A stretch of 64,000 bases of DNA from Ruminococcus sp. (GTDB lineage: Bacteria; Bacillota; Clostridia; Oscillospirales; Ruminococcaceae): positions 61,506 through 125,505 of the forward strand of contig JAFTQW010000001.1 of NCBI GenBank assembly GCA_017462565.1, written 5' to 3'. The position numbers and the translations under genes are program-made. A model generated the notes under the pieces. It saw only the letters and a program-made list of their open reading frames with translations. It was not told where the DNA came from and did not search any database. The first letter of the stretch is position 1. Each line of letters begins with the position of its first letter. Shown piece by piece: positions 1 to 64,000 of the stretch.

Positions 1-312
1 ATGAACTATATTGGCGAACGAATATCGCATATCAGAAAGGCTCGTGGATATTCTCAAAAAAGACTGGCTGATTTAGCTGGTATTTCAGTTCAGTTTCTTT
101 CCGATATTGAGAACAATAAGAAAGGTATGACTGTGACAACACTAAAGCATATAGCTGAAATTCTCAATGTTACCACAGATTACATTATTTATGGCATAGA
201 AACGGAAAATAGAAACTGTATAATTGACACTGCTCTTGATATTTTCTCTAATGCAGAGAAAAATAAAATTAAATATATACTTGAGATTTTCATAAGCACT
301 ATCCTCCAATAA
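1..312 (+). CDS. Small XRE-family transcriptional regulator
   Basis: A 103-residue DNA-binding protein of the Cro/CI (XRE) family. Residues about 4-60 form the helix-turn-helix, with RGYSQKRLADLAG (helices 1-2) and VQFLSDIENNKKG (recognition helix and following turn) visible; the rest is a short helical tail probably used for dimerisation. The ATG is the first base of the window, so its ribosome-binding site cannot be checked; the length matches its paralogue at 23756-24067 (also 103 aa, same ends), which argues that it is complete. Targets are unknown. A strong promoter for the next gene lies just after its stop. Confidence 0.85.
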   Translation: MNYIGERISHIRKARGYSQKRLADLAGISVQFLSDIENNKKGMTVTTLKHIAEILNVTTDYIIYGIETENRNCIIDTALDIFSNAEKNKIKYILEIFISTILQ

Positions 313-316
313 TTCA

Positions 317-345
317 TTGACATTGTTACAATAATATGATATAAT
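317..345 (+). promoter_or_regulatory. Sigma-A promoter for the lipoprotein gene
   Basis: TTGACA at 317-322 and TATAAT at 340-345 are separated by 17 bases, with a TG one base before the -10 (extended -10). It overlaps the end of the XRE gene's intergenic space and faces the lipoprotein at 377. Confidence 0.8.
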
Positions 346-376
346 TATATTATCTTAATTATTGGAGGTTTACACC

Positions 377-1468
377 ATGAAAAAATTACTCGCATTTCTT
401 ACCGCATTCACTTCAGCAGCTGCGCTTTTTGTCGGCTGCGGCAAAACCGACGATTCCGACGATAAAGAAAAATCCTCCGATTCTTCGGGCTACGAGGAAG
501 CTGTTCAGGATATGGTCGACGCTATCAACAATAAAGATGTGAATAAAATCATGGAATTATCCATGCCCGATGACGCCGCCGGATTTGTTGTTGATATACT
601 CGAAGCGACCGGAAACGATATGGGCGAAGTTCTGGATGAAGAATTCGGCGGAGTCAAACTCATCAGCGTTGAAAAAACAGGAGATGTTGACGAAGAAACT
701 CTTATGATGCTTGAAAAAGTCTTTTCCATATTAATTGACGTCGGAGAATATATGGACGAAAACGACCTCAGCTTTGAAGACCTGATGGAATTTGACGAAA
801 GCGAGCTTGAGGATACTCCCTTTGCATATCTGAAGGATATCGACTCCGAAGAGGATCTCAAAAAAGTCGAATCAAGATTCACTATAGCAGATTGCCTTCT
901 TGCCAACGTTACTCTTGAAGACGAGGACGGCGAACAGGAATCTATGGAAATTCCGCTTTATAAAATAAAAGGCGAGGGCTGGAACACCGACTTGATAATG
1001 TATCCTGCTATGATAGGATATGTCAAGAAGTCGAAGCAGGCTTCTCTTAACTCATATGCAAATACATTATCTAAAGCAGCTATGGCAGCTCTTACAGACA
1101 TGGACGAAGAGGGCTATGATATAGACGGAACCTTTATTATCAGTTCTGATGAAAGCCTGAATTATAATGTAAACAGCGATTTTGACGTTGATATGTTCAA
1201 AGAAAATGCAGAAAATTATTTCGGCGATATCACTAAGACAGATTATTTCGTTGTTATAAGCGAGGGAAGCTGCGTATATTCGGCTTGCATCCGGAATGAG
1301 GATGAAGAGTATATCGGAACATACCCCATTCAGGCACGTCCCGACCGCTTTGAGTATAAGTCTTATCTTGAAACAGAATCCATTGAAGGCTCGGAATATA
1401 CCCTCGAGGAACTTTACAATATGGCTGTCGATGCGATCGACAACATGGATTATGAGGACATGGAATAA
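377..1468 (+). CDS. Secreted lipoprotein, function unknown
   Basis: A 363-residue predicted lipoprotein. It starts with MKKLLAFLTAFTSAAALFVG followed by Cys21, a classic signal peptide and lipobox, then an acidic Ser/Asp linker. The ATG at 377 is chosen over an in-frame TTG at 362 because GGAGG lies 8-12 bases before the ATG and overlaps the TTG. The mature part is acidic with no motif I recognise. It belongs to a style of lipoprotein (MKK..., CG, acidic linker) seen three more times here (13296, 47615, 48279). Expected anchored on the outer face of the membrane. No function is assigned. Confidence 0.8.
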   Translation: MKKLLAFLTAFTSAAALFVGCGKTDDSDDKEKSSDSSGYEEAVQDMVDAINNKDVNKIMELSMPDDAAGFVVDILEATGNDMGEVLDEEFGGVKLISVEKTGDVDEETLMMLEKVFSILIDVGEYMDENDLSFEDLMEFDESELEDTPFAYLKDIDSEEDLKKVESRFTIADCLLANVTLEDEDGEQESMEIPLYKIKGEGWNTDLIMYPAMIGYVKKSKQASLNSYANTLSKAAMAALTDMDEEGYDIDGTFIISSDESLNYNVNSDFDVDMFKENAENYFGDITKTDYFVVISEGSCVYSACIRNEDEEYIGTYPIQARPDRFEYKSYLETESIEGSEYTLEELYNMAVDAIDNMDYEDME

Positions 1469-1474
1469 AAAATT

Positions 1475-1510
1475 AACGGCAGTCTTTAGGGCTGCCGTTT
1501 TCACTTTATT
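1475..1510 (+). terminator. Intrinsic terminator after lipoprotein gene
   Basis: AACGGCAG (1475-1482) pairs with CTGCCGTT (1492-1499), followed by a T-rich run. Confidence 0.75.
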
Positions 1511-1524
1511 TTCACAAAAATTTG

Positions 1525-1553
1525 TTGACATTCCAATGCAAGTATGCTACAAT
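1525..1553 (+). promoter_or_regulatory. Promoter of the GH74 gene
   Basis: TTGACA at 1525-1530, 17-base spacer, TACAAT at 1548-1553 with an upstream TGC (extended -10). The predicted start of transcription is near 1560, leaving a leader of about 60 bases. Confidence 0.8.
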
Positions 1554-1577
1554 AAATTTATAAAAAATATTTGCATA

Positions 1578-1600
1578 TTGTTCTCATAGACTGAGAACAA
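1578..1600. promoter_or_regulatory. Perfect inverted repeat in the GH74 leader, candidate operator
   Basis: TTGTTCTCA (1578-1586) and TGAGAACAA (1592-1600) are perfect complements around 5 bases. The dyad lies just downstream of the predicted transcription start and upstream of the Shine-Dalgarno GGAGTG at 1611-1616. No T-run follows, so an operator is more likely than a terminator. Confidence 0.6.
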
Positions 1601-1623
1601 ATTAATTTAAGGAGTGAAATTAT

Positions 1624-4284
1624 ATGACTTTATTCAAAAAGACATTGGCAGGTCTTTTTGCTCTTTGTATCGGAACTGTTAGCATTCCGGTTTCAGATTC
1701 TTTTATAAATAATAAAATTTCTGTATCGGCAGCTGAAGATATCTCGTCAAAAATGGAATGGGATACTATGAAAATCGGCGGCGGCGGTTTCGTTTCAGGC
1801 ATCGTTACCGGTCAGAAAGAAATGTACCTCCGTACAGACGTCGGCGGTGCGTACAAATTCGACTACAAACAGAACAGATGGGTACAGCTTTTTGACTTTC
1901 TCAATGAAGAAGAAAGAGGACTTTTAAGCGTCAAGGGCATGGCTATAGACCCAAATGATGATGATACCGTTTATTTCCTTTGCGGCTGTGCCTACTTCTC
2001 AGGTGCAAGAACTGTCATTTACAAGACTACCGACGGCGGTGAGACTTTCACAGCGGCTGATGTTACAGACATGATTCAGGTACACGGCAACGGCGACGGA
2101 CGTGAATGCTGTGAACCTATCGCTATAAATCCCGACGACCCGGATACCATCTATGCGGGCGGCGACGTCACGGCAGGTGATTCCGCACTTATCAAGTCAA
2201 CGGACGGCGGTAAAACATGGAATCCCGTAAAGGGTTACGATGATTTGGGACTGTTTGACTATTCCATGAAATATCCTTTCTGGACAGACCATATTGCCCG
2301 TGGCTGTGAGGATAAGGGCGAACAGGGCTATAATCAGCAGAACGGTATTGGTACTATCCATATTGAGGGCGGTAAGGTATATGTCGGAACATCTGTAACA
2401 GGTCAGACAAATATCCACGTTGCTGATGTTAAGGACGATAAATTTACCGAGCTTTCAGCAGATCTTCCAAACGCTAACTATCCGCTTTCAATAACAAGCG
2501 ACAAAAACGGAAATCTTTTCTTCACATATATTGCCGGTCTTGCATTTTCCGGTTCGGCAGGCGGAGCTTACAAATACAATATTGAAAGCGGCAAGGTTTC
2601 AAAGCTTTCCGTTACAGATAATGCCGTTGGCATGATAACCGTTGATAAAAACGACCCGAATAAGATGGTAGCAAGAACCTGCGGTCTGTGGTCTGACCAG
2701 TGGTATGAAAAGGAATGGACAGACGGCAGTATAGCATGGGGCGATCATTTCTTCCGTTCAACTGACGGAGGCGAAACATGGCAGGATATTACTCCCGGTC
2801 AGGGCGAAACTATTTACGACGCAAACGGTTCACATAAGGAATTTGTTTCACTTCCTATCGACACAAACGGCTACGACTGGATCTACGGCAAGGCTTGCCA
2901 TTGGGGAAGCGGTATTCTCATAGATCCAAGAGATCCCGACAGAATCCTTATGACCTCCGGCAACGGTGTTTTTGCCTGCGATAACGTCTGGGACAAAGAG
3001 GGTGTACAGTTCTATTTCCAGCCTGACGGTGTTGAAGAAGTCGTTGCACTTGACTTTGTAAGCGTTCCGGGCGGAGCAGCTTACTCGGCAATCGGCGACT
3101 ATGACGGCTTTATTCATGAAAACAAAACCGACATACCTCAGCAGTACAGCCCTAATATCGGTTCAACAAGCGCAATTGCATATTGCCCTCAGAATCCTGA
3201 TGTTATGGTCAGAGTTTCCGAACACGGCAGCGACAACGGAAGCGGCTATTATTCTACCGATGCCGGTAAAACATGGACGAAAATGGATATATCCTCGGGC
3301 GGCAAGGCTGCAATTACTCAGCTTGACGACGGTACCTACAGAATTATAAAGGCAAGCGGCGATAACGCTGCTATAAGCTATACAGATGATTTCGGCGCAA
3401 CATGGAAAAATTCAACGGGTCCTGACGGTTCAAGAACAACGTATCCGCTCGTTGACCCGAATAATCCGGCTATCGTTTACGGCTCAGGTATCAAGTATAA
3501 CGATTACTGGGCATCTGATACAACCAAGAAAGAACCTACTCTTGACGACGCACAGTATAATTTCTATATCAGTACAGACTACGGCGCAACTTTCAAAAAA
3601 ATTACCGTATGCAAGTATGATATGTGCGATCATACAGGCGATCTTGCCTATATTACTGATGATACGCTCGCTATGGCAGTCGGCTGGAACGGTATGTATA
3701 TAATTACAGACGGCGGAAACAATATTGAAAAATCAGATGTATTCTATGCCAAGACAGTCGGCTACGGAAAACCTGAAAAAGACGGCGGCGTAAATACGCT
3801 GTTCATTTACGGCAAACCGGCTGAAACCGATACCGAAGGCATCTATCGTTCAACAGACGGCGGAAAAACATGGGTTTGCATTAATACGGAACACCTTTAC
3901 GGCGGCACAGGCAACGGTAACTTCCTCGTCGGCGACATGAATGAGTTCGGCAAGGTTTATATGTCTACTGTCGGATGCGGCATTGTCGTAGGCAGGCTCT
4001 CTGATGGTCAGCCGGATAATCCCGACGATAAAACCGTCTGGGGCGACGCTAACTGCGACGGAAAAGTAGATATGTCAGACGCTGTTCTTGTAATGCAGTC
4101 GCTTTCCAATCCTGATAAATATGGTGTTAAAGGTTCTGATCCTACTCACATTACAGAGAAAGGTCAGCTCAACGCCGACGTTTATGAAAACGGCAGCAGC
4201 GGTATTACCAATGAAGACGCTCTTCAGATTCAGAAATTCAAGCTTGAACTGATCGATTCGCTCGATCCGAAAAATACTAAGTAA
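1624..4284 (+). CDS. Cellulosomal GH74 xyloglucanase with dockerin
   Basis: An 886-residue secreted beta-glucanase of family GH74, which cleaves the beta-1,4 backbone of xyloglucan. A signal peptide occupies about residues 1-36. The tandem seven-bladed propellers carry many Asp-box motifs (STDGGKTW, STDGGETW, STDAGKTW). Asp72 in RTDVGGAY and Asp492 in AIGDYDGF fit the two GH74 catalytic Asp positions. Residues about 806-877 are a type I dockerin with two calcium loops (DANCDGKVDMSDA and a degenerate second copy), which would dock it to a scaffoldin. GGAGTG lies 8 bases before the ATG. It is monocistronic, with its own promoter and terminator. Family and dockerin are firm; substrate is inferred from the family. 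Confidence 0.93.
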   Translation: MTLFKKTLAGLFALCIGTVSIPVSDSFINNKISVSAAEDISSKMEWDTMKIGGGGFVSGIVTGQKEMYLRTDVGGAYKFDYKQNRWVQLFDFLNEEERGLLSVKGMAIDPNDDDTVYFLCGCAYFSGARTVIYKTTDGGETFTAADVTDMIQVHGNGDGRECCEPIAINPDDPDTIYAGGDVTAGDSALIKSTDGGKTWNPVKGYDDLGLFDYSMKYPFWTDHIARGCEDKGEQGYNQQNGIGTIHIEGGKVYVGTSVTGQTNIHVADVKDDKFTELSADLPNANYPLSITSDKNGNLFFTYIAGLAFSGSAGGAYKYNIESGKVSKLSVTDNAVGMITVDKNDPNKMVARTCGLWSDQWYEKEWTDGSIAWGDHFFRSTDGGETWQDITPGQGETIYDANGSHKEFVSLPIDTNGYDWIYGKACHWGSGILIDPRDPDRILMTSGNGVFACDNVWDKEGVQFYFQPDGVEEVVALDFVSVPGGAAYSAIGDYDGFIHENKTDIPQQYSPNIGSTSAIAYCPQNPDVMVRVSEHGSDNGSGYYSTDAGKTWTKMDISSGGKAAITQLDDGTYRIIKASGDNAAISYTDDFGATWKNSTGPDGSRTTYPLVDPNNPAIVYGSGIKYNDYWASDTTKKEPTLDDAQYNFYISTDYGATFKKITVCKYDMCDHTGDLAYITDDTLAMAVGWNGMYIITDGGNNIEKSDVFYAKTVGYGKPEKDGGVNTLFIYGKPAETDTEGIYRSTDGGKTWVCINTEHLYGGTGNGNFLVGDMNEFGKVYMSTVGCGIVVGRLSDGQPDNPDDKTVWGDANCDGKVDMSDAVLVMQSLSNPDKYGVKGSDPTHITEKGQLNADVYENGSSGITNEDALQIQKFKLELIDSLDPKNTK

Positions 4285-4290
4285 AACAAA

Positions 4291-4320
4291 AAGGGAGCTG
4301 TATAAAACAGCTCCCTTAAT
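4291..4320. terminator. Bidirectional terminator between GH74 and feoA
   Basis: GGGAGCTGT (4293-4301) pairs with ACAGCTCCC (4307-4315). AT-rich tracts flank both sides, so it can end both the plus-strand GH74 transcript and the minus-strand phage/feoA transcript. Confidence 0.8.
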
Positions 4321-4556
4321 TAATTAAAAGCAGTAACGACTATTTCCGAAGCGTCATTTTTTCGTATTGCAATAACGGCTCCGCATATAAGGTATGCCGC
4401 AGGATCACCGCCGGAACTTATATGAAGACATTCCACTTCTGCGCCATATGTCATGCCAAGATCCATAAGACGGCTTCGCATTTTTCCGTTCATATTAAGC
4501 TCCTTGATGCGGCAGCTCTCTCCCTCTTTGAGAGAGCTGAGTTTTTTTATGTTCAT
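4320..4556 (-). CDS. feoA: FeoA-domain protein (orphan)
   Basis: A 78-residue SH3-like FeoA domain protein. It starts MNIKKLSSLKEGESCRIKEL, then has the family hallmark RSRLMDLGMTYGAEVECLH and the C-terminal VIAIRKNDASEIVV strand. FeoA normally assists the ferrous-iron transporter FeoB or forms a C-terminal dimerisation domain of DtxR-like regulators. No feoB is in the window; the gene instead follows the phage-derived cassette on the same strand after a 55-base gap with its own AAGGAGGG ribosome site. It may be regulated with that cassette or from an unseen promoter in the gap. Identity of the domain is firm; role without FeoB is unclear. Confidence 0.85.
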   Translation of the reverse strand: MNIKKLSSLKEGESCRIKELNMNGKMRSRLMDLGMTYGAEVECLHISSGGDPAAYLICGAVIAIRKNDASEIVVTAFN

Positions 4557-4611
4557 TATAGTAGCCCTCCTTAATAATAATATGCCTGCTCCGGAAATAA
4601 TGTGAATGGCT

Positions 4612-5535
4612 CTAATGCGGAAATTTATCGTGATAAACGCTTATTTCGGTAAAAATTCCTCTTTTGCTTCCCTTTATGCTAACGGCAGAGATACGCTCCG
4701 AAACAACTCCGCTGAAAGTTATCAGATCGGAAAGATCTTCGCCGTTATATCCGCTGTAGCAGCAAAAAAATCTGCGCTTTTCTCTTGAATCAAATTTATT
4801 ATGATAAAAAAGAGCGTTTTCAGGATCGTTAAGAAATTCCTGATCCATTTCAAAAAATTTATGACGGATAATATTTGCCGATACAGCTTCCGTATCGGTA
4901 TATTCGTACTGACCGTAGTCTCCGTTGATATCCGACATATGAAGATGACTGAGAAGCCGCCTCTGAGTTAATGCAGAACCTGTTGAAATCAGCTCCGAGC
5001 TATGATAACTAAAGCTTGCCGGTTCGCTTACGGGAGTTATTCTCACGCAGTTTGTATCCCTTATAAAGGGATATCGTCCGCTGAATCTGTAAGCGAGATT
5101 GACAATTCCATCCCACATTGTAGAATTTTTTCCGACATAAATATAATTGCTTTCATCGGAATTATCCTCATGAGTGATATTGGGCAGGGTATAAAAACTG
5201 TTCATGAGCTTATTTATAGAAATTCCGATTTTCAAGCCGGGTTCGATCTGATTCTGACAAAGCAGCGATGTAAAGCCTCTTGAAACGACAGAAGAAATTT
5301 TGCCGCCGCCGGAATTTGTTGTTTCGATCGTGTCAATAAGACCATGATGAACGAGCTTATCGCCGACATAAAGCTTGATCTCAGTTACATTTAAAAACGA
5401 GTCCGAAGAACTTATAAATCTTACGCTTAGCATGGTATACGGAAGATAAGCTTCCTTTCGGAAACTGAAATACAGGATAGCGTTTTCTCTGTTCTCCGTT
5501 CCGTCGGCATTTTTCATAATAATATACGCATTCAT
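4612..5535 (-). CDS. Phage tail/baseplate hub-like protein
   Basis: A 307-residue protein, last of the phage-type genes. The N-terminal half has the pattern IKLYVGDKLVHHGLIDTIE and SRGFTSLLCQNQ, resembling the beta-rich hub domain of phage late-control D / baseplate hub proteins, where a field of the type G-x-I-x-x-I is followed by R-G-x-T-x-x-L. No enzymatic motif is seen. The start ATG follows AAGGAGATT and is 3 bases downstream of the preceding gene's stop, so translation is probably coupled. The hub assignment is an inference from pattern only; 'phage structural protein' is safer. Confidence 0.5.
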   Translation of the reverse strand: MNAYIIMKNADGTENRENAILYFSFRKEAYLPYTMLSVRFISSSDSFLNVTEIKLYVGDKLVHHGLIDTIETTNSGGGKISSVVSRGFTSLLCQNQIEPGLKIGISINKLMNSFYTLPNITHEDNSDESNYIYVGKNSTMWDGIVNLAYRFSGRYPFIRDTNCVRITPVSEPASFSYHSSELISTGSALTQRRLLSHLHMSDINGDYGQYEYTDTEAVSANIIRHKFFEMDQEFLNDPENALFYHNKFDSREKRRFFCCYSGYNGEDLSDLITFSGVVSERISAVSIKGSKRGIFTEISVYHDKFPH

Positions 5536-5538
5536 TTT

Positions 5539-5931
5539 TTAATCTCCTTTAAGGGAAACAGGTTCCGCACTAACAAGCGTTATCGAAGCGTTTATAAAAT
5601 CCCCGCCCTTATCCTCTGCGTTAAAGGACTGAATACGGCATTTATTGAAAACAAGTCCACGATAATCAATATTAAAGGTCGCCTGCGTTCTGAGCATATT
5701 ATTTGCCGTCTGAACGAACAAAACCGGAGACTCCTCATTACATATCCGTCCGCTGAACGTGATCTTCAAAGAATGGGGACAGCTGTTTGTTATTGCAGGA
5801 TTTCCCGTTACCGTTGCTTCCTCTGAAAAGCTCTTAACGGCAGACGCCTTGAATTCCTCGCACCATACGGTTAAAACTCCTATATTTACAGGAATAGCTT
5901 CACGGGAAGAAAGCTTTGTAATGCAACTCAT
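5539..5931 (-). CDS. Phage structural protein, unknown role
   Basis: A 130-residue protein, beta-rich by composition, with no motif I can name. It starts MSCITKLSSREAIPVNIGVL and overlaps the upstream gene by 4 bases (ATGA-type overlap at 5928-5931). Position between a tail-terminator-like and a hub-like gene suggests a small tail-tube or baseplate component. It could be a short tail tube protein, but that is positional inference. Confidence 0.5.
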   Translation of the reverse strand: MSCITKLSSREAIPVNIGVLTVWCEEFKASAVKSFSEEATVTGNPAITNSCPHSLKITFSGRICNEESPVLFVQTANNMLRTQATFNIDYRGLVFNKCRIQSFNAEDKGGDFINASITLVSAEPVSLKGD

Positions 5932-6338
5932 TCCGGACTCCTTTCAGTTTTAATCATTCCAGCCGCCGGAATTTTAGCCGTAAGAACAAGTCTGTTTATA
6001 TTTGAATCAAACTTGATAGATATCCCGCTTAAATAGCAGCTCATGGACGAAAATTCATTTATTGCCGGAACAGCCTTCTTATCGTAATATTCATAAAGCT
6101 GAGCTATTGAATAATTTTCGGGAGCAGTAATTTTAAGCGATATTTCCGCCTTAAACGGTGTAAAAACCGTAAAAAGCGAATATATCGGAGCAGTGCTTTC
6201 AAAGGATTCAACCTCGATAACAGTAAAAATACCCTTATCCTTATTTGAAACCGGAACAGCGTCAAAAGCGTTATAAACCGGAGCAATTCCTCCGTTTATA
6301 AGCTTTTCAGTGATATTTTCAATTATATCCTTTATCAT
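5928..6338 (-). CDS. Tail-terminator-like phage protein
   Basis: A 136-residue protein. The start is set at the ATG 6338 (MIKDIIENITEKLINGGIAP) because AGGGGAGG precedes it at a good distance; the reading frame stays open for 23 more codons upstream into the previous gene. The beginning, an amphipathic helix M-I-K-D-I-x-x-x-I, followed by a short 'vY' strand and a central STAPIYSLFTVFTPFKAEI strand, is like small tail completion/terminator proteins of Gram-positive siphophages and PBSX-type elements. It lies directly after the head-tail adaptor gene, as expected for that role. Assignment is moderate. Confidence 0.5.
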   Translation of the reverse strand: MIKDIIENITEKLINGGIAPVYNAFDAVPVSNKDKGIFTVIEVESFESTAPIYSLFTVFTPFKAEISLKITAPENYSIAQLYEYYDKKAVPAINEFSSMSCYLSGISIKFDSNINRLVLTAKIPAAGMIKTERSPE

Positions 6339-6340
6339 AT

Positions 6341-6706
6341 TCAAACCTCCCCTTTTGCGGAAAAACCAATAAATGTAAAGCTCTGCGGACGAATAAGATC
6401 GCTGCAAAGCTCAATGTAATCATGCAGAAGCCTTTCCGAACAGGCAAGGAACGAATTATCGCTCTCTTTAAGCATTTTTCCGGAATACGTCACACGAGTT
6501 CGGTCACGGGCGGAATTTATCTGCTGTAAGCGATGATTAGCAATTGCCGCACTCAGAAAATCAAGACGGATATCGCTTGTGTCCGCATCCGGCAGCAGCA
6601 TTCTTTCAGTTTCCGAAACTGCAAGATTAATAAACGGAGCATATTTGTCGCAGTCGTCTTCTCCTGAAAAAAGAGTAAACAGCGATTTTACAGATTCAAT
6701 ATTCAA
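6341..6706 (-). CDS. Head-tail connector/adaptor-like protein
   Basis: A 121-residue, mostly helical protein beginning MNIESVKSLFTLFSGEDDCD. Composition and length (about 110-130 aa, a helix bundle with the IANHRLQQINSARDRTR stretch) fit head-tail adaptor proteins that plug the portal ring. It has a good AGGAGG site, and its stop is 2 bases from the next start. The position after the protease-like gene and before a tail-terminator-like gene is the standard adaptor slot. No catalytic residues seen. The adaptor label is by position and size. Confidence 0.5.
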   Translation of the reverse strand: MNIESVKSLFTLFSGEDDCDKYAPFINLAVSETERMLLPDADTSDIRLDFLSAAIANHRLQQINSARDRTRVTYSGKMLKESDNSFLACSERLLHDYIELCSDLIRPQSFTFIGFSAKGEV

Positions 6707-6719
6707 AATTTACTCCTCC

Positions 6720-7553
6720 TTATCTAAGCGAATATTCAGCGTTTAAGCTGTCTGTTTTTGTCTCCGGCGAAAGCTGTAATTCAATACCTCCCCTGCTGCG
6801 CCGTTTTTCCAGCGACTTTTTTAAAGCGATAAGCTGATTTGTATTCATTCCGCATGAAGTTATTGCAATAGTATCTGCCGCAGTCTTTCCGCCCGTAAAA
6901 TAAGCGAGTTTTCTTATATCACGTCGCAGCTCGTCGTTGGCGTCCGATATGACGGTCTCAACCGAAGCAGATTCCACTCCTGCCGAAGAAAAACGCTTAG
7001 TAACACCTGCGTTGACCTGCGCAGGAACAGCTACAAAGCTCCATTCATAAGCGTCCGTTATATTATCAAGAATCGTATGACATATTTTGCCGCCGTAATT
7101 TTTTCCTTTTACGTGACTGCATGAGCTTAACGACTTATCGCATCCGCATACGGAACAAATACGCTTAGCCGCAGAACACGAAACACTCACCTCTTTTTTG
7201 ATACCGCCGTCGATCTCGGCAATAAGATTGCGGTTTTCATCAGTTTTAACCATATATGCGCTCGCCTTAACATATTTATAAGCCGCATTATACTTTGTAG
7301 CACGGCTTTCATCTGTAATCAGCTCTGTATCAAAGATTCTTGCAGTCTGGTTAGAAGCGCTTGCATTGTGGTCTGAAATACCTGTTTTACCTATAAATTT
7401 TTCACAAATCTCTTCAAGAGCCGTATCTGAAAAACGCTCGCCGTCACGGTCTATTTCGTTATCGCAGAGAATTACAGAAAAGACGTAAACCTCATCTTCG
7501 GTTAACGGACGGCGTGTAAATTTATTTATCTTTTCAAGAATATCCGGATTCAT
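6720..7553 (-). CDS. Prohead protease-like protein with zinc-ribbon motif
   Basis: A 277-residue protein resembling capsid-maturation proteases of the XkdF/S78-like group: DRDGERFSDTALEEICEKF near residue 36, GKTGISDHNAS (His likely in the active site) and a core VKKEVSVSCS-like segment (IKKEVSVSCSAAKRIC) where the Ser can act as nucleophile. A Cys/His cluster CSVCGCDK...CSH follows at about residues 132-146, a zinc-ribbon-like insertion known in some phage proteases. RBS AAGGAGAAAACTGTT before the ATG. It lies after the capsid gene rather than between portal and capsid, which is atypical. Function as protease is inferred. Confidence 0.6.
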   Translation of the reverse strand: MNPDILEKINKFTRRPLTEDEVYVFSVILCDNEIDRDGERFSDTALEEICEKFIGKTGISDHNASASNQTARIFDTELITDESRATKYNAAYKYVKASAYMVKTDENRNLIAEIDGGIKKEVSVSCSAAKRICSVCGCDKSLSSCSHVKGKNYGGKICHTILDNITDAYEWSFVAVPAQVNAGVTKRFSSAGVESASVETVISDANDELRRDIRKLAYFTGGKTAADTIAITSCGMNTNQLIALKKSLEKRRSRGGIELQLSPETKTDSLNAEYSLR

Positions 7554-7634
7554 AACAGTTTTCTCCTTTCATGAGACACTTTTTCTGTGTGTATTTGCAT
7601 TTTCCTTTCTCCATGCTAAGGATTCATATTCCCT

Positions 7635-7815
7635 ATGGGCGTTAGCCCTAATTAAGCTGATGCCCTATCAAAGAGCATCAGCTTAATTAATACTGGGTTT
7701 CCAAAGGGGATGTACTCCCCTTTGGCAGGGAGAATGGGGTGACTCCCTACAGTGTAGGGAGATGTCAGCTTGCTGACAGAGGGTACGGGCGACCGTTGGG
7801 AGCAGAGTCCCCCAT
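7635..7815. repeat. D-A-B hairpin repeat with F module, copy 1
   Basis: Fills the 265-base gap between the capsid and protease genes. D: GGGC (7637-7640)/GCCC (7645-7648). A: AATTAAGCTGATGC (7650-7663)/GCATCAGCTTAATT (7675-7688). B: CCAAAGGGG (7701-7709)/CCCCTTTGG (7717-7725). Instead of the usual C hairpin it carries two further stems, CTCCCTA/TAGGGAG (7743-7761) and GTCAGC/GCTGAC (7764-7777), called F here, which recur with different arms at 33944-33977. Confidence 0.85.
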
Positions 7816-7818
7816 ATA

Positions 7819-8781
7819 TCAAGTAGAAGTAACAGTAAGAACCTTAACAGCATCGGGAGTAATTTTTCTGAAACCGCAGGTAATAGAAACAGTGATCTGA
7901 TCGAGCTGACGGTCGATAAGCTTATCGGTTTCCATAACAAGGTCGGTGCTTGTGATAAATTCAAGAGCAAAATTACGGTCGATACCTATAATTTTTCCGC
8001 TTCCGGCAGCAGAGGTTTTAATAAGTTCCGAACCGAAAGGAAGCATAAGCTTTCCGTCAGCGTCAGCGGAGCATTCTGAAACGGGCTTCATAGCTGCAAT
8101 TTTAGACGCAAGCTCCGGAGAGGTAATAACGGTCGTCATATCAAAGCAGTCGAACTTTCCGTAAAGAGCGGCAAGATCATCGTAAACGAGTGAAGCTGTT
8201 GTGACGGAGGCTGCGTTTGCCGCAAGAACGTCAACAGCCTTTTTAACTACGGAGGAAGCAAGCTTAACGCCGATACTTCTAAGCATAACGCCAAAAACGT
8301 CAAGTCTCTGCTGTCTTACGGCCTCATAGGAAGTATTGATAAGTCTGCCGTATTTTTCAAGAACAGTAGCAGTAGCGCTTTCCTTAACCGTTGCAGTCGG
8401 AAGAGTTTCAGCCTGATCAGAAGTCTCATAATCGGCTGAATCATCGAGAGTACAGCCGAGATACTGTCCGGAAGCGCAGATAGTTTTTGCTGCGCAGATA
8501 GAAGAAAGAACGGTTTCATCAAATCCCTTTCTGATACAGCGTGTTACAAATTCAGGGAAAAGCACCGCTGTTTCAGTTGAAGAGAAGAATTTCTCAACAC
8601 GGTCGCATTCAGAACCGCTGATTCTGATATTGAAACGCTTGAGCTGTCTTTCAAAAGCGTCGAGCTTTTCAAGCGAAGTTCCGCAGTAAGCGGAAGAAGG
8701 GTCAAGCTCCTCAAGAGCAGATGTGAAAGATTTTCCGCTAAGATTATAAAGTCCTTTTTCAAGTTTGATTTCGTTATACAT
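7819..8781 (-). CDS. Major capsid protein (HK97-like)
   Basis: A 320-residue phage capsid protein. The middle (LINTSYEAVRQQRLDVFGVM, then LASSVVKKAVDVLAAN) matches the spine-helix and P-domain style of HK97-fold capsids, and the C-terminal third (GSGKIIGIDRNFALEFI, then QLDQITVSITCGFRKI) fits the E-loop/A-domain end. The N-terminal about 100 residues may be a scaffold-like delta domain. GGAGG lies 8 bases before the ATG. It is 48 bases downstream of the portal gene on the same strand. An encapsulin is unlikely because terminase and portal are next to it. No frameshift. Confidence 0.75.
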   Translation of the reverse strand: MYNEIKLEKGLYNLSGKSFTSALEELDPSSAYCGTSLEKLDAFERQLKRFNIRISGSECDRVEKFFSSTETAVLFPEFVTRCIRKGFDETVLSSICAAKTICASGQYLGCTLDDSADYETSDQAETLPTATVKESATATVLEKYGRLINTSYEAVRQQRLDVFGVMLRSIGVKLASSVVKKAVDVLAANAASVTTASLVYDDLAALYGKFDCFDMTTVITSPELASKIAAMKPVSECSADADGKLMLPFGSELIKTSAAGSGKIIGIDRNFALEFITSTDLVMETDKLIDRQLDQITVSITCGFRKITPDAVKVLTVTST

Positions 8782-8829
8782 AAACGTACCTCCATAAAAT
8801 AATTATAAATTTTGATTATTGTCAGTCAT

Positions 8830-9969
8830 TTATGACTGAAGCGAATTTATCCGCATTTCGATTTCCATAGCCTGAGCATTTTTCAGTCTTGTTTCGGCAA
8901 GCACAGATTCATCCTGTAAATTGATGTTGTCCCATTCAACTCTGCAAAAGGCGTCCGAGCCGATAGAACAGAGAAAAGCGCCGGCGATATCATTTATAAC
9001 AGGAGTAAGCAGACGGCGGAAATACTCCAGCTCGGAAGTAAGAATATCCGCCTGCTGAGACGACATTCTCTCCGTACTGCTCCAGCTGAGACCGAGCAGA
9101 AACGGCGGAATTGAAAGCTTTGCAATAAGCTGTTCCAAAAGCTGACGAACAGGAACGTTGGTATCAAAAAGCTGATTCTCTGCTCCGATAACCTTGATAT
9201 CCACATCACCTACAGCAACGAAGTCCTTAACCTGACCGTAGCGTGCTGAATTCATTCCGTCCGCCCATTCTCTTGCGATCTGCTGCGCCCTTTCACGGGA
9301 ATAAACCATATCTCCCGAATCAGAGGAAGGCTTATATGTGATAGCGTAGCGGACATTTCCGGCACGGTCAAAATTTTGACCGATACACTCGAATATCCGC
9401 ATAAGAATGCTGCTAAGAGCCGGAAGCCCTCTTAAAAGCGAATGACCTCCTATAAGAGAGGCGTAAAGAATCCTCTCGGGATGAGAAACGGTTTTCTCGG
9501 AATTATCGTGATTTTTTACTGTATAAACTCTTGCAAACGGATCTTTTCCGGAAGATATCCTGATTTTAGAGATATCTCCGTTCCACAATCCGGCAATACG
9601 ATTTTGGGAATCGTCAATAACGATCTCTCCGGCAGCGCTGCCATAAGTGAGCATACTGTCGAGAAAATTATCGGCAAAGGTACCGATTGATCTCCCCGTA
9701 AGTCCCACCGGAACAGCTTCAAGGAAACTATCCAGAGCCTCCTGATATCTTTCATCAGAGCAAATAACTCTGAATCCTCCGGTAAGCCGGACTATTTTCA
9801 TAATAGCAGCGTCAAGAACCGGAACGGCACAGCGAAGCCTGTCATAAAGTTCCATTTCAAAAGGCTTGACAGACGGCGGAAGATTCATTTTCCCACCGAA
9901 CTCGCGCTGAGCAGAAGCTATATCCGTAACGAGCTTAGCGCTGATGTTTTTCTTTTTAAAAAGTTTCAT
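8830..9969 (-). CDS. Phage portal protein
   Basis: A 379-residue portal protein. Recognisable are the N-terminal wing with FEMELYDRLRCAVPVLDAAI, the central LIGGHSLLRGLPALSSILMR, and the FLLGLSWSSTERMSSQQAD segment followed by a long helix EYFRRLLTPVINDIAGAFL that forms the clip/crown region in portal families of the Mu gp29/DUF935 type. The portal is the dodecameric DNA gateway that docks terminase. AAAGGAGGAAAA precedes the ATG. The gene is separated from terL by a 162-bp inverted-repeat element. The ORF is intact. Confidence 0.8.
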   Translation of the reverse strand: MKLFKKKNISAKLVTDIASAQREFGGKMNLPPSVKPFEMELYDRLRCAVPVLDAAIMKIVRLTGGFRVICSDERYQEALDSFLEAVPVGLTGRSIGTFADNFLDSMLTYGSAAGEIVIDDSQNRIAGLWNGDISKIRISSGKDPFARVYTVKNHDNSEKTVSHPERILYASLIGGHSLLRGLPALSSILMRIFECIGQNFDRAGNVRYAITYKPSSDSGDMVYSRERAQQIAREWADGMNSARYGQVKDFVAVGDVDIKVIGAENQLFDTNVPVRQLLEQLIAKLSIPPFLLGLSWSSTERMSSQQADILTSELEYFRRLLTPVINDIAGAFLCSIGSDAFCRVEWDNINLQDESVLAETRLKNAQAMEIEMRINSLQS

Positions 9970-10009
9970 TTTTCCTCCTTTTAGAAAGATCTGAACGATG
10001 ATCAGTCAT

Positions 10010-10172
10010 AAGAACCTGTATTCACAGGAGAATTTGCACGTCTTTTCGGCGAATTTTGCCTCTTACTGCGTCAAAGCTCCTTGCAATACGTCAGTATTCC
10101 TGTGGATTTTTCTTGTAATCGGCAAAATTACGTTTGAAAATCCGCACATATTTCCTATGAATACAGGTTCTG
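10010..10172. mobile_element. 162-bp inverted-repeat element (MITE-like), copy M1
   Basis: Terminal inverted repeats AGAACCTGTATTCA (10011-10024) and TGAATACAGGTTCT (10158-10171) bound a non-coding insert with the internal halves GCGAATTTTGCC and GGCAAAATTACG. Length equals the copy at 57747-57908, but the outer part of the repeat differs (TATTCA versus CCACATAGAA) in a compensated way. It lies between terL and the portal gene of the phage cassette, just after the terL stop. Confidence 0.85.
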
Positions 10173-10176
10173 AATT

Positions 10177-11424
10177 TTATCTTGAAATTGAAACGGCGAA
10201 AAAATCGTCAATGCCAGCCGAGGCGATCATGTCTGTCACGAAGTATCGCATATCATCCATAGCGTGATCATTCTCCTTGACCGGAGCGTCCATGCCGGAC
10301 TTTTCGCTCCAGCGGTAAAGCTGAAATTCTCTTAAAATATCACTGCATGATTCATGAAAACGCAGCTTATTCTCTTTAAGAGCCGAACTTACCTGACGTA
10401 TACCCTTGACAACATCGTTATCCGCCTTAACCACTCTGAATTTGCCGTGCCTGCGGATGCACTCAATAAAACTTGCGGCAGAAGGATCAACAATCACCTT
10501 GCTGATTTTCCTGTCGCCTGCAAGCTCCTCCAGAGCGGAATAATGCTCTTCGTCCGTGCGTGAAACTCCCTCTTTTTTTGAGGAGTAATAATACTCCTTA
10601 ATGCGGTGCCAGACGCCGCCTGAAAGTCCCCACAGCCCGAAAGACGATGGATTAACAGTGCCGTAATCACAGGATATAACGAAGCGTTCACACTTTATTT
10701 CGCCGCTGAAAACATGAGTTTCAGCGTTGAACATAGGATACACAACACCCTCGGAAGCCGTCCATTTTCCAAGAACGAACCTATCGTAAAATGCTCCGGA
10801 ATAAAGCCTCTTATAGCGGTTTTTCATAGTTTCTGAAAGGGAAGGGTTATCATCCATAGTGAAATGAAGATAGAGCGCACGCTTCTGCTTTGCCTTTTTG
10901 ATCCACTCATTATAGAACCAATGGGACGGATTATCGGGATTGCAGTTGAACCACATCTTAGAACCGCTGACAGAACATCTCGCAAGGGCCTGTTCGACGA
11001 ACGAACGAGGCATCAGAGCAGCTTCGTCAAAAAACACTCCGGAAAGAGTCATACCCTGAATCAAGGAAGCCGAACCCTCATCCTTTCCTCCGAAGAGATA
11101 AAAGCGGTTTGTATTTCCAAGAAAAGTGATATCAATATAATTCCTGCTGATCTTTTCCAGACAGGTAAAGCTGTATTCCTTTAAAATGGGAATCATAGGA
11201 GTTACAACATTTCTGCGAAGCGAAGTAACGGTTTTTCCGCAAAGAGCGAACGAACTTCCGTTAAAGCTTGCGCAGGCCCAGAAAATAAATCCAATAGACA
11301 TTGAAAGAGTTTTTCCGCTTCTGACAGCGCCGTCGCAGATAATAGCGTCATAATTTCGGTACTTAGGATTTTTCCACCAATTCATAGTGATTTTCTGCTT
11401 TTTTGATAATTTTTCAATCGTCAA
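10177..11424 (-). CDS. terL: Phage terminase large subunit
   Basis: DNA-packaging motor of 415 residues. Walker A is in ICDGAVRSGKTLSM, Walker B in LSGVFFDEAAL, and the RNase-H-like nuclease acids appear in VISCDYGTVNPSS, KVIVDPSAASF and DHAMDDMRYFVTD. The TTG at 11424 (TIEKLSKKQKITMNWW follows) is preferred: AGAGGA lies upstream, the encoded KLSKKQK is typical of terL N-termini, and it overlaps the terS stop by 11 bases. An ATG at 11385 lacks a ribosome site; the open frame further up to 11559 runs inside terS and is rejected. Intact ATPase and nuclease residues are notable in an element lacking most phage genes. Confidence 0.9.
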   Translation of the reverse strand: MTIEKLSKKQKITMNWWKNPKYRNYDAIICDGAVRSGKTLSMSIGFIFWACASFNGSSFALCGKTVTSLRRNVVTPMIPILKEYSFTCLEKISRNYIDITFLGNTNRFYLFGGKDEGSASLIQGMTLSGVFFDEAALMPRSFVEQALARCSVSGSKMWFNCNPDNPSHWFYNEWIKKAKQKRALYLHFTMDDNPSLSETMKNRYKRLYSGAFYDRFVLGKWTASEGVVYPMFNAETHVFSGEIKCERFVISCDYGTVNPSSFGLWGLSGGVWHRIKEYYYSSKKEGVSRTDEEHYSALEELAGDRKISKVIVDPSAASFIECIRRHGKFRVVKADNDVVKGIRQVSSALKENKLRFHESCSDILREFQLYRWSEKSGMDAPVKENDHAMDDMRYFVTDMIASAGIDDFFAVSISR

Positions 11425-11905
11425 CAGCGTCACCGTCCTCTGCGGAAGAAGTAAGAGCCGCCATAAGACCGGCTGCCTTTCCACGATCGGCAAAAGAATT
11501 TTCAAGCTCAAAAAGCTTTTCAAGAGCTTTGAGCCTGTCAAACAGCTTAACCTCAACACCGCCTCCCTTTACACGCTTGATCTCTGAAACGTTAAACAGA
11601 TCGAGCCTTTCGATAACATCCGGCGAGGGAAGCTCATCGGCGAACACAAGATAAACAGCGTCCGAGCAGTTCCCGAATGCAAGGCGTTTCAAACCGGCGG
11701 TAACATTATTGCTGTCCGAGAGCGTTTCCCGAAGCTTAGCGATATTCTTCCTGCATTCTGCCGATTTAAGACAGCTTATTCCCTCGCTGAGAGCATTTTC
11801 CCTGCTGAAACCGGCTTTAACAGCCGCCTCCTCGACATTGCCAAGAGTAACGTAATAACAGCAAAACGCATTGCGTTTAGATTTAAGACCATTTTCACTC
11901 TGCAT
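11414..11905 (-). CDS. terS: Phage terminase small subunit
   Basis: A 163-residue DNA-recognition subunit. The N-terminal helix-turn-helix is visible as CCYYVTLGNVEEAAVKAGFS (typical terS_2 'fc.ey..d.n...AA..aGys'), followed by oligomerisation helices and a C-terminal region ending in an acidic tail. GGAGG lies 9 bases before the ATG. It heads the cassette and overlaps terL. A dyad and a stretch of AT-rich DNA lie upstream (see 11976-11999); no convincing sigma-A promoter is seen. Confidence 0.85.
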   Translation of the reverse strand: MQSENGLKSKRNAFCCYYVTLGNVEEAAVKAGFSRENALSEGISCLKSAECRKNIAKLRETLSDSNNVTAGLKRLAFGNCSDAVYLVFADELPSPDVIERLDLFNVSEIKRVKGGGVEVKLFDRLKALEKLFELENSFADRGKAAGLMAALTSSAEDGDAVDD

Positions 11906-11975
11906 AATAAAAAGACCTCCTTTCAGTCATTGAGCGGAACTGATCACCGTTCATAGGAGGGCTGAAATGAGGCCG

Positions 11976-11999
11976 TATACAACTAAAAACCGTTGTATA
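11976..11999. promoter_or_regulatory. Dyad upstream of terS, candidate operator or hairpin
   Basis: TATACAAC (11976-11983) and GTTGTATA (11992-11999) are perfect complements around 8 bases, 71 bases upstream of the terS start. Possible regulator site for the cassette; no T-run, so not a clear terminator. Confidence 0.45.
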
Positions 12000-12080
12000 A
12001 AGAAAAAAATTATTTTTAATTTGTAAAAATTCACAAATGAGTAACAACCCAGCGCTTTCTCATTAGCAAATTTCAACAAT

Positions 12081-12114
12081 AAAAAAGACCAGCCTGAAAA
12101 ACTGATCTTTTTAT
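12081..12114 (-). terminator. Terminator for azlCD
   Basis: AAAAGACCAG (12083-12092) and CTGATCTTTT (12102-12111) form a hairpin with one mismatch, followed on the minus strand by a T-rich run. It lies beyond the repeat that follows azlD. Confidence 0.55.
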
Positions 12115-12168
12115 TATTTTGAAGGTAATTCTATCCCCTTTATTTTCTGACAATGGCAACATATCTAT

Positions 12169-12285
12169 GGGCAGCGCCCTAACAAATTGACCTACTCACA
12201 AATGAGTAGGTCAATTTGTTAATATCGGGTTTCCAAAGGGGATGTACTCCCCTTTGGCAGGGGTTTGAGGGGACAGCGTCCCCTT
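12169..12285. repeat. D-A-B-C hairpin repeat, copy 2
   Basis: D: GGGC/GCCC (12169-12179). A: 18-bp arms AACAAATTGACCTACTCA (12181-12198) and TGAGTAGGTCAATTTGTT (12203-12220). B: CCAAAGGGG/CCCCTTTGG (12233-12257). C: AGGGGAC/GTCCCCT (12268-12284). The C hairpin overlaps the azlD stop codon. The A arms share no sequence with copies 1 or 3 yet pair perfectly. Confidence 0.88.
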
Positions 12286-12580
12286 AAAAAAGTCCAAAGA
12301 TAAAAGCCGCAGCGGAAGCTGAAAGAGCCACGACAATAAGCGGCAGGTCGAAATAAGCCAGAATAACAGCAACGACCGTACCGGCAACCGAAGTTACAAG
12401 ATTTCCGGTGCTGTAAAAAATAGCAGGAATAGTCATTGCGCTCAAGACGGCGTAAGGGATATAATAAAGAAAGCTTCTGAAAAACCTTGAAGTGATCTTC
12501 TTTCGGAAAAAGGCGAAAGGAATCATTCTTATAAGGTAAGTTACGACAGCCATAACGGCGATATACACTATCAGACTCAC
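12284..12580 (-). CDS. azlD: Branched-chain amino acid exporter small subunit AzlD
   Basis: A 98-residue membrane protein with three to four hydrophobic helices (SLIVYIAVMAVVTYLIRMIP, YYIPYAVLSAMTIPAIFY, TVVAVILAYFDLPLIVVALS). The R-x-x-P-F motif after the first helix (RMIPFAFF) is the AzlD signature. With AzlC it exports branched-chain amino acids or analogues. GTG start overlapping the azlC stop by 4 bases (GTGA), so translation is coupled. Its stop lies inside a repeat hairpin. Confidence 0.88.
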   Translation of the reverse strand: MSLIVYIAVMAVVTYLIRMIPFAFFRKKITSRFFRSFLYYIPYAVLSAMTIPAIFYSTGNLVTSVAGTVVAVILAYFDLPLIVVALSASAAAFIFGLF

Positions 12581-13281
12581 GGAGCGGACTCCTCCTCATC
12601 TTTAACGGGAAAAAGAGCAGCCCCGGCCAGTGAAGCGGCAACCGCACTTATAATTACGGCAAATCCTCCGCTTACCATAGTGAAAACATACTTAAAAAGT
12701 ATGCTTACCGCCGCAGCCGCAATAACGACTGCAAGAACGCTTTTCTGCTTTTTTGAGGGAGGAATTATGATTGCGAGAAACATTCCGTAAAGGACAATGC
12801 CCATAGCGCTGTTTACGGATACCGGAAGAAGCTGTCCCGCCTCTGCGCCAAGAGCCGTACCAGTGACCCAGCCGACAAAAGCGACGAGAATCATTCCATA
12901 CATATAAGCAGGAGTAAGAGGCTGTTTCTGAGCTGAACAAACGGCAAAAATTTCGTCGGTGATACCGTAAGAAGCAGCGAGACGGTGCGGGAGAGTAAAT
13001 TTTCTATCGAGCTTTTGAGAAAGCGAAAGAGCCATAAGAGAATACCTTATATTTATTGTAAGCTGAACGAGAATCATCTCGATAATCGTACCTCCGGCGG
13101 CGATTATATCTACTCCGGCAGCCTGTCCTGCGGAAGTAAGATTTGTCGCCGAAACAGCGGAAGCGGCAAAAACCGATAATCCAGCTTTTGCCGCCATAAT
13201 TCCAAAACCGAATGATACCGAAAGATAACCGAGAGCGATAGGTATTCCGTGATACATACCACGCAGGAAATTCGATTTCAT
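12577..13281 (-). CDS. azlC: Branched-chain amino acid exporter AzlC
   Basis: A 234-residue multi-spanning protein of the AzlC/YgaZ family. It starts MKSNFLRGMYHGIPIALGYL, with the family pattern 'G.....P...gy...g..fG..a...Gls' and LTINIRYSLMALSLSQKL in the middle (the NxRY/L region) and about five to six membrane segments. It pairs with AzlD to export branched-chain amino acids. AGGGAGC precedes the ATG by 8 bases. It begins 14 bases after a lipoprotein gene, so the three probably share the promoter at 14163-14191. Confidence 0.9.
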   Translation of the reverse strand: MKSNFLRGMYHGIPIALGYLSVSFGFGIMAAKAGLSVFAASAVSATNLTSAGQAAGVDIIAAGGTIIEMILVQLTINIRYSLMALSLSQKLDRKFTLPHRLAASYGITDEIFAVCSAQKQPLTPAYMYGMILVAFVGWVTGTALGAEAGQLLPVSVNSAMGIVLYGMFLAIIIPPSKKQKSVLAVVIAAAAVSILFKYVFTMVSGGFAVIISAVAASLAGAALFPVKDEEESAP

Positions 13282-13295
13282 TTAAAAGCTCCCTA

Positions 13296-14117
13296 TCAGC
13301 CGATCGAATCTAAGCAGCTCATGTAATCATCGACCGAGCCGCCCTCAAGACCGGAGGTATAGGCAATAACGAAAATAAAGTTATCGATCTTGCGTCCAAG
13401 ATAAGTCTGAGTCAGCTCAAAACCATAGTCATCATAAGAAGTTAACATATCGTACTTAATATATTCCGTACCGCCGATATCGACAGTTTCCGTTTTATCG
13501 TCTCCTGTAATGGTAACGCCGTTCATCATCTGCGAAGCGCTTTTTAACGCTGAGTCATAATAATCCTCAACAGTGAAGCTGTCCGGATCGGGAACTGTTT
13601 TAGAAATATTTTCATACATGATAATAATAGATTCCTGCGTAGCCGGATTATTTGCAACAGCGTCATAAATTGCAACCTGCTCCATAAGCTCGGCAGTAAA
13701 ATTAGCGTCGGTCATATCCAAACCGACGTTCATAGTTGCGAGAACATCCTCATCGGACATGAATTCCCAGCCGCTCGGAAGAGTGAACTTAACTCCGCTG
13801 TAATCGCTCGTATAAACGTCGCCGTCAACGGTACCTCTCTTGAAATCAGTACCCTTTGCGGCTGTAATAGTTTTTTCCGTTGTAGATTCAGTTTCATCTT
13901 CTTCAGGCTCTGTCTCATCCTCTTCGGGTTTTGTTTCGTCCTCTTCAGGCTCTGTCTTATCCTCATCGGAATCTTCCTTTTCATCCTTTTTGGAATCTTC
14001 TTCGGATTCATAAGAAGAAGAGGATTTTTTGTCGTCATCATCGTCGTCATTGTCACCGCAGGCAGTGAAAGCAGACACGCTCATAAGCATAGCAAGGAGC
14101 AAAGCAATTTTTTTCAT
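13296..14117 (-). CDS. Lipoprotein with acidic EPEEDET repeats
   Basis: A 273-residue lipoprotein. Signal peptide with lipobox SAFTAC (Cys20), then an Asp run, a Ser/Lys/Glu linker and four near-perfect seven-residue repeats of the type EPEEDET/KPEEDET (about residues 56-81), which look like a flexible acidic spacer. The C-terminal about 170 residues (SDYSGVKFTLPSGWEF..., DYYDSALKSASQMMNGV..., FIFVIAYTSGLEG) resemble the 'PsbP/DUF-like' fold of small stress or envelope lipoproteins, a guess from the GWEF and FIFVIAYTS strands. It shares its transcript with azlCD. Function unknown. Confidence 0.75.
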   Translation of the reverse strand: MKKIALLLAMLMSVSAFTACGDNDDDDDDKKSSSSYESEEDSKKDEKEDSDEDKTEPEEDETKPEEDETEPEEDETESTTEKTITAAKGTDFKRGTVDGDVYTSDYSGVKFTLPSGWEFMSDEDVLATMNVGLDMTDANFTAELMEQVAIYDAVANNPATQESIIIMYENISKTVPDPDSFTVEDYYDSALKSASQMMNGVTITGDDKTETVDIGGTEYIKYDMLTSYDDYGFELTQTYLGRKIDNFIFVIAYTSGLEGGSVDDYMSCLDSIG

Positions 14118-14162
14118 AATAAACCTCCGTTAAATAAGTATCAATTTATTGTTAATGAAATA

Positions 14163-14191
14163 ATTATAACACAATAAAAATTATTAGTCAA
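14163..14191 (-). promoter_or_regulatory. Promoter of lipoprotein-azlCD operon
   Basis: On the minus strand TTGACT (14186-14191), 17 bases, TATAAT (14163-14168), with TGT before the -10. Good match to a sigma-A promoter. Confidence 0.75.
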
Positions 14192-14227
14192 TAGAAAATG
14201 GCGGATTTTTCACAAATCCACCTATCA

Positions 14228-15184
14228 TTAAACATTCCCAATGGCAACAGAAATAATCTCTGAAATCAAAACAGGATACTTTGTTAGCAAATTATAAATC
14301 TTATCATCAAATTGTATGGTTATACCATCACGATGAGGCGTAAGTCCCGTTAGCTTTGACAAATGCTTATCAAAGCCATATTTTGTCGAAACCAGTATGA
14401 GTCGGTCGCTGGTCACATAAAACATAGCCGGAGTATTCTCAACCGTATCAGCCCGTACAACCTGATTCTGGCTCTGCCCGAATCTTGCATAACCACTTTT
14501 TGAAATTTTCGAACTCATTCCATACGAATTTCTCACACTGCCAACAACAACATTTTTAGTTTTGGTGACTTCAACCTTACCGCAATAATGACAAATTTCT
14601 CCCTTTTTCAGTACAATATTATTACCTTTCACATTCGGAAGAGTTTTATTGACACCATCCTGAATAACTCCACGGGAAATATCGAATAACAAAAAATTTC
14701 TCTCAACCTTTTGAATAACAGAAAGTCTTTTCCTGTCATGATGACTGAGGGGAACTTCGGTTTCACATATTTTAGATTTAGGTTCAATAATTTCTTTTTC
14801 AGCAGCGTTTTCGGAAGGATCCATCTCTGTATCCTCTTTCTTATTTTCCTCAGGTATATTCTCTTTATGCTTATACATCCCTGCCTTCATATAACTCAAA
14901 TCTAAAAATTCACAGTATTTTTTCAATTCATGTATAAGATTCCTGCCATTTTCCAAATCATTCTCTTTAAAAATATCTATAATACTATCTGAACGATTGG
15001 GCAATGAAAATATGATCGTTAACATCTTGTTTTTAAAAATATCCGAATTTTCTCTTGTATGCAAAATTATAACCTTATTCACTAAATCATTGTAGATAAT
15101 TTTCTTCTTTCTAATAATCGTCAATTTATCGTCTTCAAGAAGATAAGTAATGTGGCTTTTATTATTTACGACTTCATATCTCAA
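14228..15184 (-). CDS. Unknown protein with two PH-like strands regions
   Basis: A 318-residue soluble protein that I do not recognise. Residues 1-95 and about 215-310 both look like beta-rich PH-like domains; the second has CHYCGKVEVTKTK, then TPAMFYVTSDRLILVSTKYGF and GITIQFDDKIYNLL, the layout of bacterial PH domains that follow a CxxC turn. Between them is an acidic, low-complexity linker (about 105-140). TTG start with AGGAGG eight bases upstream. The gene stands alone between the lipoprotein and cellobiose phosphorylase. Base composition is more AT-rich than the neighbours. Function not assigned. Confidence 0.7.
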   Translation of the reverse strand: MRYEVVNNKSHITYLLEDDKLTIIRKKKIIYNDLVNKVIILHTRENSDIFKNKMLTIIFSLPNRSDSIIDIFKENDLENGRNLIHELKKYCEFLDLSYMKAGMYKHKENIPEENKKEDTEMDPSENAAEKEIIEPKSKICETEVPLSHHDRKRLSVIQKVERNFLLFDISRGVIQDGVNKTLPNVKGNNIVLKKGEICHYCGKVEVTKTKNVVVGSVRNSYGMSSKISKSGYARFGQSQNQVVRADTVENTPAMFYVTSDRLILVSTKYGFDKHLSKLTGLTPHRDGITIQFDDKIYNLLTKYPVLISEIISVAIGNV

Positions 15185-15205
15185 CGTACTTCCCTCCTAA
15201 AAATT

Positions 15206-15240
15206 ATGGAGAATGACATAAAATCATTCTCCATAAAGTT
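15206..15240 (-). terminator. Terminator after cellobiose phosphorylase
   Basis: TATGGAGAATGA (15206-15217) pairs with TCATTCTCCATA (15224-15235). It lies just past the phosphorylase stop, with A/T tracts on both sides. Confidence 0.75.
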
Positions 15241-15251
15241 ATTTTTCAATA

Positions 15252-17708
15252 TTAGCCCATTACAACTTCAACTTCGTGAACACCGCCGTCAGCAGCAGGG
15301 ATAACATTTCCGTCAACAGCCTTGCCGTCAACAGTCATGCTCTTAACGCCCTTGCAAACGTGGTCAGGGTTCTTAACAGTGATGTTGTATGTAGCGCCAC
15401 GGAACTTTCTTGTAGCAGTAAGTCCGTCCCACTCGTGAGGAATGGAAGGATCGATCTTCAAACCGTCGAAATCAGCCTGTAAACCGAGGATATACTGCGA
15501 AATAGCAACCATGTTCCAAGCAGCAGTACCTGTAAGCCATGAGTTCTTGCCCTCACCGAATCTGCTTGCGTCCTTACCGGCGATCATCTGACCGTACACA
15601 TAAGGCTCAGTCTTGTGGAGATCGGAGATTTCCTCATTGAAAGCAGGAGCGATCTTGCTGTAGTACTCGAAAGCCTTGTCGCCACGGCCTGCATAAGCCT
15701 CAGCGCAGATTATCCAAGCATTGTTGTGAGTGAAGATACCTGCGTTCTCCTTATATCCGCCCGGATATGTGGAAATTTCGCCGTACTGGATATAGTACTT
15801 AGTGAAAGCAGGGTTATTGAGAACAAGACCGTACTGAGTGTTGAGGTACTTGTCGATAGCGTTGAGAGTCTTGATGTCAGCGCCCTCTTCCTTGCCGATC
15901 TCGGACATAACAGCGAATCCCTGCGGCTCGATGAAGATCTTGCCCTCTTCGCATTCCTTTGAACCCATCTTAGCGCCTGTAGAGTCATAAGCTCTGATGA
16001 ACCAGTCGCCGTCGAAAGCGGATTCCATAACATTCTTCTTCATCTTGTCGATCTCAGCCTGAGCAGCCTCAGCCTCAGCGTCCTTACCGAGGTGTTTGAG
16101 GATAGCAACATAGTTCGGACCGGCATATGTAAACAGAGTAGCAACCATAACGGACTCAGCGATCTTAGAGTAGCCGCCCTCAGCAGCAAACTTCGGATTA
16201 GTGTAAGTCTGGAAGCTCTCACCGGGAGTGTCGGAATAGCATGAAAGGTTGATACAGTCGTTCCAGTCAGCTCTCATAGCAAGCGGGAGACCGTGAGGAC
16301 CGAGGTTATTAACGATCTTATAGAATGAAACCTTGAGGTGATCGAGCATAGGCTGAGCCTTAGACTCATCGTTATCGTAAGGAACCATTTCATCGAGGAT
16401 AGACCAGTCGCCTGTTTCCTTGATATAAGCGGAAACGGAAAGAATCATCCACAGCGGATCGTCGGAGAAGTCGCCGCCGATATCGGAGTTGCCCTTCTTA
16501 GTAAGAGGCTGATACTGGTGGTAGCATCCGCCGTCAGGGAGCTGAGTCGAAGCGATGTCGATGATACGCTCTCTTGCACGGTCAGGAATCTGGTGAACGA
16601 AACCGAGGATATCCTGATTGGAGTCTCTGAATCCCATACCTCTGCCGATACCGCTCTCGAAGTAAGAAGCGGAACGTGAAAGGTTGAAAGTAACCATACA
16701 CTGATACTGATTCCAGATATTAACCATACGATTGACCTTATCGTCAGGAGTATCAACGTTGATAACGCCGAGGAGCTTGTCCCATGTTGCCTTAAGTTCA
16801 GCAAGACCTGCTGCAACCTTTTCGGGAGTATTGTACTGCTCGATCATAGCGAGAGCCTTTTCCTTGTTGATAGTAACGCCGTCAGCCTCAAACTTCTTGT
16901 CAACAGGCATTTCAACGTAGCCAAGGATAAATACTAAAGTTTTGGATTCGCCCGGAGCGAGAGTGATCTTCTTATAATGAGAAGCGATAGGAGACCAGCC
17001 GTCGGCAAAAGAATTGTTAGCCTTATCGGCAACAACAGCCTGCGGATCGTTAAAACCGTTGTAAAGACCGATGAAAGAATCTCTGTCGGTGTCATAGCCG
17101 TCGATCTCGTCGTTAACGGTATAGAAAGCGAAGTGGTCACGTCTGTCTCTGTATTCGGTTTTGTGATAAATAGTAGAACCGACAATCTCTACACGTCCTG
17201 TAGAGAAGTTTCTCTGGAAGTTAGTGCAGTCGTCCTGAGCGTCCCACAAGCACCACTCGGCAAAAGAGAAGAGCGAGAAAGACTTAGCTTCCGAGCTTTC
17301 ATTAGTAAGAACGACCTGCTGAATTTCGCCGTTATAATTCTGAGGAACGAAGAAAGTAACTTCAGCCTTAAGGTTGTTTTTCTTACCTGTGATAATAGTA
17401 TATCCCATACCGTGACGGCATTCATATGAATCCAGCTCTGTTTTAACAGGTGACCAACCCGGATTCCAGATAGTACCGTTTTCATTAATGTAGAAATAGC
17501 GTCCGCCCATATCAATAGGAACGTTGTTATAACGATATCTTGTAATTCTTCTGAGACGAGCGTCTTTATAGAAAGAATAACCTCCGGCAGTATTGGAAAT
17601 CAGTGAAAAGAAACCCTGCGTACCGAGGTAATTGATCCACGGATAGGGGGTTCTTGGGGAATTAATAACATATTCCCTATTGGCGTCGTCAAAAAATCCG
17701 AACTTCAT
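15252..17708 (-). CDS. Cellobiose phosphorylase (GH94)
   Basis: An 818-residue cytosolic enzyme that splits cellobiose with phosphate into glucose 1-phosphate and glucose, saving ATP. It begins [15 protein letters not shown], the typical GH94 start, and carries the general-acid Asp481 in AMRADWNDC and the active-site stretches [14 protein letters not shown] and [12 protein letters not shown]. The ATG at 17708 is chosen over the ATG at 17714, which is too close to the AAGGAG site. Closest type is cellobiose (not cellodextrin) phosphorylase by length and start; the substrate is family-based. Strong promoter at 17773-17801. It supports use of cellulose oligomers produced outside. Confidence 0.93.
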
Positions 17709-17749
17709 ATTCATTCTCCTTTATCTTCATTAAGAGCTTACTTAAACAA

Positions 17750-17762
17750 ACGGATAAACCGT
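17750..17762. promoter_or_regulatory. Small dyad at the phosphorylase transcription start
   Basis: ACGG (17750-17753) and CCGT (17759-17762) around ATAAA, right at the predicted transcription start; possible binding site of a sugar-responsive repressor. Short, so weak evidence. Confidence 0.3.
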
Positions 17763-17772
17763 GTCAGAAAGT

Positions 17773-17801
17773 ATTATACCATATTTTTCATTATATTACA
17801 A
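17773..17801 (-). promoter_or_regulatory. Promoter of cellobiose phosphorylase
   Basis: Minus strand TTGTAA (17796-17801), 17-base spacer ending in TGG, TATAAT (17773-17778). The stretch 17802-17951 upstream has no gene; it only shows the AACAACTTAAAAGATTTTGT lead-in of the following repeat. Confidence 0.75.
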
Positions 17802-17951
17802 GAGATAACACAAAATTACTGCGTATTATTTTTAAGCATATTTTTGTGCATGATGACGGAAATCAAAGCTTTCAGCACATGGATGACAATTCCATGTCAA
17901 CAACTTAAAAGATTTTGTGCCTTGAATCTCTGTAAAAGAGTATCCTATCAT

Positions 17952-18065
17952 TGGCGATAGCCATAATTATTTCAAATACCTTTGGTATTTGAAATAATTA
18001 ATACTGGGTTTCCAAAGGGTTGAATAACCCTTTGGCAGGGGTTTAAGGGGACAGAGTCCCCTTAA
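17952..18065. repeat. D-A-B-C hairpin repeat, copy 3
   Basis: D: TGGC/GCCA (17952-17963). A: AATTATTTCAAATACC (17965-17980)/GGTATTTGAAATAATT (17984-17999). B: CCAAAGGGTT/AACCCTTTGG (18012-18035). C: AAGGGGAC/GTCCCCTT (18045-18063). Lies 17 bases past the stop of the epimerase gene. Confidence 0.9.
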
Positions 18066-18081
18066 GCTGCGACATATGATA

Positions 18082-19095
18082 TCAATCCGCTCTGGTGAAG
18101 AATCTCTGATTTGCCTCAAAGGTTTCGCCGGGCTTGATCTCACGGTATCCGGTCACATCGGCAGGAAGCGAGAGATTAGGAGCGTCGATCATAGCTGTCA
18201 TCGGTTCGGGACAGAAATAATGGTTGAAGCCACGGTCGTTCCAGATTATCCAGAATTTATACTCGTCCGAAACCTCATAGCAGATTTTCTTTCCGCTTGC
18301 GATATCCTCGGCAATAACTCCGTGGAACTTCTCATGATCGAGTTCTGCATACTCGCCGAAATACATATCGTTGTCGCAAACCTGAAGAACAGGGCACTTA
18401 TTTCCGCTCTTATATTCAAGATCCCACATTGTAAGCGAATTAAGCTTTTCTGTCGGGAGACAGCGTTCGTTAAGCTCGCATTTCTTGCCTATCGGAACGG
18501 TAAGACGGATATCGGATTCCTTTCCGCCGTCCACAAACGGAGCGTTGATGGTCGTATGGGAAGCCAGCGACATAGGGAGAACCTTGCTGCCGGAAGTGTT
18601 AATGAATTTAATATTCTGCTCCAGACCGTTTTCAGAGAGAGTGAAAGTATACTCGGCAATGAAATTCACCGGGAGGTACTGGAAAAATTCGTCCCTTTCA
18701 TCATAGACATAGCGTGTTTTTACCCATGCGCAGTTGCTGTCGGCATTATGCTCAACGACCTCATGAACTCTCTTATGGAGAAATCCGTGAATATGATTAT
18801 TGTAAGGAGCTTTTTCGTTTACCGGAAGCTGATAAACGGCGTCGGAAGTTTTAAGAACGCCGTCTGCGAATCTGTTTGGCAGATAAAGCGTAGGAAGTCC
18901 CCACACTTCGGCGGACTGCCTTATAGTTTCGGCGGAATTATCGGCATTAAAGCGGAAAAACTCTATACCGTTCGTGTTATCTCTGAGACGGATAACATTC
19001 GAGCCGATCTCATAAGCCACAAGAGCCTCATATCCGCCCGCCTGAAGTCTCACGCAGGCGGTTCCGTTGAAGTTAAAAAGCTGGGTATTGTTCAT
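18082..19095 (-). CDS. Aldose 1-epimerase family protein
   Basis: A 337-residue mutarotase-fold protein (galactose mutarotase-like), expected to interconvert alpha and beta anomers of a sugar in the cytosol. Features: NNHIHGFLH (the family His near residue 100), LPMSLASHTTINAPF (the second His region), and an acidic PEPMTAMIDAPN loop near the C-terminus. The ATG at 19095 is chosen because AAAGGA precedes it by 9 bases; an earlier in-frame ATG at 19104 and start at 19125 overlap that site. It lies 32 bases after citrate synthase on the same strand, so is probably co-transcribed. A 347-aa antisense frame here is a shadow. Precise sugar unknown. Confidence 0.82.
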   Translation of the reverse strand: MNNTQLFNFNGTACVRLQAGGYEALVAYEIGSNVIRLRDNTNGIEFFRFNADNSAETIRQSAEVWGLPTLYLPNRFADGVLKTSDAVYQLPVNEKAPYNNHIHGFLHKRVHEVVEHNADSNCAWVKTRYVYDERDEFFQYLPVNFIAEYTFTLSENGLEQNIKFINTSGSKVLPMSLASHTTINAPFVDGGKESDIRLTVPIGKKCELNERCLPTEKLNSLTMWDLEYKSGNKCPVLQVCDNDMYFGEYAELDHEKFHGVIAEDIASGKKICYEVSDEYKFWIIWNDRGFNHYFCPEPMTAMIDAPNLSLPADVTGYREIKPGETFEANQRFFTRAD

Positions 19096-19127
19096 ATATT
19101 TCATTCCTTTCAAAAATAATTTCAATA

Positions 19128-20495
19128 TTAATCCATTCTGTTTTCCATATCGGTATATTCACGAACAGGAGAAATAGCCTTATAAGCCGGACGGATTATC
19201 TTATTGGAGTTGATAAGCTCCTCTATACGGTGAGCCGACCAGCCTGCAATTCTTGAAACGGCAAAAATCGGAGTAAAAAGTTCATCGGGAATACCGAGCA
19301 TTCTGTAAACGAATCCGCTGTAGAAATCGACATTGGCGCAGACGCCCTTATAAATTCTGCGTTCCTCGGCAATAACCTCGGGAGCAAGTCTTTCAACGAG
19401 GGAATAGAGTCTGAATTCCTCTTCCCTGCCCTTTTCCTCAGAAAGCTTTTCGACAAACCCCTTAAAGACCTTAGCTCTCGGATCGGAAGTTGAGTACACA
19501 GCGTGTCCCATGCCGTAAATAAGACCGGAACGGTCGAACGCTTCCTTGTGAAGGAGCTTGCGGAGATAGGTTTTAACCTCTTCCTCGTCCTCCCAGTTGC
19601 CGACATTTTCCTTCATATCGTCGAACATCATAGCGACCTTGATATTTGCTCCGCCGTGCTTAGGACCTTTCAGCGAACCGAGAGCCGCAGCGATAGCGGA
19701 ATAAGTGTCCGTTCCCGAAGATGAAACGACATGAACGGTAAATGTTGAGTTATTGCCGCCGCCATGCTCGGCATGAAGAACGAGAGCAAGATCGAGTATC
19801 CTTGCTTCAAGCTCCGTATAATTTTTATTGGGACGAAGCATATAAAGCAGATTTTCCGCAATAGAAAGCTTGGGATCAGGATCGTGTATAAAAAGACTTC
19901 CGCCGTAATTGGAATATCTGTAAGCCTGATAACCGTATACTGCAAGTACAGGGAAAAGCGTTATCAGTTCAACACACTGACGCAGAACGTTGGGAATTGA
20001 AACGTCGTTAGCGTTATCATCGTAAGAATAAAGAGCAAGAACGCTTTTAGCGAGAGTATTCATCATATTATCGCTGGGAGTTTTCATAATAACGTCTCTT
20101 GTAAACGTAGACGGAAGAGTACGGAAATCGGCAAGAAGCTTTTTAAATTCATGCAGCTCGTGTTCAGAGGGCATACTTCCGAAAAGAAGCAGATAAATAG
20201 TTTCCTCAAAGCCGAAGCGTCTTTCCTTTATAAAACCGGCGACGATATCTTCAACGTCGATTCCTCTGTAATAGAGTTTGCCGTCGCCGTGATTGGGAGT
20301 TCCATCGCCGGTATCAAGAACCTTAATGGTGCTTATATTGGTAAGACCGGCAACAACTCCGCTGCCGTTGATATCACGCAGGCCTCTTTTAACATCATAC
20401 TGTGTATAAAGTTCAGGGTCGATCTTATATCCTTCCAGTGATTTTTCGGCAAGGTGTTTAATTTCCGGAGTAATTTCAGAAAATCTGTATTTCAC
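19128..20495 (-). CDS. Citrate synthase
   Basis: A 455-residue enzyme joining acetyl-CoA and oxaloacetate to citrate, feeding the oxidative branch toward 2-oxoglutarate and glutamate. Family elements: GDGKLYYRGIDVEDIV, HAEHGGGNNSTFTVHVVSSS (active-site His loop), GSLKGPKHGGAN, and GLIYGMGHAVYSTSDPRAKV with the second active-site His; Asp of the catalytic triad falls in the C-terminal VNVDFYSGFVYRMLG region. GTG start; AAAGGA lies 13 bases upstream, slightly long. The length (455) is that of the larger clostridial/ruminococcal type rather than the 370-aa form. Promoter 20557-20585. Confidence 0.93.
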   Translation of the reverse strand: MKYRFSEITPEIKHLAEKSLEGYKIDPELYTQYDVKRGLRDINGSGVVAGLTNISTIKVLDTGDGTPNHGDGKLYYRGIDVEDIVAGFIKERRFGFEETIYLLLFGSMPSEHELHEFKKLLADFRTLPSTFTRDVIMKTPSDNMMNTLAKSVLALYSYDDNANDVSIPNVLRQCVELITLFPVLAVYGYQAYRYSNYGGSLFIHDPDPKLSIAENLLYMLRPNKNYTELEARILDLALVLHAEHGGGNNSTFTVHVVSSSGTDTYSAIAAALGSLKGPKHGGANIKVAMMFDDMKENVGNWEDEEEVKTYLRKLLHKEAFDRSGLIYGMGHAVYSTSDPRAKVFKGFVEKLSEEKGREEEFRLYSLVERLAPEVIAEERRIYKGVCANVDFYSGFVYRMLGIPDELFTPIFAVSRIAGWSAHRIEELINSNKIIRPAYKAISPVREYTDMENRMD

Positions 20496-20556
20496 AGTAT
20501 ATCGCCGTCCTTTCTTTTCCGCTTTTTCAGCAATTCTTATTTAATAATATTTATTT

Positions 20557-20585
20557 ATTATAACACATTTCAACAAACTTGTCAA
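20557..20585 (-). promoter_or_regulatory. Promoter of citrate synthase operon
   Basis: Minus strand TTGACA (20580-20585), 17-base spacer, TATAAT (20557-20562) with TGT before it. Near-consensus. Confidence 0.85.
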
Positions 20586-20655
20586 GCTTTTCACAATATA
20601 TCACAGCAGAAGCGATAAAAAATGTAAGTTCAGAGATAGAATTTGTAAATTTCTA

Positions 20656-20684
20656 TTGCAAAAAGGCAGTATATTTGGTAATAT
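20656..20684 (+). promoter_or_regulatory. Promoter of the zinc-ribbon/TPM pair
   Basis: TTGCAA (20656-20661), 17 bases ending in TGG, TAATAT (20679-20684); transcription would begin close to 20691. Divergent from the citrate synthase promoter. Confidence 0.6.
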
Positions 20685-20714
20685 AGATATATATACATGA
20701 TAGGAGTGATACCA

Positions 20715-21773
20715 TTGAATGCAGCAGAATATAAATGTCCAAACTGCAATGCCGACCTTAAATTTGATCCTGAATTACAAAAACTAAGCTGTGAATACTG
20801 TCTCAGCGTATTCACGGTCGAGGAAATAAAGAAGATATGTGCCGAAGCGGAAAACAGCATCCCGAAGGATTCCATGGTGCAGTCGCAGCAGGAATTTGAA
20901 GACCACAATCAGCTCTACCACTGTTCAAGCTGCGGAGCAGATATAATGTGCGACGACCGCCAGACTGCCCTTTTCTGCTATTACTGCCACAATCCGGTCA
21001 TTTTATCGGGCAAGCTTTCCGGAGCATACAAACCGAGCAAAATAATCGGATTCAAGTTCACCAAAGACCTCGCCGTTGAAAAGTTCAAAAACTGGATAAA
21101 CGGAAAGAAATTCGTTCCGGACGATTTCAAAAGCGAACAGCAGATCGAGAAAATCACAGGTCTTTACGTTCCGTTCTGGATAGCGGACTGCAAAATAAAC
21201 GTCAATTTCAGCGCCATAGGGAAAAAAATACGCCACTGGAGCTCCGGAAGCTACGCCTATACCGAAACGAAGGAATTCCGCATTTCACGTCAGGGAACGG
21301 TAGCCGCCAACGGTATTCCTGCCGACGGCGAAAGCAAGATAGACGATCTTCTCATGGAGTCGATAGAGCCCTTTGACTACGGCGAACTGAAAGACTTCTC
21401 CATGTCGTACCTGAGCGGTTTCTACGCCGACAAATACGACGTGGACAAAGCCGGAGTTTTCCCCAGAATACGCACCAGAGCTTCGGAGGCAAGCAAAAAA
21501 GTTGTGCGTGACAGCATCGGCTCATACTCCTCGCTTGCCGTATCGGTCGAGCAGTACAACATCATGAACACCGACTGGGAATACATGATGCTGCCGGTAT
21601 GGTTCATGACCTACAGATACAACGATACTGTCTATGAATTTGCCATAAACGGTCAGACCGGAAAGCTTGCCGGAACTCCTCCCCTCGATAAGGGCAAACT
21701 GAAAAGCTTCTGCGCCGCTATAGGAATTGCGGCAGCGGCAGGACTATATCTTATCGGAGGTGTGATATTCTGA
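20715..21773 (+). CDS. Zinc-ribbon membrane-anchored protein
   Basis: A 352-residue protein with two zinc-ribbon modules at the start (YKCPNCNADL...LSCEYCLSVF and YHCSSCGADI...LFCYYCHNP), a long beta-rich middle (ITGLYVPFWIADCKINV, YMMLPVWFMTYRYNDTVYEF, FAINGQTGKLAG) and one C-terminal membrane helix (SFCAAIGIAAAAGLYLIGGVIF). This layout is known from 'TFIIB-type zinc ribbon' proteins that sit next to TPM-domain genes. The TTG at 20715 is chosen because GGAG is 8 bases before it; an ATG at 20697 has no ribosome site and is nearly at the transcription start. One-base overlap with the next gene. Function unknown; likely a membrane quality-control or envelope role with its partner. Confidence 0.75.
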   Translation: MNAAEYKCPNCNADLKFDPELQKLSCEYCLSVFTVEEIKKICAEAENSIPKDSMVQSQQEFEDHNQLYHCSSCGADIMCDDRQTALFCYYCHNPVILSGKLSGAYKPSKIIGFKFTKDLAVEKFKNWINGKKFVPDDFKSEQQIEKITGLYVPFWIADCKINVNFSAIGKKIRHWSSGSYAYTETKEFRISRQGTVAANGIPADGESKIDDLLMESIEPFDYGELKDFSMSYLSGFYADKYDVDKAGVFPRIRTRASEASKKVVRDSIGSYSSLAVSVEQYNIMNTDWEYMMLPVWFMTYRYNDTVYEFAINGQTGKLAGTPPLDKGKLKSFCAAIGIAAAAGLYLIGGVIF

Positions 21774-22696
21774 TGAGCAAAAAAATAAGTCTTTTAGTCA
21801 TATTAGCCGGACTTGTCACAGCCGCCGCAATCGTACTCAGCATCTTCTTTGGCGGGCAGAAAAATCTCCGTGAGGAATTTGACGGCGATACGAGTTTAAG
21901 CGGAATAATCGACGATTACGGCTTTTACGACGACGACAGCGAAAAATTTGCGGAGCTTGAAGCGTATGTTCGTGATACTGCCGAAATGCTTGAAATGAAC
22001 GTGATAATCTATCTCAGCGGAGATTCCGGCTATTACCGTACCGACGACGACATTGACGATTATGCCGCCAAAAGATACGACGATATCTGCGGAAAGGATA
22101 CCGACGGAGTGTTCCTTTACCTCGATATATGCGGAAAAAGTCCGGCATACGATCTTCTTTCATGCAGCGGAAAAGCCGGAGTAATTTATGGCAGGGACAT
22201 AGTCTCCATAGTTGAAACAGCAAACTCTGAACTTCCTCCGTCCGGTCATACCATAAGCGAAAATCAGCTTACATCAGCAATAATAAATTTCTGCGTCACG
22301 ATCAGCTCCAGATACGAAAACTATAAACCCAACTCTTTCCGCTGGGAGCATGATAAATATACGGGGAAATATTTCTACTACAAAAACGGTGAATTTTACG
22401 TAACGAAAAAAGCTCCACCGGTGCTTCGGCTTATCATATTTGCAATTGCATCGGTAATCGGAGCAGTTATAGCCATTATCTGCTATTATGCGATAAGGAG
22501 CAGATATAAATTCAAGACGAGCGCAAATCCGGGAATTTACGTTGCTCACGGAGAAACGCATTTTACAGACAGCTCCGATACCTTTATACGGAGCTACGTT
22601 ACGAAGCGTAAGATCGAATCGAGCAGCAGTTCCGGCGGAGGAGGCGGCGGAAGAAGCGGCGGCGGAGGACACATCAGCGGCGGCAGCCATAGATAG
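21773..22696 (+). CDS. TPM-domain (YgcG-like) membrane protein
   Basis: A 307-residue protein with an N-terminal membrane helix (ISLLVILAGLVTAAAIVLSI), an extracytoplasmic TPM domain (about 50-180; EMNVIIYLSGDSGY..., DDYAAKRYDDICGKDTDGVFL), a second helix (VLRLIIFAIASVIGAVIAII) and a Ser/Gly-rich tail ending SGGSHR. TPM domains are found in YgcG and in the TLP18.3 photosystem repair protein, and the Gly-rich tail is shared by YgcG proteins. GGAGGTG precedes the ATG and the start overlaps the previous stop by one base (TGATG). The pair is one operon. Function not assigned beyond family. Confidence 0.82.
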   Translation: MSKKISLLVILAGLVTAAAIVLSIFFGGQKNLREEFDGDTSLSGIIDDYGFYDDDSEKFAELEAYVRDTAEMLEMNVIIYLSGDSGYYRTDDDIDDYAAKRYDDICGKDTDGVFLYLDICGKSPAYDLLSCSGKAGVIYGRDIVSIVETANSELPPSGHTISENQLTSAIINFCVTISSRYENYKPNSFRWEHDKYTGKYFYYKNGEFYVTKKAPPVLRLIIFAIASVIGAVIAIICYYAIRSRYKFKTSANPGIYVAHGETHFTDSSDTFIRSYVTKRKIESSSSSGGGGGGRSGGGGHISGGSHR

Positions 22697-22868
22697 GCAG
22701 CGTGACGCTGCACCCAATCACGATGTTACTACCCATAAAAGATTTCAGAACACATCGCTCGTGGTTTACTATCATTAAAAGATTTCTTTAAAGGCGACGT
22801 GACGCTGCACCCAGCCACGATGTTACTACCCACAAAAGATTTCAGAACACATCGCTCGTGATTTACCC
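22697..22868. repeat. K repeats, tandem pair (copies K1 and K2)
   Basis: Two copies, 22697-22778 and 22793-22868, of a unit that begins GCAGCGTGACGCTGC and CACCCA, continues CACGATGTTACTACCCA and ends ACATCGCTCGTGGTTTAC; the CACGA and TCGTG parts can pair. The first directly follows the TPM stop. Other copies at 26737 and 29645. Confidence 0.85.
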
Positions 22869-22874
22869 ATAATA

Positions 22875-22952
22875 ACGGGTTTCCAAAGGGTTGAATAACC
22901 CTTTGGCAGAGTGCAGGGACAGCGTCCCTGCTGGGGTATCGGGGCAAAGCCC
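22875..22952. repeat. B-C hairpin repeat without D/A, copy 4
   Basis: B: CCAAAGGGTT/AACCCTTTGG (22883-22906). C: GCAGGGAC/GTCCCTGC (22913-22931), then a second stem GGGGC/GCCCC (22941-22952). The C arms differ from other copies (GCAGGGAC instead of AAGGGGAC) but remain complementary. Confidence 0.8.
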
Positions 22953-22957
22953 CGAAA

Positions 22958-23090
22958 AAGACAGCGTGGTGAGATTCCAAAAGAAAATTAAAACCTGCCA
23001 TTCTATAAAAATCATATTAGAACACATTCCACGCTGTCCGAAAAGCAGGGAGCACAGCGAAGCGTCTGCGACCGGACGTTTCGCTAAAAA
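22958..23090 (+). ncRNA. Candidate structured element E, copy E1
   Basis: A 10-bp stem GACAGCGTGG (22960-22969)/CCACGCTGTC (23029-23038) encloses about 59 bases and is followed by AGCGAAGCGTCTGCGACCGG. The same plan recurs at 29843-29965 with a changed stem (GACAGCGCAGA/TCTGCGCTGTC), an equal stem-to-stem distance and a similar 3' part. Strand and RNA nature are inferred from the terminator-like hairpin that follows each copy. Confidence 0.4.
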
Positions 23091-23103
23091 CCGAAAATGA
23101 CAG

Positions 23104-23145
23104 AAAAAACTGCTATACCTAAAACGGTACAGCAGTTTTATTTTA
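23104..23145. terminator. Bidirectional hairpin at the end of an XRE gene
   Basis: AAAACTGCT (23106-23114) pairs with AGCAGTTTT (23131-23139), extended by ACC/GGT; T-runs on both sides. Ends the minus-strand XRE gene and possibly the E1 transcript. Confidence 0.7.
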
Positions 23146-23478
23146 CTCATCGTTTTTTTCACTCAATTCGGCGATAAGGTTCATAACCTTAGCCTTATCG
23201 GAAAAGCTCAGTTTCGAGAAAGCCTCTGAAACTTGATTTGTAGTTTCATCGTATTGTTTTTCATGATCTGATTCAGTAACAATGATATTTTGTGGTTCTC
23301 TGCCTAAAAGATAATCTGTACTTACCTGAAAATAATCTGCAACTTTTTGCAAATAATCAGAACGCATATAACCCTTTTTCCATGTTGCAAGATTACCAGT
23401 ACTATTAGTTACAATTTCACATAATTTTGATATTGATATATCATTTTTATCACATAATTGCTTTATTATTTCGTACAT
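23143..23478 (-). CDS. XRE-family regulator, 111 aa
   Basis: A DNA-binding protein with an HTH at residues about 3-60: MYEIIKQLCDKNDISISKLC, then GNLATWKKGYMRSDYLQKVA and YFQVSTDYLLGRE, the usual XRE ending. The start at 23478 (AGAGGA 6 bases upstream) is chosen; 38 more codons are open upstream but contain no site and cover the operator region. Two perfect palindrome sites lie 80-122 bases upstream between this gene and the divergent promoter for the 23756 gene, so it probably controls both. Confidence 0.85.
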   Translation of the reverse strand: MYEIIKQLCDKNDISISKLCEIVTNSTGNLATWKKGYMRSDYLQKVADYFQVSTDYLLGREPQNIIVTESDHEKQYDETTNQVSEAFSKLSFSDKAKVMNLIAELSEKNDE

Positions 23479-23557
23479 AGAATCCTCTTTCCCTTGTGAT
23501 TTATCACAATTATTTACAAAAAACCAGCATTCCATTTGGATATTATCAATATCTTTT

Positions 23558-23570
23558 TCAAATATTTGCA
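23558..23570. promoter_or_regulatory. Operator dyad site 1
   Basis: TCAAATATTTGCA; contains the palindrome CAAATATTTG. Mirrored by site 2 at 23588-23600 in inverse orientation, 17 bases away. Confidence 0.55.
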
Positions 23571-23578
23571 TTTTTCTA

Positions 23579-23606
23579 TTGACAACTTGCAAATATTTGA
23601 TATAAT
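23579..23606 (+). promoter_or_regulatory. Promoter with operator site 2 in its spacer
   Basis: TTGACA (23579-23584), 16-base spacer, TATAAT (23601-23606). Site 2, TGCAAATATTTGA (23588-23600), fills the spacer, so a bound regulator would block RNA polymerase. It faces the XRE gene at 23756. Confidence 0.7.
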
Positions 23607-23755
23607 AATAACTGTAGCTAAGAATCGCATTAAAAAACGGAACTTACTATACAAAGTTATTATATCACATACATAAACTACAGTCAATATAAATATACGT
23701 GCGATTCAAAAGTCTATAGTTTGGTATATAATTATCCTAAAGGAGATGTTAAACA

Positions 23756-24067
23756 ATGACCTCTATTGGCAAGCGAATAGCGCATATCAGAAAAATGCGT
23801 GGCTATACTCAAGAAAAGTTAGCAGAATTAGCCGATATTTCAGTTCAATATCTTTCAGATATCGAAAACGACAAGAGAAATATAACAGTTACAGTATTAA
23901 AACGCATAACCGAAAGTCTCTATGTTACTACAGATTACATAGTCAGAGGCATAGAAACAGGCAAAGAAGATTGTGCAATTTACCATATGCTTGATACCCT
24001 ATCAGATAAAAACAAAAGAGGCGCTGAAAAAATATTGGAAACTTTTATAGAAGTTCTTATTCAATAA
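23756..24067 (+). CDS. XRE-family regulator, paralogue of the gene at 1-312
   Basis: A 103-residue Cro/CI-type regulator: IGKRIAHIRKMRGYTQEKLA, then DISVQYLSDIENDKRNITV and VTTDYIVRGIE. It aligns end to end with the protein at 1-312, which has the same length, the same TDYI-x-x-GIET turn and the same short tail ending in I-L/I-Q. GGAGATG lies 7 bases before the ATG. A second possible -10 (TATAAT, 23727-23732) lies close to the gene. The gene ends against the minus-strand korC gene with no gap. Targets unknown. Confidence 0.85.
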   Translation: MTSIGKRIAHIRKMRGYTQEKLAELADISVQYLSDIENDKRNITVTVLKRITESLYVTTDYIVRGIETGKEDCAIYHMLDTLSDKNKRGAEKILETFIEVLIQ

Positions 24068-24598
24068 TCAGTTATTCATACCCATTTCAATAGCTCTGAA
24101 ATTATTTGCAATCAGCTTAGCCTTAGCGGGCGGAACGACCTTTTCGATAGCCTTTTTCATGGTATCGAGCGAGAAAAGTCCTGTTTCCTTGATAAGCTTG
24201 CCGAGAAGAATGATGTTCGAGCCGCCCTGAAGCTCGTTGTCGTCAGCGAGCTGGGACGACGGTATATAGAAGCATTCGATATCGGTTCTTTCGCACTTTG
24301 ATTCAATAAGAGTGCTGTCGATAAAAGCCTTGCCGCCGGGTTTAACAGCATTGATAAATTTATCGTAAGAGGGCTGATTCATAGCGATAAGGATATCCGG
24401 AGCAAGAACCAGCGGCGAACCGATAGGCTCGTCGGAGATACAAACGGAACAGTTAGCCGTACCGCCTCTCATTTCCGGACCGTACGAAGGAAGCCACGAA
24501 AGCTCCTTAGAGTCCATAAGACCGCAGTTAGCGAGGATTTTTCCGGCAAAGAGAACGCCCTGTCCTCCGAAACCTGCGAGAAGAATTTCGGTAGTCAT
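24068..24598 (-). CDS. korC: 2-oxoacid:ferredoxin oxidoreductase gamma subunit
   Basis: A 176-residue gamma-domain subunit. It begins [20 protein letters not shown], the hallmark of the family, then [20 protein letters not shown] and SDEPIGSPL. With the alpha, beta and ferredoxin subunits it oxidatively decarboxylates a 2-oxoacid to acyl-CoA and reduces ferredoxin (or runs in reverse). The start overlaps the beta-subunit stop by one base (TAATG). Separate short gamma subunit, as in the four-subunit 2-oxoglutarate/2-oxoisovalerate types; I favour the 2-oxoglutarate (Kor) or Vor type, not pyruvate. Confidence 0.88.
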
Positions 24599-25353
24599 TA
24601 CTTTTCGCCTCCCTCTGTAGTAGTGTCCTTATAAACGCCGAGCGGATAATAAGGGATCATTTCGTCCTGAAGTCTCTTGATAGCCTCAACGGGAGTAAGT
24701 CCCCAGTTGGTCGGGCAGGTTGAAAGAACTTCAACGATAGAGAAGCCCTTCTTCTCCTTCTGATTTTCAAAAGCCTTGCGGATAGCCTTTTTCGTTTCAC
24801 GGATATGTGGAACGGTATCGACTGCAACACGGTGAGCATAAGCCGTACCCGTGAGAGTAGAGAGCATTTCGCAGACTCTTACGGGATAGCCTGCCAGCTC
24901 GGGATCACGGCCGTAAGGAGTGGTCTGAGTAACCTGACCGGGAATAGTAGTAGGAGCCATCTGACCGCCTGTCATACCGTAAATTGTATTGTTAATAAAG
25001 ATAACAACGATATTTTCGCCTCTTGTAGCGGAATGAACCGTTTCAGCCGTACCGATAGCGGCGAGATCGCCGTCGCCCTGATATGTAAAGACGAACTTAT
25101 CGGGGTTCGTTCTTTTAACGCCTGTAGCAACAGCCGGAGCTCTTCCGTGTGGAGCTTCGATCATATCGCAGCCGAAATAATCATAAGCCATAACGGAGCA
25201 TCCAACAGGACATACGCCGATAGTATCGCCCTCGATACCCATTTCATCGAGAACCTCGCAGATAAGTCTGTGAACGATACCGTGGGTACATCCGGGACAA
25301 TAATGAAGCGGAACATCAAGAAGTGATTTTGGTCTTTCAAATACAACAGCCAT
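24598..25353 (-). CDS. korB: 2-oxoacid:ferredoxin oxidoreductase beta subunit
   Basis: A 251-residue thiamine-diphosphate-binding subunit: [39 protein letters not shown], then [20 protein letters not shown] (the TPP motif GDGD...N) and [17 protein letters not shown]. It forms the active site together with the alpha subunit. Its start overlaps the alpha stop by one base. The HRLICEVL opening and TGGQMAPTT are usual in Kor/Vor of Clostridia. Cytosolic. Confidence 0.9.
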
Positions 25354-26411
25354 TACTTAGCACCTCCGACTTTTTTGATCTCTGCCAGAACCTCGGCAGG
25401 AGTAGGAATAACGCCGCCCGTTCTTCCGAAGAATTCAACAGGCTTCGAGCAGTTGATAGCAAGCTTGATATCGTCGATCATCTGTCCCATGGACATTTCA
25501 ACGCTGAGGAGCTTCTTAGCGCTCTTTGCAGCCTCGTTGATCTCCTTGACAGGGAACGGCCAGAGCGTTTTCGGACGGAAAAGACCAGCCTTGATGCCCT
25601 GAGCTCTTGCCTCGTTCACAGCAGATTTAACGACTCTTGCCGTAGCGCCGAAAGCGCAGAGAAGGATATCACAGTCCTCTGTAAGGTAAAGTTCAGCGTC
25701 AGTTTCCTCGGCCTTGACTATCTCATATCTTTCAAAACGGTTCAGAACGGAAGTCTGAAGCTCATCCGGCTGGAGGTAGAGCGAATTGATGATATGATGC
25801 GCTCTCTTGCCCTTATGACCGTCGGCAGCCCAACCGCTCTTATCGTGAGCATTGGGAGTTATCTCCGGGAACGAAACAGGCTCCATCATCTGACCGAGAA
25901 GACCGTCGGCGAGTATCATAGCCGGCATTCTGTACTTATCGGCGGTATCGAAAGCCTTAACGACCATATCGACCATTTCCTGAACGGAAGCCGGAGCAAA
26001 AACGAGAAGGTGGAAGTCGCCGTGACCGAGAGCCTTGGTAGCCTGCCAGTAATCCGCCTGAGAAGGCTGGATTCCGCCCAGTCCCGGACCTCCTCTCTGA
26101 ACATTGATAATAACTGCCGGAACATCCGAACCTGCAAGATAGGAAATGCCCTCGCTCTTAAGGGAAATTCCGGGAGAAGAAGATGAAGTCATAGCTCTCA
26201 CGCCTGTAGAAGCAGCGCCGAGAACCATATTTATAGCGGCGATTTCAGATTCTGCCTGAAGAAAAACGCCGCCCGCCTTATGCATACGCTTAGCCATATA
26301 AGCGGCAAGCTCTGTCTGCGGAGTGATCGGGTAGCCGAAGAAGCATTTACAGCCTGCACGGATAGCGGCTTCTGCAAGAGCCTCGTTACCCTTCATAAGA
26401 TTTCTTTCCAA
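25353..26411 (-). CDS. korA: 2-oxoacid:ferredoxin oxidoreductase alpha subunit
   Basis: A 352-residue alpha subunit: NEALAEAAIRAGCKCFFGYP, then ITPQTELAAYMAKR, ASTGVRAMTSSSSPGISLKS and NVQRGGPGLGGIQPSQADYW. Substrate-binding and dimer contacts lie in these stretches. The TTG at 26411 with AAAGGAG 10 bases upstream is chosen; the later ATG (26396) has only a weak GGAAAG and would remove the usual short leader before MKGNEA. Transcribed after the ferredoxin gene, 30 bases away. Confidence 0.88.
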   Translation of the reverse strand: MERNLMKGNEALAEAAIRAGCKCFFGYPITPQTELAAYMAKRMHKAGGVFLQAESEIAAINMVLGAASTGVRAMTSSSSPGISLKSEGISYLAGSDVPAVIINVQRGGPGLGGIQPSQADYWQATKALGHGDFHLLVFAPASVQEMVDMVVKAFDTADKYRMPAMILADGLLGQMMEPVSFPEITPNAHDKSGWAADGHKGKRAHHIINSLYLQPDELQTSVLNRFERYEIVKAEETDAELYLTEDCDILLCAFGATARVVKSAVNEARAQGIKAGLFRPKTLWPFPVKEINEAAKSAKKLLSVEMSMGQMIDDIKLAINCSKPVEFFGRTGGVIPTPAEVLAEIKKVGGAK

Positions 26412-26441
26412 AGCTAAACAGCTCCTTTCAAATATATGTAA

Positions 26442-26648
26442 TTATTTCTCAACGATAATAGCGCAGTCCGGACACATCATGCCGCACATTGCACAGCCGA
26501 TACAGGCGTCCTGATCGGTACAGACAGCGTAAAAATATCCTTTTTTATTACGTTTTTCTTTCTGAAGAGAAACGATTTTTTTCGGACAGGCAGTCGCACA
26601 AAGACCGCATCCCTTACAGCGTTCGGTAATAACCGTCATTTTAGCCAT
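26442..26648 (-). CDS. korD: 2-oxoacid:ferredoxin oxidoreductase ferredoxin-like delta subunit
   Basis: A 68-residue protein with two [4Fe-4S] motifs, CKGCGLCATACPKK and CIGCAMCGMMCPDC. It carries electrons from the alpha/beta centre to external ferredoxin. The ATG at 26648 is chosen because AAGGAAGTG precedes it; the open frame upstream lies in repeats. First gene of the korDABC block; the region before it (26649-26997) contains two repeat units and no gene. Confidence 0.9.
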   Translation of the reverse strand: MAKMTVITERCKGCGLCATACPKKIVSLQKEKRNKKGYFYAVCTDQDACIGCAMCGMMCPDCAIIVEK

Positions 26649-26736
26649 TATGTAACACTTCCTTTCATACAGCTTCTTGTATATAAGAGAGATCATATTC
26701 TCCTTATTCTCTGTCAAAGCATTATATGCCATTTGG

Positions 26737-26810
26737 GCAGCGTGACGCTGCACCCAGTCACGAAGTTACTACCCATAAAAGATAGAATAACACATCGCTC
26801 ATGATTTACC
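26737..26810. repeat. K repeat, copy K3
   Basis: GCAGCGTGACGCTGC then CACCCAGTCACGAAGTTACT and ACATCGCTCATGATTTACCA; matches K1/K2. Confidence 0.85.
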
Positions 26811-26880
26811 ATAGTATGGGGCAATGCTAACAACTTAAGAGATTTTATTTCTTTAACACCCATAAAAGGATATCTACCAT

Positions 26881-26994
26881 TGGCGATAGCCATAATTATT
26901 TCAAATACCATCGGTATTTGAAATAATTAATACCGGGTTTCCAAAGGGGATTTACTCCCCTTTGGCAGGGGTTTAAAGGGGGACAGAGTCCCCC
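26881..26994. repeat. D-A-B-C hairpin repeat, copy 5
   Basis: D: TGGC/GCCA (26881-26892). A: AATTATTTCAAATACC/GGTATTTGAAATAATT (26894-26928). B: CCAAAGGGG/CCCCTTTGG (26941-26965). C: GGGGGAC/GTCCCCC (26978-26994), ending 4 bases before the stop codon of the P-loop gene. Confidence 0.9.
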
Positions 26995-26997
26995 TGA

Positions 26998-27657
26998 TTA
27001 TACTTCCCAAGGCGGCTTGACGTAAATTTCAGCGGAAAAAACGTCGTTTTTATCTGAAAGCTCTGCGCATCCGGCAGGATAAACCGTAAATGCGACGGGA
27101 ATTCCTGTTTTGCGAGAAGCTTCTTCTGCGAAGGCTCTGGAAGACTCGATTATTTCCAGCGTAGTTTCACAGCCGAGATTAGTATTGTTTACGATTGCGG
27201 TATGCTTCAAGCGTGAAGCCTTTTCGATATCGTACATAAGAGCAACAGCCTCATCAGGAGAAGAAGTAAAGTATCTGCGCTGATTGATGACATAATACAT
27301 TTCGATATCGGCCTTATACTGCATAAGCGCTTCGGAATATCTTCCAAGGGCGACCGCTCCTGAATCGTCTCCGCCGACGTCGATAATAAGAACGTCGTCT
27401 CCGGCAGCGAGCTGCTCAACATCGAATTGCAGCGAGGGGATATCAAGATTACTGTTTGCAAAATCCGGCGCGACAAGACGAATACCCATACGGCTGAACA
27501 TATCGCTGAAATCCGCAGTTCTGAAATATGGGTTAACGATATCGAGATCGACAATAGCGGTCTTTTTTCCTTCACGAGCCGATCTTACGGCAAGATTAAC
27601 GGCAAAATTAGTTTTTCCGCTTCCGTAATGTCCGGTAATAATAGTAATTCTTTTCAT
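26998..27657 (-). CDS. P-loop ATPase (CobQ/MinD-like) linked to kor genes
   Basis: A 219-residue SIMIBI-class ATPase. Walker A is in IITGHYGSGKTNFAVNLA, switch region in AIVDLDIVNPYFRTAD, and VLIIDVGGDDSGAVAL is a Walker-B-like stretch. It starts right after an extended -10 promoter and lies 350 bases upstream of korD on the same strand. Similar ATPases accompany 2-oxoacid oxidoreductase genes in Clostridia, possibly helping metal-cofactor loading or complex assembly. That role is an inference from context; the fold is clear. Start ATG after GAAAGGAT. Confidence 0.8.
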   Translation of the reverse strand: MKRITIITGHYGSGKTNFAVNLAVRSAREGKKTAIVDLDIVNPYFRTADFSDMFSRMGIRLVAPDFANSNLDIPSLQFDVEQLAAGDDVLIIDVGGDDSGAVALGRYSEALMQYKADIEMYYVINQRRYFTSSPDEAVALMYDIEKASRLKHTAIVNNTNLGCETTLEIIESSRAFAEEASRKTGIPVAFTVYPAGCAELSDKNDVFSAEIYVKPPWEV

Positions 27658-27723
27658 ATAATCCTTTCATCAACAGCAGGAGTGTTATAAGCAATCCCGC
27701 CCTGCAAAAATACTTTAATAAAT

Positions 27724-27752
27724 ATTATACCACTATTATAACACAATTGCAA
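27724..27752 (-). promoter_or_regulatory. Promoter of the P-loop ATPase-kor block
   Basis: Minus strand TTGCAA (27747-27752), 17 bases ending in TGG, TATAAT (27724-27729). Confidence 0.7.
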
Positions 27753-27800
27753 GGATTTTTTCAGCAATGTTAAATTTAGGTTAAAAAAAGGTCTTTTCTA

Positions 27801-27828
27801 TTGACGAAAATGAAATCAAATATATAAT
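27801..27828 (+). promoter_or_regulatory. Promoter of the Na/Pi transporter
   Basis: TTGACG (27801-27806), 16-base spacer, TATAAT (27823-27828). Divergent from the promoter at 27724. Confidence 0.65.
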
Positions 27829-27872
27829 AATATTTAGTTATGTAAATTCAACGTTAAGGAGCGTCTTAAATC

Positions 27873-29651
27873 ATGGGCGAGAAATTTTCAATCTTTAATA
27901 TTTTCACCATGCTCGGCGGACTCGCTTTCTTCCTTTACGGAATGAACGTTATGTCTACCGGACTTGAAAAGCTTACCGGAGGCAAGCTTGAGGTTGCTTT
28001 GAAAAAAATGACCTCGAATAAAATCAAAAGCCTTCTTCTGGGCGCAGGTATTACTATTGCTATACAATCATCATCTGCGCTTACAGTTATGCTTATAGGT
28101 CTTGTTAACTCAGGAATCATGCAGATCGAGCAAACTGTTGGAATTTGTTTCGGCTCAAATATAGGAACCACGCTTACGGCATGGATTCTTAGCCTGTCCG
28201 GAATTGAAGGCGGTAACTTTTTCATTAAAATGCTTAAACCGGAATCATTTTCACCTCTTATAGCTCTTACAGGCATTATCATGATAATGATATGCAAAAA
28301 GAATAAAAAGAAAGATATCGGACGTATTCTTGTAGGTTTTGCAATTCTCATGACGGGTATGACTCTTATGTCTGATTCTGTTAATCCGCTTGCAAATTCT
28401 CCGGAATTTCAAAAAATGCTTACAGCTTTTCAGAATCCTTTCCTCGGCGTTCTTGTCGGAGCTGTATTCACCGGTATTATTCAAAGTTCTGCGGCGTCTA
28501 TAGGCATTCTTCAGGCATTTTCACTTACCGGAGGTCTTTCCAATGGAATGGCTCTTCCTATCATCATGGGACTGAATATCGGAACCTGCGTCACTGCTCT
28601 TATTTCAAGCATTGGCGTTAAGAAAAATGCAAAGAGAGTAGCGTGTATTCATCTTCTGATAAATACATTAGGAACACTAATTCTGCTTCCGATCGTACTT
28701 ATTCTCGAAAATCTTGTGCATCTTAGTATATTAAGCGATACAGCCAATGCATTTTCAATCGCTTTTATGCATACTATCTTTAATGTTGCAATAACCATAA
28801 TATTTATACCATTTTCTGAAACTCTTTGTAAAATATCAAAAACGATTATCAAAGACGGTAAGGACGAAAACGGAGAGAATCCAAAGCCTACAGTCGTACT
28901 TGACGATATATTGCTGAAAACTCCTGCCGTAGCAGTTGAAGCCTGCAAGGGAGCAACCATTGAAATGGCAGAGCTTACAAAAGAAACAATCATGAAGGCT
29001 CTTGAAATATTGACCGTATATAACGAAGAAACAGCCGAATCCATTATCGAAAACGAAGATATCATCGACGGCTTTGAGGATAAAATAAACGGCTATCTTC
29101 TTAAAATATCACGAAGCAGCGTTACCGGAAACGACAGCCGAAGCGTTTCAAAAATGATGCACTGCGTAGGAAACTTTGAACGAATTTCCGATCATGCCGT
29201 AAATCTGGTTGAATCGGCTCAGGAAATGCACGAAAAGGGTATAAAGTTTTCTGCCGAATGTCTCAATGAAATCTCGGTTATAACCGACGCTATATCCGAA
29301 AACATAAGCAAAGCGTTTGAATCCTATAAACTGAACGATCTGGCAGTTGCACATAAGGTTGAGCCGCTTGAAGAAGTGGTCGATAACCTCAGCACCGAGC
29401 TTAAAAACCGTCATATCCGCCGTTTGCAGAACGACGAATGTACCGTTGAGCTTGGATACATTTTTCAGGATATTCTCACCAATCTTGAACGTATTTCCGA
29501 TCACTGCTCAAATATTGCCGGATGTCTGATAGAAACGGACGAAAAAACCAACATACACGAATATCTCCACGACGTTAAGGAAAACGACGAAACATTCCGC
29601 CGTGAATACCGTGAATATGCCGAAAGCTATTTCTCCAGACTTGAAGCGTGA
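27873..29651 (+). CDS. Na/Pi cotransporter family protein with PhoU domain
   Basis: A 592-residue membrane transporter. The N-terminal about 330 residues hold two inverted Na/Pi repeats with the QSSSA motifs (AIQSSSALTVMLIGL and IIQSSAASIGILQAF) that bind sodium and phosphate; the C-terminal about 200 residues are a cytosolic PhoU-like helical bundle (MHCVGNFERISDHAVNL and TNLERISDHCSNIAG). It likely imports inorganic phosphate or senses it. GGAGCG precedes the ATG. The stop codon TGA lies inside the K repeat palindrome that follows, so the repeat has landed exactly on the gene end. Confidence 0.92.
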   Translation: MGEKFSIFNIFTMLGGLAFFLYGMNVMSTGLEKLTGGKLEVALKKMTSNKIKSLLLGAGITIAIQSSSALTVMLIGLVNSGIMQIEQTVGICFGSNIGTTLTAWILSLSGIEGGNFFIKMLKPESFSPLIALTGIIMIMICKKNKKKDIGRILVGFAILMTGMTLMSDSVNPLANSPEFQKMLTAFQNPFLGVLVGAVFTGIIQSSAASIGILQAFSLTGGLSNGMALPIIMGLNIGTCVTALISSIGVKKNAKRVACIHLLINTLGTLILLPIVLILENLVHLSILSDTANAFSIAFMHTIFNVAITIIFIPFSETLCKISKTIIKDGKDENGENPKPTVVLDDILLKTPAVAVEACKGATIEMAELTKETIMKALEILTVYNEETAESIIENEDIIDGFEDKINGYLLKISRSSVTGNDSRSVSKMMHCVGNFERISDHAVNLVESAQEMHEKGIKFSAECLNEISVITDAISENISKAFESYKLNDLAVAHKVEPLEEVVDNLSTELKNRHIRRLQNDECTVELGYIFQDILTNLERISDHCSNIAGCLIETDEKTNIHEYLHDVKENDETFRREYREYAESYFSRLEA

Positions 29652-29715
29652 CGCTGCACCCGAACACGGAGTTACTTCCGATAAAAGATAAAAGAACACT
29701 TCGCTCGTGGTTTAC
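29645..29715. repeat. K repeat, copy K4
   Basis: AGCGTGACGCTGCACCC and CACTTCGCTCGTGGTTTACT. The GCGTGACGC core contains the Na/Pi stop codon (29649-29651). Confidence 0.82.
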
Positions 29716-29756
29716 TATTATTAAAAGATTTTCTTATAGGCAGCCTATAAAGCATT

Positions 29757-29839
29757 CTAATAATGGGATTCCAAAGGGATAATATCCCTTTGGCAGGTCA
29801 AGGACAGCGTCCTTGCAGGGTGTGGGACAGAGTCCCACA
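29757..29839. repeat. B-C-C2 hairpin repeat, copy 6
   Basis: B: CCAAAGGGATA/TATCCCTTTGG (29771-29793). C: AAGGAC/GTCCTT (29800-29814). C2: TGTGGGAC/GTCCCACA (29821-29839). As in copy 4 it lies between a K repeat and an E element and lacks D and A. Confidence 0.82.
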
Positions 29840-29842
29840 AAA

Positions 29843-29965
29843 GACAGCGCAGAGCAAGATAAATAGAATCAGAATATTATCCTACGTTAAAATTCAAGCA
29901 GAACAATATCTGCGCTGTCCAGCAGCAGCGAGAGAGCGAAGCGTATCGAGCGGACGGTTTGCATT
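29843..29965 (+). ncRNA. Candidate structured element E, copy E2
   Basis: Stem GACAGCGCAGA (29843-29853)/TCTGCGCTGTC (29909-29919), then CAGCAGCGAGAGAGCGAAGC and GAGCGGACGG. Plan and distances match E1; the stem differs by compensated changes (GTGG/CCAC to GCAGA/TCTGC). A terminator follows at 29973. Confidence 0.4.
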
Positions 29966-29972
29966 AAACTAT

Positions 29973-30006
29973 AAAAAGAGACTTCAAATCGAAGTCTCTT
30001 TTTTCA
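29973..30006. terminator. Hairpin terminator after E2
   Basis: AAAAAGAGACTTC (29973-29985) and GAAGTCTCTTTTT (29991-30003), followed by T on the plus strand. Strong, symmetric stem. Confidence 0.8.
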
Positions 30007-30028
30007 TATAATTTACGTTAAAAAAATC

Positions 30029-30075
30029 TTTAGTACTGTTAAGTGCTAAATCCAACACTTTAACAAAAAAATATG
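30029..30075 (+). promoter_or_regulatory. Promoter region with dyad for the small RHH protein
   Basis: A dyad GTTAAGTG (30037-30044) and CACTTTAAC (30055-30063) lies just ahead of TATAAT (about 30074-30079); a -35 overlaps it but is weak. Likely an autoregulatory operator. Confidence 0.45.
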
Positions 30076-30137
30076 TTATAATGATATTTTAAGGTCAAAC
30101 TAAGAAAATTTAATTTGCAATGAGAGGAGTGATTTAA

Positions 30138-30302
30138 ATGTTTGAAGTAAAGAAACCGTCTGCATCCAACAAGACCATTCGTCTGTCGGATTCATTGATT
30201 GAAAAGCTTGAAAAACTGGCGAAAAAGAATGATGTGTCATTCAACCAGTTAGTAGTTCAGTGCTGCGAGTACGCTATAAAACATCTTGACAGCAAAATCT
30301 GA
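30138..30302 (+). CDS. Small ribbon-helix-helix protein (54 aa)
   Basis: A 54-residue protein read from the sequence: MFEVKKPSASNKTIRLSDSL, then IEKLEKLAKKNDVSFNQLVV and a short tail ending HLDSKI. The strand TIRLSDSLIEKL followed by helix-turn-helix VSFNQLVVQCCEYAI is the ribbon-helix-helix (Arc/CopG) plan, so it binds DNA as a dimer. GAGGAGTG precedes the ATG by 8 bases. No toxin gene follows, so it is not obviously an antitoxin. Inverted GACTTTATTCGAC copies just after its stop could be its own sites or a hairpin. Confidence 0.75.
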   Translation: MFEVKKPSASNKTIRLSDSLIEKLEKLAKKNDVSFNQLVVQCCEYAIKHLDSKI

Positions 30303-30307
30303 ACATT

Positions 30308-30360
30308 CGACTTTATTCGACACCATTTAATATGCAAGTCGAATAAAGTCGAATAAAGTC
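30308..30360. repeat. CGACTTTATTCGAC inverted and direct repeats
   Basis: CGACTTTATTCGAC (30308-30321) is the complement of GTCGAATAAAGTCG (30338-30351), after which GAATAAAGTC (30351-30360) recurs. Either an RHH operator array or an mRNA hairpin. Confidence 0.55.
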
Positions 30361-30404
30361 AATCAACTTGCCTGCTGCCAAAATGACATCGGGTCAAATA
30401 CAAA

Positions 30405-30436
30405 CAAAAAAATCCGGCACAAAGCCGGATTTTTTA
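30405..30436. terminator. Bidirectional terminator between RHH gene and acpP
   Basis: AATCCGGC (30411-30418) and GCCGGATT (30424-30431) with A-run before and T-run after. Terminates the FAS cluster on the minus strand. Confidence 0.85.
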
Positions 30437-30439
30437 TTC

Positions 30440-30676
30440 TTATTCAGCGTCAGAATTCTTCTCGATATAATTAACGATATCGCCGACTGTCTTGATTTCT
30501 TCAACAGCCTCGTCAGGGATCGAAAGATCGAACTCATCTTCAATAGTAGTAATGAGATCAACGACATCGAGCGAATCTGCTCCGAGATCATCCTGAATAT
30601 TAGACTCTGCCGTAACCTCTGCTGCGTCAACGCCGAGCTGATCAGCAACGAGATCCTTAAGCTTTTCAAAAACCAT
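30440..30676 (-). CDS. acpP: Acyl carrier protein
   Basis: A 78-residue acidic carrier of growing acyl chains. It begins MVFEKLKDLVADQLGVDAAE; Ser35 in GADSLDVVDL carries the phosphopantetheine. The ATG at 30676 follows GGAGGATTTT; the open frame upstream belongs to the accA end. It is the last gene of the ten-gene fab/acc cluster, 40 bases after accA, and ends at a terminator. Confidence 0.95.
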   Translation of the reverse strand: MVFEKLKDLVADQLGVDAAEVTAESNIQDDLGADSLDVVDLITTIEDEFDLSIPDEAVEEIKTVGDIVNYIEKNSDAE

Positions 30677-30716
30677 GTGAAAATCCTCCTTAAATAAATT
30701 TTGGATAAAGTTCGGC

Positions 30717-31523
30717 TCATTCAATGAACTCGCCGATCTTTCTAAACTTAGTATAACGTTCTTTAAGCAAAACGTCAATATCTTTTTGACATTTTTCCGG
30801 GATTTTTTGTGACAAATATTCTTTAATATTTTCGGAAATTTTGTCTAAATCGTTATGTGCGCCTCCGAGAGGCTCTTCGATTATCGCTTCCGCAACACCG
30901 AGACGAACCATATCTTCCGCATTAATACGCATAATTTCGCTTGCTTCCTTTTCACGGGAAGCGTCTTTCCAGAGTATGCTTGCAAAGCCTCTCGGAGAGA
31001 GAATAGAATACTGAGCATTCTCCAGCATAGCAAGCTCGTCGCACACTCCAAGAGCAAGAGCGCCGCCGCTTCCCGCCTCGCCGAGAATTATAGAAACAAC
31101 GGGCGTTCTGAGGGTCATAAACTCGGAGATATTTTTTGCAATCGCCTCGCCCATGCCTCTTTCCTCCGCAGCAATGCCGCAGAAAGCTCCGGGAGTATCA
31201 ATAAAGCATATAACGGGACGGTGAAATTTCTCAGCCTGTTTTGCAAGACGCAGAGCCTTTCGATAGCCCTCCGGATGCGGCATAGCGAAGTTGCAGGCTT
31301 TATTCTCGTTAAGATCTCTGCCCTTTACCTGAGCTATAATAGTAACAGGTCTGCCGTCGAGACGGGCGATGCCGCCCATAACAGCCTTATCGTCGCCGTA
31401 AAAACGGTCGCCGTGCATCTCGTAAAAATCCGTAAAAATAAGCGGAATATAGTCCCTTACCGTAGGTCTGCCGCTGGTATGAACAAGCTGCATACGTTCC
31501 CACGCTGTTTTTTTCTCACTCAT
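30717..31523 (-). CDS. accA: Acetyl-CoA carboxylase carboxyltransferase subunit alpha
   Basis: A 268-residue crotonase-fold subunit that, with AccD, moves the carboxyl from biotin to acetyl-CoA giving malonyl-CoA. Visible are TPGAFCGIAAEERGMGEAIA and LGEAGSGGALALGVCDEL (oxyanion-hole region). Usual AccA is about 315 residues; this shorter form, starting MSEKKTAWERMQLVHTSGRP, lacks part of the N-terminal helix and is common in Clostridia. The start lies 6 bases after the accD stop (coupled). Confidence 0.93.
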   Translation of the reverse strand: MSEKKTAWERMQLVHTSGRPTVRDYIPLIFTDFYEMHGDRFYGDDKAVMGGIARLDGRPVTIIAQVKGRDLNENKACNFAMPHPEGYRKALRLAKQAEKFHRPVICFIDTPGAFCGIAAEERGMGEAIAKNISEFMTLRTPVVSIILGEAGSGGALALGVCDELAMLENAQYSILSPRGFASILWKDASREKEASEIMRINAEDMVRLGVAEAIIEEPLGGAHNDLDKISENIKEYLSQKIPEKCQKDIDVLLKERYTKFRKIGEFIE

Positions 31524-31529
31524 AGCCGC

Positions 31530-32375
31530 TCAGACCTCCTTTTTATCGAAACCGTGAAGCTTCAGAAGATGTGAAAGAACGCTTCTCATTTTTTTGCGTT
31601 CAACGATCATATCCACAAAGCCTTTTTCAAACATAAATTCAGCAAGCTGGAAGTCATCCGGCAGTCTCTGCTTGATGGTGCTTTCAATAACTCTTCTTCC
31701 GGCAAAACCGATAAGAACCTTTGGTTCGGCAATGATAATATCGCCGAGAGAAGCAAAGCTTGCGGTAACTCCGCCGGTAGTCGGATCGGTAAGAACGGTT
31801 ATATAAAGTCCGCCGCTGTCGCTGTGGAACTTAACGGCTCCGGAGGTTTTCGCCATCTGCATGAGCGAAACTATGCCCTCCTGCATTCTTGCGCCGCCGG
31901 CAGCCGTAAACATAACTACAGGCAGATTATTTTTCGTGGCATATTCAAATGCTCTTGTAATTTTTTCGCCGACAACGCTTCCCATGCTTCCCATCATATA
32001 GCGTGAATCCATAACGCCGATAACTACAGGCGAACCCTTTATCAAAGCAGTTCCCGTAACGACGGCGTCATTGAGTCCGGTGTTTTCACGAAGCTGCTCC
32101 TGCTTTTCATTATATTCAGGGAAATCAATAGGGTTTCCGCTTTTCATATCGGCGTCGAATTCCTTAAAGCTCTCTCTGTCTACCGTTATCGCAATACGCT
32201 CCCGAGCCGAAAGTCTGCCGTGGTAATTACAGCTCGGACAAACTCTGTGAAGCTCTTCGTATTTTGAAAGCGGATTCGTAGCCTGACACCTCGGACATTT
32301 AAACATAGGCGGCTTATATTCATCATCGCTGTCGTTGAAACGTTTTTTTACAACATTAAAAAAATCTTCAAACAA
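31530..32375 (-). CDS. accD: Acetyl-CoA carboxylase carboxyltransferase subunit beta
   Basis: A 281-residue partner of AccA. The N-terminal zinc ribbon uses Cys27, Cys30, Cys46 and Cys49 (FKCPRCQAT...VCPSCNYHG), followed by the carboxyltransferase domain (AVVTGTALIKGSPVVIGVMD, AAGGARMQEGIVSLMQ). The start is TTG at 32375 with a poor GGTGA site; no ATG fits before the zinc ribbon, so this may be a weakly translated start. A small inverted-repeat relic lies between it and accC. Confidence 0.92.
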   Translation of the reverse strand: MFEDFFNVVKKRFNDSDDEYKPPMFKCPRCQATNPLSKYEELHRVCPSCNYHGRLSARERIAITVDRESFKEFDADMKSGNPIDFPEYNEKQEQLRENTGLNDAVVTGTALIKGSPVVIGVMDSRYMMGSMGSVVGEKITRAFEYATKNNLPVVMFTAAGGARMQEGIVSLMQMAKTSGAVKFHSDSGGLYITVLTDPTTGGVTASFASLGDIIIAEPKVLIGFAGRRVIESTIKQRLPDDFQLAEFMFEKGFVDMIVERKKMRSVLSHLLKLHGFDKKEV

Positions 32376-32395
32376 ATTTTCTCACCCACATTCTT

Positions 32396-32449
32396 AGAAC
32401 TTGAACCATGCCTGAAAATCTACGCACAAATCCTATGAGAACAAGTTCT
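32396..32449. repeat. Mini inverted-repeat relic M5
   Basis: AGAACTTG (32396-32403) and CAAGTTCT (32442-32449) bound a 54-base segment; ends resemble the AGAACCTG element of family M but the interior is deleted. Confidence 0.5.
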
Positions 32450-32471
32450 TAATTTATCGGAACAAACCCGT

Positions 32472-33827
32472 TTATTTTTTCTTATTTTTCTCCATATAGC
32501 GATTCAGGAAGCCGATATCGTAATTACCGCTTCTGAAATCGGAATTCTTGATTATTTCGAGCTGGAAGTCGATATTGGTGTCAACGCCCTCAACGATAAA
32601 TTCCGAAAGAGCCCATTTCATTTTATTGATAGCGTCCTCTCTGTCAGAACCGTGAGCAATGAGCTTGCTTATCATGGAATCGTAATACGGAGTAATGGTA
32701 TAACCCTGATAAACAGCGCCGTCTATTCTTATTCCCGGACCGCCGGGCATATAAAGAGCCGTAATAGTTCCAGGAGAAGGACGGAAATTAAACTCCGGAT
32801 TCTCCGCATTTATTCTGCATTCAATAGCGTGACCTCTTAATTTGATATCATTTTGTGAAACGCTTAAAGGCAGATCTGCCGCAACCTCTATCTGAGCCTT
32901 AACGAGGTCAAATCCGGTAACTTCCTCGGTTATAGGATGTTCGACCTGAATTCGTGTATTCATCTCCATGAAATAGAAATCACGGTTTTCGTCAACGAGG
33001 AATTCAATAGTTCCGGCATTGTAGTATCCGCACTGCTTTGCGGCAGTAACAGCAGCCTCGCCCATACGTTTACGAAGCTTTTCGTCCACTATCGGACTCG
33101 GACACTCTTCAAGCACCTTCTGATTTCTTCTCTGCATAGAGCAGTCTCTCTCTCCGAGATATATGTAATTTCCGTGCTTGTCAGCGATTATCTGGATCTC
33201 GACATGATGCGGATTTATAAGGAATTTCTCGATATAAACAGCGTCGTCGCCGAAAAAGTTCTTCGCTTCCTGCTGAGCGGCAGTCATCTGCTCCTCAAGC
33301 TCTTCCGGCGAATCCACACGGCGTATGCCTCTTCCGCCGCCGCCTGCGGAAGCCTTTACCAGAACGGGATATCCTGCCTTTTCAGCAACCTCAGCAGCCT
33401 CTCCGACCGAGCTTACCGCACCTTCAGAGCCTGGAATAACAGGAACTCCGGCAGCAGCCATAGTCTCTTTAGCGGCAGCCTTATCGCCGAGCATTTCTAT
33501 AGATTTATATGACGGCCCGATAAAAACGATGCCGTTGGCTTCACAAAGCCTTGCAAATTCCGCATTTTCGGAAAGAAAGCCGAATCCGGGATGAATAGCC
33601 TCCGCGCCCGTATTAAGAGCAGCCTGTATGATAGCGTTCATATTAAGGTAGCTGTCTTTCGTTGCCGGAGGACCTATACATATCGCTTCATCGGCGATCT
33701 GAGCATGAAGAGCGTTTCTGTCGGCAGTGGAATAAACTGCAACGCAGCGTATACCAAGCTCACGGCAGGCTCTTATAATGCGTACTGCGATCTCTCCTCT
33801 GTTAGCGATCAATACTTTTTTAAACAT
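32472..33827 (-). CDS. accC: Acetyl-CoA carboxylase biotin carboxylase subunit
   Basis: A 451-residue ATP-grasp enzyme that carboxylates biotin on AccB. It begins MFKKVLIANRGEIAVRIIRA and contains LVKASAGGGGRGIRRV (ATP-binding glycine loop), EKFLINPHHVEIQI, ERDCSMQRRNQKVLEE and NTRIQVEHPITEEVTG (catalytic base region), all standard. ATG follows AAGGAGAAT. Full length. An inverted-repeat element (33845-34080) separates it from fabZ. Confidence 0.96.
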   Translation of the reverse strand: MFKKVLIANRGEIAVRIIRACRELGIRCVAVYSTADRNALHAQIADEAICIGPPATKDSYLNMNAIIQAALNTGAEAIHPGFGFLSENAEFARLCEANGIVFIGPSYKSIEMLGDKAAAKETMAAAGVPVIPGSEGAVSSVGEAAEVAEKAGYPVLVKASAGGGGRGIRRVDSPEELEEQMTAAQQEAKNFFGDDAVYIEKFLINPHHVEIQIIADKHGNYIYLGERDCSMQRRNQKVLEECPSPIVDEKLRKRMGEAAVTAAKQCGYYNAGTIEFLVDENRDFYFMEMNTRIQVEHPITEEVTGFDLVKAQIEVAADLPLSVSQNDIKLRGHAIECRINAENPEFNFRPSPGTITALYMPGGPGIRIDGAVYQGYTITPYYDSMISKLIAHGSDREDAINKMKWALSEFIVEGVDTNIDFQLEIIKNSDFRSGNYDIGFLNRYMEKNKKK

Positions 33828-33844
33828 AGATATTGATTCTCCTT

Positions 33845-34080
33845 AAGGCAACACCGCACAAAGATTGTCGTGCAGATGCGCCGTGAAAATTTTCGTCAGA
33901 TTGCATAAATTTGACGCAGCAATACTGATGTATTGCAAGGTGACTCCCCACGGGGTGGGGAGATGTCCCAAAGGGACAGAGGGGACGATTCCCGGTTAGG
34001 GAAATTTGTGTGACATGACAGGAATTTTCCAAGCAGATGCATAACAAAGGCGTTAGCCGCTCTTTGTGCGGTGCCGCCTT
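33845..34080. mobile_element. Inverted-repeat element N1 with F module
   Basis: Ends AAGGCAACACCGCACAAAG (33845-33863) and CTTTGTGCGGTGCCGCCTT (34062-34080), 17 of 19 matching. It encloses GATGCGCCGT and CAGATGC segments plus an F module with stems CTCCCCA/TGGGGAG (33944-33962) and GTCCC/GGGAC (33965-33977), the same arrangement as in repeat copy 1. It fills nearly the entire gap between accC and fabZ. Confidence 0.8.
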
Positions 34081-34087
34081 AAACATA

Positions 34088-34531
34088 TCACTTAGCGTCT
34101 GCGACAACAAATGTAATCTCGCAGGAAACAGCCTTTTCACCGTTTACAGAAGCAACAGCCTTTCCTGTTCCGACAGGACCTCTCTGACGTATCATCTCAA
34201 CCTCAAGATCAAGCACGTCTCCCGGAACGACCTGTCTGCGGAACTTAGCCTTGTCGATGCCGCCGAAAAGACCTATCTTACCCTTGAATTCCGGCTTTGA
34301 GAGCATACATACAGCTCCTGCCTGCGCAAGCATTTCAATCATGAGAACACCGGGAGTAACCGGATAATCCGGAAAATGTCCCTTAAACCAGAAATCGTCT
34401 TCCTTGATATATTTTCTTGCTTTAACGCTTGCTCCGACCTCCATCTCTATTATCTCATCGATAAGAAGAAACGGATCTCTATGGGGGATGATTTCCATTA
34501 TCTGTTCTTTATTCATAAGTATATCTGACAT
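34088..34531 (-). CDS. fabZ: 3-hydroxyacyl-ACP dehydratase FabZ
   Basis: A 147-residue hot-dog-fold dehydratase making trans-2-enoyl-ACP. Catalytic His52 in FKGHFPDYPVTPG and Glu66 in MIEMLAQAGAV. The ATG at 34531 (AGGGAG 11 bases upstream) is used; another ATG (34516, MNKEQIMEIIPHRDP) would fit the family length equally and lacks a ribosome site. It sits 26 bases after accB. Confidence 0.93.
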   Translation of the reverse strand: MSDILMNKEQIMEIIPHRDPFLLIDEIIEMEVGASVKARKYIKEDDFWFKGHFPDYPVTPGVLMIEMLAQAGAVCMLSKPEFKGKIGLFGGIDKAKFRRQVVPGDVLDLEVEMIRQRGPVGTGKAVASVNGEKAVSCEITFVVADAK

Positions 34532-34557
34532 TTTCTGCTGATCTCCCTTCAAAGAAA

Positions 34558-35031
34558 TTACTTGATTATCATGATAGGCTGATCGTATTCAACAGCCTGA
34601 CCGTCGGAAACGAGAATTTTCTCAACGACGCCGTCAAAATCGGAGCGAACCTCGTTCATCAGCTTCATAGATTCGATTATCATAATAACGTCGCCCTTTT
34701 TGACCGTATCGCCAACCTTGACAAACGGAGGCTTTTCCGGAGACGGAGCAGCATAAAACGTTCCGACTATAGGCGATTTAACGACATTGCCGTCAACGGC
34801 GTCTTCCTTAGCAGAAGCGTCTGCTTCCGGTACCGGAGCAGACGCACCGGCGGCAGCTCCCATAACAGGAAAAGGCATGGCAGCCGGCGCAGGCGGAGGA
34901 CATTTTTTTCCCTTGATAGTTATAGCCCTGTCTCCGTCGGAAACAGTAAGCTCTGAAAGCTCTTTTGAAGAAACTATATCGGCAAGCTTTTCTATTGTTT
35001 CAAGATCAAACTGATCGTAAATTTTCTCCAT
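34558..35031 (-). CDS. accB: Biotin carboxyl carrier protein of acetyl-CoA carboxylase
   Basis: A 157-residue carrier. The Ala/Pro-rich linker occupies about residues 44-68 and the biotinyl domain about 82-157; Lys123 in IIESMKLMNEV is the biotin attachment site (SMKL in place of the commoner AMKM). The N-terminal helix LETIEKLADIVSSKELSELT is typical. Start after GGAGGTTTT; it begins 12 bases downstream of fabF. Confidence 0.95.
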   Translation of the reverse strand: MEKIYDQFDLETIEKLADIVSSKELSELTVSDGDRAITIKGKKCPPPAPAAMPFPVMGAAAGASAPVPEADASAKEDAVDGNVVKSPIVGTFYAAPSPEKPPFVKVGDTVKKGDVIMIIESMKLMNEVRSDFDGVVEKILVSDGQAVEYDQPIMIIK

Positions 35032-35043
35032 TACAAAACCTCC

Positions 35044-36300
35044 TTAATCGGTAACCTTTTTAAAGCAGAGGGTAGCGTTATGTCCGCCGAAGCCCAGAGA
35101 ATTTGAAAGAGCCGCACGAACCTCCTGCTGAACATTTCCCTCAACGCAGTAATCGAGGTCGCACTCCTCGTCGGGAACCTTATAGCCGACCGTCTTATGG
35201 ATAAGATCCTCCTGGATAGACTTTGCGCAGACGATAGCCTCAACAGCTCCGGCAGCGCCAAGAAGATGACCTATCATGGATTTTGTCGAATTTATCTTGA
35301 CATTTTTTGCATCGCCGCCGAAAGCAAGCTTGATAGCGGCAGTTTCATATTTATCATTAAGACCGGTCGCAGTTCCGTGAGCGTTTATATAGTCTATATC
35401 CGACGGCTTCAATCCTGCCTCCTGCATAGCGAGAGTCATACCCATTCCTGCCGCTTCACCTGTCGGCATAGGAGAAGTCATATGATAGCCGTCGCAGGTC
35501 GCACCATATCCGGCTACTTCGGCATAGATCTTAGCTCCTCTTGCCTTTGCGTGCTCATATTCTTCAAGAACGAGAACGCCGCTTCCCTCGCCGAGAACAA
35601 AACCGCTTCTTTCCTTATCGAACGGAATTGACGCTCTTTCGAGGTCGTCGCTTTTGGAAAGAGCCTTCATATTGGCAAAACCGCCGTATGTGAACTCAAC
35701 GCTGGTACTTTCAGTGCCTCCGGCAACGCAGACATCAAGATAGCCGTCCTTGATCTTGCGGAAAGCCTCTCCGATAGCGTGAGTTCCGGAAGCGCACGCC
35801 GTAGTTACGTCATAATTAGCGCCTCTGAATCCTGTTTTCATGGAAATAGTACCGGCAGCCATATTGCTTATCATCATAGGAATATAGAAAACGGAAATTC
35901 TTCCCGGACCTTTTTCAAGGTATTTGCTGTACTCTGAAAGAGTCAGATCGACTCCGCCTATACCGCAGCCGATAATGACTCCGGCTCTGTAAGCGTCGAT
36001 ATCGGAAAAGTCCGAATCTGCGTCCTCAAGAGCTTCGTGAGCTGAAACGAGCGCATATTTTGTAAAGGTATCCATGCGCTTAGCTTCTTTTTTATCGAAG
36101 CAGCCCTTAATGCCGTAATAAGCCGTTTCGTCGAAATCACGGACAATACCGCCGATCTTAACGCCGATACGTTCCGTATCAAATTTATCTATATATGAAA
36201 AACCAATTTTATTTTCTTTAATGCCATTCCAGAATTTATCTACGCCTGTTCCGAGCGGAGTAACAGCTCCCATACCCGTAATAACAACTCTTCTGCTCAT
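35044..36300 (-). CDS. fabF: 3-oxoacyl-ACP synthase II
   Basis: A 418-residue elongating condensing enzyme. Catalytic triad Cys169 (TTACASGTHAIG), His308 (INAHGTATG) and His345 (KSMIGHLLGAAG), with Lys340. Starts MSRRVVITGMGAVTPLGTGV. AAAGGA precedes the ATG. Upstream, element N2 separates it from fabG, so the cluster transcript reads through an inverted repeat. Confidence 0.96.
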   Translation of the reverse strand: MSRRVVITGMGAVTPLGTGVDKFWNGIKENKIGFSYIDKFDTERIGVKIGGIVRDFDETAYYGIKGCFDKKEAKRMDTFTKYALVSAHEALEDADSDFSDIDAYRAGVIIGCGIGGVDLTLSEYSKYLEKGPGRISVFYIPMMISNMAAGTISMKTGFRGANYDVTTACASGTHAIGEAFRKIKDGYLDVCVAGGTESTSVEFTYGGFANMKALSKSDDLERASIPFDKERSGFVLGEGSGVLVLEEYEHAKARGAKIYAEVAGYGATCDGYHMTSPMPTGEAAGMGMTLAMQEAGLKPSDIDYINAHGTATGLNDKYETAAIKLAFGGDAKNVKINSTKSMIGHLLGAAGAVEAIVCAKSIQEDLIHKTVGYKVPDEECDLDYCVEGNVQQEVRAALSNSLGFGGHNATLCFKKVTD

Positions 36301-36317
36301 AAAAATTCCTTTCTTTT

Positions 36318-36493
36318 AAGGCAATATCGCACAAAGATTGTGCGTCAGATGCGCCGTCAGATTTTTCGTCAGATTACATAAAAATTTTGCGGGCAGGCTA
36401 ACGCCTGTCAAGAGATCTTTGTGTAAGATGACGGAAAATATGCAAGCAGATGACGTGCAAAACCGCCAGGTGTGCTTTGTACGGTATTGCCTT
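36318..36493. mobile_element. Inverted-repeat element N2
   Basis: Ends AAGGCAATATCGCACAAAG (36318-36336) and CTTTGTACGGTATTGCCTT (36475-36493) with 17 of 19 matching; 176 bp, non-coding. It contains the GATGCGCCGTCAGATTTTTC and AAGCAGATG segments of N1 but no F module. Confidence 0.85.
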
Positions 36494-36509
36494 AACTGTT
36501 TTGTTTTTC

Positions 36510-37250
36510 TTACATTGAAAGTCCGCCTGAAATTTCAATAACCTGTCCTGTAACGTAAGAAGCGTCATCAGAAGCAAGGAACGAAACAACAGAAGCGATC
36601 TCTTCCGGCTCGCCGTATCTTTTCATTGCGACCATTTCAAGCATTTTAGCTTTAAGTTCATCGGAAAGCACATCCGTCATCGGAGTACGGATCAATCCGG
36701 GAGCAACGGCGTTGCAGGTGATATTTCTTGAACCAAACTCCTTTGCGGCAGTTTTGGTCATACCGATAATAGCCGCCTTGGTAGCCGAATAATTGAACTG
36801 TCCGGCATTTCCGTAAAGACCTGCGACGGAAGAAACGTTGATGACTCTTCCGTGTCTCTGTTTCATCATAACGGAGCATACCGGCTTCATCATGTTGAAG
36901 ATGCTCTTCTGATTAACAGCAACGACCATATCGTAATTTTCCTCGCTCATTCTTGCGAGAAGACCGTCCTTAGTGATTCCGGCGTTATTGACAAGTACGT
37001 CTATCGAACCGAAATCAGCCTTTATCTGCTTCACCATAGCCTCGCACTGGTCGAACTTTGAAACGTCGGCGGCATAACATACTGCCTTAACTCCGAGAGC
37101 TTCGCATTCCTTTGCGACCTCAACAGCCTTAGCCTGATCTCCTTCGCTCGGGAAGTGATTTACAGCGATATCGTAACCGTCTTTTGCAAGTCTTTTCGCT
37201 ATGCAGGCGCCTATGCCCTGAGATGCGCCAGTTATAATTGCTGTTGCCAT
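36510..37250 (-). CDS. fabG: 3-oxoacyl-ACP reductase
   Basis: A 246-residue NADPH-dependent short-chain reductase. Cofactor loop TGASQGIGACIAKR, NNAG at residues 88-91, catalytic Ser141, Tyr154 and Lys158 (VSSVAGLYGNAGQFNYSATK). Ends GQVIEISGGLSM. GGAGGAATATATA precedes the ATG; it lies 19 bases after fabK. Confidence 0.95.
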   Translation of the reverse strand: MATAIITGASQGIGACIAKRLAKDGYDIAVNHFPSEGDQAKAVEVAKECEALGVKAVCYAADVSKFDQCEAMVKQIKADFGSIDVLVNNAGITKDGLLARMSEENYDMVVAVNQKSIFNMMKPVCSVMMKQRHGRVINVSSVAGLYGNAGQFNYSATKAAIIGMTKTAAKEFGSRNITCNAVAPGLIRTPMTDVLSDELKAKMLEMVAMKRYGEPEEIASVVSFLASDDASYVTGQVIEISGGLSM

Positions 37251-37269
37251 TATATATTCCTCCAGAATC

Positions 37270-38196
37270 TTATATTTTCAAAAGCTTTTCAGCCTGTTCC
37301 ATTATTTCTCTTACTATCTCAGCGCACGGCTTAACGTCGTTTATCATACCGGCGATAGCTCCGCAGAGGAACGAACCTTCTTCAAGGTTTCCATCCTGAA
37401 CAGCCTTTCTGAGCGAGCCGAGAGTAAGCTCCTCAAACTCGTCGGGCGTGAGACTGCCGTCCTTTTCACCGCTTGCGAGCTTCTTTGAGAACTTTGTCTT
37501 GATGTTTCTGCAAGGATGACCCGTATAGCGTCCGGTAACAACGCTGTCTGTATCCTTAGCCTTAACTACAAGCTCCTTGAAGGTGGGATGTATCTGACAT
37601 TCCTCGGAAGCGAGGAAACGTGTTCCGATCTGAACTCCCTCGGCGCCGAGCATGAACGAAGCTGCAACTCCTCTGCCGTCGGCAATGCCGCCTGCTGCGA
37701 TAACAGGGATCTCAAGAGCGTCAACGACCTGGGGAACGAGACACATAGTAGTATTCTCGCCGATATGTCCTCCAGATTCCGTACCCTCTGCAACAACAGC
37801 GTCTGCTCCTGCCTTTTCCACTCTCTTAGCGAGAGCTACCGACGGAATTACGGGAATAACCTTAACTCCGGCTTCTTTCCATGCAGGAATAAACTTAGCG
37901 GGATTTCCTGCTCCCGTAGTAACAACGGAAACTTTTTCATCAATAACGAGCTGAGCGAGATCGTCGGCATTAGGACTCATAAGCATTATATTAACGCCGA
38001 AAGGCTTATCCGTATTTTCTTTGCAAAGACGTATCTGCTCACGAAGATAGTCTATCGGAGCGCTTCCGCCTGCGATAAGACCGATTCCGCCTGCATTTGA
38101 AACAGCAGAAGCAAGCTTATGCTCTGCAACCCATGCCATACCGCCCTGAATAACAGGATACTGACAGCCTAAAAGTTCGGTGATTCTTGTTTTCAT
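37270..38196 (-). CDS. fabK: Enoyl-ACP reductase II (FMN-dependent)
   Basis: A 308-residue FMN barrel enzyme that reduces enoyl-ACP, replacing FabI. Clear features: LGCQYPVIQGGMAWVAEHKL, GGIGLIAGGSAPIDYLREQI, VVAEGTESGGHIGENTTMC and PVIAAGGIADGRGVAASFML, GAEGVQIGTRF. The nitronate monooxygenase family is closely related, but context among fab genes makes FabK the better reading. AAAGGAGAAA precedes the ATG. FabK usually confers triclosan tolerance (family knowledge). Confidence 0.93.
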   Translation of the reverse strand: MKTRITELLGCQYPVIQGGMAWVAEHKLASAVSNAGGIGLIAGGSAPIDYLREQIRLCKENTDKPFGVNIMLMSPNADDLAQLVIDEKVSVVTTGAGNPAKFIPAWKEAGVKVIPVIPSVALAKRVEKAGADAVVAEGTESGGHIGENTTMCLVPQVVDALEIPVIAAGGIADGRGVAASFMLGAEGVQIGTRFLASEECQIHPTFKELVVKAKDTDSVVTGRYTGHPCRNIKTKFSKKLASGEKDGSLTPDEFEELTLGSLRKAVQDGNLEEGSFLCGAIAGMINDVKPCAEIVREIMEQAEKLLKI

Positions 38197-38226
38197 AAGT
38201 TTTCTCCTTTGTTTTTATATTTATTA

Positions 38227-39213
38227 TTAGTACTCCATAACGATTCCGCCGTATGTAAGACCTGCGCCGAATCCGATAAGAGCAAGCTTCTGTCCACGTT
38301 TTACGATGCCCTTTTCAATGCCCTCGTTCAGAGCAAGAGGAATAGAGGCGCTGGATGTATTTCCGAAGTGATCGAGTGTTATAATAAACTTATCCATTCC
38401 TACTTTAAGCTTCTTAGCGGCAGTTTCAATGATTCTGACGTTTGCCTGATGGGGAATGAACCAGTCTATATCATCCTTAGTAATGCCGACCTTTTCAGCG
38501 GCAAGCTCGAATGATTTGGGAAGAGCCTGCGTTGCGAATTTGTAAACCTCCTTGCCGTTCTGATAAAGCTGATGAAGAGGCTTTTCGGGAAATCCGTCGT
38601 CAAAGTCGCTTTCAAGCTTTACCTGCGGAGCGACCTCAAGGCTTCTTGCAAAAAGAACTCTTGCGCCGCTTCCGTCCGAACCGAGATGCGAAGAAAACAG
38701 CTTATCGCTTCTTTCAACAACAGCGGCAGCAGCTCCGTCGCCGAAGAGAACGCAGGTAGATCTGTCCTCATAATCGACAAATCTGGAAAGAGCTTCATTT
38801 GCAACAACAAGAACATATTTAAGCGAATCGTCCGTTTCAAGGAATCTTCTTGCCGTATCGAGAGCGTAAACGAAGCCTGTGCAGGCGGCGTTAAGATCGA
38901 AAGCGGCAGCGTTGTTTGCTCCGATCTCATACTGAATAACGCTTGCCATGCTCGGAGTAAGGAAATCCGGCGTTACCGAAGTTGAAATAACAAGACCTAT
39001 CTCGTCCGCCGTTACTCCGGCTTTTTCGAGGGCGGCAGCAGAAGCCATCTTTCCCATATACCACGTAGGCTCCCAGCCTGCCATATGTCTTTCATGAATA
39101 CCGGTTCTGGTGCGGATCCATTCATCGTTTGTTTCCACAAATTTTGTGAAATCATCGTTTGTCATTTTCTGCTCGGGAACATAGTTTCCCATGCCAAGAA
39201 TATTGATTCCCAT
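38227..39213 (-). CDS. fabH: 3-oxoacyl-ACP synthase III
   Basis: A 328-residue initiating condensing enzyme joining acyl-CoA to malonyl-ACP. Catalytic Cys111 (LNAACTGFVYAL), His255 (WFIPHQANVRI) and Asn285 (DHFGNTSSASIP). It heads the cluster, with AAAGGAG upstream of the ATG, and is driven by the promoter at 39343-39371, which is divergent from fabD. Confidence 0.96.
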   Translation of the reverse strand: MGINILGMGNYVPEQKMTNDDFTKFVETNDEWIRTRTGIHERHMAGWEPTWYMGKMASAAALEKAGVTADEIGLVISTSVTPDFLTPSMASVIQYEIGANNAAAFDLNAACTGFVYALDTARRFLETDDSLKYVLVVANEALSRFVDYEDRSTCVLFGDGAAAAVVERSDKLFSSHLGSDGSGARVLFARSLEVAPQVKLESDFDDGFPEKPLHQLYQNGKEVYKFATQALPKSFELAAEKVGITKDDIDWFIPHQANVRIIETAAKKLKVGMDKFIITLDHFGNTSSASIPLALNEGIEKGIVKRGQKLALIGFGAGLTYGGIVMEY

Positions 39214-39255
39214 TAAAAAAATACTCCTTTAAAAGATAAAATTATCATAATACGG

Positions 39256-39284
39256 TTGTAAAACCGGAAAATTTATGTTATAGT
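39256..39284 (+). promoter_or_regulatory. Promoter for fabD-aroE-aroK operon
   Basis: TTGTAA (39256-39261), 17-base spacer, TATAGT (39279-39284). The spacer starts with AACCGGAAAA, which is also found in the spacer of the divergent promoter. The leader to fabD is about 200 bases. Confidence 0.55.
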
Positions 39285-39342
39285 AATTAGTGTGCTGATG
39301 ATCTATGCAAAAAACGCTGCAATATAATATCAGATACATTAT

Positions 39343-39371
39343 ATTGTAAATCATTTCCGGTTTTTTTGCAA
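39343..39371 (-). promoter_or_regulatory. Promoter for the fabH-acpP cluster
   Basis: Minus strand TTGCAA (39366-39371), 17-base spacer containing AACCGGAAA, TACAAT (39343-39348). The shared spacer element creates the inverted repeat AAACCGGAAA (39261-39270)/TTTCCGGTTT (39354-39363). Confidence 0.6.
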
Positions 39372-39374
39372 TGA

Positions 39375-39413
39375 TATTTTAAAATTTTATTTCACTCAAA
39401 TCAAAATATCATC
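39375..39413. promoter_or_regulatory. ATGATATTTT inverted repeat between fabH and fabD
   Basis: ATGATATTTT (about 39371-39380) and AAAATATCAT (39404-39413) flank an AT-rich 23-base core; it lies upstream of the minus-strand promoter and inside the fabD leader. Candidate site for a lipid-responsive regulator. Confidence 0.35.
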
Positions 39414-39494
39414 ATTTTACACAAAACTTTAGCTTAAAATAGGGCATTATTGCCAATCTTTTGTATAAAAGGCACAGAAAGGAAGTTACGCATT

Positions 39495-40409
39495 ATGACA
39501 ATTTCACTATTTTCCGGACAGGGTTCGCAGTATCCCGGTATGGGAAAGGATATCGCCGAAGCATTTCCGGAGGTTTCCGCAGTTTATGAAACAGGCTCTG
39601 CCATTCTCGGAAAAGACCTTAAAGAGATCTGCTTCAGCGCTCCGGCGGAGGAACTTTCAAGAACCATAAACGCTCAGCCGGCTATCATGGCAGCATCAAT
39701 AGTCTGCCTTACCGCAGCTCAGACAAAAGGATTCAGATTCGACGGCGTTGCAGGTCATTCTCTCGGAGAATATGCGGCAATGTACGCTTCCGGAATGATA
39801 TCTCTTGAAGACGCTTTTCGTCTTATCAAGGCAAGAGCCGAGGCTATGGAAGAAGCTACAGCTCAGACCAAGGGAGCTATGGCTGCCGTTATGAAGATAG
39901 AGCCTTCAAAGGTCGAGGAAGTCTGCGCAAACGCAAAGGCATACGCTGCCGCTGTAAACTACAATTCCCCCGTTCAGACCGTTATCGCCGGAACTCCGGA
40001 GGGAATAGAGGAGGTGTCCGCCGTTTTCAAAGAGCTTAAAGCAAGAGTTGTTCCGCTCAACGTTGCCGGAGCATTCCACTCGGAGCTTATGAAGCCTGCC
40101 GCTGATAAATTCTACGAAACCGCAAAAACTATTGAATACAAAGCTCCGCAGGTAAAATATTATTCAAACGTTACCGGAAGCGAGCTTACGGATTTCTCCG
40201 ATATGGCGTCTCTTCTTGCAAAGCATATCTGCTCTCCCGTGCGCTTCACCTCGGAGCTTGCCGCTATGAGCGCAGCAGGAGCAGACAGATTCGTCGAATT
40301 CGGTCCGGGAAAAACTCTCACAGGGCTTGTCAAAAAGACTCTTTCCGGCGTAACAGCGCTCAATATCGAAAACAAGGAAACTCTTGAAGGAGCTGACATT
40401 TATGAATAA
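39495..40409 (+). CDS. fabD: Malonyl-CoA:ACP transacylase
   Basis: A 304-residue transacylase that loads malonate on ACP. Nucleophile Ser89 in AGHSLGEYAAM, His195 in GAFHSELMKP, oxyanion loop FSGQGSQYPGMG at the N-terminus. The ATG at 39495 follows AAAGGAAG; an open frame 15 codons upstream is excluded. It is divergent from the other fab genes and overlaps aroE by 8 bases. Confidence 0.95.
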   Translation: MTISLFSGQGSQYPGMGKDIAEAFPEVSAVYETGSAILGKDLKEICFSAPAEELSRTINAQPAIMAASIVCLTAAQTKGFRFDGVAGHSLGEYAAMYASGMISLEDAFRLIKARAEAMEEATAQTKGAMAAVMKIEPSKVEEVCANAKAYAAAVNYNSPVQTVIAGTPEGIEEVSAVFKELKARVVPLNVAGAFHSELMKPAADKFYETAKTIEYKAPQVKYYSNVTGSELTDFSDMASLLAKHICSPVRFTSELAAMSAAGADRFVEFGPGKTLTGLVKKTLSGVTALNIENKETLEGADIYE

Positions 40410-41241
40410 ATTCGCACTTACAGGTCATCCGCTGGGTCATTCCATGTCGCCTCTCATTCACAAAAGGCTTTTTGAATTAAGCGGAATGACCGACTGCTCA
40501 TACGAGCTTGTAGATATCGCTCCCGAAGATATAGCGGCAAGCCGTCCGCTTATCGAAGAATACACGGGAATGAACGTAACTATCCCCCATAAACCGGCGG
40601 TCATCGCTCTTATGGACGAGCTTGGCGAAAGCGCAAAGCGATACAATTCCGTAAACTGCATCAAAAACGACGGCGGCAGACTTATCGGCTACAATACCGA
40701 CTGCGACGGCTTTCTCCGCAGCGCAGAGCTTCTTCCGATAAGCGGAAACGTCGTTATACTCGGCTGCGGAGGAGTAGGAAGAATGATGGCTATCGAAACT
40801 GCGCTCCACGGCGGTACGCTGACTCTTGCCGTTATACCGCAGGATATCAGAGCCGCACAGCTTCTTATGGCTGAAATCCTCTCCAAATGCAGCTCAGCGG
40901 CAGTTAAGATCGCCGATATTTCTTCTCTTGAGGGCAATTTTGATCTTCTTGTAAACGCAACTCCCGTCGGAATGTATCCAAACACAGACCGCTGCGCCGT
41001 AAGCGACAAGGTTATCGAAAACACTCTCAGCGTATTTGACGCAATTTATAACCCGACTGAAACTCTGCTTATGAGAAAGGCAAGAGCGCTGGGCAAGACT
41101 GCTGTCGGCGGAGCTTCAATGCTCGTATATCAGGCGGTCAAGGCTCACGAGATATGGTACGGCGGAGAATTCGACACGGCTGATATTTCAAAGATCATAC
41201 TCGAAGTTGAAAAAGAAGTAAACGCAATGAACGAGAGATAA
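40402..41241 (+). CDS. aroE: Shikimate dehydrogenase
   Basis: A 279-residue NADPH enzyme converting 3-dehydroshikimate to shikimate. GHPLGHSMSP (shikimate site), NVTIPHKPAV with the catalytic Lys, NTDCDGF (catalytic Asp region) and VILGCGGVGRMMAIET (Rossmann loop) are visible; it ends with the VGGASMLVYQAVKAHEIWYG helix. Start ATG inside the end of fabD with GGAGC upstream, so it is translationally coupled. Confidence 0.95.
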   Translation: MNKFALTGHPLGHSMSPLIHKRLFELSGMTDCSYELVDIAPEDIAASRPLIEEYTGMNVTIPHKPAVIALMDELGESAKRYNSVNCIKNDGGRLIGYNTDCDGFLRSAELLPISGNVVILGCGGVGRMMAIETALHGGTLTLAVIPQDIRAAQLLMAEILSKCSSAAVKIADISSLEGNFDLLVNATPVGMYPNTDRCAVSDKVIENTLSVFDAIYNPTETLLMRKARALGKTAVGGASMLVYQAVKAHEIWYGGEFDTADISKIILEVEKEVNAMNER

Positions 41242-41253
41242 GGAGCTGATTGT

Positions 41254-41745
41254 ATGACAGTTTTTCTTTGCGGCTTTATGGGCTGCGGCAAATCAACTAT
41301 CGGAAAGCTTGCGGCAAAAAAACTCGGCTGCGGCTTCTGCGATACCGACGACCTTATCGTAAGAACGCTCGATATGACTATCCCTGAGATCTTCGCTCAG
41401 AAAGGCGAACCGTTTTTCCGTAAAACAGAAGCTGAAATAGTGAAATCTCTCTGCGGAAAAACAACCGTTGCAGCCTGCGGAGGAGGAGCAATGCTCAATC
41501 CCGATACGGCAAAGGCGGCAAAGGAATCTGGAAGCGCAGTAATTTTTCTGGATGTTCCGTTTGAGATGTGCTACGAGCGCATAAAGGACGATACAAACCG
41601 TCCGATAGTTATGAATTCCACAAAAGAAGAGCTTGAAAAGCTTTATAACGATCGCAGGAGCATTTACATAAACAATTCCACAATAAGATTAGAATGCTGC
41701 GGAAGTCCCGTTGAAATTGCGGAACAGATCGCAGACTCAATATAA
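41254..41745 (+). CDS. aroK: Shikimate kinase
   Basis: A 163-residue P-loop kinase making shikimate 3-phosphate. GFMGCGKSTIGKLAAK is the Walker A, CDTDDLI holds the metal/shikimate Asp, and FFRKTEAEIVKSL plus AACGGGAML form the substrate site; the lid carries NRPIV. It follows aroE by 12 bases with AAGGAGC ahead of the ATG. Confidence 0.95.
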   Translation: MTVFLCGFMGCGKSTIGKLAAKKLGCGFCDTDDLIVRTLDMTIPEIFAQKGEPFFRKTEAEIVKSLCGKTTVAACGGGAMLNPDTAKAAKESGSAVIFLDVPFEMCYERIKDDTNRPIVMNSTKEELEKLYNDRRSIYINNSTIRLECCGSPVEIAEQIADSI

Positions 41746-41760
41746 AAACAGGAGCTTGTT

Positions 41761-42930
41761 ATGCTGATTTACAACGCTGAAATTTATACAATGGATTCCG
41801 CCGGAGTTATCTCCAACGGCTGGGTAAAAACCGAAAACGGCAAAATAACCGGAATAGGCTCCGGCGCTCCGGATAACGTCCCTGAAAACAGTATCGACGC
41901 AAAGGGCGGAATGCTTCTTCCCGGTTTTATCGACGCTCACACTCATCTCGGAATCATCGAGGACGGAATCGACTTCGAGGGCGACGACTGCAACGAATCC
42001 ACCGATCCGTTCACTCCGCAGATGAGAGCCATCGACGGTATAAATCCCTTTGACCGCTGTTTCGAGGAAGCTCGTATGCGTGGAATAACCGCCGCTGCAT
42101 CCAGTCCCGGAAGCGCCAATCCATGCGGCGGAGAAATATGCGCCGTCAAAACCAACGGCCGCAGAATCGACGATATGCTTATTAAAAACTGCGGAATAAA
42201 ATTCGCCATGGGGGAAAATCCGAAAAACGTCTATAACGGACGTGAGGAAACCCCCATAACGAGAATGGCTGTAGCGGCTCTTATCCGTGAGGGACTTTAT
42301 AAAGCCCGCCGATACGTTCATGATATGGACAGCTACTATTCCGACAGCGAAAACTACGATCCGCCCGAATACGATATAAAGTGCGAGGCTCTTATGCCCT
42401 TGCTTGACCGCAAGATAAAGGCGTTTTTCCACTGTCACCGTGCAGACGATATCTGTACGGCTATAAGAATATCGAAAGAATTCTCCCTCGACCCAGTTAT
42501 CATCCACGGCACGGAGGGCTATAAGATAGCCGATATTATTGCGGAAGAAAAAGTTCCGGTAATTGCAGGCCCGATAATCTGCGACCGCTGTAAACCTGAA
42601 ATGCGTGGTCTTGAACTGAAAAACGCCGCAGTTATGTACCAGAACGGAGTTAAAACCGCTGTCTGCACAGATCACACGGTGATACCGATACAATATCTGC
42701 CGCTTTCGGCTCAGGCTGCCGTAAAGGGCGGACTCAGCTTTGAGGACGCACTGAAAACCATAACGATAAATCCTGCGGAAATTCTCGGAATAGACGAAAC
42801 TACCGGAAGCGTAAGCGTCGGAAAAGACGCTGATATACAGCTTTACCGAAAGGGTGAAAATCCGCTTGACCTTATGTCCGAACCGAGGCTTGTAATGATA
42901 AGCGGCGATATCTGCCGAATGGAGGATTAA
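41761..42930 (+). CDS. Amidohydrolase-family protein
   Basis: A 389-residue metal-dependent hydrolase of the imidazolonepropionase/adenine-deaminase-like group. DAHTHLG (residues about 59-65) gives the first metal His pair; FFHCHRADDI and VIIHGTEGYKIAD supply further His ligands and CTDHTVIPIQ the Asp-His-like end. It starts MLIYNAEIYTMDSAGVISNG, typical of the beta-sandwich half. Substrate is unknown; context with aroE/aroK is unusual and does not give one. GGAGC upstream. A long open frame on the opposite strand over the same bases is a shadow. Confidence 0.82.
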   Translation: MLIYNAEIYTMDSAGVISNGWVKTENGKITGIGSGAPDNVPENSIDAKGGMLLPGFIDAHTHLGIIEDGIDFEGDDCNESTDPFTPQMRAIDGINPFDRCFEEARMRGITAAASSPGSANPCGGEICAVKTNGRRIDDMLIKNCGIKFAMGENPKNVYNGREETPITRMAVAALIREGLYKARRYVHDMDSYYSDSENYDPPEYDIKCEALMPLLDRKIKAFFHCHRADDICTAIRISKEFSLDPVIIHGTEGYKIADIIAEEKVPVIAGPIICDRCKPEMRGLELKNAAVMYQNGVKTAVCTDHTVIPIQYLPLSAQAAVKGGLSFEDALKTITINPAEILGIDETTGSVSVGKDADIQLYRKGENPLDLMSEPRLVMISGDICRMED

Positions 42931-42934
42931 CGTC

Positions 42935-44146
42935 ATGAAAAAAATCATTGCAGCGCTGTCCGCCTGTGTAATTGCGCCTATTTGCGCAGGTTCGACCGTC
43001 CATGCAGAGTCGGACGATGCTTCTGCTGATAAATTCGTCTATCGTATTTCCGGCGAAGATGCGTATATCTATTATTATGAGGGAACAGATGCGGTTCTTT
43101 CGATTCCCTCCGAGATAAACGGTCATGCCGTTGTCGGAATCGACGAAAATGTTTTCATGGGACTTGAAGGGCTTACAGAAGTTATCATTCCGGACAGCGT
43201 TAAAACTATCGGCTCAAGAGCATTTTCAGCCTGTCCCAATCTTAAAACCGTAACCATAGGAAACTCGGTTTCAGAAATCGGAAGCTTTGCATTTTCAGCC
43301 TGTCCGGAGCTTCAGGAGATAAAGGTTGACGATAAAAACGAAAGCTTTTCGTCGCTTAACAGTTCGCTGACCGATGAATCGGGAACTACTCTTCTCCTTT
43401 ATGCCGGAGCAAATGAAGCCGTTATTCCCGATTCCGTAACAAGCATAGGAACAGGCGCATTTCTCGGAAAAACCGGTCTCACCTCTGCCATTATTCCGGA
43501 TAAAGCCGAATATATCGGCGATTATGCCTTTTCCGGATGCACGGCGCTGAAAAGCATAAGCATTCCGAATTCCGTTTCCTATACGGGAGCAAATTGCTTT
43601 ATGAGCTGTTCCGAACTGGAAAGCGTTACGCTCAGCCAGAATACCAAAGCTATTCCGGATAATATCTTCCGCTCATGCTCCTCATTGGACGATATCCTTA
43701 TTCCCAGAAGCGTTACAAGCATAGGAACAGACGCTTTTTTAGGCTGCACCGAACTCAGCGGAATTTATATTCCCGAAAATACCGCAGGGATAGATAACTG
43801 CGGAATTGGAAAATATTACAATATCCGAAGCGGCGAGATTGAAAATATCGAAAACTTTACAGTTTACGGAAAAATCGGCTCTTCTGCGCAGGATTACTGC
43901 GAAACAAACGATATAGACTTCCAAAGCTTTATGCTCGGTGATGTCAATAAGGACGGCGTTCTCGACGGCACCGACGCTACTCTGACTCTTCAGGAATATA
44001 CCATTGTGCTGAGCGGCATGGAAGCCAATTTCAAAGCATACGAAAAGGCGGCGGCTGATTACAATTTTGACGGAATAGTAGACGGTACTGACGCAACCCT
44101 CATTCTTACCGAATATACAAGAATCATTTCCCAGATACCAGAGTAA
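42935..44146 (+). CDS. Leucine-rich repeat protein with dockerin
   Basis: A 403-residue secreted, non-catalytic protein. A signal peptide covers about residues 1-25; then come tandem BspA-type LRR_5 repeats with the period I-P-D-S-V-x-x-I-G-x-x-A-F-x-x-C (for instance VIIPDSVKTIGSRAFSACPN). Residues about 333-401 are a dockerin with two calcium loops (DVNKDGVLDGTDATL and DYNFDGIVDGTDATL). It would dock to a scaffoldin and contribute binding rather than hydrolysis. It starts 4 bases after the amidohydrolase stop, which is an unusual operon partner. Confidence 0.88.
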   Translation: MKKIIAALSACVIAPICAGSTVHAESDDASADKFVYRISGEDAYIYYYEGTDAVLSIPSEINGHAVVGIDENVFMGLEGLTEVIIPDSVKTIGSRAFSACPNLKTVTIGNSVSEIGSFAFSACPELQEIKVDDKNESFSSLNSSLTDESGTTLLLYAGANEAVIPDSVTSIGTGAFLGKTGLTSAIIPDKAEYIGDYAFSGCTALKSISIPNSVSYTGANCFMSCSELESVTLSQNTKAIPDNIFRSCSSLDDILIPRSVTSIGTDAFLGCTELSGIYIPENTAGIDNCGIGKYYNIRSGEIENIENFTVYGKIGSSAQDYCETNDIDFQSFMLGDVNKDGVLDGTDATLTLQEYTIVLSGMEANFKAYEKAAADYNFDGIVDGTDATLILTEYTRIISQIPE

Positions 44147-44229
44147 GAATTTGCTCTGAATTGTATTTTCCGACAAAACACGCCATTTTTAAACAGAAAA
44201 ATTCTATATCTGTAATTTCATGCAAACTA

Positions 44230-44258
44230 TTGACACATTGAAAAAAAAATAGTATTAT
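44230..44258 (+). promoter_or_regulatory. Promoter of guaB
   Basis: TTGACA (44230-44235), 17 bases (with an A9 run), TATTAT (44253-44258). The leader holds TAATC/GATTA (44268-44282) and CGCTT/AAGCG (about 44294-44309) small stems of unknown meaning. Confidence 0.7.
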
Positions 44259-44338
44259 TAAAGGTAATAATCTATCGGATTATACTCGCTCTTCGCTTTA
44301 GCTGAAGCGTCATGGAGCAGTATTTCAAAAATGTGTAA

Positions 44339-45823
<1,485 letters not shown>

Positions 45824-45841
45824 TCATAACGTTAACCTAAG

Positions 45842-45956
45842 AAGGGGACGCTGTCCCCTTTAACCCCTGCCAAAGGGTTATTCAACCCTTTGGAAACCCG
45901 GTATTAGATAAATGGAAATACCCCATAAAGGGGTATTTCCATTTATCCGAATAGAA
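45842..45956. repeat. D-A-B-C hairpin repeat, copy 7 (reverse)
   Basis: C: AAGGGGAC/GTCCCCTT (45843-45861). B: CCAAAGGGTT/AACCCTTTGG (45870-45893). A: TAAATGGAAATACCCC/GGGGTATTTCCATTTA (45909-45946). Lies directly after guaB in the reverse orientation, so the C hairpin serves the gene end. A fragment of the family N end (AAGGCAACACCGTACA) is at 45991-46006; the rest of 45957-46077 shows nothing else. Confidence 0.88.
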
Positions 45957-46077
45957 TTCCACATGATGAATAAAATCGTTGACAGAAGGCAAGGCAACAC
46001 CGTACAGATCAGGTAATATTGTCAATTTATGACAATTCTGTTCCTTATACTCTTTTCAAAAAGTGTGTTCATTCTAT

Positions 46078-46200
46078 GGGCGCTCTGCCCTAATTATTTC
46101 CAATACCTCTTTATGAGGTATTGGAAATAATTAATATCGGGATTCCAAAGGGGATGTACTCCCCTTTGGCAGGGGGCAAGGGGGGGACAGCGTCCCCCTT
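46078..46200. repeat. D-A-B-C hairpin repeat, copy 8
   Basis: D: GGGC/GCCC (46078-46090). A: AATTATTTCCAATACCTC/GAGGTATTGGAAATAATT (46092-46132). B: CCAAAGGGG/CCCCTTTGG (46145-46169). C: GGGGGAC/GTCCCCC (46182-46198). Directly upstream of the preQ1 riboswitch. Confidence 0.9.
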
Positions 46201-46205
46201 ATAAA

Positions 46206-46260
46206 AGCGAGTTCGTAACCATCCTCGCTCAGAAAATCGTTCTGAAATCAAAACTAAGGA
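46206..46260 (+). ncRNA. preQ1-I-type riboswitch with an added hairpin
   Basis: Stem P1 GCGAG (46207-46211)/CTCGC (46224-46228) encloses TTCGTAACCATC; the 3' tail AAAACTAAGGA (46250-46260) is the A-rich strand and the Shine-Dalgarno. CC in the loop (46223-46224) can pair with the GG of AAGGA. A small hairpin CAGAA/TTCTG (46230-46244) is inserted between P1 and the tail. Loop and tail match preQ1 class I, and the next gene is a queuosine-precursor transporter. Ligand binding would hide the ribosome site. Confidence 0.72.
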
Positions 46261-46271
46261 GAAAATTTAAT

Positions 46272-46763
46272 ATGAAAAGAAACAGAATACAGTTTATTTC
46301 GCAGGGAGCTGTAATCGCAGCTCTTTATGTAGCTTTAACTCACATTTCAAATTTCGCCGGACTTGCAAGCGGCGCAATACAGATTCGTTTATCGGAAGTT
46401 TTAACCGTTCTGCCGGCATTCACTCCTGCGGCTGTTCCTGGACTTGCGATCGGCTGTCTGCTTTCAAACATAACTACCGGATGTATCCCATGGGATATAC
46501 TCGGCGGAACGGCTGCAACTCTTATCGGCGCTGCCGGAACTTTTGCGCTGAAAAAATATCCCTATGCAGCTCCGATTCCGCCGATAATAGCAAATGTTGT
46601 TATAGTCCCGTTCGTGCTTGCATACGCCTATAAGCTTGACGGCGGAATCCCATATTTTATGCTGACGGTAGGAATCGGCGAAATAATATGCTGCGGTATT
46701 TTAGGAACAATGCTCACATTAGCTCTTAAAAAGAACGCAGATACAATAAAATGGAATAATTAA
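46272..46763 (+). CDS. queT: Queuosine precursor ECF-type transporter subunit QueT
   Basis: A 163-residue membrane protein with about five helices and the QueT pattern: QFISQGAVIAALYVALTHIS, SGAIQIRLSEVLTVLPAFTP, VPGLAIGCLLSNITTGCIPW, DILGGTAATLIGA. It is the substrate-binding S-component for preQ1 or a related base with an ECF energising module (not in this window). Control by the preceding riboswitch is predicted. AAGGAG lies 11 bases before the ATG. Confidence 0.9.
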   Translation: MKRNRIQFISQGAVIAALYVALTHISNFAGLASGAIQIRLSEVLTVLPAFTPAAVPGLAIGCLLSNITTGCIPWDILGGTAATLIGAAGTFALKKYPYAAPIPPIIANVVIVPFVLAYAYKLDGGIPYFMLTVGIGEIICCGILGTMLTLALKKNADTIKWNN

Positions 46764-46776
46764 AAGGAACTAAAAT

Positions 46777-47547
46777 ATGCTGTTTAAATTTATTATTTGC
46801 TTTATCGCCGGAATCGGCGCAGGTCTCGGCACCGGTTTTGCCGGAATGAGCGCTGCCGCCGTTATCAGTCCTATGCTGATAACCTTTCTTGATCTTCCGG
46901 CATATGAAGCAGTTGGGATTGCACTGGCAAGCGATATACTTGCAAGCGCAGTCAGCGCCTATACATATGGAAAAAACAAAAACCTTGATGTAAAAAACGG
47001 ACTTATCATGATGGTCACTGTTTTAATATTTACATTGGTCGGAAGCTATCTCGCCAGTCTTATGCCCAATACAGCAATGGGAAATTTCTCCATGGTCATG
47101 ACATTGCTCTTAGGCATAAAATTTATTGTAAAGCCTGTTATGACCACGAAAGAACGTATGCAGGCAAAAGACCGTAAAAAACAGATCGTACAATCTGTTA
47201 TATGCGGTACAGTAATCGGACTGATATGCGGTTTTGTCGGCGCAGGCGGAGGCATGATGATGCTGCTGATACTTACAAGCGTACTCGGCTATGAACTGAA
47301 AACGGCTGTCGGAACAAGCGTATTCATCATGACCTTCACAGCGCTTACGGGTTCGGTATCTCATTTTGCAATAGACGGTCTGCCGGAAATCCCTGTACTT
47401 GTTTTCTGTATGCTGTCTACTCTTTTATGGGCAAAAATTGCTGCAAAGTTCGCAAACAAAGCCAAACCTGCCACCTTAAACCGTGCTACCGGTGTGGTTT
47501 TAACGATTTTAGGTACGGCAATTATTATCGTCAATAAAATTCAATAG
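46777..47547 (+). CDS. TSUP-family (TauE/SafE) transporter
   Basis: A 256-residue membrane protein with eight hydrophobic segments in two halves. GTGFAGMSAAAVISPMLITF and CGFVGAGGGMMMLLILTSVL are the two repeated signature loops. Members export sulfite or organosulfonates or import small acids; the substrate cannot be told. It follows queT by 13 bases, with AAAGGAAC ahead of the ATG, so it shares the riboswitch-controlled transcript, an odd partnership. Confidence 0.87.
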   Translation: MLFKFIICFIAGIGAGLGTGFAGMSAAAVISPMLITFLDLPAYEAVGIALASDILASAVSAYTYGKNKNLDVKNGLIMMVTVLIFTLVGSYLASLMPNTAMGNFSMVMTLLLGIKFIVKPVMTTKERMQAKDRKKQIVQSVICGTVIGLICGFVGAGGGMMMLLILTSVLGYELKTAVGTSVFIMTFTALTGSVSHFAIDGLPEIPVLVFCMLSTLLWAKIAAKFANKAKPATLNRATGVVLTILGTAIIIVNKIQ

Positions 47548-47580
47548 AGCTCTCTTAAATCCATATGAGAGCAAGTTCAA

Positions 47581-47617
47581 AAAAAGCCGCACAAGCAAAA
47601 TGTGCGGCAATTTTTTA
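47581..47617 (+). terminator. Terminator after TSUP gene
   Basis: GCCGCACA (47586-47593)/TGTGCGGC (47601-47608) followed by AATTTTTT; also ends the minus-strand frameshifted lipoprotein. Confidence 0.85.
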
Positions 47618-48263
47618 TCCCATAATATAAACTTGTCCGTCGATCTGATACACGCAGATTTTAATATAATCCCCTATTTTGCCTGAAATAAGACTGCTTT
47701 TAACCGATTCTGTTTTATACAGTATATCTATTGTGGCAACCTTGCGTGATTCTATTTTGGCATCGGGATTAATTATCATAGTAAGGATAAACTGATTCAT
47801 CCTCGGTCACATCGGAAACGGTAATGAAAGAAAATTCGTAATCCTCACCCGTATATGACTTTATGCTTTCATAATAGCCCTCGACATACTCCTGAAGACT
47901 GCTGACGTTCATACTTTCAAAATTCAACTCAAGATACGAATCATAAGAAACTTCCGAAAGCATATCAGCGTCTTTTGTTCCGACAGCGGCAAAATATTCT
48001 GAAATTTTCCTGCCCTCTTCCTCGGTCATAAAACGATTATCATATTCTATCGGGATCGGAACGTCGGTTTTAAGCTGAGATAAAGTAGAACCATAAGGCA
48101 TTTCATCCTCGGAAATCTGAACATCGTCCGGAGGACTGTTTCCTACAAGATTTCCGTGACCGGATTCATCGGCTGAAGAATTTTTTCCCGCGCACGAAAA
48201 GGAAGTCAAAGCCATTCCCAAAGTGGCAGCAAAAACCGCAGCTCTTTTAAAAATATTTTTCAT
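47615..48263 (-). pseudogene. Lipoprotein gene split by a single-base frameshift
   Basis: Codons from 48263 to 47769 encode a lipoprotein (signal peptide, lipobox with Cys24) that stops at VTEDESVYPYYDN. The next frame continues at once with NPDAKIESRKVATIDILYKT and ends DGQVYIMG, like the paralogue next door, which ends DGKYYTFG. Removing one A of the plus-strand AA at 47771-47772 restores one reading frame of about 215 codons (GAT AAT AAT CCC). Either a recent pseudogene or a sequencing error. It is 15 bases after the intact paralogue. Function unknown. Confidence 0.7.
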
Positions 48264-48278
48264 TATAATCGCCTCCGA

Positions 48279-49016
48279 TCAACCAAAAGTATAGTATTTA
48301 CCGTCTTTTTCAGCAAAAAGGATATCAAATCCGCTTACAAGCATAGACTCAACCCCGTCGGAATCCTTAGCCATAACGTAAAATCTCAGATATCTCATAT
48401 CATCGCATTCGCCTTTAACGCTTTCATCATAACCGCCGCCAAAGGTTTCGTCAAGCATTTCAAGATAAGAGTCTGCGCCCGCTTCTTCGGTTTCAAATTC
48501 ATCTGATTTCTCTGCTTTAATGCGTGTTATTTCAAAGCTTCCGCCCATATTTCCGCTGAGATTTTCGCATTGTCCTTCAAAGGATTCATTCAATCCATAA
48601 CCGTAGTCTTTTTGGAGAAACTCCTCCATTTTGTCGATATAGCTTGGATAAATACATTCGCAGTAGGAAGCGTAATCTTTTTCCTCAAAGGATTTGAAAT
48701 ATTTCTCCAAAGCGAGAATAAGCTCCTCAGGATACTCCTCTTCATCGTAATAAAGCTTGATTCCCTGATCGCTGATACGGTATCTGCCGAGTTCGTACTC
48801 CTCAGAATCTTCCGCAGGAGTTATCCAGCCGTCCTCGGATACGTCCGCCGGCGGAGTTGTTTCCGTCTCAGAATCTTCCTTCATACCGATAATGGTCTGG
48901 GTTTTCTTTTTAGCCTCTGAGCTTTCCGAGCCTGCATCTTTTTTGCTGCAAGCCGTAAAAACCTGAAAACACGCTGCCGCTGTCAGAAAAGCAGCAATAC
49001 GCTGAATTTTTTTCAT
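48279..49016 (-). CDS. Lipoprotein, paralogue of the frameshifted neighbour
   Basis: A 245-residue lipoprotein. Signal peptide ending in FTAC (Cys23), then a charged linker with EDSETETTPPADVSED. The folded part has IRITRIKAEKSDEFETEEA-like and FYVMAKDSDGVESML strands and finishes DILFAEKDGKYYTFG. The C-terminus aligns with the second frame of 47615-48263, so the two are tandem duplicates. AGGAGG precedes the ATG. No function recognised. Confidence 0.75.
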   Translation of the reverse strand: MKKIQRIAAFLTAAACFQVFTACSKKDAGSESSEAKKKTQTIIGMKEDSETETTPPADVSEDGWITPAEDSEEYELGRYRISDQGIKLYYDEEEYPEELILALEKYFKSFEEKDYASYCECIYPSYIDKMEEFLQKDYGYGLNESFEGQCENLSGNMGGSFEITRIKAEKSDEFETEEAGADSYLEMLDETFGGGYDESVKGECDDMRYLRFYVMAKDSDGVESMLVSGFDILFAEKDGKYYTFG

Positions 49017-49067
49017 ATGATCGCCTCCTGTTGATTATAAAAACGGGAATTATTCTGCCTTTTACAA

Positions 49068-50894
49068 TTACTTCTTGGCGTTTCCTCTGTTTTTAGCTCT
49101 CTGAGTATTGCTGAGGATTCTCTTTCTGATTCTGAGCGATTCCGGAGTAACTTCAAGAAGCTCGTCATCGGCAAGGAATTCAAGGCAGTCCTCAAGACTG
49201 AGGATTCTCGGCGGAACAAGACGAAGAGCGTCGTCGCTTCCGCTTGCACGGGTGTTGGTGAGGTGCTTTTTCTTGCAGACATTTACAACAAGGTCGTCGG
49301 TTTTCGGAGAAGCTCCGACGATCATTCCCTCGTAAACAGGTGTTCCGGCAGGAATGAAAAGCTGTCCTCTTTCCTGAGCGTTATAAAGACCGTAAGTAAC
49401 TGCCTCGCCCGTTTCAAAAGAAACGAGAGAACCGGTATTTCTGCGGTCGATATCGCCCTTATAGCTTTCATAGCCCTCGAAAACGTGGCTCATAATGCCC
49501 TCGCCTCTTGTATCGGTAAGGAATTCGCTCTTATAGCCGAAAAGTCCTCTTGCAGGAACGAGAAATTCAATACGCATACGGCTTCCCTGCGGATGCATAG
49601 TAACAAGCTCGCCCTTACGAGTACCCATTTTCTCCATAACAGAGCCGACGCAGTCCTCGGGAACGTCGATAACAAGACGCTCGATAGGTTCAAGCTTTCT
49701 GCCGTTTTCATCCTGCTTGAAGAGAACACGGGGAGTTGAAACGGAAAGCTCATATCCCTCACGGCGCATATTTTCAATAAGGATAGAAAGGTGCATTTCG
49801 CCTCTTCCGGCAACACGGAAGGAATCTGTGCTTTCTGTTTCCTCAACACGGAGCGAAACGTCTTTGAGAAGCTCACGGAAAAGTCTTTCACGAAGCTGAC
49901 GTGACGTAACGAATTTGCCCTCTCTTCCGGCAAAGGGACTGTCGTTGACGGAAAATGTCATTTCAACGGTCGGCTCGCTTATCTTAACGAAAGGAAGAGC
50001 CTCCGGCTTTTCAACGGCACAAATAGTATCGCCGATAGTGATGCCTTCTATACCTGATATCCAGACAATATCGCCTACCTGAGCTTCCTGAACCGGAACA
50101 CGGTTAAGTCCCTGAATCTGGAGCAACGAAACGATTTTGGAGTTGTAATTCTTTTTCGAGCCTGTATAATCGCATACCGTAACCTGCTGGTTTACCTTTA
50201 TTTTACCTCTTACGATACGTCCGACGCCGATTCTTCCGACATATTCGTTGTAGTCGATAGAAGAAATAAGCATCTGGAGCGGCTCTTCCTCTTCACCTTT
50301 CGGCGGTTCGATATAGTCGATAATAGTATCGAAAAGCGGCTTTAAGTCAGTTCCTGCTTCATACTGGCTGAGCGAAGCAGTACCGCTTCTTCCGGAACAG
50401 AAAAGAATAGGGCTTTCAAGCTGTTCCTCGCTTGCGTCAAGGTCGAGAAGAAGCTCGAGAACCTCGTCGCCTATCTCATCAAGACGAGCGTCGGGACGGT
50501 CTATCTTATTGACAACAACGATTACTTTAAGTCCCATTTCAAGAGCCTTTGAGAGAACGAATCTCGTCTGCGGCATAGGACCCTCGGCAGCGTCGACAAG
50601 GAGCAGAACTCCGTCTACCATTTCAAGAACACGCTCAACCTCTCCGCCGAAATCAGCGTGTCCGGGAGTATCGATAATGTTGATTTTTATATCATTATAA
50701 CAGACGGAAGTATTTTTTGCAAGGATAGTGATTCCACGTTCACGCTCGATATCGTTGGAATCCATAACTCTCTCGGCAACCGCCTGATTTTCACGGAAAA
50801 CTCCGCCCTGCTTGAGCATTTCGTCAACGAGAGTCGTTTTACCGTGATCAACGTGGGCAATAATTGCGATGTTTCTTAAATCTTCTCTAATCAT
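49068..50894 (-). CDS. typA: GTPase TypA/BipA
   Basis: A 608-residue ribosome-binding translational GTPase involved in 50S assembly and stress. G motifs: IAHVDHGKTTLVDEM (G1), RERGITI (G2), DTPGHAD (G3), NKIDRPDA (G4), and the C-terminal TypA domain with GFRAGMSH-like region (TRGEGIMSHVFEGY). ATG at 50894 has GGAGGAATTACA; the upstream open frame is excluded. The gap to the upstream gene carries the palindrome TGACGT/ACGTCA (50934-50949). Confidence 0.95.
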   Translation of the reverse strand: MIREDLRNIAIIAHVDHGKTTLVDEMLKQGGVFRENQAVAERVMDSNDIERERGITILAKNTSVCYNDIKINIIDTPGHADFGGEVERVLEMVDGVLLLVDAAEGPMPQTRFVLSKALEMGLKVIVVVNKIDRPDARLDEIGDEVLELLLDLDASEEQLESPILFCSGRSGTASLSQYEAGTDLKPLFDTIIDYIEPPKGEEEEPLQMLISSIDYNEYVGRIGVGRIVRGKIKVNQQVTVCDYTGSKKNYNSKIVSLLQIQGLNRVPVQEAQVGDIVWISGIEGITIGDTICAVEKPEALPFVKISEPTVEMTFSVNDSPFAGREGKFVTSRQLRERLFRELLKDVSLRVEETESTDSFRVAGRGEMHLSILIENMRREGYELSVSTPRVLFKQDENGRKLEPIERLVIDVPEDCVGSVMEKMGTRKGELVTMHPQGSRMRIEFLVPARGLFGYKSEFLTDTRGEGIMSHVFEGYESYKGDIDRRNTGSLVSFETGEAVTYGLYNAQERGQLFIPAGTPVYEGMIVGASPKTDDLVVNVCKKKHLTNTRASGSDDALRLVPPRILSLEDCLEFLADDELLEVTPESLRIRKRILSNTQRAKNRGNAKK

Positions 50895-50974
50895 TGTAAT
50901 TCCTCCAAAGGATAAAATTTGCATATATGTCAATGACGTATAAACGTCAGGATTTGCCGTATTTATGAATATCA

Positions 50975-51499
50975 CTATTTCTCTTCCGACTTGAATTTGC
51001 TGCCGAGTTTATTTTTCAGCAGCTCACGAAGCTCTTCTGGAGTGCCCTCGGTAATTTCTTCTGATCCGATAATCATAATACCTACACCTTTTATTTTAAT
51101 TTTAAAAAATCCGTTTGTCTCCTCGGCTGATTCAATACTTTCATAAACATACTCGCTGGTACCGCTGGAAACGTCTGAAACAGAGCTAAGCGAGAACTTT
51201 TCCTCATCAAAGCAGTAAGTATTGGCAGCGTTGGGAAAATTTTTCTGATAATTCTTTAACTGCCTTTTGGGACTTGCCAAATATTTCAGCCATAGTATAA
51301 CCCCGACAATAACAGCCCATATAATCAGAGGTTTTATACTATCAAAACTGAATCCGCCCTCATAAATATTAGAAACGACCAGCATTGCAAGCAGCGCAAA
51401 TATAAAAAAGCCGCAAAGATAAGTAACCCACGAAGTTTTTTGATTTTTCATAAGGGCATTAAAATGTTTTTCAGTAAATCTGACTTCCGCCTTTATCAT
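50975..51499 (-). CDS. YcxB-like two-helix membrane protein
   Basis: A 174-residue protein with two hydrophobic segments (WVTYLCGFFIFALLAMLVVS and SIKPLIIWAVIVGVILWLKYL) followed by a YcxB-type C-terminal domain: TYCFDEEKFSLSS, then VYESIESAEETNGFFKI and IMIIGSEEITEGTPEELREL. The family's role is not known. Start ATG after AGGAGACAG. It follows the tRNA-Tyr gene on the same strand. Confidence 0.72.
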   Translation of the reverse strand: MIKAEVRFTEKHFNALMKNQKTSWVTYLCGFFIFALLAMLVVSNIYEGGFSFDSIKPLIIWAVIVGVILWLKYLASPKRQLKNYQKNFPNAANTYCFDEEKFSLSSVSDVSSGTSEYVYESIESAEETNGFFKIKIKGVGIMIIGSEEITEGTPEELRELLKNKLGSKFKSEEK

Positions 51500-51582
51500 A
51501 GCTGTCTCCTATTGCAATAATTATAGATTTCTGCACAATACAGACGATTTTCCGTGCAAAACCTCTTTTTTCCCGGGCATAA

Positions 51583-51609
51583 AAAAGTCCTTGCAGAAAT
51601 TTGCAAGGT
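51583..51609 (-). terminator. Second terminator after the tRNA genes
   Basis: CCTTGCA (51589-51595)/TTGCAAGG (51601-51608), followed on the minus strand by a T-run. Confidence 0.6.
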
Positions 51610-51617
51610 CTGAAACA

Positions 51618-51643
51618 AAAACAACCCCGAAAATTCGGGGCAT
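51618..51643 (-). terminator. Terminator after tRNA-Tyr
   Basis: CCCCGAA (51625-51631)/TTCGGGG (51634-51640), T-rich on the minus strand. Confidence 0.7.
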
Positions 51644-51646
51644 TCT

Positions 51647-51732
51647 TGGTGGGAGAGGATGGATTCGGACCATCGAAGCTGAAAAGCAACAGATTTACAG
51701 TCTGCCCCCTTTGGCCACTCGGGAACTCTCCC
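51647..51732 (-). tRNA. tRNA-Tyr (GTA)
   Basis: 86 nt with encoded CCA. Acceptor arms GGGAGAG and CTCTCCC; anticodon loop CTGTAAA (anticodon GTA); long variable arm as expected for tRNA-Tyr in bacteria; T-arm TGGTCCGAATCCA. Confidence 0.93.
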
Positions 51733-51776
51733 ATATGATCTTCAAAAAATGTACCGGAAAAGCATTCCGGCAACAA

Positions 51777-51852
51777 TGGAGCTGGTGGACGGACTCGAAC
51801 CCCCGACCTGCTGATTACAAATCAGCTGCTCTACCAACTGAGCTACACCAGC
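51777..51852 (-). tRNA. tRNA-Thr (TGT)
   Basis: 76 nt with encoded CCA. Acceptor GCTGGTG/CACCAGC; anticodon loop TTTGTAA (anticodon TGT); D-arm GCTCAGTTGGTAGAGC; T-arm GGGGGTTCGAGTCC. Confidence 0.95.
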
Positions 51853-51867
51853 GTTTAACGCTTATTT

Positions 51868-51896
51868 ATTATAGCACACTTTTTCGTGCTTGTCAA
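51868..51896 (-). promoter_or_regulatory. Promoter of tRNA-Thr/tRNA-Tyr
   Basis: Minus strand TTGACA (51891-51896), 17 bases ending in TGC, TATAAT (51868-51873). Perfect hexamers. Confidence 0.85.
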
Positions 51897-51937
51897 GTAC
51901 TTTTTTCAAACTTTTTTAATTTTTTTGAAAAAACTTT

Positions 51938-52014
51938 TGGTCGAGGCGACAGGACTCGAACCTGCGGCATCTTGGTCCCAAACCAAGCACTCTACCAAAC
52001 TGAGCTACGCCTCG
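51938..52014 (-). tRNA. tRNA-Pro (TGG)
   Basis: 77 nt with encoded CCA. Acceptor CGAGGCG/CGCCTCG; anticodon loop TTTGGGA (anticodon TGG); T-arm GCAGGTTCGAGTCCTG. Separate unit: it has its own promoter upstream and an A/T-rich hairpin downstream. Confidence 0.95.
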
Positions 52015-52053
52015 GACTTGCTTTTAAGTTAGTCCTCATCGGACAGCTTCTAT

Positions 52054-52082
52054 ATTATAGCAGAGTTTTTTCAAAAAGTCAA
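52054..52082 (-). promoter_or_regulatory. Promoter of tRNA-Pro
   Basis: Minus strand TTGACT (52077-52082), 17 bases ending in TGC, TATAAT (52054-52059). Confidence 0.8.
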
Positions 52083-52159
52083 GCTCCCACAGTAACATTT
52101 GTATGAATGCACAAGTTTCAACATAATTATATATAAACAGACCACAAATTTATAAATAA

Positions 52160-52190
52160 ACGGGAGAACCCTAAAGTTCTCCCGTTATAA
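52160..52190 (-). terminator. Terminator of the small acidic membrane protein
   Basis: CGGGAGAAC (52161-52169)/GTTCTCCCG (52176-52184), symmetric, next to the stop of 52194-52481. Confidence 0.8.
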
Positions 52191-52193
52191 AAA

Positions 52194-52481
52194 TCAGTCC
52201 TTATTTTCTTCATCTGCTTCTTCAGCAGCTTCTACTGTGTCTTCAACAGCTTCCTCTGTTGCTGCTTCAGCAGTTTCTGCCTCTTCAGGAGTCTCTTCAG
52301 CCTGAGCAGTATTGTCATTGATCTCAAAATCAATGCTCTCATCGCCGTCTGCGTCATAATCATTATAAATATCATCATCATAGTCTGAATCAGTATTATT
52401 ACTATTACGAACCTTTGATACAACGTATCCAACAGTAGCTGCTGCACCGGCAACTAAAGCTGCAACTAATAATTTATTCAT
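52194..52481 (-). CDS. Small membrane-anchored acidic protein
   Basis: A 95-residue protein: an N-terminal hydrophobic helix (MNKLLVAALVAGAAATVGYV) followed by a Lys/Arg turn and a long acidic, Ala/Glu/Thr-rich tail with no folded domain. The ATG at 52481 follows GAGGAAAATAAA; an in-frame upstream ATG is less well placed. The plan is like bacterial YtxH-type small membrane proteins. Function unknown. Confidence 0.65.
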   Translation of the reverse strand: MNKLLVAALVAGAAATVGYVVSKVRNSNNTDSDYDDDIYNDYDADGDESIDFEINDNTAQAEETPEEAETAEAATEEAVEDTVEAAEEADEENKD

Positions 52482-52591
52482 TTTATTTTCCTCTTTTCTT
52501 CGCAAGAAATAATTTTTTACCGGATCCCCTTGCGAAAGGATACGATAAACTTGTTTTTATTATAACATACTATTTTCTGAATTTCAACTAC

Positions 52592-53314
52592 TTACATATT
52601 ATTTGTTAAAAACATCAAAATTGAAAGGGCAGTTATTGGTGCAGTTTCACAACGCAGAACCCTTTTTCCGAGCCAGACCCGTTCCGCTCCGGCATTAACG
52701 GCAGCGTCCGCTTCTTCCTTATCGAATCCGCCCTCGCTTCCGACCACAACTCCGATCGTTTTAACCCCGTCAAAACCGACCTCTCCGAAAGAACGTCCGC
52801 CCTCTTCCTCATAAAGCAGAATAGTTTTATCAAGCTCCGACATCATTTCAAGAGATTTTTTATACGAAACTATCGAAACGACCTTGGGAATTATTCCTCG
52901 TCCCGACTGCTTAGCCGCTTCCTCGGCAATTTTGTTAAGACGTCCTAGCTTTTTCTCGAAATCTCTGCTGTCCGGACGTGAAATGCATCTTCTTGTAAGA
53001 ACCGGAACTATCCTCGATACGCCAAGCTCCACGCTTTTCTGGATTATAAATTCAAGCTTATCCAGCTTCGGAACAGCCTGAAACAGGGTGACTTCCACAT
53101 TCGGCTCGGCAGCGCATCTTTGTTTTCCGATAACATCAAGATAAACTTCATCGCCCGTAATACTCCGTATAACGCAGCTATAGTCAATGCCGCAGCAGCA
53201 TACCGTCAGTTCCTCGCCGCACCTCATACGCAGGGAATAGCCGATATGATGAGCGTCGCTTCCTGTTATTTTCATATTTTCTTCATCAATATCATTTATA
53301 AAAAATCTTGGCAT
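52592..53314 (-). CDS. rsmE: 16S rRNA m3U1498 methyltransferase
   Basis: A 240-residue SPOUT methyltransferase with an N-terminal PUA-like part (DAHHIGYSLRMRCGEELTVC). The knot region has TKTIGVVVGSEGGFDKEEAD-like sequence (KTIGVVVGSEGGFDKEEADA) and LGKRVLRCETAPITALSIL, the SAM-binding trefoil motifs. It methylates N3 of U1498 in the small-subunit RNA. GGAAGTGCT precedes the ATG. Downstream gap of 77 bases to the acidic protein. Confidence 0.93.
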   Translation of the reverse strand: MPRFFINDIDEENMKITGSDAHHIGYSLRMRCGEELTVCCCGIDYSCVIRSITGDEVYLDVIGKQRCAAEPNVEVTLFQAVPKLDKLEFIIQKSVELGVSRIVPVLTRRCISRPDSRDFEKKLGRLNKIAEEAAKQSGRGIIPKVVSIVSYKKSLEMMSELDKTILLYEEEGGRSFGEVGFDGVKTIGVVVGSEGGFDKEEADAAVNAGAERVWLGKRVLRCETAPITALSILMFLTNNM

Positions 53315-53450
53315 ATTGCAGCACTTCCTTTACACAAAACCTGCCCGAAACTCATTTCAGACAAGTTTATTATATCATTTATTTTTTGTTTTGTAAAGCC
53401 TGCTCATTCCCGATCATAGAATAACAGCATTTGCTTTTCTATCTGTTATT

Positions 53451-53565
53451 AAGGGGACGCTGTCCCCTTAACCCCTGCCAAAGGGATATTATCCCTTTGG
53501 AAACCCAGTATTAATCAATTCTGATACCCATAAAGGGTATCAGAATTGATTAGAGTAGAATGCCC
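53451..53565. repeat. D-A-B-C hairpin repeat, copy 9 (reverse)
   Basis: C: AAGGGGAC/GTCCCCTT (53451-53469). B: CCAAAGGGATA/TATCCCTTTGG (53478-53500). A: AATCAATTCTGATACCC/GGGTATCAGAATTGATT (53513-53551). The A arms are again unlike those of other copies. 53566-53741 holds only an AATAACRGYATTTGCTTTT direct repeat of an earlier stretch (53420 versus 53665). Confidence 0.88.
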
Positions 53566-53741
53566 AGACAGAAATAATTCCGTTCAACAAGAGGTTAAAG
53601 AAACAAAGTTTGCTTAATAAACGTAATAAAAGATGAATGCTGTTGCTCTGATCCCAATTATAAAATAACGGTATTTGCTTTTAATTATGTTTATCCAGTG
53701 GACTTTGTATCTTAAACTTTTGCCAAATTGTATTCATTTTT

Positions 53742-53853
53742 TGGCGACAGCCATAATTATTTCAAATACCATTGGTATTTGAAATAATTAATACTGGGTT
53801 TCCAAAGGGTTGAATAACCCTTTGGCAGGGGTTTAAGGGGACAGCGTCCCCTT
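53742..53853. repeat. D-A-B-C hairpin repeat, copy 10
   Basis: D: TGGC/GCCA (53742-53753). A: AATTATTTCAAATACC/GGTATTTGAAATAATT (53755-53789). B: CCAAAGGGTT/AACCCTTTGG (53802-53825). C: AAGGGGAC/GTCCCCTT (53835-53853). It faces copy 9 (inverse orientation, about 190 bases apart) just upstream of the ffs promoter. Confidence 0.9.
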
Positions 53854-53909
53854 GAGTAAACATAATTAAAAGTAAACGCATCCATCCCGTTTACTTTTAA
53901 AATTTACTC

Positions 53910-53938
53910 TTGACAAAACAAATTTACTGTGATATAAT
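53910..53938 (+). promoter_or_regulatory. Promoter of SRP RNA
   Basis: TTGACA (53910-53915), 17 bases ending in TGA, TATAAT (53933-53938), with both hexamers perfect. Confidence 0.88.
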
Positions 53939-53983
53939 AATATAAAGAGCATATACTTGCTTTAAACGGATCTTTCAGATAAG

Positions 53984-54116
53984 AATTCCGAAATATAGAT
54001 GTGTGGGCCCTGTGCAACAAGACCCCGTGAACCATGTCAGGCGGGAGACCGAGCAGCATTAAGCGGTGCGTGTTGTGTGCCGCAGCAAGCCTGCACATCT
54101 ATGTTCCGGAATTTTT
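53984..54116 (+). ncRNA. ffs: Small signal recognition particle RNA
   Basis: The conserved apical domain GTGAACCATGTCAGG, GGGAGACCGAGCAGCATTAAG and GCAAGCCTGCACAT are visible. The long basal helix pairs ATTCCG...ATATAGATGTG (53985-54003) with CACATCTATGTTCCGGAAT (54093-54112), ending in a T-run. Small (Alu-less) type. Placement before dnaX is usual in Firmicutes. It is transcribed toward the TPR gene. Confidence 0.93.
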
Positions 54117-54138
54117 TGTTAAGGAATGGAGGGTTATA

Positions 54139-55047
54139 ATGAAGTTTTTACCGTTTCTCCCCGTAAGTGCAAAGCGAGTTCTTATCTGCATAAAAAGGGC
54201 GCTTCCAAAGGCTCTGTCTCTCGAAACAGCGGTTATGCTTTTCAACTCTGTTACTTTTTATTTATCCGACAGGGACGGTTCTATCTCATACCTCCTGATG
54301 CTCAAATGGCTGGTAATTTTGTTCTTTATCTGCTGGATCTTTGCAGCTGTTGTACAGCTAAGCCGGTATTACAAAAACTTTTTCCACCGCTACGATGACG
54401 AAATTATCGGTAAAGCTTTTACCGGATTAAACCGTAAATCCGCCATTTTTGAAAAGGGACTCGAACTTTTTCATAATAATGATTTTCGTCTTGCTCTTGA
54501 GATTTTTACCGACCTCGATGACGAAAAATACTTAAAAACTCAGCAGGAACAGGGTGTTGTCTCATTCTACAGAGGAAGATGCTACGATATTATGGGCGCT
54601 TTTCCAAACGCTCTTATGTGCTATGAAAAAGCCGTTGAAAATAACTTCCGCCACGATATAATGCCGCTTCTTATTGCGAAAACGAGTTTTGAAAACGGCG
54701 ACACTCAGCGTGCCGTTGACATTTATAAGGGACTGCTCGATTCCGAACGTGAAAATCGGTATGAACGTATCGTCCGTACTTCTCTCGGTCATATCTACCT
54801 GAAAACCGGAGACAGCGAAACTGCGCTTAAATGGTTTCAGGACGCTATCGACCGCCATGAAAATTATGCGGAGGCTCTTGCCGGAGCTGCAATAGCTCAG
54901 ACGACTCTCCACAATTTTGAAGAGGGAGATAAGCTCTATCGCCTTGCCCTTATCAATAATATTGAAAATTCCGAAAACTTTACCAACTATTATAAAGAGA
55001 TTCAGGCGGCGGCTTTGCTTGAATCAGATTACACCATTGCCAAATAA
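54139..55047 (+). CDS. TPR-repeat membrane protein
   Basis: A 302-residue protein with two N-terminal hydrophobic stretches (about residues 24-40 and WLVILFFICWIFAAVVQLS) and a cytosolic tail of four to five TPR helices (QEQGVVSFYRGRCYDIMGAF, NALMCYEKAVE, TSLGHIYLKTGDSETALKWF). The ATG at 54139 with GGAGGG is chosen; an upstream open frame overlaps the SRP RNA. The position between ffs and dnaX is unusual and points to a role in secretion or replication coupling, which is a guess. Confidence 0.75.
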   Translation: MKFLPFLPVSAKRVLICIKRALPKALSLETAVMLFNSVTFYLSDRDGSISYLLMLKWLVILFFICWIFAAVVQLSRYYKNFFHRYDDEIIGKAFTGLNRKSAIFEKGLELFHNNDFRLALEIFTDLDDEKYLKTQQEQGVVSFYRGRCYDIMGAFPNALMCYEKAVENNFRHDIMPLLIAKTSFENGDTQRAVDIYKGLLDSERENRYERIVRTSLGHIYLKTGDSETALKWFQDAIDRHENYAEALAGAAIAQTTLHNFEEGDKLYRLALINNIENSENFTNYYKEIQAAALLESDYTIAK

Positions 55048-55070
55048 TTTCTGAAAAGGAGGTTATTCCT

Positions 55071-56681
55071 GTGTACAAGGCTCTTTACCGAAAATGGAGA
55101 CCGATGACCTTTGACGACGTTATCTCTCAGCAACAGACCACCGAAACGCTGAAAAATCAAATCATCAGCGAAAAAACTGCGCACGCATATCTGTTTACCG
55201 GTTCAAGAGGAACAGGAAAAACTACCTGCGCAAGAATTCTCGCCAAGGCTGTAAACTGCCGGAATATGAAAAACGGCAACCCCTGTCTGGAATGCGACAT
55301 ATGCCGTGATGCCGACAGCGGCGCTCTTACCGATATCATTGAAATAGACGCAGCGTCCAACAACGGTGTTGACGATATCCGTGATCTGCGTGATGCGGCG
55401 GTTTATACTCCGGAAAGAGGAAAATTCAAGGTTTATATCATCGACGAGGTTCATATGCTCTCGCAGAGCGCATTCAACGCTCTTCTGAAAATTATGGAAG
55501 AACCTCCGTCTTACGTTAAATTCATTCTTGCAACGACCGAAATTCATAAAGTTCCGGCAACTATCGCTTCAAGATGTCAGAGATACGATTTCCGCCGTAT
55601 AAAATCGGAAGATATCGCTTCAAGACTTAAATTTATTGCGGAACAAGAGAAAATCGCTCTGACGGACGATGCGGCTTCTCTCATAGCCAGAATTGCCGAC
55701 GGCGGAATGCGTGACGCAATTTCACTGCTCGATCAGTGTTCTGCCTGCGCTGAAGAAATTACGGCTGAAACTGTTTCAATGGCTGCCGGAATTGCCGGAA
55801 AAGACCACCTTTTCAGTCTGCTTGAAGCAATTGCGGATTCCGACGCTCCGACCGCTCTTTCAATAACCGGAACGCTTTACGATATGTCCAAAGACCTTAC
55901 AAGACTTTGCGAAGAGCTTATTTCTCAGCTGAGAAATATCATGCTTCTGAAAGCTTCTCCCGAAACGGCTGAAAACCTCATTATCTGCCTGCCGGACGAG
56001 CTTGAAAGGCTAAAAGCCCTTGCGGAAAAATCAGACCTCGATACCGTAATGAACCGCCTTACGGCTCTTCAGGAATGCCGTGAGCGTATGCAGAGGGCAA
56101 TGAATAAGCGTGTCGAATTTGAAATGGCTCTTATAATGCTCTGCGGGAAAAAGGCAAAAATCAGCGAGGGTATTGACAATTCTGAAATTTATGATAAAAT
56201 AAAACAGTTGGAGAATAAAATCAGTTCCGTTTCAGCCGGAACAGCTCAGTCCGCCGCAAAACGTGAAGAGCCGGAAGTCCTTACGGCAAACAGTCCCGTC
56301 AGCGAACCGGAAGTGACCCCCAATATCGACATCAAAAAACTTAAATCGGAAGATCTCATCCCCTGCACAAGGTGGGACGAGATACTTGAAAAGCTAAAGG
56401 TGATAAACCCGGCTGTTGCAGGCAGCCTTGACGGTTCTTCTGCGGCAACCGCAGGAAATTATATGTTTATACTTTCAAAAAACAGATTTTTTCTTACACT
56501 TTTCAGAGTAAAAGAAAATGCTATTTCTCTTGGTGAAGCGGTTTTCGATGTTCTCGGAGAAAGATTTATCATAAGGGCAAAGTGTACCACAACCGTAAAT
56601 CAGCAGAAAAGCATGGCTGAAAAGCTTATCAAAAAGGCTATAGACAGCAATATCGAAACGGCTGTTGACAATAATCAATAA
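55071..56681 (+). CDS. dnaX: DNA polymerase III subunit gamma/tau
   Basis: A 536-residue clamp-loader ATPase. GSRGTGKTTCARILAKAVNC is Walker A, PCLECDICRD part of the zinc site, IIDEVHMLSQSAFNALLK Walker B and the SRC motif ATIASRCQRYDF follow. The C-terminal about 150 residues form the tau-like region. GTG start with AAAGGAGG ahead. No slippery-run frameshift site is evident, so a single product is expected. It heads the dnaX-ebfC-recR block. Confidence 0.96.
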   Translation: MYKALYRKWRPMTFDDVISQQQTTETLKNQIISEKTAHAYLFTGSRGTGKTTCARILAKAVNCRNMKNGNPCLECDICRDADSGALTDIIEIDAASNNGVDDIRDLRDAAVYTPERGKFKVYIIDEVHMLSQSAFNALLKIMEEPPSYVKFILATTEIHKVPATIASRCQRYDFRRIKSEDIASRLKFIAEQEKIALTDDAASLIARIADGGMRDAISLLDQCSACAEEITAETVSMAAGIAGKDHLFSLLEAIADSDAPTALSITGTLYDMSKDLTRLCEELISQLRNIMLLKASPETAENLIICLPDELERLKALAEKSDLDTVMNRLTALQECRERMQRAMNKRVEFEMALIMLCGKKAKISEGIDNSEIYDKIKQLENKISSVSAGTAQSAAKREEPEVLTANSPVSEPEVTPNIDIKKLKSEDLIPCTRWDEILEKLKVINPAVAGSLDGSSAATAGNYMFILSKNRFFLTLFRVKENAISLGEAVFDVLGERFIIRAKCTTTVNQQKSMAEKLIKKAIDSNIETAVDNNQ

Positions 56682-56759
56682 CGCTGAATTTCTGCATTTT
56701 TTCTATTAAAAAGAAATGCAGTTGCAATAAACTATAAAAATTTTAAGGAGAATTTAAAA

Positions 56760-57107
56760 ATGAAAGCAAGAATCCCTAAGAATATGGGCGGCGGCGCTCA
56801 GAATATGAATCAGATGATCAAACAGGCTCAGAAAATGCAGGATCAGATAACTGAGCTTCAGGAGGATATCGAGGAGAGAGAGTTTTCCGCAACAGCAGGC
56901 GGCGGTGCGGTTGAAGTTACCGTAACAGGCAAAAAGACCATCAAGGCTCTTTCTATCAAGCCGGAGGTCGTTGATCCGGAGGATATTGATATGCTTCAGG
57001 ATCTCATCATCAGCGCAATAAACGAGGCTGTCAACAACGTTGAAACTACTACCGAAGAAGAAATGAGCAAGATCACAGGCGGAGTTTCTCTTCCAGGACT
57101 GTTTTAA
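56760..57107 (+). CDS. YbaB/EbfC nucleoid-associated protein
   Basis: A 115-residue DNA-binding protein: GGAQNMNQMIKQAQKMQDQI is the start, AGGGAVEVTVTGKKTIKALS the central sheet, then EAVNNVETTTEEEMSKITGG. It forms dimers that bind DNA, usually with RecR. Start ATG follows AAGGAGAATTT. Standard position between dnaX and recR. Confidence 0.94.
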   Translation: MKARIPKNMGGGAQNMNQMIKQAQKMQDQITELQEDIEEREFSATAGGGAVEVTVTGKKTIKALSIKPEVVDPEDIDMLQDLIISAINEAVNNVETTTEEEMSKITGGVSLPGLF

Positions 57108-57113
57108 TCTGTA

Positions 57114-57716
57114 ATGGCTGACCACAACGCTCTTCCTCTTGTGATCTTAGCGGAAAAATTCGCCTCGCTTCCCGGAATAGGCATGAAATCGGCTCAAAGG
57201 CTTGCATATTACGTTATGTCTATGGAAACGGAAGCGGTTGAAGATTTTGCGCAGGCGCTTATCGACGCAAAAAAAAACGTTCATAGCTGTAAATGCTGTC
57301 AGAATCTGACGGAAAGAGAGCTTTGCCCGATATGCAGCGATGATGAGCGTGACAAAAGCGTTATATGCGTTGTCGAAAATCCCAAGGACGTTACCGCTTT
57401 CGAGCGTACAAGAGAGTATAACGGAGTTTACCACGTTCTTCACGGACTTCTCTCGCCGATGGACGGAATCACTCCCGACAAACTGAGAATTAAAGAGCTT
57501 CTTTCAAGAATAGCTGCCGGAGGAGTTTCCGAGGTAATCATGGCGACCAATCCGACCGTTGAAGGCGATGCGACCGCAATGTATATTGCAGGACTTCTTA
57601 AACCTATGGGTATAAAAGTCACAAGACTCGCTTTCGGACTTCCTGTAGGAGGAATTCTGGAATACGCCGATGAAGTTACGCTTTACAAAGCTCTTGAAAA
57701 CAGAAACGATATGTAA
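57114..57716 (+). CDS. recR: Recombination mediator RecR
   Basis: A 200-residue protein that helps load RecA. Helix-hairpin-helix FASLPGIGMKSAQRLAYYVM, zinc finger CKCCQNLTERELCPICSD, Toprim start CVVENPKDVTAFERTRE and the C-terminal FGLPVGGILEYADEVTLYKA. Usual length. It starts 6 bases after ebfC with no clear ribosome site, so is probably coupled. Confidence 0.96.
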   Translation: MADHNALPLVILAEKFASLPGIGMKSAQRLAYYVMSMETEAVEDFAQALIDAKKNVHSCKCCQNLTERELCPICSDDERDKSVICVVENPKDVTAFERTREYNGVYHVLHGLLSPMDGITPDKLRIKELLSRIAAGGVSEVIMATNPTVEGDATAMYIAGLLKPMGIKVTRLAFGLPVGGILEYADEVTLYKALENRNDM

Positions 57717-57742
57717 AAAGGACGCAATTTGCGTCCTTTTCT
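57716..57742 (+). terminator. Terminator after recR
   Basis: GGACGCAA/TTGCGTCC with A's before and T's after; stem at 57719-57737. Confidence 0.8.
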
Positions 57743-57746
57743 TATA

Positions 57747-57908
57747 AGAACCTGTCCACATAGAAATTATGTGCGGATTTTCGGGAAAATTTTGTCGAGG
57801 GCAAGGCGAAAAAGTGAAAGCATACTATCGTATGGTGAGCTTTTTCAACACAGCAATCGGCAAAATTTTCCGAAAAGACGTGCGGAATCTTCTATGTGGA
57901 CAGGTTCT
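57747..57908. mobile_element. 162-bp inverted-repeat element (MITE-like), copy M2
   Basis: 19-bp ends AGAACCTGTCCACATAGAA (57747-57765) and TTCTATGTGGACAGGTTCT (57890-57908) are perfect complements. Inside, ATTATGTGCGGATTTTCGG and its counterpart near AAATTTTCCGAAAAGACGTG also pair, so the whole unit can fold to one long hairpin. No ORF. It is identical to the part of copy M3 that is visible. Confidence 0.9.
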
Positions 57909-57919
57909 AAGATATAATA

Positions 57920-58972
57920 TTAAATTGATTCAAATGAATTGATTTTCCATTCACCATTATCGAGAACAACGTGAACTATCATCAGCTTTGTACTGCCATA
58001 CCATTCAAACGGAACATATACTGTAAATGAAGTATCGGTTATATCGGCTATTTCACGATCCTTATCAAGCCAGTTAAATCCGCTTCCCGTCGGGGCGACT
58101 TTTCCGTATAGTTCACCGTCAATGTCGATATATCGTGGCTCATCGACATAAAGAAGACCTGAATACCGATTATTTATCATTGTTTCTGTCAGATTCGATT
58201 CTATATAATTACGCAGATCATCAGTATTTGAAAACTGAGTATCAATAACCTTTGCAAAAGTATTGCCGCTTTCATCGGTAAACGCCGTATCCATATCAAA
58301 AGTGACATTTCCTCCGCCGAATTTTTCAATATAATTTAAGGCAGTTAAAAGCTTGTCGGCATATTTTGAACATTCAGTATTTTGAACCTGCTGCTCAGAT
58401 TCCTCTGATGGAGAAACGTCAGAAGTCTCGGCAGTTGTTGATTCAGCAGCAGTAGGCGGTACAACAACCTCTTGTACCTTTTGAGGTTCTGAAGAAACAG
58501 ACTGCGTCAGCGTTGTATAAGTATCTGAAGCCGTAGTTGATACGGCTGAAGTCCGGACAGGAGCCTCTTTATAGGTTGTTGACGAACTATTGTCATTATA
58601 GGAGGTCGTTGCAGAAAACATATCGTATTCAGAAAGTCCGATCGGAGATACGGTATTTTTTCTGCCAAGATTATTCAGAAGAACAATACCTGCAACAGCT
58701 GCGCCTGTTGTTAAAAGGCATATTGAAGCAGCGAATGCCGCCTTGCGGAACTTTGTACGGGAATAATGTTCAACGCCGATAACTTTAGATTTATCCGTTG
58801 TATCGGAATCTACGCTGAAAAAATATTTCTTTTGATAAGCATACTTTTTTTCACTTTTTGCAAACATTCTTTTTAAATCGCTGTCGCTGAGCGGTGCATT
58901 GCAATCGGAAAGCCAATCAACGGTTTCTTCGTCTGCATTATTTAAAATATCAAACATATTATTTTTCTTCAT
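57920..58972 (-). CDS. Membrane protein with anti-sigma-like layout
   Basis: A 350-residue protein encoded 14 bases after an ECF sigma factor. About 75 cytosolic residues (DADEETVDWLSDCNAPLSDS region) are followed by one membrane helix (FRKAAFAASICLLTTGAAVAG) and an extracytoplasmic part that is Ser/Thr-rich, then folded (NYIEKFGGGNVTFDMDTAFT, ..., LMIVHVVLDNGEWKINSFES). This is the layout of RsiW/anti-sigma proteins, though the classical zinc HxxxCxxC motif is not visible. Role as anti-sigma is inferred from position and topology. Confidence 0.7.
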   Translation of the reverse strand: MKKNNMFDILNNADEETVDWLSDCNAPLSDSDLKRMFAKSEKKYAYQKKYFFSVDSDTTDKSKVIGVEHYSRTKFRKAAFAASICLLTTGAAVAGIVLLNNLGRKNTVSPIGLSEYDMFSATTSYNDNSSSTTYKEAPVRTSAVSTTASDTYTTLTQSVSSEPQKVQEVVVPPTAAESTTAETSDVSPSEESEQQVQNTECSKYADKLLTALNYIEKFGGGNVTFDMDTAFTDESGNTFAKVIDTQFSNTDDLRNYIESNLTETMINNRYSGLLYVDEPRYIDIDGELYGKVAPTGSGFNWLDKDREIADITDTSFTVYVPFEWYGSTKLMIVHVVLDNGEWKINSFESI

Positions 58973-58986
58973 TTTTTTCTCCTCAT

Positions 58987-59550
58987 TTAAAATGTTATTT
59001 CAAGATCAGAAAATTTTTGTCTGAGACGATTCATTGCACGTCCGCAGCGCATCCGCACGGCTGACGCTTTCATGGACAAATTATTTGCAATTTCCCTTGA
59101 AGACATATTATAGTAAAATTTCTGGATGATTATATCCGAATCCGGTTTGCCAAGCTCGTTAACAGCGTTTATCAGCAGCTGACGAAGTTCGTTTTTTTCT
59201 GCTTTTTCTTCAAGATCAAATCCGTTATCTATTGAATCCGGAGCGCTGTCGATCGGTACCGTACGTCCGTATTTAACGGAAATACTGCGATATGCGTCGA
59301 TTGCACGTCTTTTGGCAATACTCCCTATATAGCCTTTCAGATCGCCGTGATATTCGGATTTATTTTCAAAGCTCAGATAAATATCCGCAAAAATATCGCT
59401 GACGCATTCTTCTATGTCTTCACGGCTTCCGTATGTTCTGAGCTGATTGAATACTATTGTATAGACATATCTGCAATATTCGTCAAAAACAGCTTTGTGA
59501 GCCTTGTGCGGCGAACTTTCCAGCAGCGAGTATAATTCGCTTCCTGTCAT
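58987..59550 (-). CDS. ECF-type RNA polymerase sigma factor
   Basis: A 187-residue sigma-70 family factor of group IV. Region 2: VFDEYCRYVYTIVFNQLRTY, then SREDIEECVSDIFADIYLSF; region 4: DIIIQKFYYNMSSREIANNL, then SMKASAVRMRCGRAMNRLRQ. It would steer RNA polymerase to envelope-stress type promoters. AGGAGGAATCAA precedes the ATG. The repeat relic N3 lies just upstream (59571-59620). Target genes unknown. Confidence 0.92.
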   Translation of the reverse strand: MTGSELYSLLESSPHKAHKAVFDEYCRYVYTIVFNQLRTYGSREDIEECVSDIFADIYLSFENKSEYHGDLKGYIGSIAKRRAIDAYRSISVKYGRTVPIDSAPDSIDNGFDLEEKAEKNELRQLLINAVNELGKPDSDIIIQKFYYNMSSREIANNLSMKASAVRMRCGRAMNRLRQKFSDLEITF

Positions 59551-59570
59551 TTTGATTCCTCCTGTTAATC

Positions 59571-59620
59571 AGGGCAACAATGGACAAAGCCGTCAGGCGA
59601 GCTTAGTGCGGTGTTGCCTT
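59571..59620. repeat. Mini inverted-repeat relic N3
   Basis: AGGGCAACAATGGACAAAG (59571-59589) and TTAGTGCGGTGTTGCCTT (59603-59620); ends of family N with the interior reduced to about 14 bases. Confidence 0.7.
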
Positions 59621-59731
59621 AAATTTCGTTTCTATAATATACTTTCGCATAAACTGCTTGAACTGTCACATATTCTGAAATATTTTTTTCTTTTACTTAA
59701 TGCAGTCTCTAAAACAATGCCGACAACTAAG

Positions 59732-59850
59732 CGGGGACTCTGTCCCCGTACCCCTGCCAAAGGGGAGTAAATCCCCTTTGGAAACCCAGTATTAATTATT
59801 TTCATTACCTCGTAAAGAGGTAATGAAAATAATTAAGGTAGAATGCCCAT
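59732..59850. repeat. D-A-B-C hairpin repeat, copy 11 (reverse)
   Basis: C: CGGGGAC/GTCCCCG (59732-59748). B: CCAAAGGGG/CCCCTTTGG (59757-59781). A: AATTATTTTCATTACCTC/GAGGTAATGAAAATAATT (59793-59833). Remaining 59851-60037 is the lead-in AACAACTTGAGGACTTTTGT (reverse) plus an AT-rich stretch without a gene. Confidence 0.88.
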
Positions 59851-60037
59851 AGAATGAACTTCCTTTTGAAAAGAGAAAAGGAAACAAAAGTCCTCAAGTT
59901 GTTTGCATTAACTTCTAAAGCCCTATAATGTCTAATTGCTGAATCGTAAAATCTGCGGTACGATCTATAATTATTTTTCACATAAAAAAGCACATCTTCC
60001 CGACAAAATATGTCCAAAAGATGTGCAGGATAGAATT

Positions 60038-60958
60038 TTAATATTTAAACTGACCGTTGCCGATAAACTCGCAGATAAGCGAATCCGGTGGAATTTCCCC
60101 GGCGTCGAGTGGTTCAAGAGCTTCGAGTATTTCAAGCGTTTCCTCAATCTCAGGAATATCGTTCATTCCACGCAGCTCCTCTATAAGCGAACTGCGATAA
60201 ACGTTAAGCTCGTAAGACATAAAAGTATCAAGATCATAGTCCGAGCGTCCCTTGTACGGCATAATGTACTTATTTTCGCCGTTTTCAACGCTGTGGAACA
60301 TATTCATAGTCTCCATAAGCGAACGCTGACGGAATTTGCTGTCCCTTATCATGCGGCGGAGCAAACGAATTCTCGACGGATGAAGAATAACGTTTCCGTT
60401 GGTTACACGGGTTCTGACGCTGATATAGATCTTGCAGATCTTGCTGTCGGGAACTGTTATAACGTCCGGATTAAGAGCATGGATTCCCTCGAAAATAACC
60501 AGCTCGCCGCACTGACGAACAAATTTACGTCCCGAACTTTCTCTTGAAGAAGTTTTGAAATTATATTTCGGAAGCTCGATTTCTTTGCATAAGCTTATAT
60601 CCTCTATCTGACGGTTGAGAAGCTCCTTATCGACACGAAGCGGCGATTCAAGGTCAATTTTTCCGAGAGCGGAAAGACTTTTTTCCTCTTCTGTAAGCGA
60701 ACAGAAATAATTGTCCATAGAAAGAGTATGAGTTTTGCTCCCACGTTCTTCAAGCATTTTCCCGAGCATCATAGCAGTTGTGGTTTTGCCCGAACCGGAA
60801 GGCCCTGCGAGAAGAATTACAGGCTTTTCGTCACGGCTCGCCACAATATCGTTGGCAATTTTGCCCAATCTGAAAAGATAGTCTTCATTTACTGATTTAA
60901 TATATTCCTGCGGAGATTTTCTTATTCCGCTGTTGATTCTTGTAACTTCAATGTTCAT
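60038..60958 (-). CDS. Uridine kinase-like nucleoside kinase
   Basis: A 306-residue P-loop kinase of the uridine kinase/phosphoribulokinase family. ILLAGPSGSGKTTTAMMLGK is Walker A; LSMDNYFCSLTEEEKSL and KIDLESPLRVDKELL follow the family order; VIFEGIHALNPD is the Walker-B stretch; R-rich IRLLRRMIRDSKFRQRS is the lid. In many Clostridia the same kinase carries an extra N-terminal TGS/ThrRS-like half of about 250 residues, which is missing here, while a full thrS is the next gene upstream. Substrate uridine or cytidine is inferred. Confidence 0.85.
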   Translation of the reverse strand: MNIEVTRINSGIRKSPQEYIKSVNEDYLFRLGKIANDIVASRDEKPVILLAGPSGSGKTTTAMMLGKMLEERGSKTHTLSMDNYFCSLTEEEKSLSALGKIDLESPLRVDKELLNRQIEDISLCKEIELPKYNFKTSSRESSGRKFVRQCGELVIFEGIHALNPDVITVPDSKICKIYISVRTRVTNGNVILHPSRIRLLRRMIRDSKFRQRSLMETMNMFHSVENGENKYIMPYKGRSDYDLDTFMSYELNVYRSSLIEELRGMNDIPEIEETLEILEALEPLDAGEIPPDSLICEFIGNGQFKY

Positions 60959-60991
60959 GAAATTGCTCCTTTGTGATGTGGATTATGGATC

Positions 60992-61218
60992 AGAGCGTGT
61001 TCACATAAAATAAATGCGCGGATTTTCGAGCATAATTTTGGCGAATACAAGGGTGTGGGTGTCCAGTGGACACCTCTGTGAAGCAGAAGCACCGACCGAG
61101 ACGACAGTCGAGACTCGAAAATATGCAGGCAAGCTGTCGCTTGGCAAATATTTTCAACGCAGTAGCCGTCAAAATTTGCCGAAAATACGTGCGTTGTATT
61201 TTTATGTGAACACGCTCT
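60992..61218. mobile_element. 227-bp inverted-repeat element (family M variant), copy M4
   Basis: Perfect 19-bp ends AGAGCGTGTTCACATAAAA (60992-61010) and TTTTATGTGAACACGCTCT (61200-61218). The interior shares GCGGATTTTCGAGCATAATT and AAAATTTGCCGAAAATACGT with M2 but has about 65 extra bases with a GTGTCCA/TGGACAC stem. The 61219-61442 gap beyond it holds only the thrS terminator and a short GTCTGCG repeat. Confidence 0.88.
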
Positions 61219-61407
61219 ATTATATGTTTAAAAAGTTCTTTGGGTTTCTGAAAATGCACAACTATTCTGAAAGTTTCAGTTAAGCCTTTTCAAAGGCTTG
61301 AGGAGTCCGCAGACTGCGAAATCCTTACCGTTACGTCTGCGTAATTATTGCGCAGAATTTTACTATAAATTAATTTTACCACATTATCCCTTAAATTACA
61401 AGAAAAA

Positions 61408-61440
61408 ATTTGCGGAGACACAATATCTCCGCAAACTTTC
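61408..61440 (-). terminator. Terminator of thrS
   Basis: TTTGCGGAGA (61409-61418)/TCTCCGCAAA (61426-61435) followed on the minus strand by TTTTTT. Confidence 0.85.
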
Positions 61441-61442
61441 AT

Positions 61443-63389
61443 TTATCTTACTTTTTTAGCAATATCGTCGATAAGCTTTACAAGCAGATCAGCCTGAGTC
61501 ATCGAGCCGAGGTCGCCCTCTCTTCTCGAACGTACCGAAACTGTTCCGTCTTCAACCTCTTTATCGCCGATAGTGAGCATTATCGGGAGCTTTTCAACCG
61601 TTGCGCTGCGTATCTTCCAGCCAACCTTTTCTGCTCTGTCATCAATAGAAGCTCTGATTCCGGCAGCTTCAAGCTTTTCAAGAACCTCTCTGCCGTAATC
61701 GAGATGACGGTCTGCAACAGGAATTATTCTTACCTGTTCAGGAGCTACCCAGAGCGGAAGCGCTCCGGCATATTTTTCGATCATATATGCAAGAGTTCTC
61801 TCATAACAGCCGAGGGAAGTTCTGTGGATAATATAAGGACGCTTCTTTGTTCCGTCAACGTCAACGTACTCCATGCCGAAACGCTCTGCAAGAAGCATAT
61901 CTATCTGGATAGTAACGAGAGTATCTTCCTTGCCGTAAACGTTTTTATACTGAATATCAAGCTTAGGACCGTAGAATGCGGCTTCGTCAATGCCGATAGA
62001 ATATTCAACTCCGAGATGATCGAGGATCTTAGCCATTGCAGCCTGAGCCTCTTCCCACTGCTCGGCGGTTCCCTCATATTTATTATCAGGATTAGCAGGA
62101 TCCCACTGCGAGAAACGGAAAGTACAGTCTTCAAGCAAGCCTACTGTTCCGAGCATATATTTTGCAAGCTCCAGACAGCCCTTGAATTCCTCTTCAAGCT
62201 GGTCGGGACGAAGAACAAGGTGTCCCTCTGAAATTGTGAACTGACGAACACGGATAAGACCGTGCATCTCGCCGGAATCCTCTTTACGGAAGAGAGTGGA
62301 AGTTTCACCCAGACGCATCGGAAGATCTCTGTAGGAACGCTGTCTATTGAGGTAAACCTGATACTGGAATGGGCAGGTCATCGGACGAAGAGCGAAACAC
62401 TCCTTTGTTTCGTCATACGGATCGCCGAGGATGAACATACCGTCAAGATAGTGATCCCAGTGACCGGAAATTTTATAGAATTCTCTCTTAGCCATAAGAG
62501 GAGTTTTTGTGAGAAGATAGCCGTGCTTCTGCTCAACGTCCTCAACCCAGCGCTGGAGAGTCTGAATAACTCTTGAACCCTTTGGAAGGATTATCGGAAG
62601 ACCCTGACCAACAACGTCGACTGTTGTGAAATATTCAAGCTCACGTCCAAGCTTATTGTGGTCACGCATTTTAGCTTCCTCACGCTGCTTGATATCTGCT
62701 TCAAGTTCGGCAGCCTTCGGATAAGCCGTTGCATAAACACGTGAAAGCATCTTGTTCTTTTCAGAACCTCTCCAGTATGCTCCGGTGCAGGAAAGAAGCT
62801 TGAATGCCTTGACCGGAGCGGTCGTCATAAGGTGAGGGCCTGCGCACAAGTCAACGAATTCGCCCTGCTTATAAAATGAGATAGGCTCGCCCTTGCCGAC
62901 GTGTTCCTCACAAAGCTCGACCTTATAAGGCTCGTCCATTTCTTTAAGCTTGGCGATAGCTTCTTCCGGAGAAAGCTCAAACTGCTCAAGGGGCAGACCT
63001 TCCTTAACGATCTTCTTCATTTCAGCCTCGATTTTTTCAAGTTCATCCTGAGTAAACGGCTTTTCAAGGTCGAAATCATAATAAAAACCATTGTCGATAG
63101 CCGGACCGATAGCAAGCTTAGCCTGCGGATAAAGTCTTTTCACTGCCTGTGCAAGAATGTGGGAAGCCGTATGCCAGAAAGTCTTTTTGCCGTCGATAGA
63201 ATCGAATGTACAGACCTCGAATTCGCAGTCGCTGTCAACAACAGTGCGGAGATCCTTGACCTCGCCGTTGATCTTAACGCAGCATGAAGCCTTGTAAAGT
63301 CCCATGCCGATTCCCTTGATGATTTCGGAAGCGGGCATTGCAGATTCGATCTCACGAATACTGCCGTCCTTTAATGTTAATCTGATCAT
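61443..63389 (-). CDS. thrS: Threonyl-tRNA synthetase
   Basis: A 648-residue class II synthetase charging tRNA-Thr. N-terminal TGS domain (MIRLTLKDGSIREIESAMPA), editing domain with HTASHILAQAVKRLYP and the YYDFDL region, catalytic core (AMKRE-like motif LMAKREFYKISGHWDHYLDG, then FALRPMTCPFQYQVY with the zinc Cys, then EHGLIRVR-type EMHGLIRVRQFT) and anticodon-binding domain at the end (VRIIPVADRHLDYG). The ATG at 63389 with AAGGAGAAT is used; the open frame upstream lies in the T-box. Confidence 0.97.
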   Translation of the reverse strand: MIRLTLKDGSIREIESAMPASEIIKGIGMGLYKASCCVKINGEVKDLRTVVDSDCEFEVCTFDSIDGKKTFWHTASHILAQAVKRLYPQAKLAIGPAIDNGFYYDFDLEKPFTQDELEKIEAEMKKIVKEGLPLEQFELSPEEAIAKLKEMDEPYKVELCEEHVGKGEPISFYKQGEFVDLCAGPHLMTTAPVKAFKLLSCTGAYWRGSEKNKMLSRVYATAYPKAAELEADIKQREEAKMRDHNKLGRELEYFTTVDVVGQGLPIILPKGSRVIQTLQRWVEDVEQKHGYLLTKTPLMAKREFYKISGHWDHYLDGMFILGDPYDETKECFALRPMTCPFQYQVYLNRQRSYRDLPMRLGETSTLFRKEDSGEMHGLIRVRQFTISEGHLVLRPDQLEEEFKGCLELAKYMLGTVGLLEDCTFRFSQWDPANPDNKYEGTAEQWEEAQAAMAKILDHLGVEYSIGIDEAAFYGPKLDIQYKNVYGKEDTLVTIQIDMLLAERFGMEYVDVDGTKKRPYIIHRTSLGCYERTLAYMIEKYAGALPLWVAPEQVRIIPVADRHLDYGREVLEKLEAAGIRASIDDRAEKVGWKIRSATVEKLPIMLTIGDKEVEDGTVSVRSRREGDLGSMTQADLLVKLIDDIAKKVR

Positions 63390-63411
63390 GATAATATTCT
63401 CCTTTTCGCAT

Positions 63412-63455
63412 AAAATAAAAACGCCCCATATGCCTATAATTAGGCACAAGGGACG
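63412..63455 (-). terminator. T-box-controlled terminator of thrS
   Basis: CGTCCC...TGCC pairs with GGCA...GGGGCG on the minus strand, then TTTTTATTTT; it lies between the T-box sequence and the thrS start and is the switchable hairpin. Confidence 0.85.
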
Positions 63456-63655
63456 ATAATAAACCGTGATTCCACCCTGATTCACACGGAATAAAATTCC
63501 GTATCTCATTGGCTCGTTAACGGGAGCAGCCGGCGTGTATTGAACGCACTCAGAGGCGGTGTGCATCATTCCCTGTTATACAGCCTTCCCACCAATCGGC
63601 TGCTCTCTGAAATAACGCTGCGGAATTTGCCTTCCTCATCAAAGATTTAAGATAT
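63412..63655 (-). ncRNA. T-box leader of thrS
   Basis: The minus strand has AGGGTGGAATCACGG (63465-63479), the conserved T-box that pairs with the uncharged tRNA acceptor end, plus GATGAGGAAGG and CAGAGAGCAGCC...GGTGGGAAGGC of stem I. ACC at 63558-63560 (GCACACCGCC) is the best specifier-codon candidate and fits threonine. Uncharged tRNA-Thr would prevent termination and switch thrS on. Confidence 0.9.
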
Positions 63656-63664
63656 TACAAATAT

Positions 63665-63693
63665 ATCTTATCATACTTTTTCTTATTTGTCAA
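63665..63693 (-). promoter_or_regulatory. Promoter of thrS
   Basis: Minus strand TTGACA (63688-63693), 17 bases ending in TGA, TAAGAT (63665-63670). Confidence 0.82.
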
Positions 63694-63706
63694 GGACTTT
63701 TTTTAT

Positions 63707-63820
63707 AAGGGAACTCTGTCCCCTTAAACCCCTGCCAAAGGGTGAATCCAACCTTTGGAAACCAGGTATTAATTATTTCAAATACCAATGGCATTTGAAA
63801 TAATTATGGCTATCGCCAAT
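63707..63820. repeat. D-A-B-C hairpin repeat, copy 12 (reverse, decayed)
   Basis: C and B are imperfect here (CCAAAGGGT/AACCTTTGG, about 63735-63758). A: AATTATTTCAAATACC/GGCATTTGAAATAATT with one mismatch (63771-63805). D: TGGC/GCCA (63807-63818). Immediately upstream of the thrS promoter. Loss of pairing in B and C makes this the least conserved copy. Confidence 0.85.
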
Positions 63821-63863
63821 GATTGAATACAATTTGCCAAATGTTCAAGGTACAAAATCTCTT

Positions 63864-64000
63864 AGAACCTGTCCACATAGAAATTATGTGCGGATTTTCG
63901 GGAAAATTTTGTCGAGGGCAAGGCGAAAAAGTGAAAGCATACTATCGTATGGTGAGCTTTTTCAACACAGCAATCGGCAAAATTTTCCGAAAAGACGTGC
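63864..64000. mobile_element. 162-bp inverted-repeat element, copy M3 (cut by window end)
   Basis: Starts AGAACCTGTCCACATAGAA. All 137 visible bases read the same as the first 137 bases of M2 (57747-57883). The right end lies outside the window. Confidence 0.9.

Follow-up and report, generated by a model that had tools for sequence, protein, structure and literature searches.

The analysed window comprises 64,000 nt of the forward strand of a Ruminococcus sp. genome (assembly GCA_017462565.1, contig JAFTQW010000001.1, positions 61,506-125,505). Scattered over it are copies of a repeat built from a row of hairpins, here called D, A, B and C (Table 1). The initial annotation had put the number of copies at about twelve, and the B stem was found at all 12 of these places. 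Eleven of them match the pattern CCAAAGGG-N(3-30)-CCCTTTGG, for which 100 shuffles of the window gave 0 matches, and the twelfth (copy 12) differs from the pattern by a single base. The hairpins D, A, B and C are present in ten copies, with a weak D in some, and the variable A hairpin is thus found in 10 of the 12. The two others, copies 4 and 6, lack A and consist of the B stem and GC-rich hairpins. The initial annotation had called two copies decayed or short; both copies 4 and 6 are preceded by a different 97-nt repeat, and we therefore regard them as another arrangement rather than as products of decay. The C region of copy 1 is broken by another small palindromic repeat from approximately position 7740.

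Table 1. Repeat copies in the window (window coordinates; A, B, C and D denote the hairpins).
Copy	Subfamily	Interval	Strand	D	A	B	C	Other features
1		7637..7761	+	7637-7648	7649-7689 (arms TAATTAAGCTGATGC)	7701-7725	C region follows B	
2		12169..12288	+	12169-12179	12180-12221	12233-12257	12264-12288	
3	1	17952..18067	+	17952-17963	17964-18000	18012-18035	18041-18067	
4		22883..22931	+		no A	22883-22906		GC hairpin 22913-22931; 97-nt repeat before it 22796-22892
5	1	26881..26995	+	26881-26892	26893-26929	26941-26965	26977-26995	
6		29771..29839	+		no A	29771-29793		GC hairpin 29821-29839; 97-nt repeat 29645-29741, 30 nt upstream
7		45842..45959	-	45949-45959	45907-45947	45870-45893	45842-45860	
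8		46078..46200	+	46078-46090	46091-46133	46145-46169	46180-46200	
9		53448..53567	-	53555-53567 (weak, 2/4 pairs)	53512-53552	53478-53500	53448-53472	
10	1	53742..53857	+	53742-53753	53754-53790	53802-53825	53831-53857	
11		59715..59910	-	59837-59847 (3/4 pairs)	59792-59836	59757-59781	59732-59748	
12	1	63706..63818	-	63807-63818	63770-63806 (one G.T pair)	63735-63758	63706-63726	

The repeat was confirmed as a real, genome-wide family, with 106 exact CCAAAGG-N(5-14)-CCTTTGGCAG sites in the assembly (54 forward and 52 reverse). Of these, 100 were listed, and hairpins were parsed in 99 of the listed sites (all but C53:6184) together with the window. This yielded 108 B-like matches, including a few spurious second ones. 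A strict score was reached by the A hairpin in 74 of the 108, among which 49 different left arms occur. Of the 34 matches that failed it, at least five carry an imperfect A hairpin (L019, L024, L025, L065 and L078). The A hairpin of L232 is imperfect as well. A looser parse returned 82 A hairpins, so that overall some 75-80 are parsed in the genome.

These repeats are non-autonomous, non-coding miniature inverted-repeat transposable elements (MITEs) of Ruminococcus with a typical length of about 190 or 240 bp. Both TIRs are present in 26 rows, taken as complete copies, with two TIR types (two of the rows, in L339, have one right end in common) and a distance between the ends of 155-302 bp; in many other copies the ends are partial or diverged. 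Target duplications of 9-10 bp flank 8 of the 26 complete copies compared to 2 of 650 mismatched flank pairs, when at least 8 bp with at most one mismatch are required. In the window, the ends of copy 11 are similar to the subfamily-1 TIR, and no target duplication was recognised there. The copies are located outside genes, with 3 of 131 falling within an ORF by crude calling. In a congener (G031), orthologous sites among the matches listed are empty or hold other elements: the site of copy 3 spans 224 nt in the window against a 3-nt gap, the interval of copy 5 has no counterpart (gap of -23), and at copy 1 the left part continues into A while the right arm and B are absent. Copies 7 and 8 are arranged head to head, and the segment 45842-46198 that holds them is inverted in the congener.

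The TIR of subfamily 2, CACGGCAACAGCATTTAC, also bounds a multicopy insertion sequence whose protein start occurs at 13 places in this genome, where the IS is cut at contig ends. The only complete copy observed is in another species (genome G026); this relative shows 88% identity in a comparison of 32 residues, carries TIRs that match together with a duplication of 9 bp, and hits NF033564 ISAs1 at 4.8e-110. Subfamily 2 thus shares its termini with an IS which, judged by its complete relative, belongs to the ISAs1 family, and it would presumably be moved in trans by the ISAs1 transposase. A PF13808 search of the genome gave only a match below the cut-off, in a divergent, different ORF on contig C6 (31.5 bits), and did not match the cut IS copies. 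The TIR of subfamily 1 is related to but distinct from that of subfamily 2, and no matching IS was identified for it. The B module was also sought in phage records, with no match.

Within the A hairpin, the two arms change together. Taken over 31 distinct A hairpins that share a geometry, 97.5% of the cells pair, compared to 71.0% when the arms are re-dealt; none of 500 shuffles reached the observed value, and both sides change in 16 of the 18 pairs. The compensated change that the initial annotation had noticed is therefore strong. Its description of the A arms as unrelated between copies goes too far: positions 5-13 vary, but the outer TAAT and the inner CC(C) recur. Likewise, the near-constancy ascribed to the B stem applies to its outer 7 bp, partly because these served as the search key, while the inner 3-4 bp vary, again as pairs. 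Single-pair compensated differences also occur between copies within one subfamily, and the A hairpin of copy 7 differs from its counterpart in the congener (L213) by one compensated change from G-C to A-T. An origin of the A arms by copying of flanking DNA was rejected: in agreement with the original reading, A does not significantly track its neighbourhood (22 own-flank matches, compared to 14.8 on average and 7-26 overall after shuffling).

With regards to substitution rates, the change per site in subfamily 1 was 0.015 in the arms, 0.177 in the linker and 0.317 in the loop, which indicates that pairing is constrained; the A sequence itself had a part in the choice of these copies, and of the 28 rows aligned at first, 7 were removed as members of other subfamilies. 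The constraint on the A arms was re-checked with copies located via the D hairpin, a selection independent of A beyond its first bases. This returned 45 places, 34 of which showed no more than one mismatch, and 28 distinct copies. In 24 of the latter, 16 or 17 of the 17 pairs in A are Watson-Crick, while two copies have 15 such pairs and two lack the hairpin. Six orthologous pairs with the congener passed (two crossed by a local inversion, one with different elements and three with the same element); the three usable ones, with 3 of 110 arm sites and 92 of 1183 flank sites changed, are too few to weigh.

The A loops show a further regularity. Among 66 loops, 38 read TTTAT or TTTAC and seven are exact reverse complements of these, compared to none for reversed or complemented controls, although the seven are not all independent events. 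The left arm TAATCCTTACGGATACCC occurs with both orientations, TTTAT and ATAAA, in two copies each, so the loop has been inverted on unchanged arms. Reverse-complemented loops are described as a footprint of template switching from arm to arm (PMC8794818). Hence, of the two causes put forward at the outset, selection on structure or the use of one arm as the template for its partner, both find evidence, the former in the low arm rate and the latter in the loop inversions.

How the arms come to change together is less certain. On balance, we consider it probable that these MITEs undergo DNA-level templating between the A arms under a constraint on pairing. During replication, the polymerase would switch template between the two A arms, thereby copying a change from one arm into the other and sometimes flipping the loop. 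That template switching at the replication fork causes the co-change is inferred, as is the purpose of the pairing: variants in which it is not restored would be lost, since paired DNA may be required or tolerated. Templating alone fails here, as it predicts paired change at the linker rate and the observed change is far slower. A purely neutral version, in which a mutational process homogenises the arms and selection is absent, accommodates the loop inversions and the finding that none of 138 distinct stretches of one geometry has a hairpin with 11-13 pairs. However, imperfect hairpins exist outside that geometry, and the 357 pairs examined in subfamily 1 contain four double changes, far below the linker rate of 0.177 per site (rates uncorrected for recombined linkers), which makes neutral switching improbable.

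Selection on RNA structure is possible but rather unlikely. In this case, a transcript of one direction would form hairpins that act in the RNA (stability, termination or RNase III sites), and the arms would change by two-step compensatory substitutions. Conserved arms around a free loop are typical of selected stems. In addition, with equal penalties for both mismatches and distinct arm pairs, G.U exceeds A.C in A (24:11, p=0.04; by distinct local context 22:11, p=0.08), slightly in D (9:4) and across all four hairpins (43:25, p=0.04), an excess that leans to one strand, as RNA would. A ratio of 32:11 cells was discarded as a parser effect, A.C having been penalised above G.U; equal penalties reduce it to the 24:11 given above. 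However, the inner pairs of B together with C show parity (10:10), and the ratio without D is 34:21 (p=0.10). The A copies have no clear orientation to neighbouring genes (crude ORF calls; ++ 17, +- 5, -+ 8 and -- 24 in this genome, ++ 13, +- 6, -+ 2 and -- 14 in the congener), no Rfam family reached its gathering score over the copies (the sub-threshold match with the best E was Clostridiales-2, 20.6 bits against 58.6), and recurrent exact loop inversion would be unexpected. An RNA role for the hairpins is thus weakly indicated. Alternatively, pre-formed hairpins from older elements or host palindromes could be swapped into A by nested insertion or recombination, with no evolution of the arms in place. 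Subfamily-1 elements do lie within the C hairpins of others (L065), the congener holds different elements at the same site among the matches listed, and a variable hairpin stands 7-14 nt ahead of B in 27 of 137 rows from other species. Such exchange is nevertheless unlikely in view of the compensated differences within one subfamily, the one between the two genomes at copy 7 and the double changes within subfamily 1. We hold it for a long shot that the A hairpin is rewritten within the life cycle of the element, a fold-back in replication or transposition remaking arm from arm, so that pairing is enforced, the sequence is free and inheritance is 'structure-only'; the order of variable hairpin, B and C in other Ruminococcus species, and possibly in other phyla, would then mark an ancient hairpin replicator with borrowed transposon ends. 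Finally, hairpins, intergenic placement and many copies would suit a REP/BIME-like element moved as single-stranded hairpins by a Y1 (RAYT/IS200) transposase, and the initial annotation had advised looking for a dedicated enzyme of this type. Y1_Tnp (PF01797) had no match at E 0.001 in the 66-contig assembly, while the same search was positive in 5 of 14 control genomes. Moreover, the ends are TIRs with target duplications, one subfamily's being those of an ISAs1-family DDE element. Unless the assembly misses a Y1 gene, this mode is mostly refuted as the main mover, and it appears extremely improbable.

As elements, the repeats are of a known kind. They resemble IS-cross-mobilised MITEs in being short, non-coding, intergenic and numerous, with target duplications and, in subfamily 2, TIRs shared with an autonomous IS, but differ in carrying four successive hairpins, of which one varies strongly in sequence yet is almost perfectly paired. 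Compensated stem changes and inverted loops on intact stems were reported for template-switch hairpins (Monttinen and Loytynoja 2022, PMC8794818); those concern rRNA and microRNA genes with rare loop inversions, in contrast to long stems in a bacterial mobile element here. REP/BIME units are likewise dispersed intergenic palindromes; the present repeats differ from them in having true TIRs and target duplications and in that no Y1 transposase was found in the genome. The initial assumption that REP-type units do not vary in this way is contradicted by two reports: the palindrome is kept in modified REPs, 'suggesting selection for complementary mutations' (PMC2817692), and REP subfamilies have alternative complementary stem residues (PMC3733652). 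Repetitive hairpin-forming elements of sponge mitochondria share conserved stems, variable loops, several hairpins and intergenic spread, but are mitochondrial, and the portions of that report consulted do not mention transposon ends (PMC2800124). No description of the present repeats was found in the open-access literature, including by literal sequence strings (one match, unrelated by title), although this does not prove that none exists. The simultaneous change of both arms in long stems is an unsettled matter, for which the repeats provide a clear natural experiment: since a single genome provides this many hairpins with many sequences and free loops, alongside a sister species, counts can tell template switching apart from selection.

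The initial annotation had described about twelve dispersed units of three to four hairpins, and the B stem was present at 12 of 12 places. The full order D, A, B, C was found in 10 of the 12, while the remaining two lacked A (see table). Genome-wide, 106 exact B sites were counted, 54 on one strand and 52 on the other. The parsed sample comprised the stretches of 99 of the 100 listed B sites (106 in total) together with the window, and yielded 108 B-like matches, a few of which are false second matches; all parsed copies were located via B, and B-less copies are therefore missed. An A hairpin at the strict score was present in 74 of the 108 matches, and their left arms comprised 49 distinct sequences; no fewer than five further matches carried an imperfect one.

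By the tested features, the elements are MITEs (miniature inverted-repeat transposable elements), with ISAs1 ends in subfamily 2, and the novelty lies in the combination of MITE features and hairpin behavior. When the left and right flanks were compared within each copy, terminal inverted repeats (TIRs) became visible in many copies: subfamily 1 has the TIR CAATGCCAACAACTTAAG and mostly measures 185–190 bp, and subfamily 2 has the TIR CA(C/T/G)GGCAACAGCATTTACTTTTT and mostly measures about 236–240 bp, reaching up to 302 bp with insertions. A target duplication of 8 bp or more with no more than one mismatch, usually 10 bp long, was found in 8 of the 26 complete rows with these ends, two of which have a common right end, compared with 2 of 650 mismatched flanks under the same test. 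At least three subfamily-1 copies (L006, L031, and L065) are nested in C hairpins of other copies. The congener G031 is syntenic, with approximately 8% difference in flanking sequence around the three copies that were compared; among the orthologous sites listed, many are unoccupied, some contain the same element, and some a different one. The flip between the head-to-head copies of the window relative to G031 is a small inversion between repeats. Copy-specific, partly complementary outer arms of 15–80 nt extend beyond the recurring TIR in L064, L043, L053, L109, L140, and L150, and are perhaps nested insertions into palindromic targets.

Repeat copies and neighboring repeats of the window
Feature	Position (nt)	Description
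Copies without A	22883; 29771	B and GC hairpins, downstream of a different 97-nt repeat
Head-to-head copies	45842–46200	Segment between them inverted in G031
97-nt repeat (AGCGTGACGCTGCACCC...)	22699–22892; 26739–26835; 29645–29741	Ends at or near B in the copies without A
~60-bp repeat (CTCCCTACAGTGTAGGGAGATGTCAGC...GGGAGC, in variants)	about 7740–7803	Within a C or B hairpin
Two-copy repeat	33814–33909; 36287–36382	76% alike; contains AAGGCAA(C/T)A(C/T)CGCACAA
137-nt repeat	57747–57883; 63864–64000	100% identity; second copy reaches the window end

Outside the window, the 97-nt repeat begins within the B hairpin in L255, L259, and L325, and the ~60-bp repeat lies within the C or B hairpin of L044, L052, L084, L201, L290, and L314, a position that looks as if hairpin loops were its insertion targets. 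The two-copy repeat is possibly a further MITE family.

The initial annotation had proposed looking for a RAYT or IS200-like transposase; no Y1 transposase was found in this genome, which speaks against a REP/RAYT system. The terminus GCAACAGCATTTAC(T/A)TTTT lies approximately 116 nt from many contig ends, which represent one repeated insertion sequence (IS) cut by the assembly, with the ORF start MKIERLTERLSELTDPRRTRYGNIRHKLEDIV in its left end. The genome holds this ORF start 13 times. Among 125 genomes of the genus, five carry it, counting the present one, and that search did not find it in G031. Another genome, G026, carries a complete relative, 88% identical across the MKIERLTERLSELTDPRRTRYGNIRHKLEDIV residues. 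Its TIRs read CACGGCAACAGCATTTACTTTTT, its 9-bp duplication reads AGTTGCAAC, and the encoded 366-aa protein hits NF033564 (ISAs1 family transposase, 4.8e-110) as well as PF13808 and PF01609. Judged by this relative, the IS of the present genome would belong to the ISAs1 family, and the MITEs are presumably mobilized by it, as the ends are common to both.

The A arms differ between copies yet remain complementary within each, as the initial annotation had noticed, and a covariation test agreed. The test drew on 138 distinct stretches of this genome and G031, parsed in one geometry (18 + 5 + 18 nt, measured from B). Of these, 31 distinct hairpins in which 12 or more of the 18 pairs were Watson–Crick were used, the rest having other arm lengths or no A. 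Paired cells reached 97.5%, compared with 71.0% with arms re-dealt; choosing the set by pairing favors a high level of pairing, but not the diversity of pair types. Both-sided change occurred at 16 of the 18 pairs, and the covariation score was 0.697 vs 0.175 when shuffled (reached by 0 of 500 shuffles) and at most 0.133 when slid. When all geometries of both genomes were pooled, the 111 hairpins gave 82 distinct arm pairs. Each of positions 5–13 showed three or four Watson–Crick types, and the cells of the 82 arm pairs divided into 1436 Watson–Crick, 24 G·U, 11 A·C, and 17 other; the recurrent sequence is an outer TAAT and an inner CC(C). In the fixed geometry, no A hairpins with 11–13 pairs were found among the 138 stretches, and imperfect ones, shifted or carrying several mismatches, lie outside it (L019, L024, L025, L065, L078, and L232). 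We would guess that A hairpins with imperfect pairing either harm element movement or are quickly corrected or lost.

Two origins of this co-change had been raised at the outset, selection on structure and copying of one arm from the other, and there is evidence for both. The A pairing is constrained: among subfamily-1 copies (a set of 21, selected partly by A), the arms carried 0.015 substitutions per site (11/714), compared with 0.317 (20/63) in the 3-nt A loop and 0.177 (152/857) in the upstream linker, where any exchange between subfamilies would make the rate overstate the neutral one while leaving the loop rate unaffected. Among the 357 pairs, 350 were unchanged, four had changed on both sides to another Watson–Crick pair, two were G·U, and one was C·A. 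The result is not confined to a set chosen partly by A, since 28 distinct copies located via the D hairpin show the same picture, with at least 16 of 17 Watson–Crick A pairs in 24, 15 pairs in two, and A absent in two, in one of them (L341) cleanly. A loop varying freely between frozen arms argues against homogenization between copies as the explanation of the arms, and their slow rate argues against neutral templating by itself.

Arm-to-arm exchange has left a footprint in the A loops. TTTAT or TTTAC occupies 38 of the 66 five-nt loops, and their exact reverse complements (ATAAA or GTAAA) occupy seven, on six arm sequences, while the plain reverse and plain complement occur in none of the 66. 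ATAAA and TTTAT are three substitutions apart, and the left arm TAATCCTTACGGATACCC was found with both orientations, two copies each. As inversion of a perfect hairpin changes the loop alone, inverted loops are the trace expected of template switching or arm recombination. Loop inversions were rarer in B, where GTTATTCAAC was present in two copies (an orthologous pair) vs 28 with GTTGAATAAC, and GTGAATCCAC in one copy vs 14 in the opposite orientation. In the hypothesis of Monttinen and Loytynoja, as excerpted from PMC8794818, compensated change plus loop inversion would be the strongest support for template switching, and the excerpt describes the combination as extremely rare in their rRNA data; L079 has both an inverted loop and compensated change relative to its own subfamily. 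The A hairpin behaves like template-switch hairpins, and its behavior resembles that of sponge mitochondrial hairpin elements (PMC2800124).

That RNA-level structure explains the A co-change is a weak reading. G·U exceeded A·C in A (24 to 11, p = 0.04; by distinct context 22 to 11, p = 0.08) and in D (9 to 4), and A, B inner pairs, C, and D together gave 43 to 25 (p = 0.04); however, B inner pairs plus C were even (10 to 10; with A 34 to 21, p = 0.10), copy orientation relative to neighboring genes was without clear preference (crude gene calls), and no Rfam family reached threshold across the copies. Because the arms are constrained, the loops inverted, and the RNA reading weak, we lean slightly towards DNA-level templating together with a constraint on pairing, whereby one A arm would serve as template for the other and selection would keep them paired.

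With regards to host range, the B pattern was present in 21 of the 60 genomes searched (the present one, 19 congeners, and one from another genus), and of the 109 stretches listed in a pattern scan across named genomes, most were from Ruminococcus and Oscillospiraceae. A stem scoring at least 9 and ending 7–14 nt before B was found in 27 of 137 distinct rows from other genomes, counting the palindromic L164 twice and including L184, which is probably G031. Within a wider 36-nt limit, the count was 39 of 137, some being a neighboring B stem; any of 12 base-order shuffles scored that high in only 2 of 137 rows. The arms show no sequence relationship to one another, the rows including a water-deer and rabbit Ruminococcus, Clostridium NALB_7861_8, and others, and long palindromes precede B in some copies of other phyla (by eye). 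These variable stems indicate that the “variable hairpin, B, C” arrangement extends beyond ISAs1 ends, and some of them could be host terminators. Records named Acetobacteraceae, Lentisphaerae, Methylobacterium, Falsiroseomonas, and Desulfovibrio (L098, L117, L157, L160, L087, and others) contain a nearly identical B–C module (GGGTTTCCAAAGGG...CCCTTTGGCAGGG).
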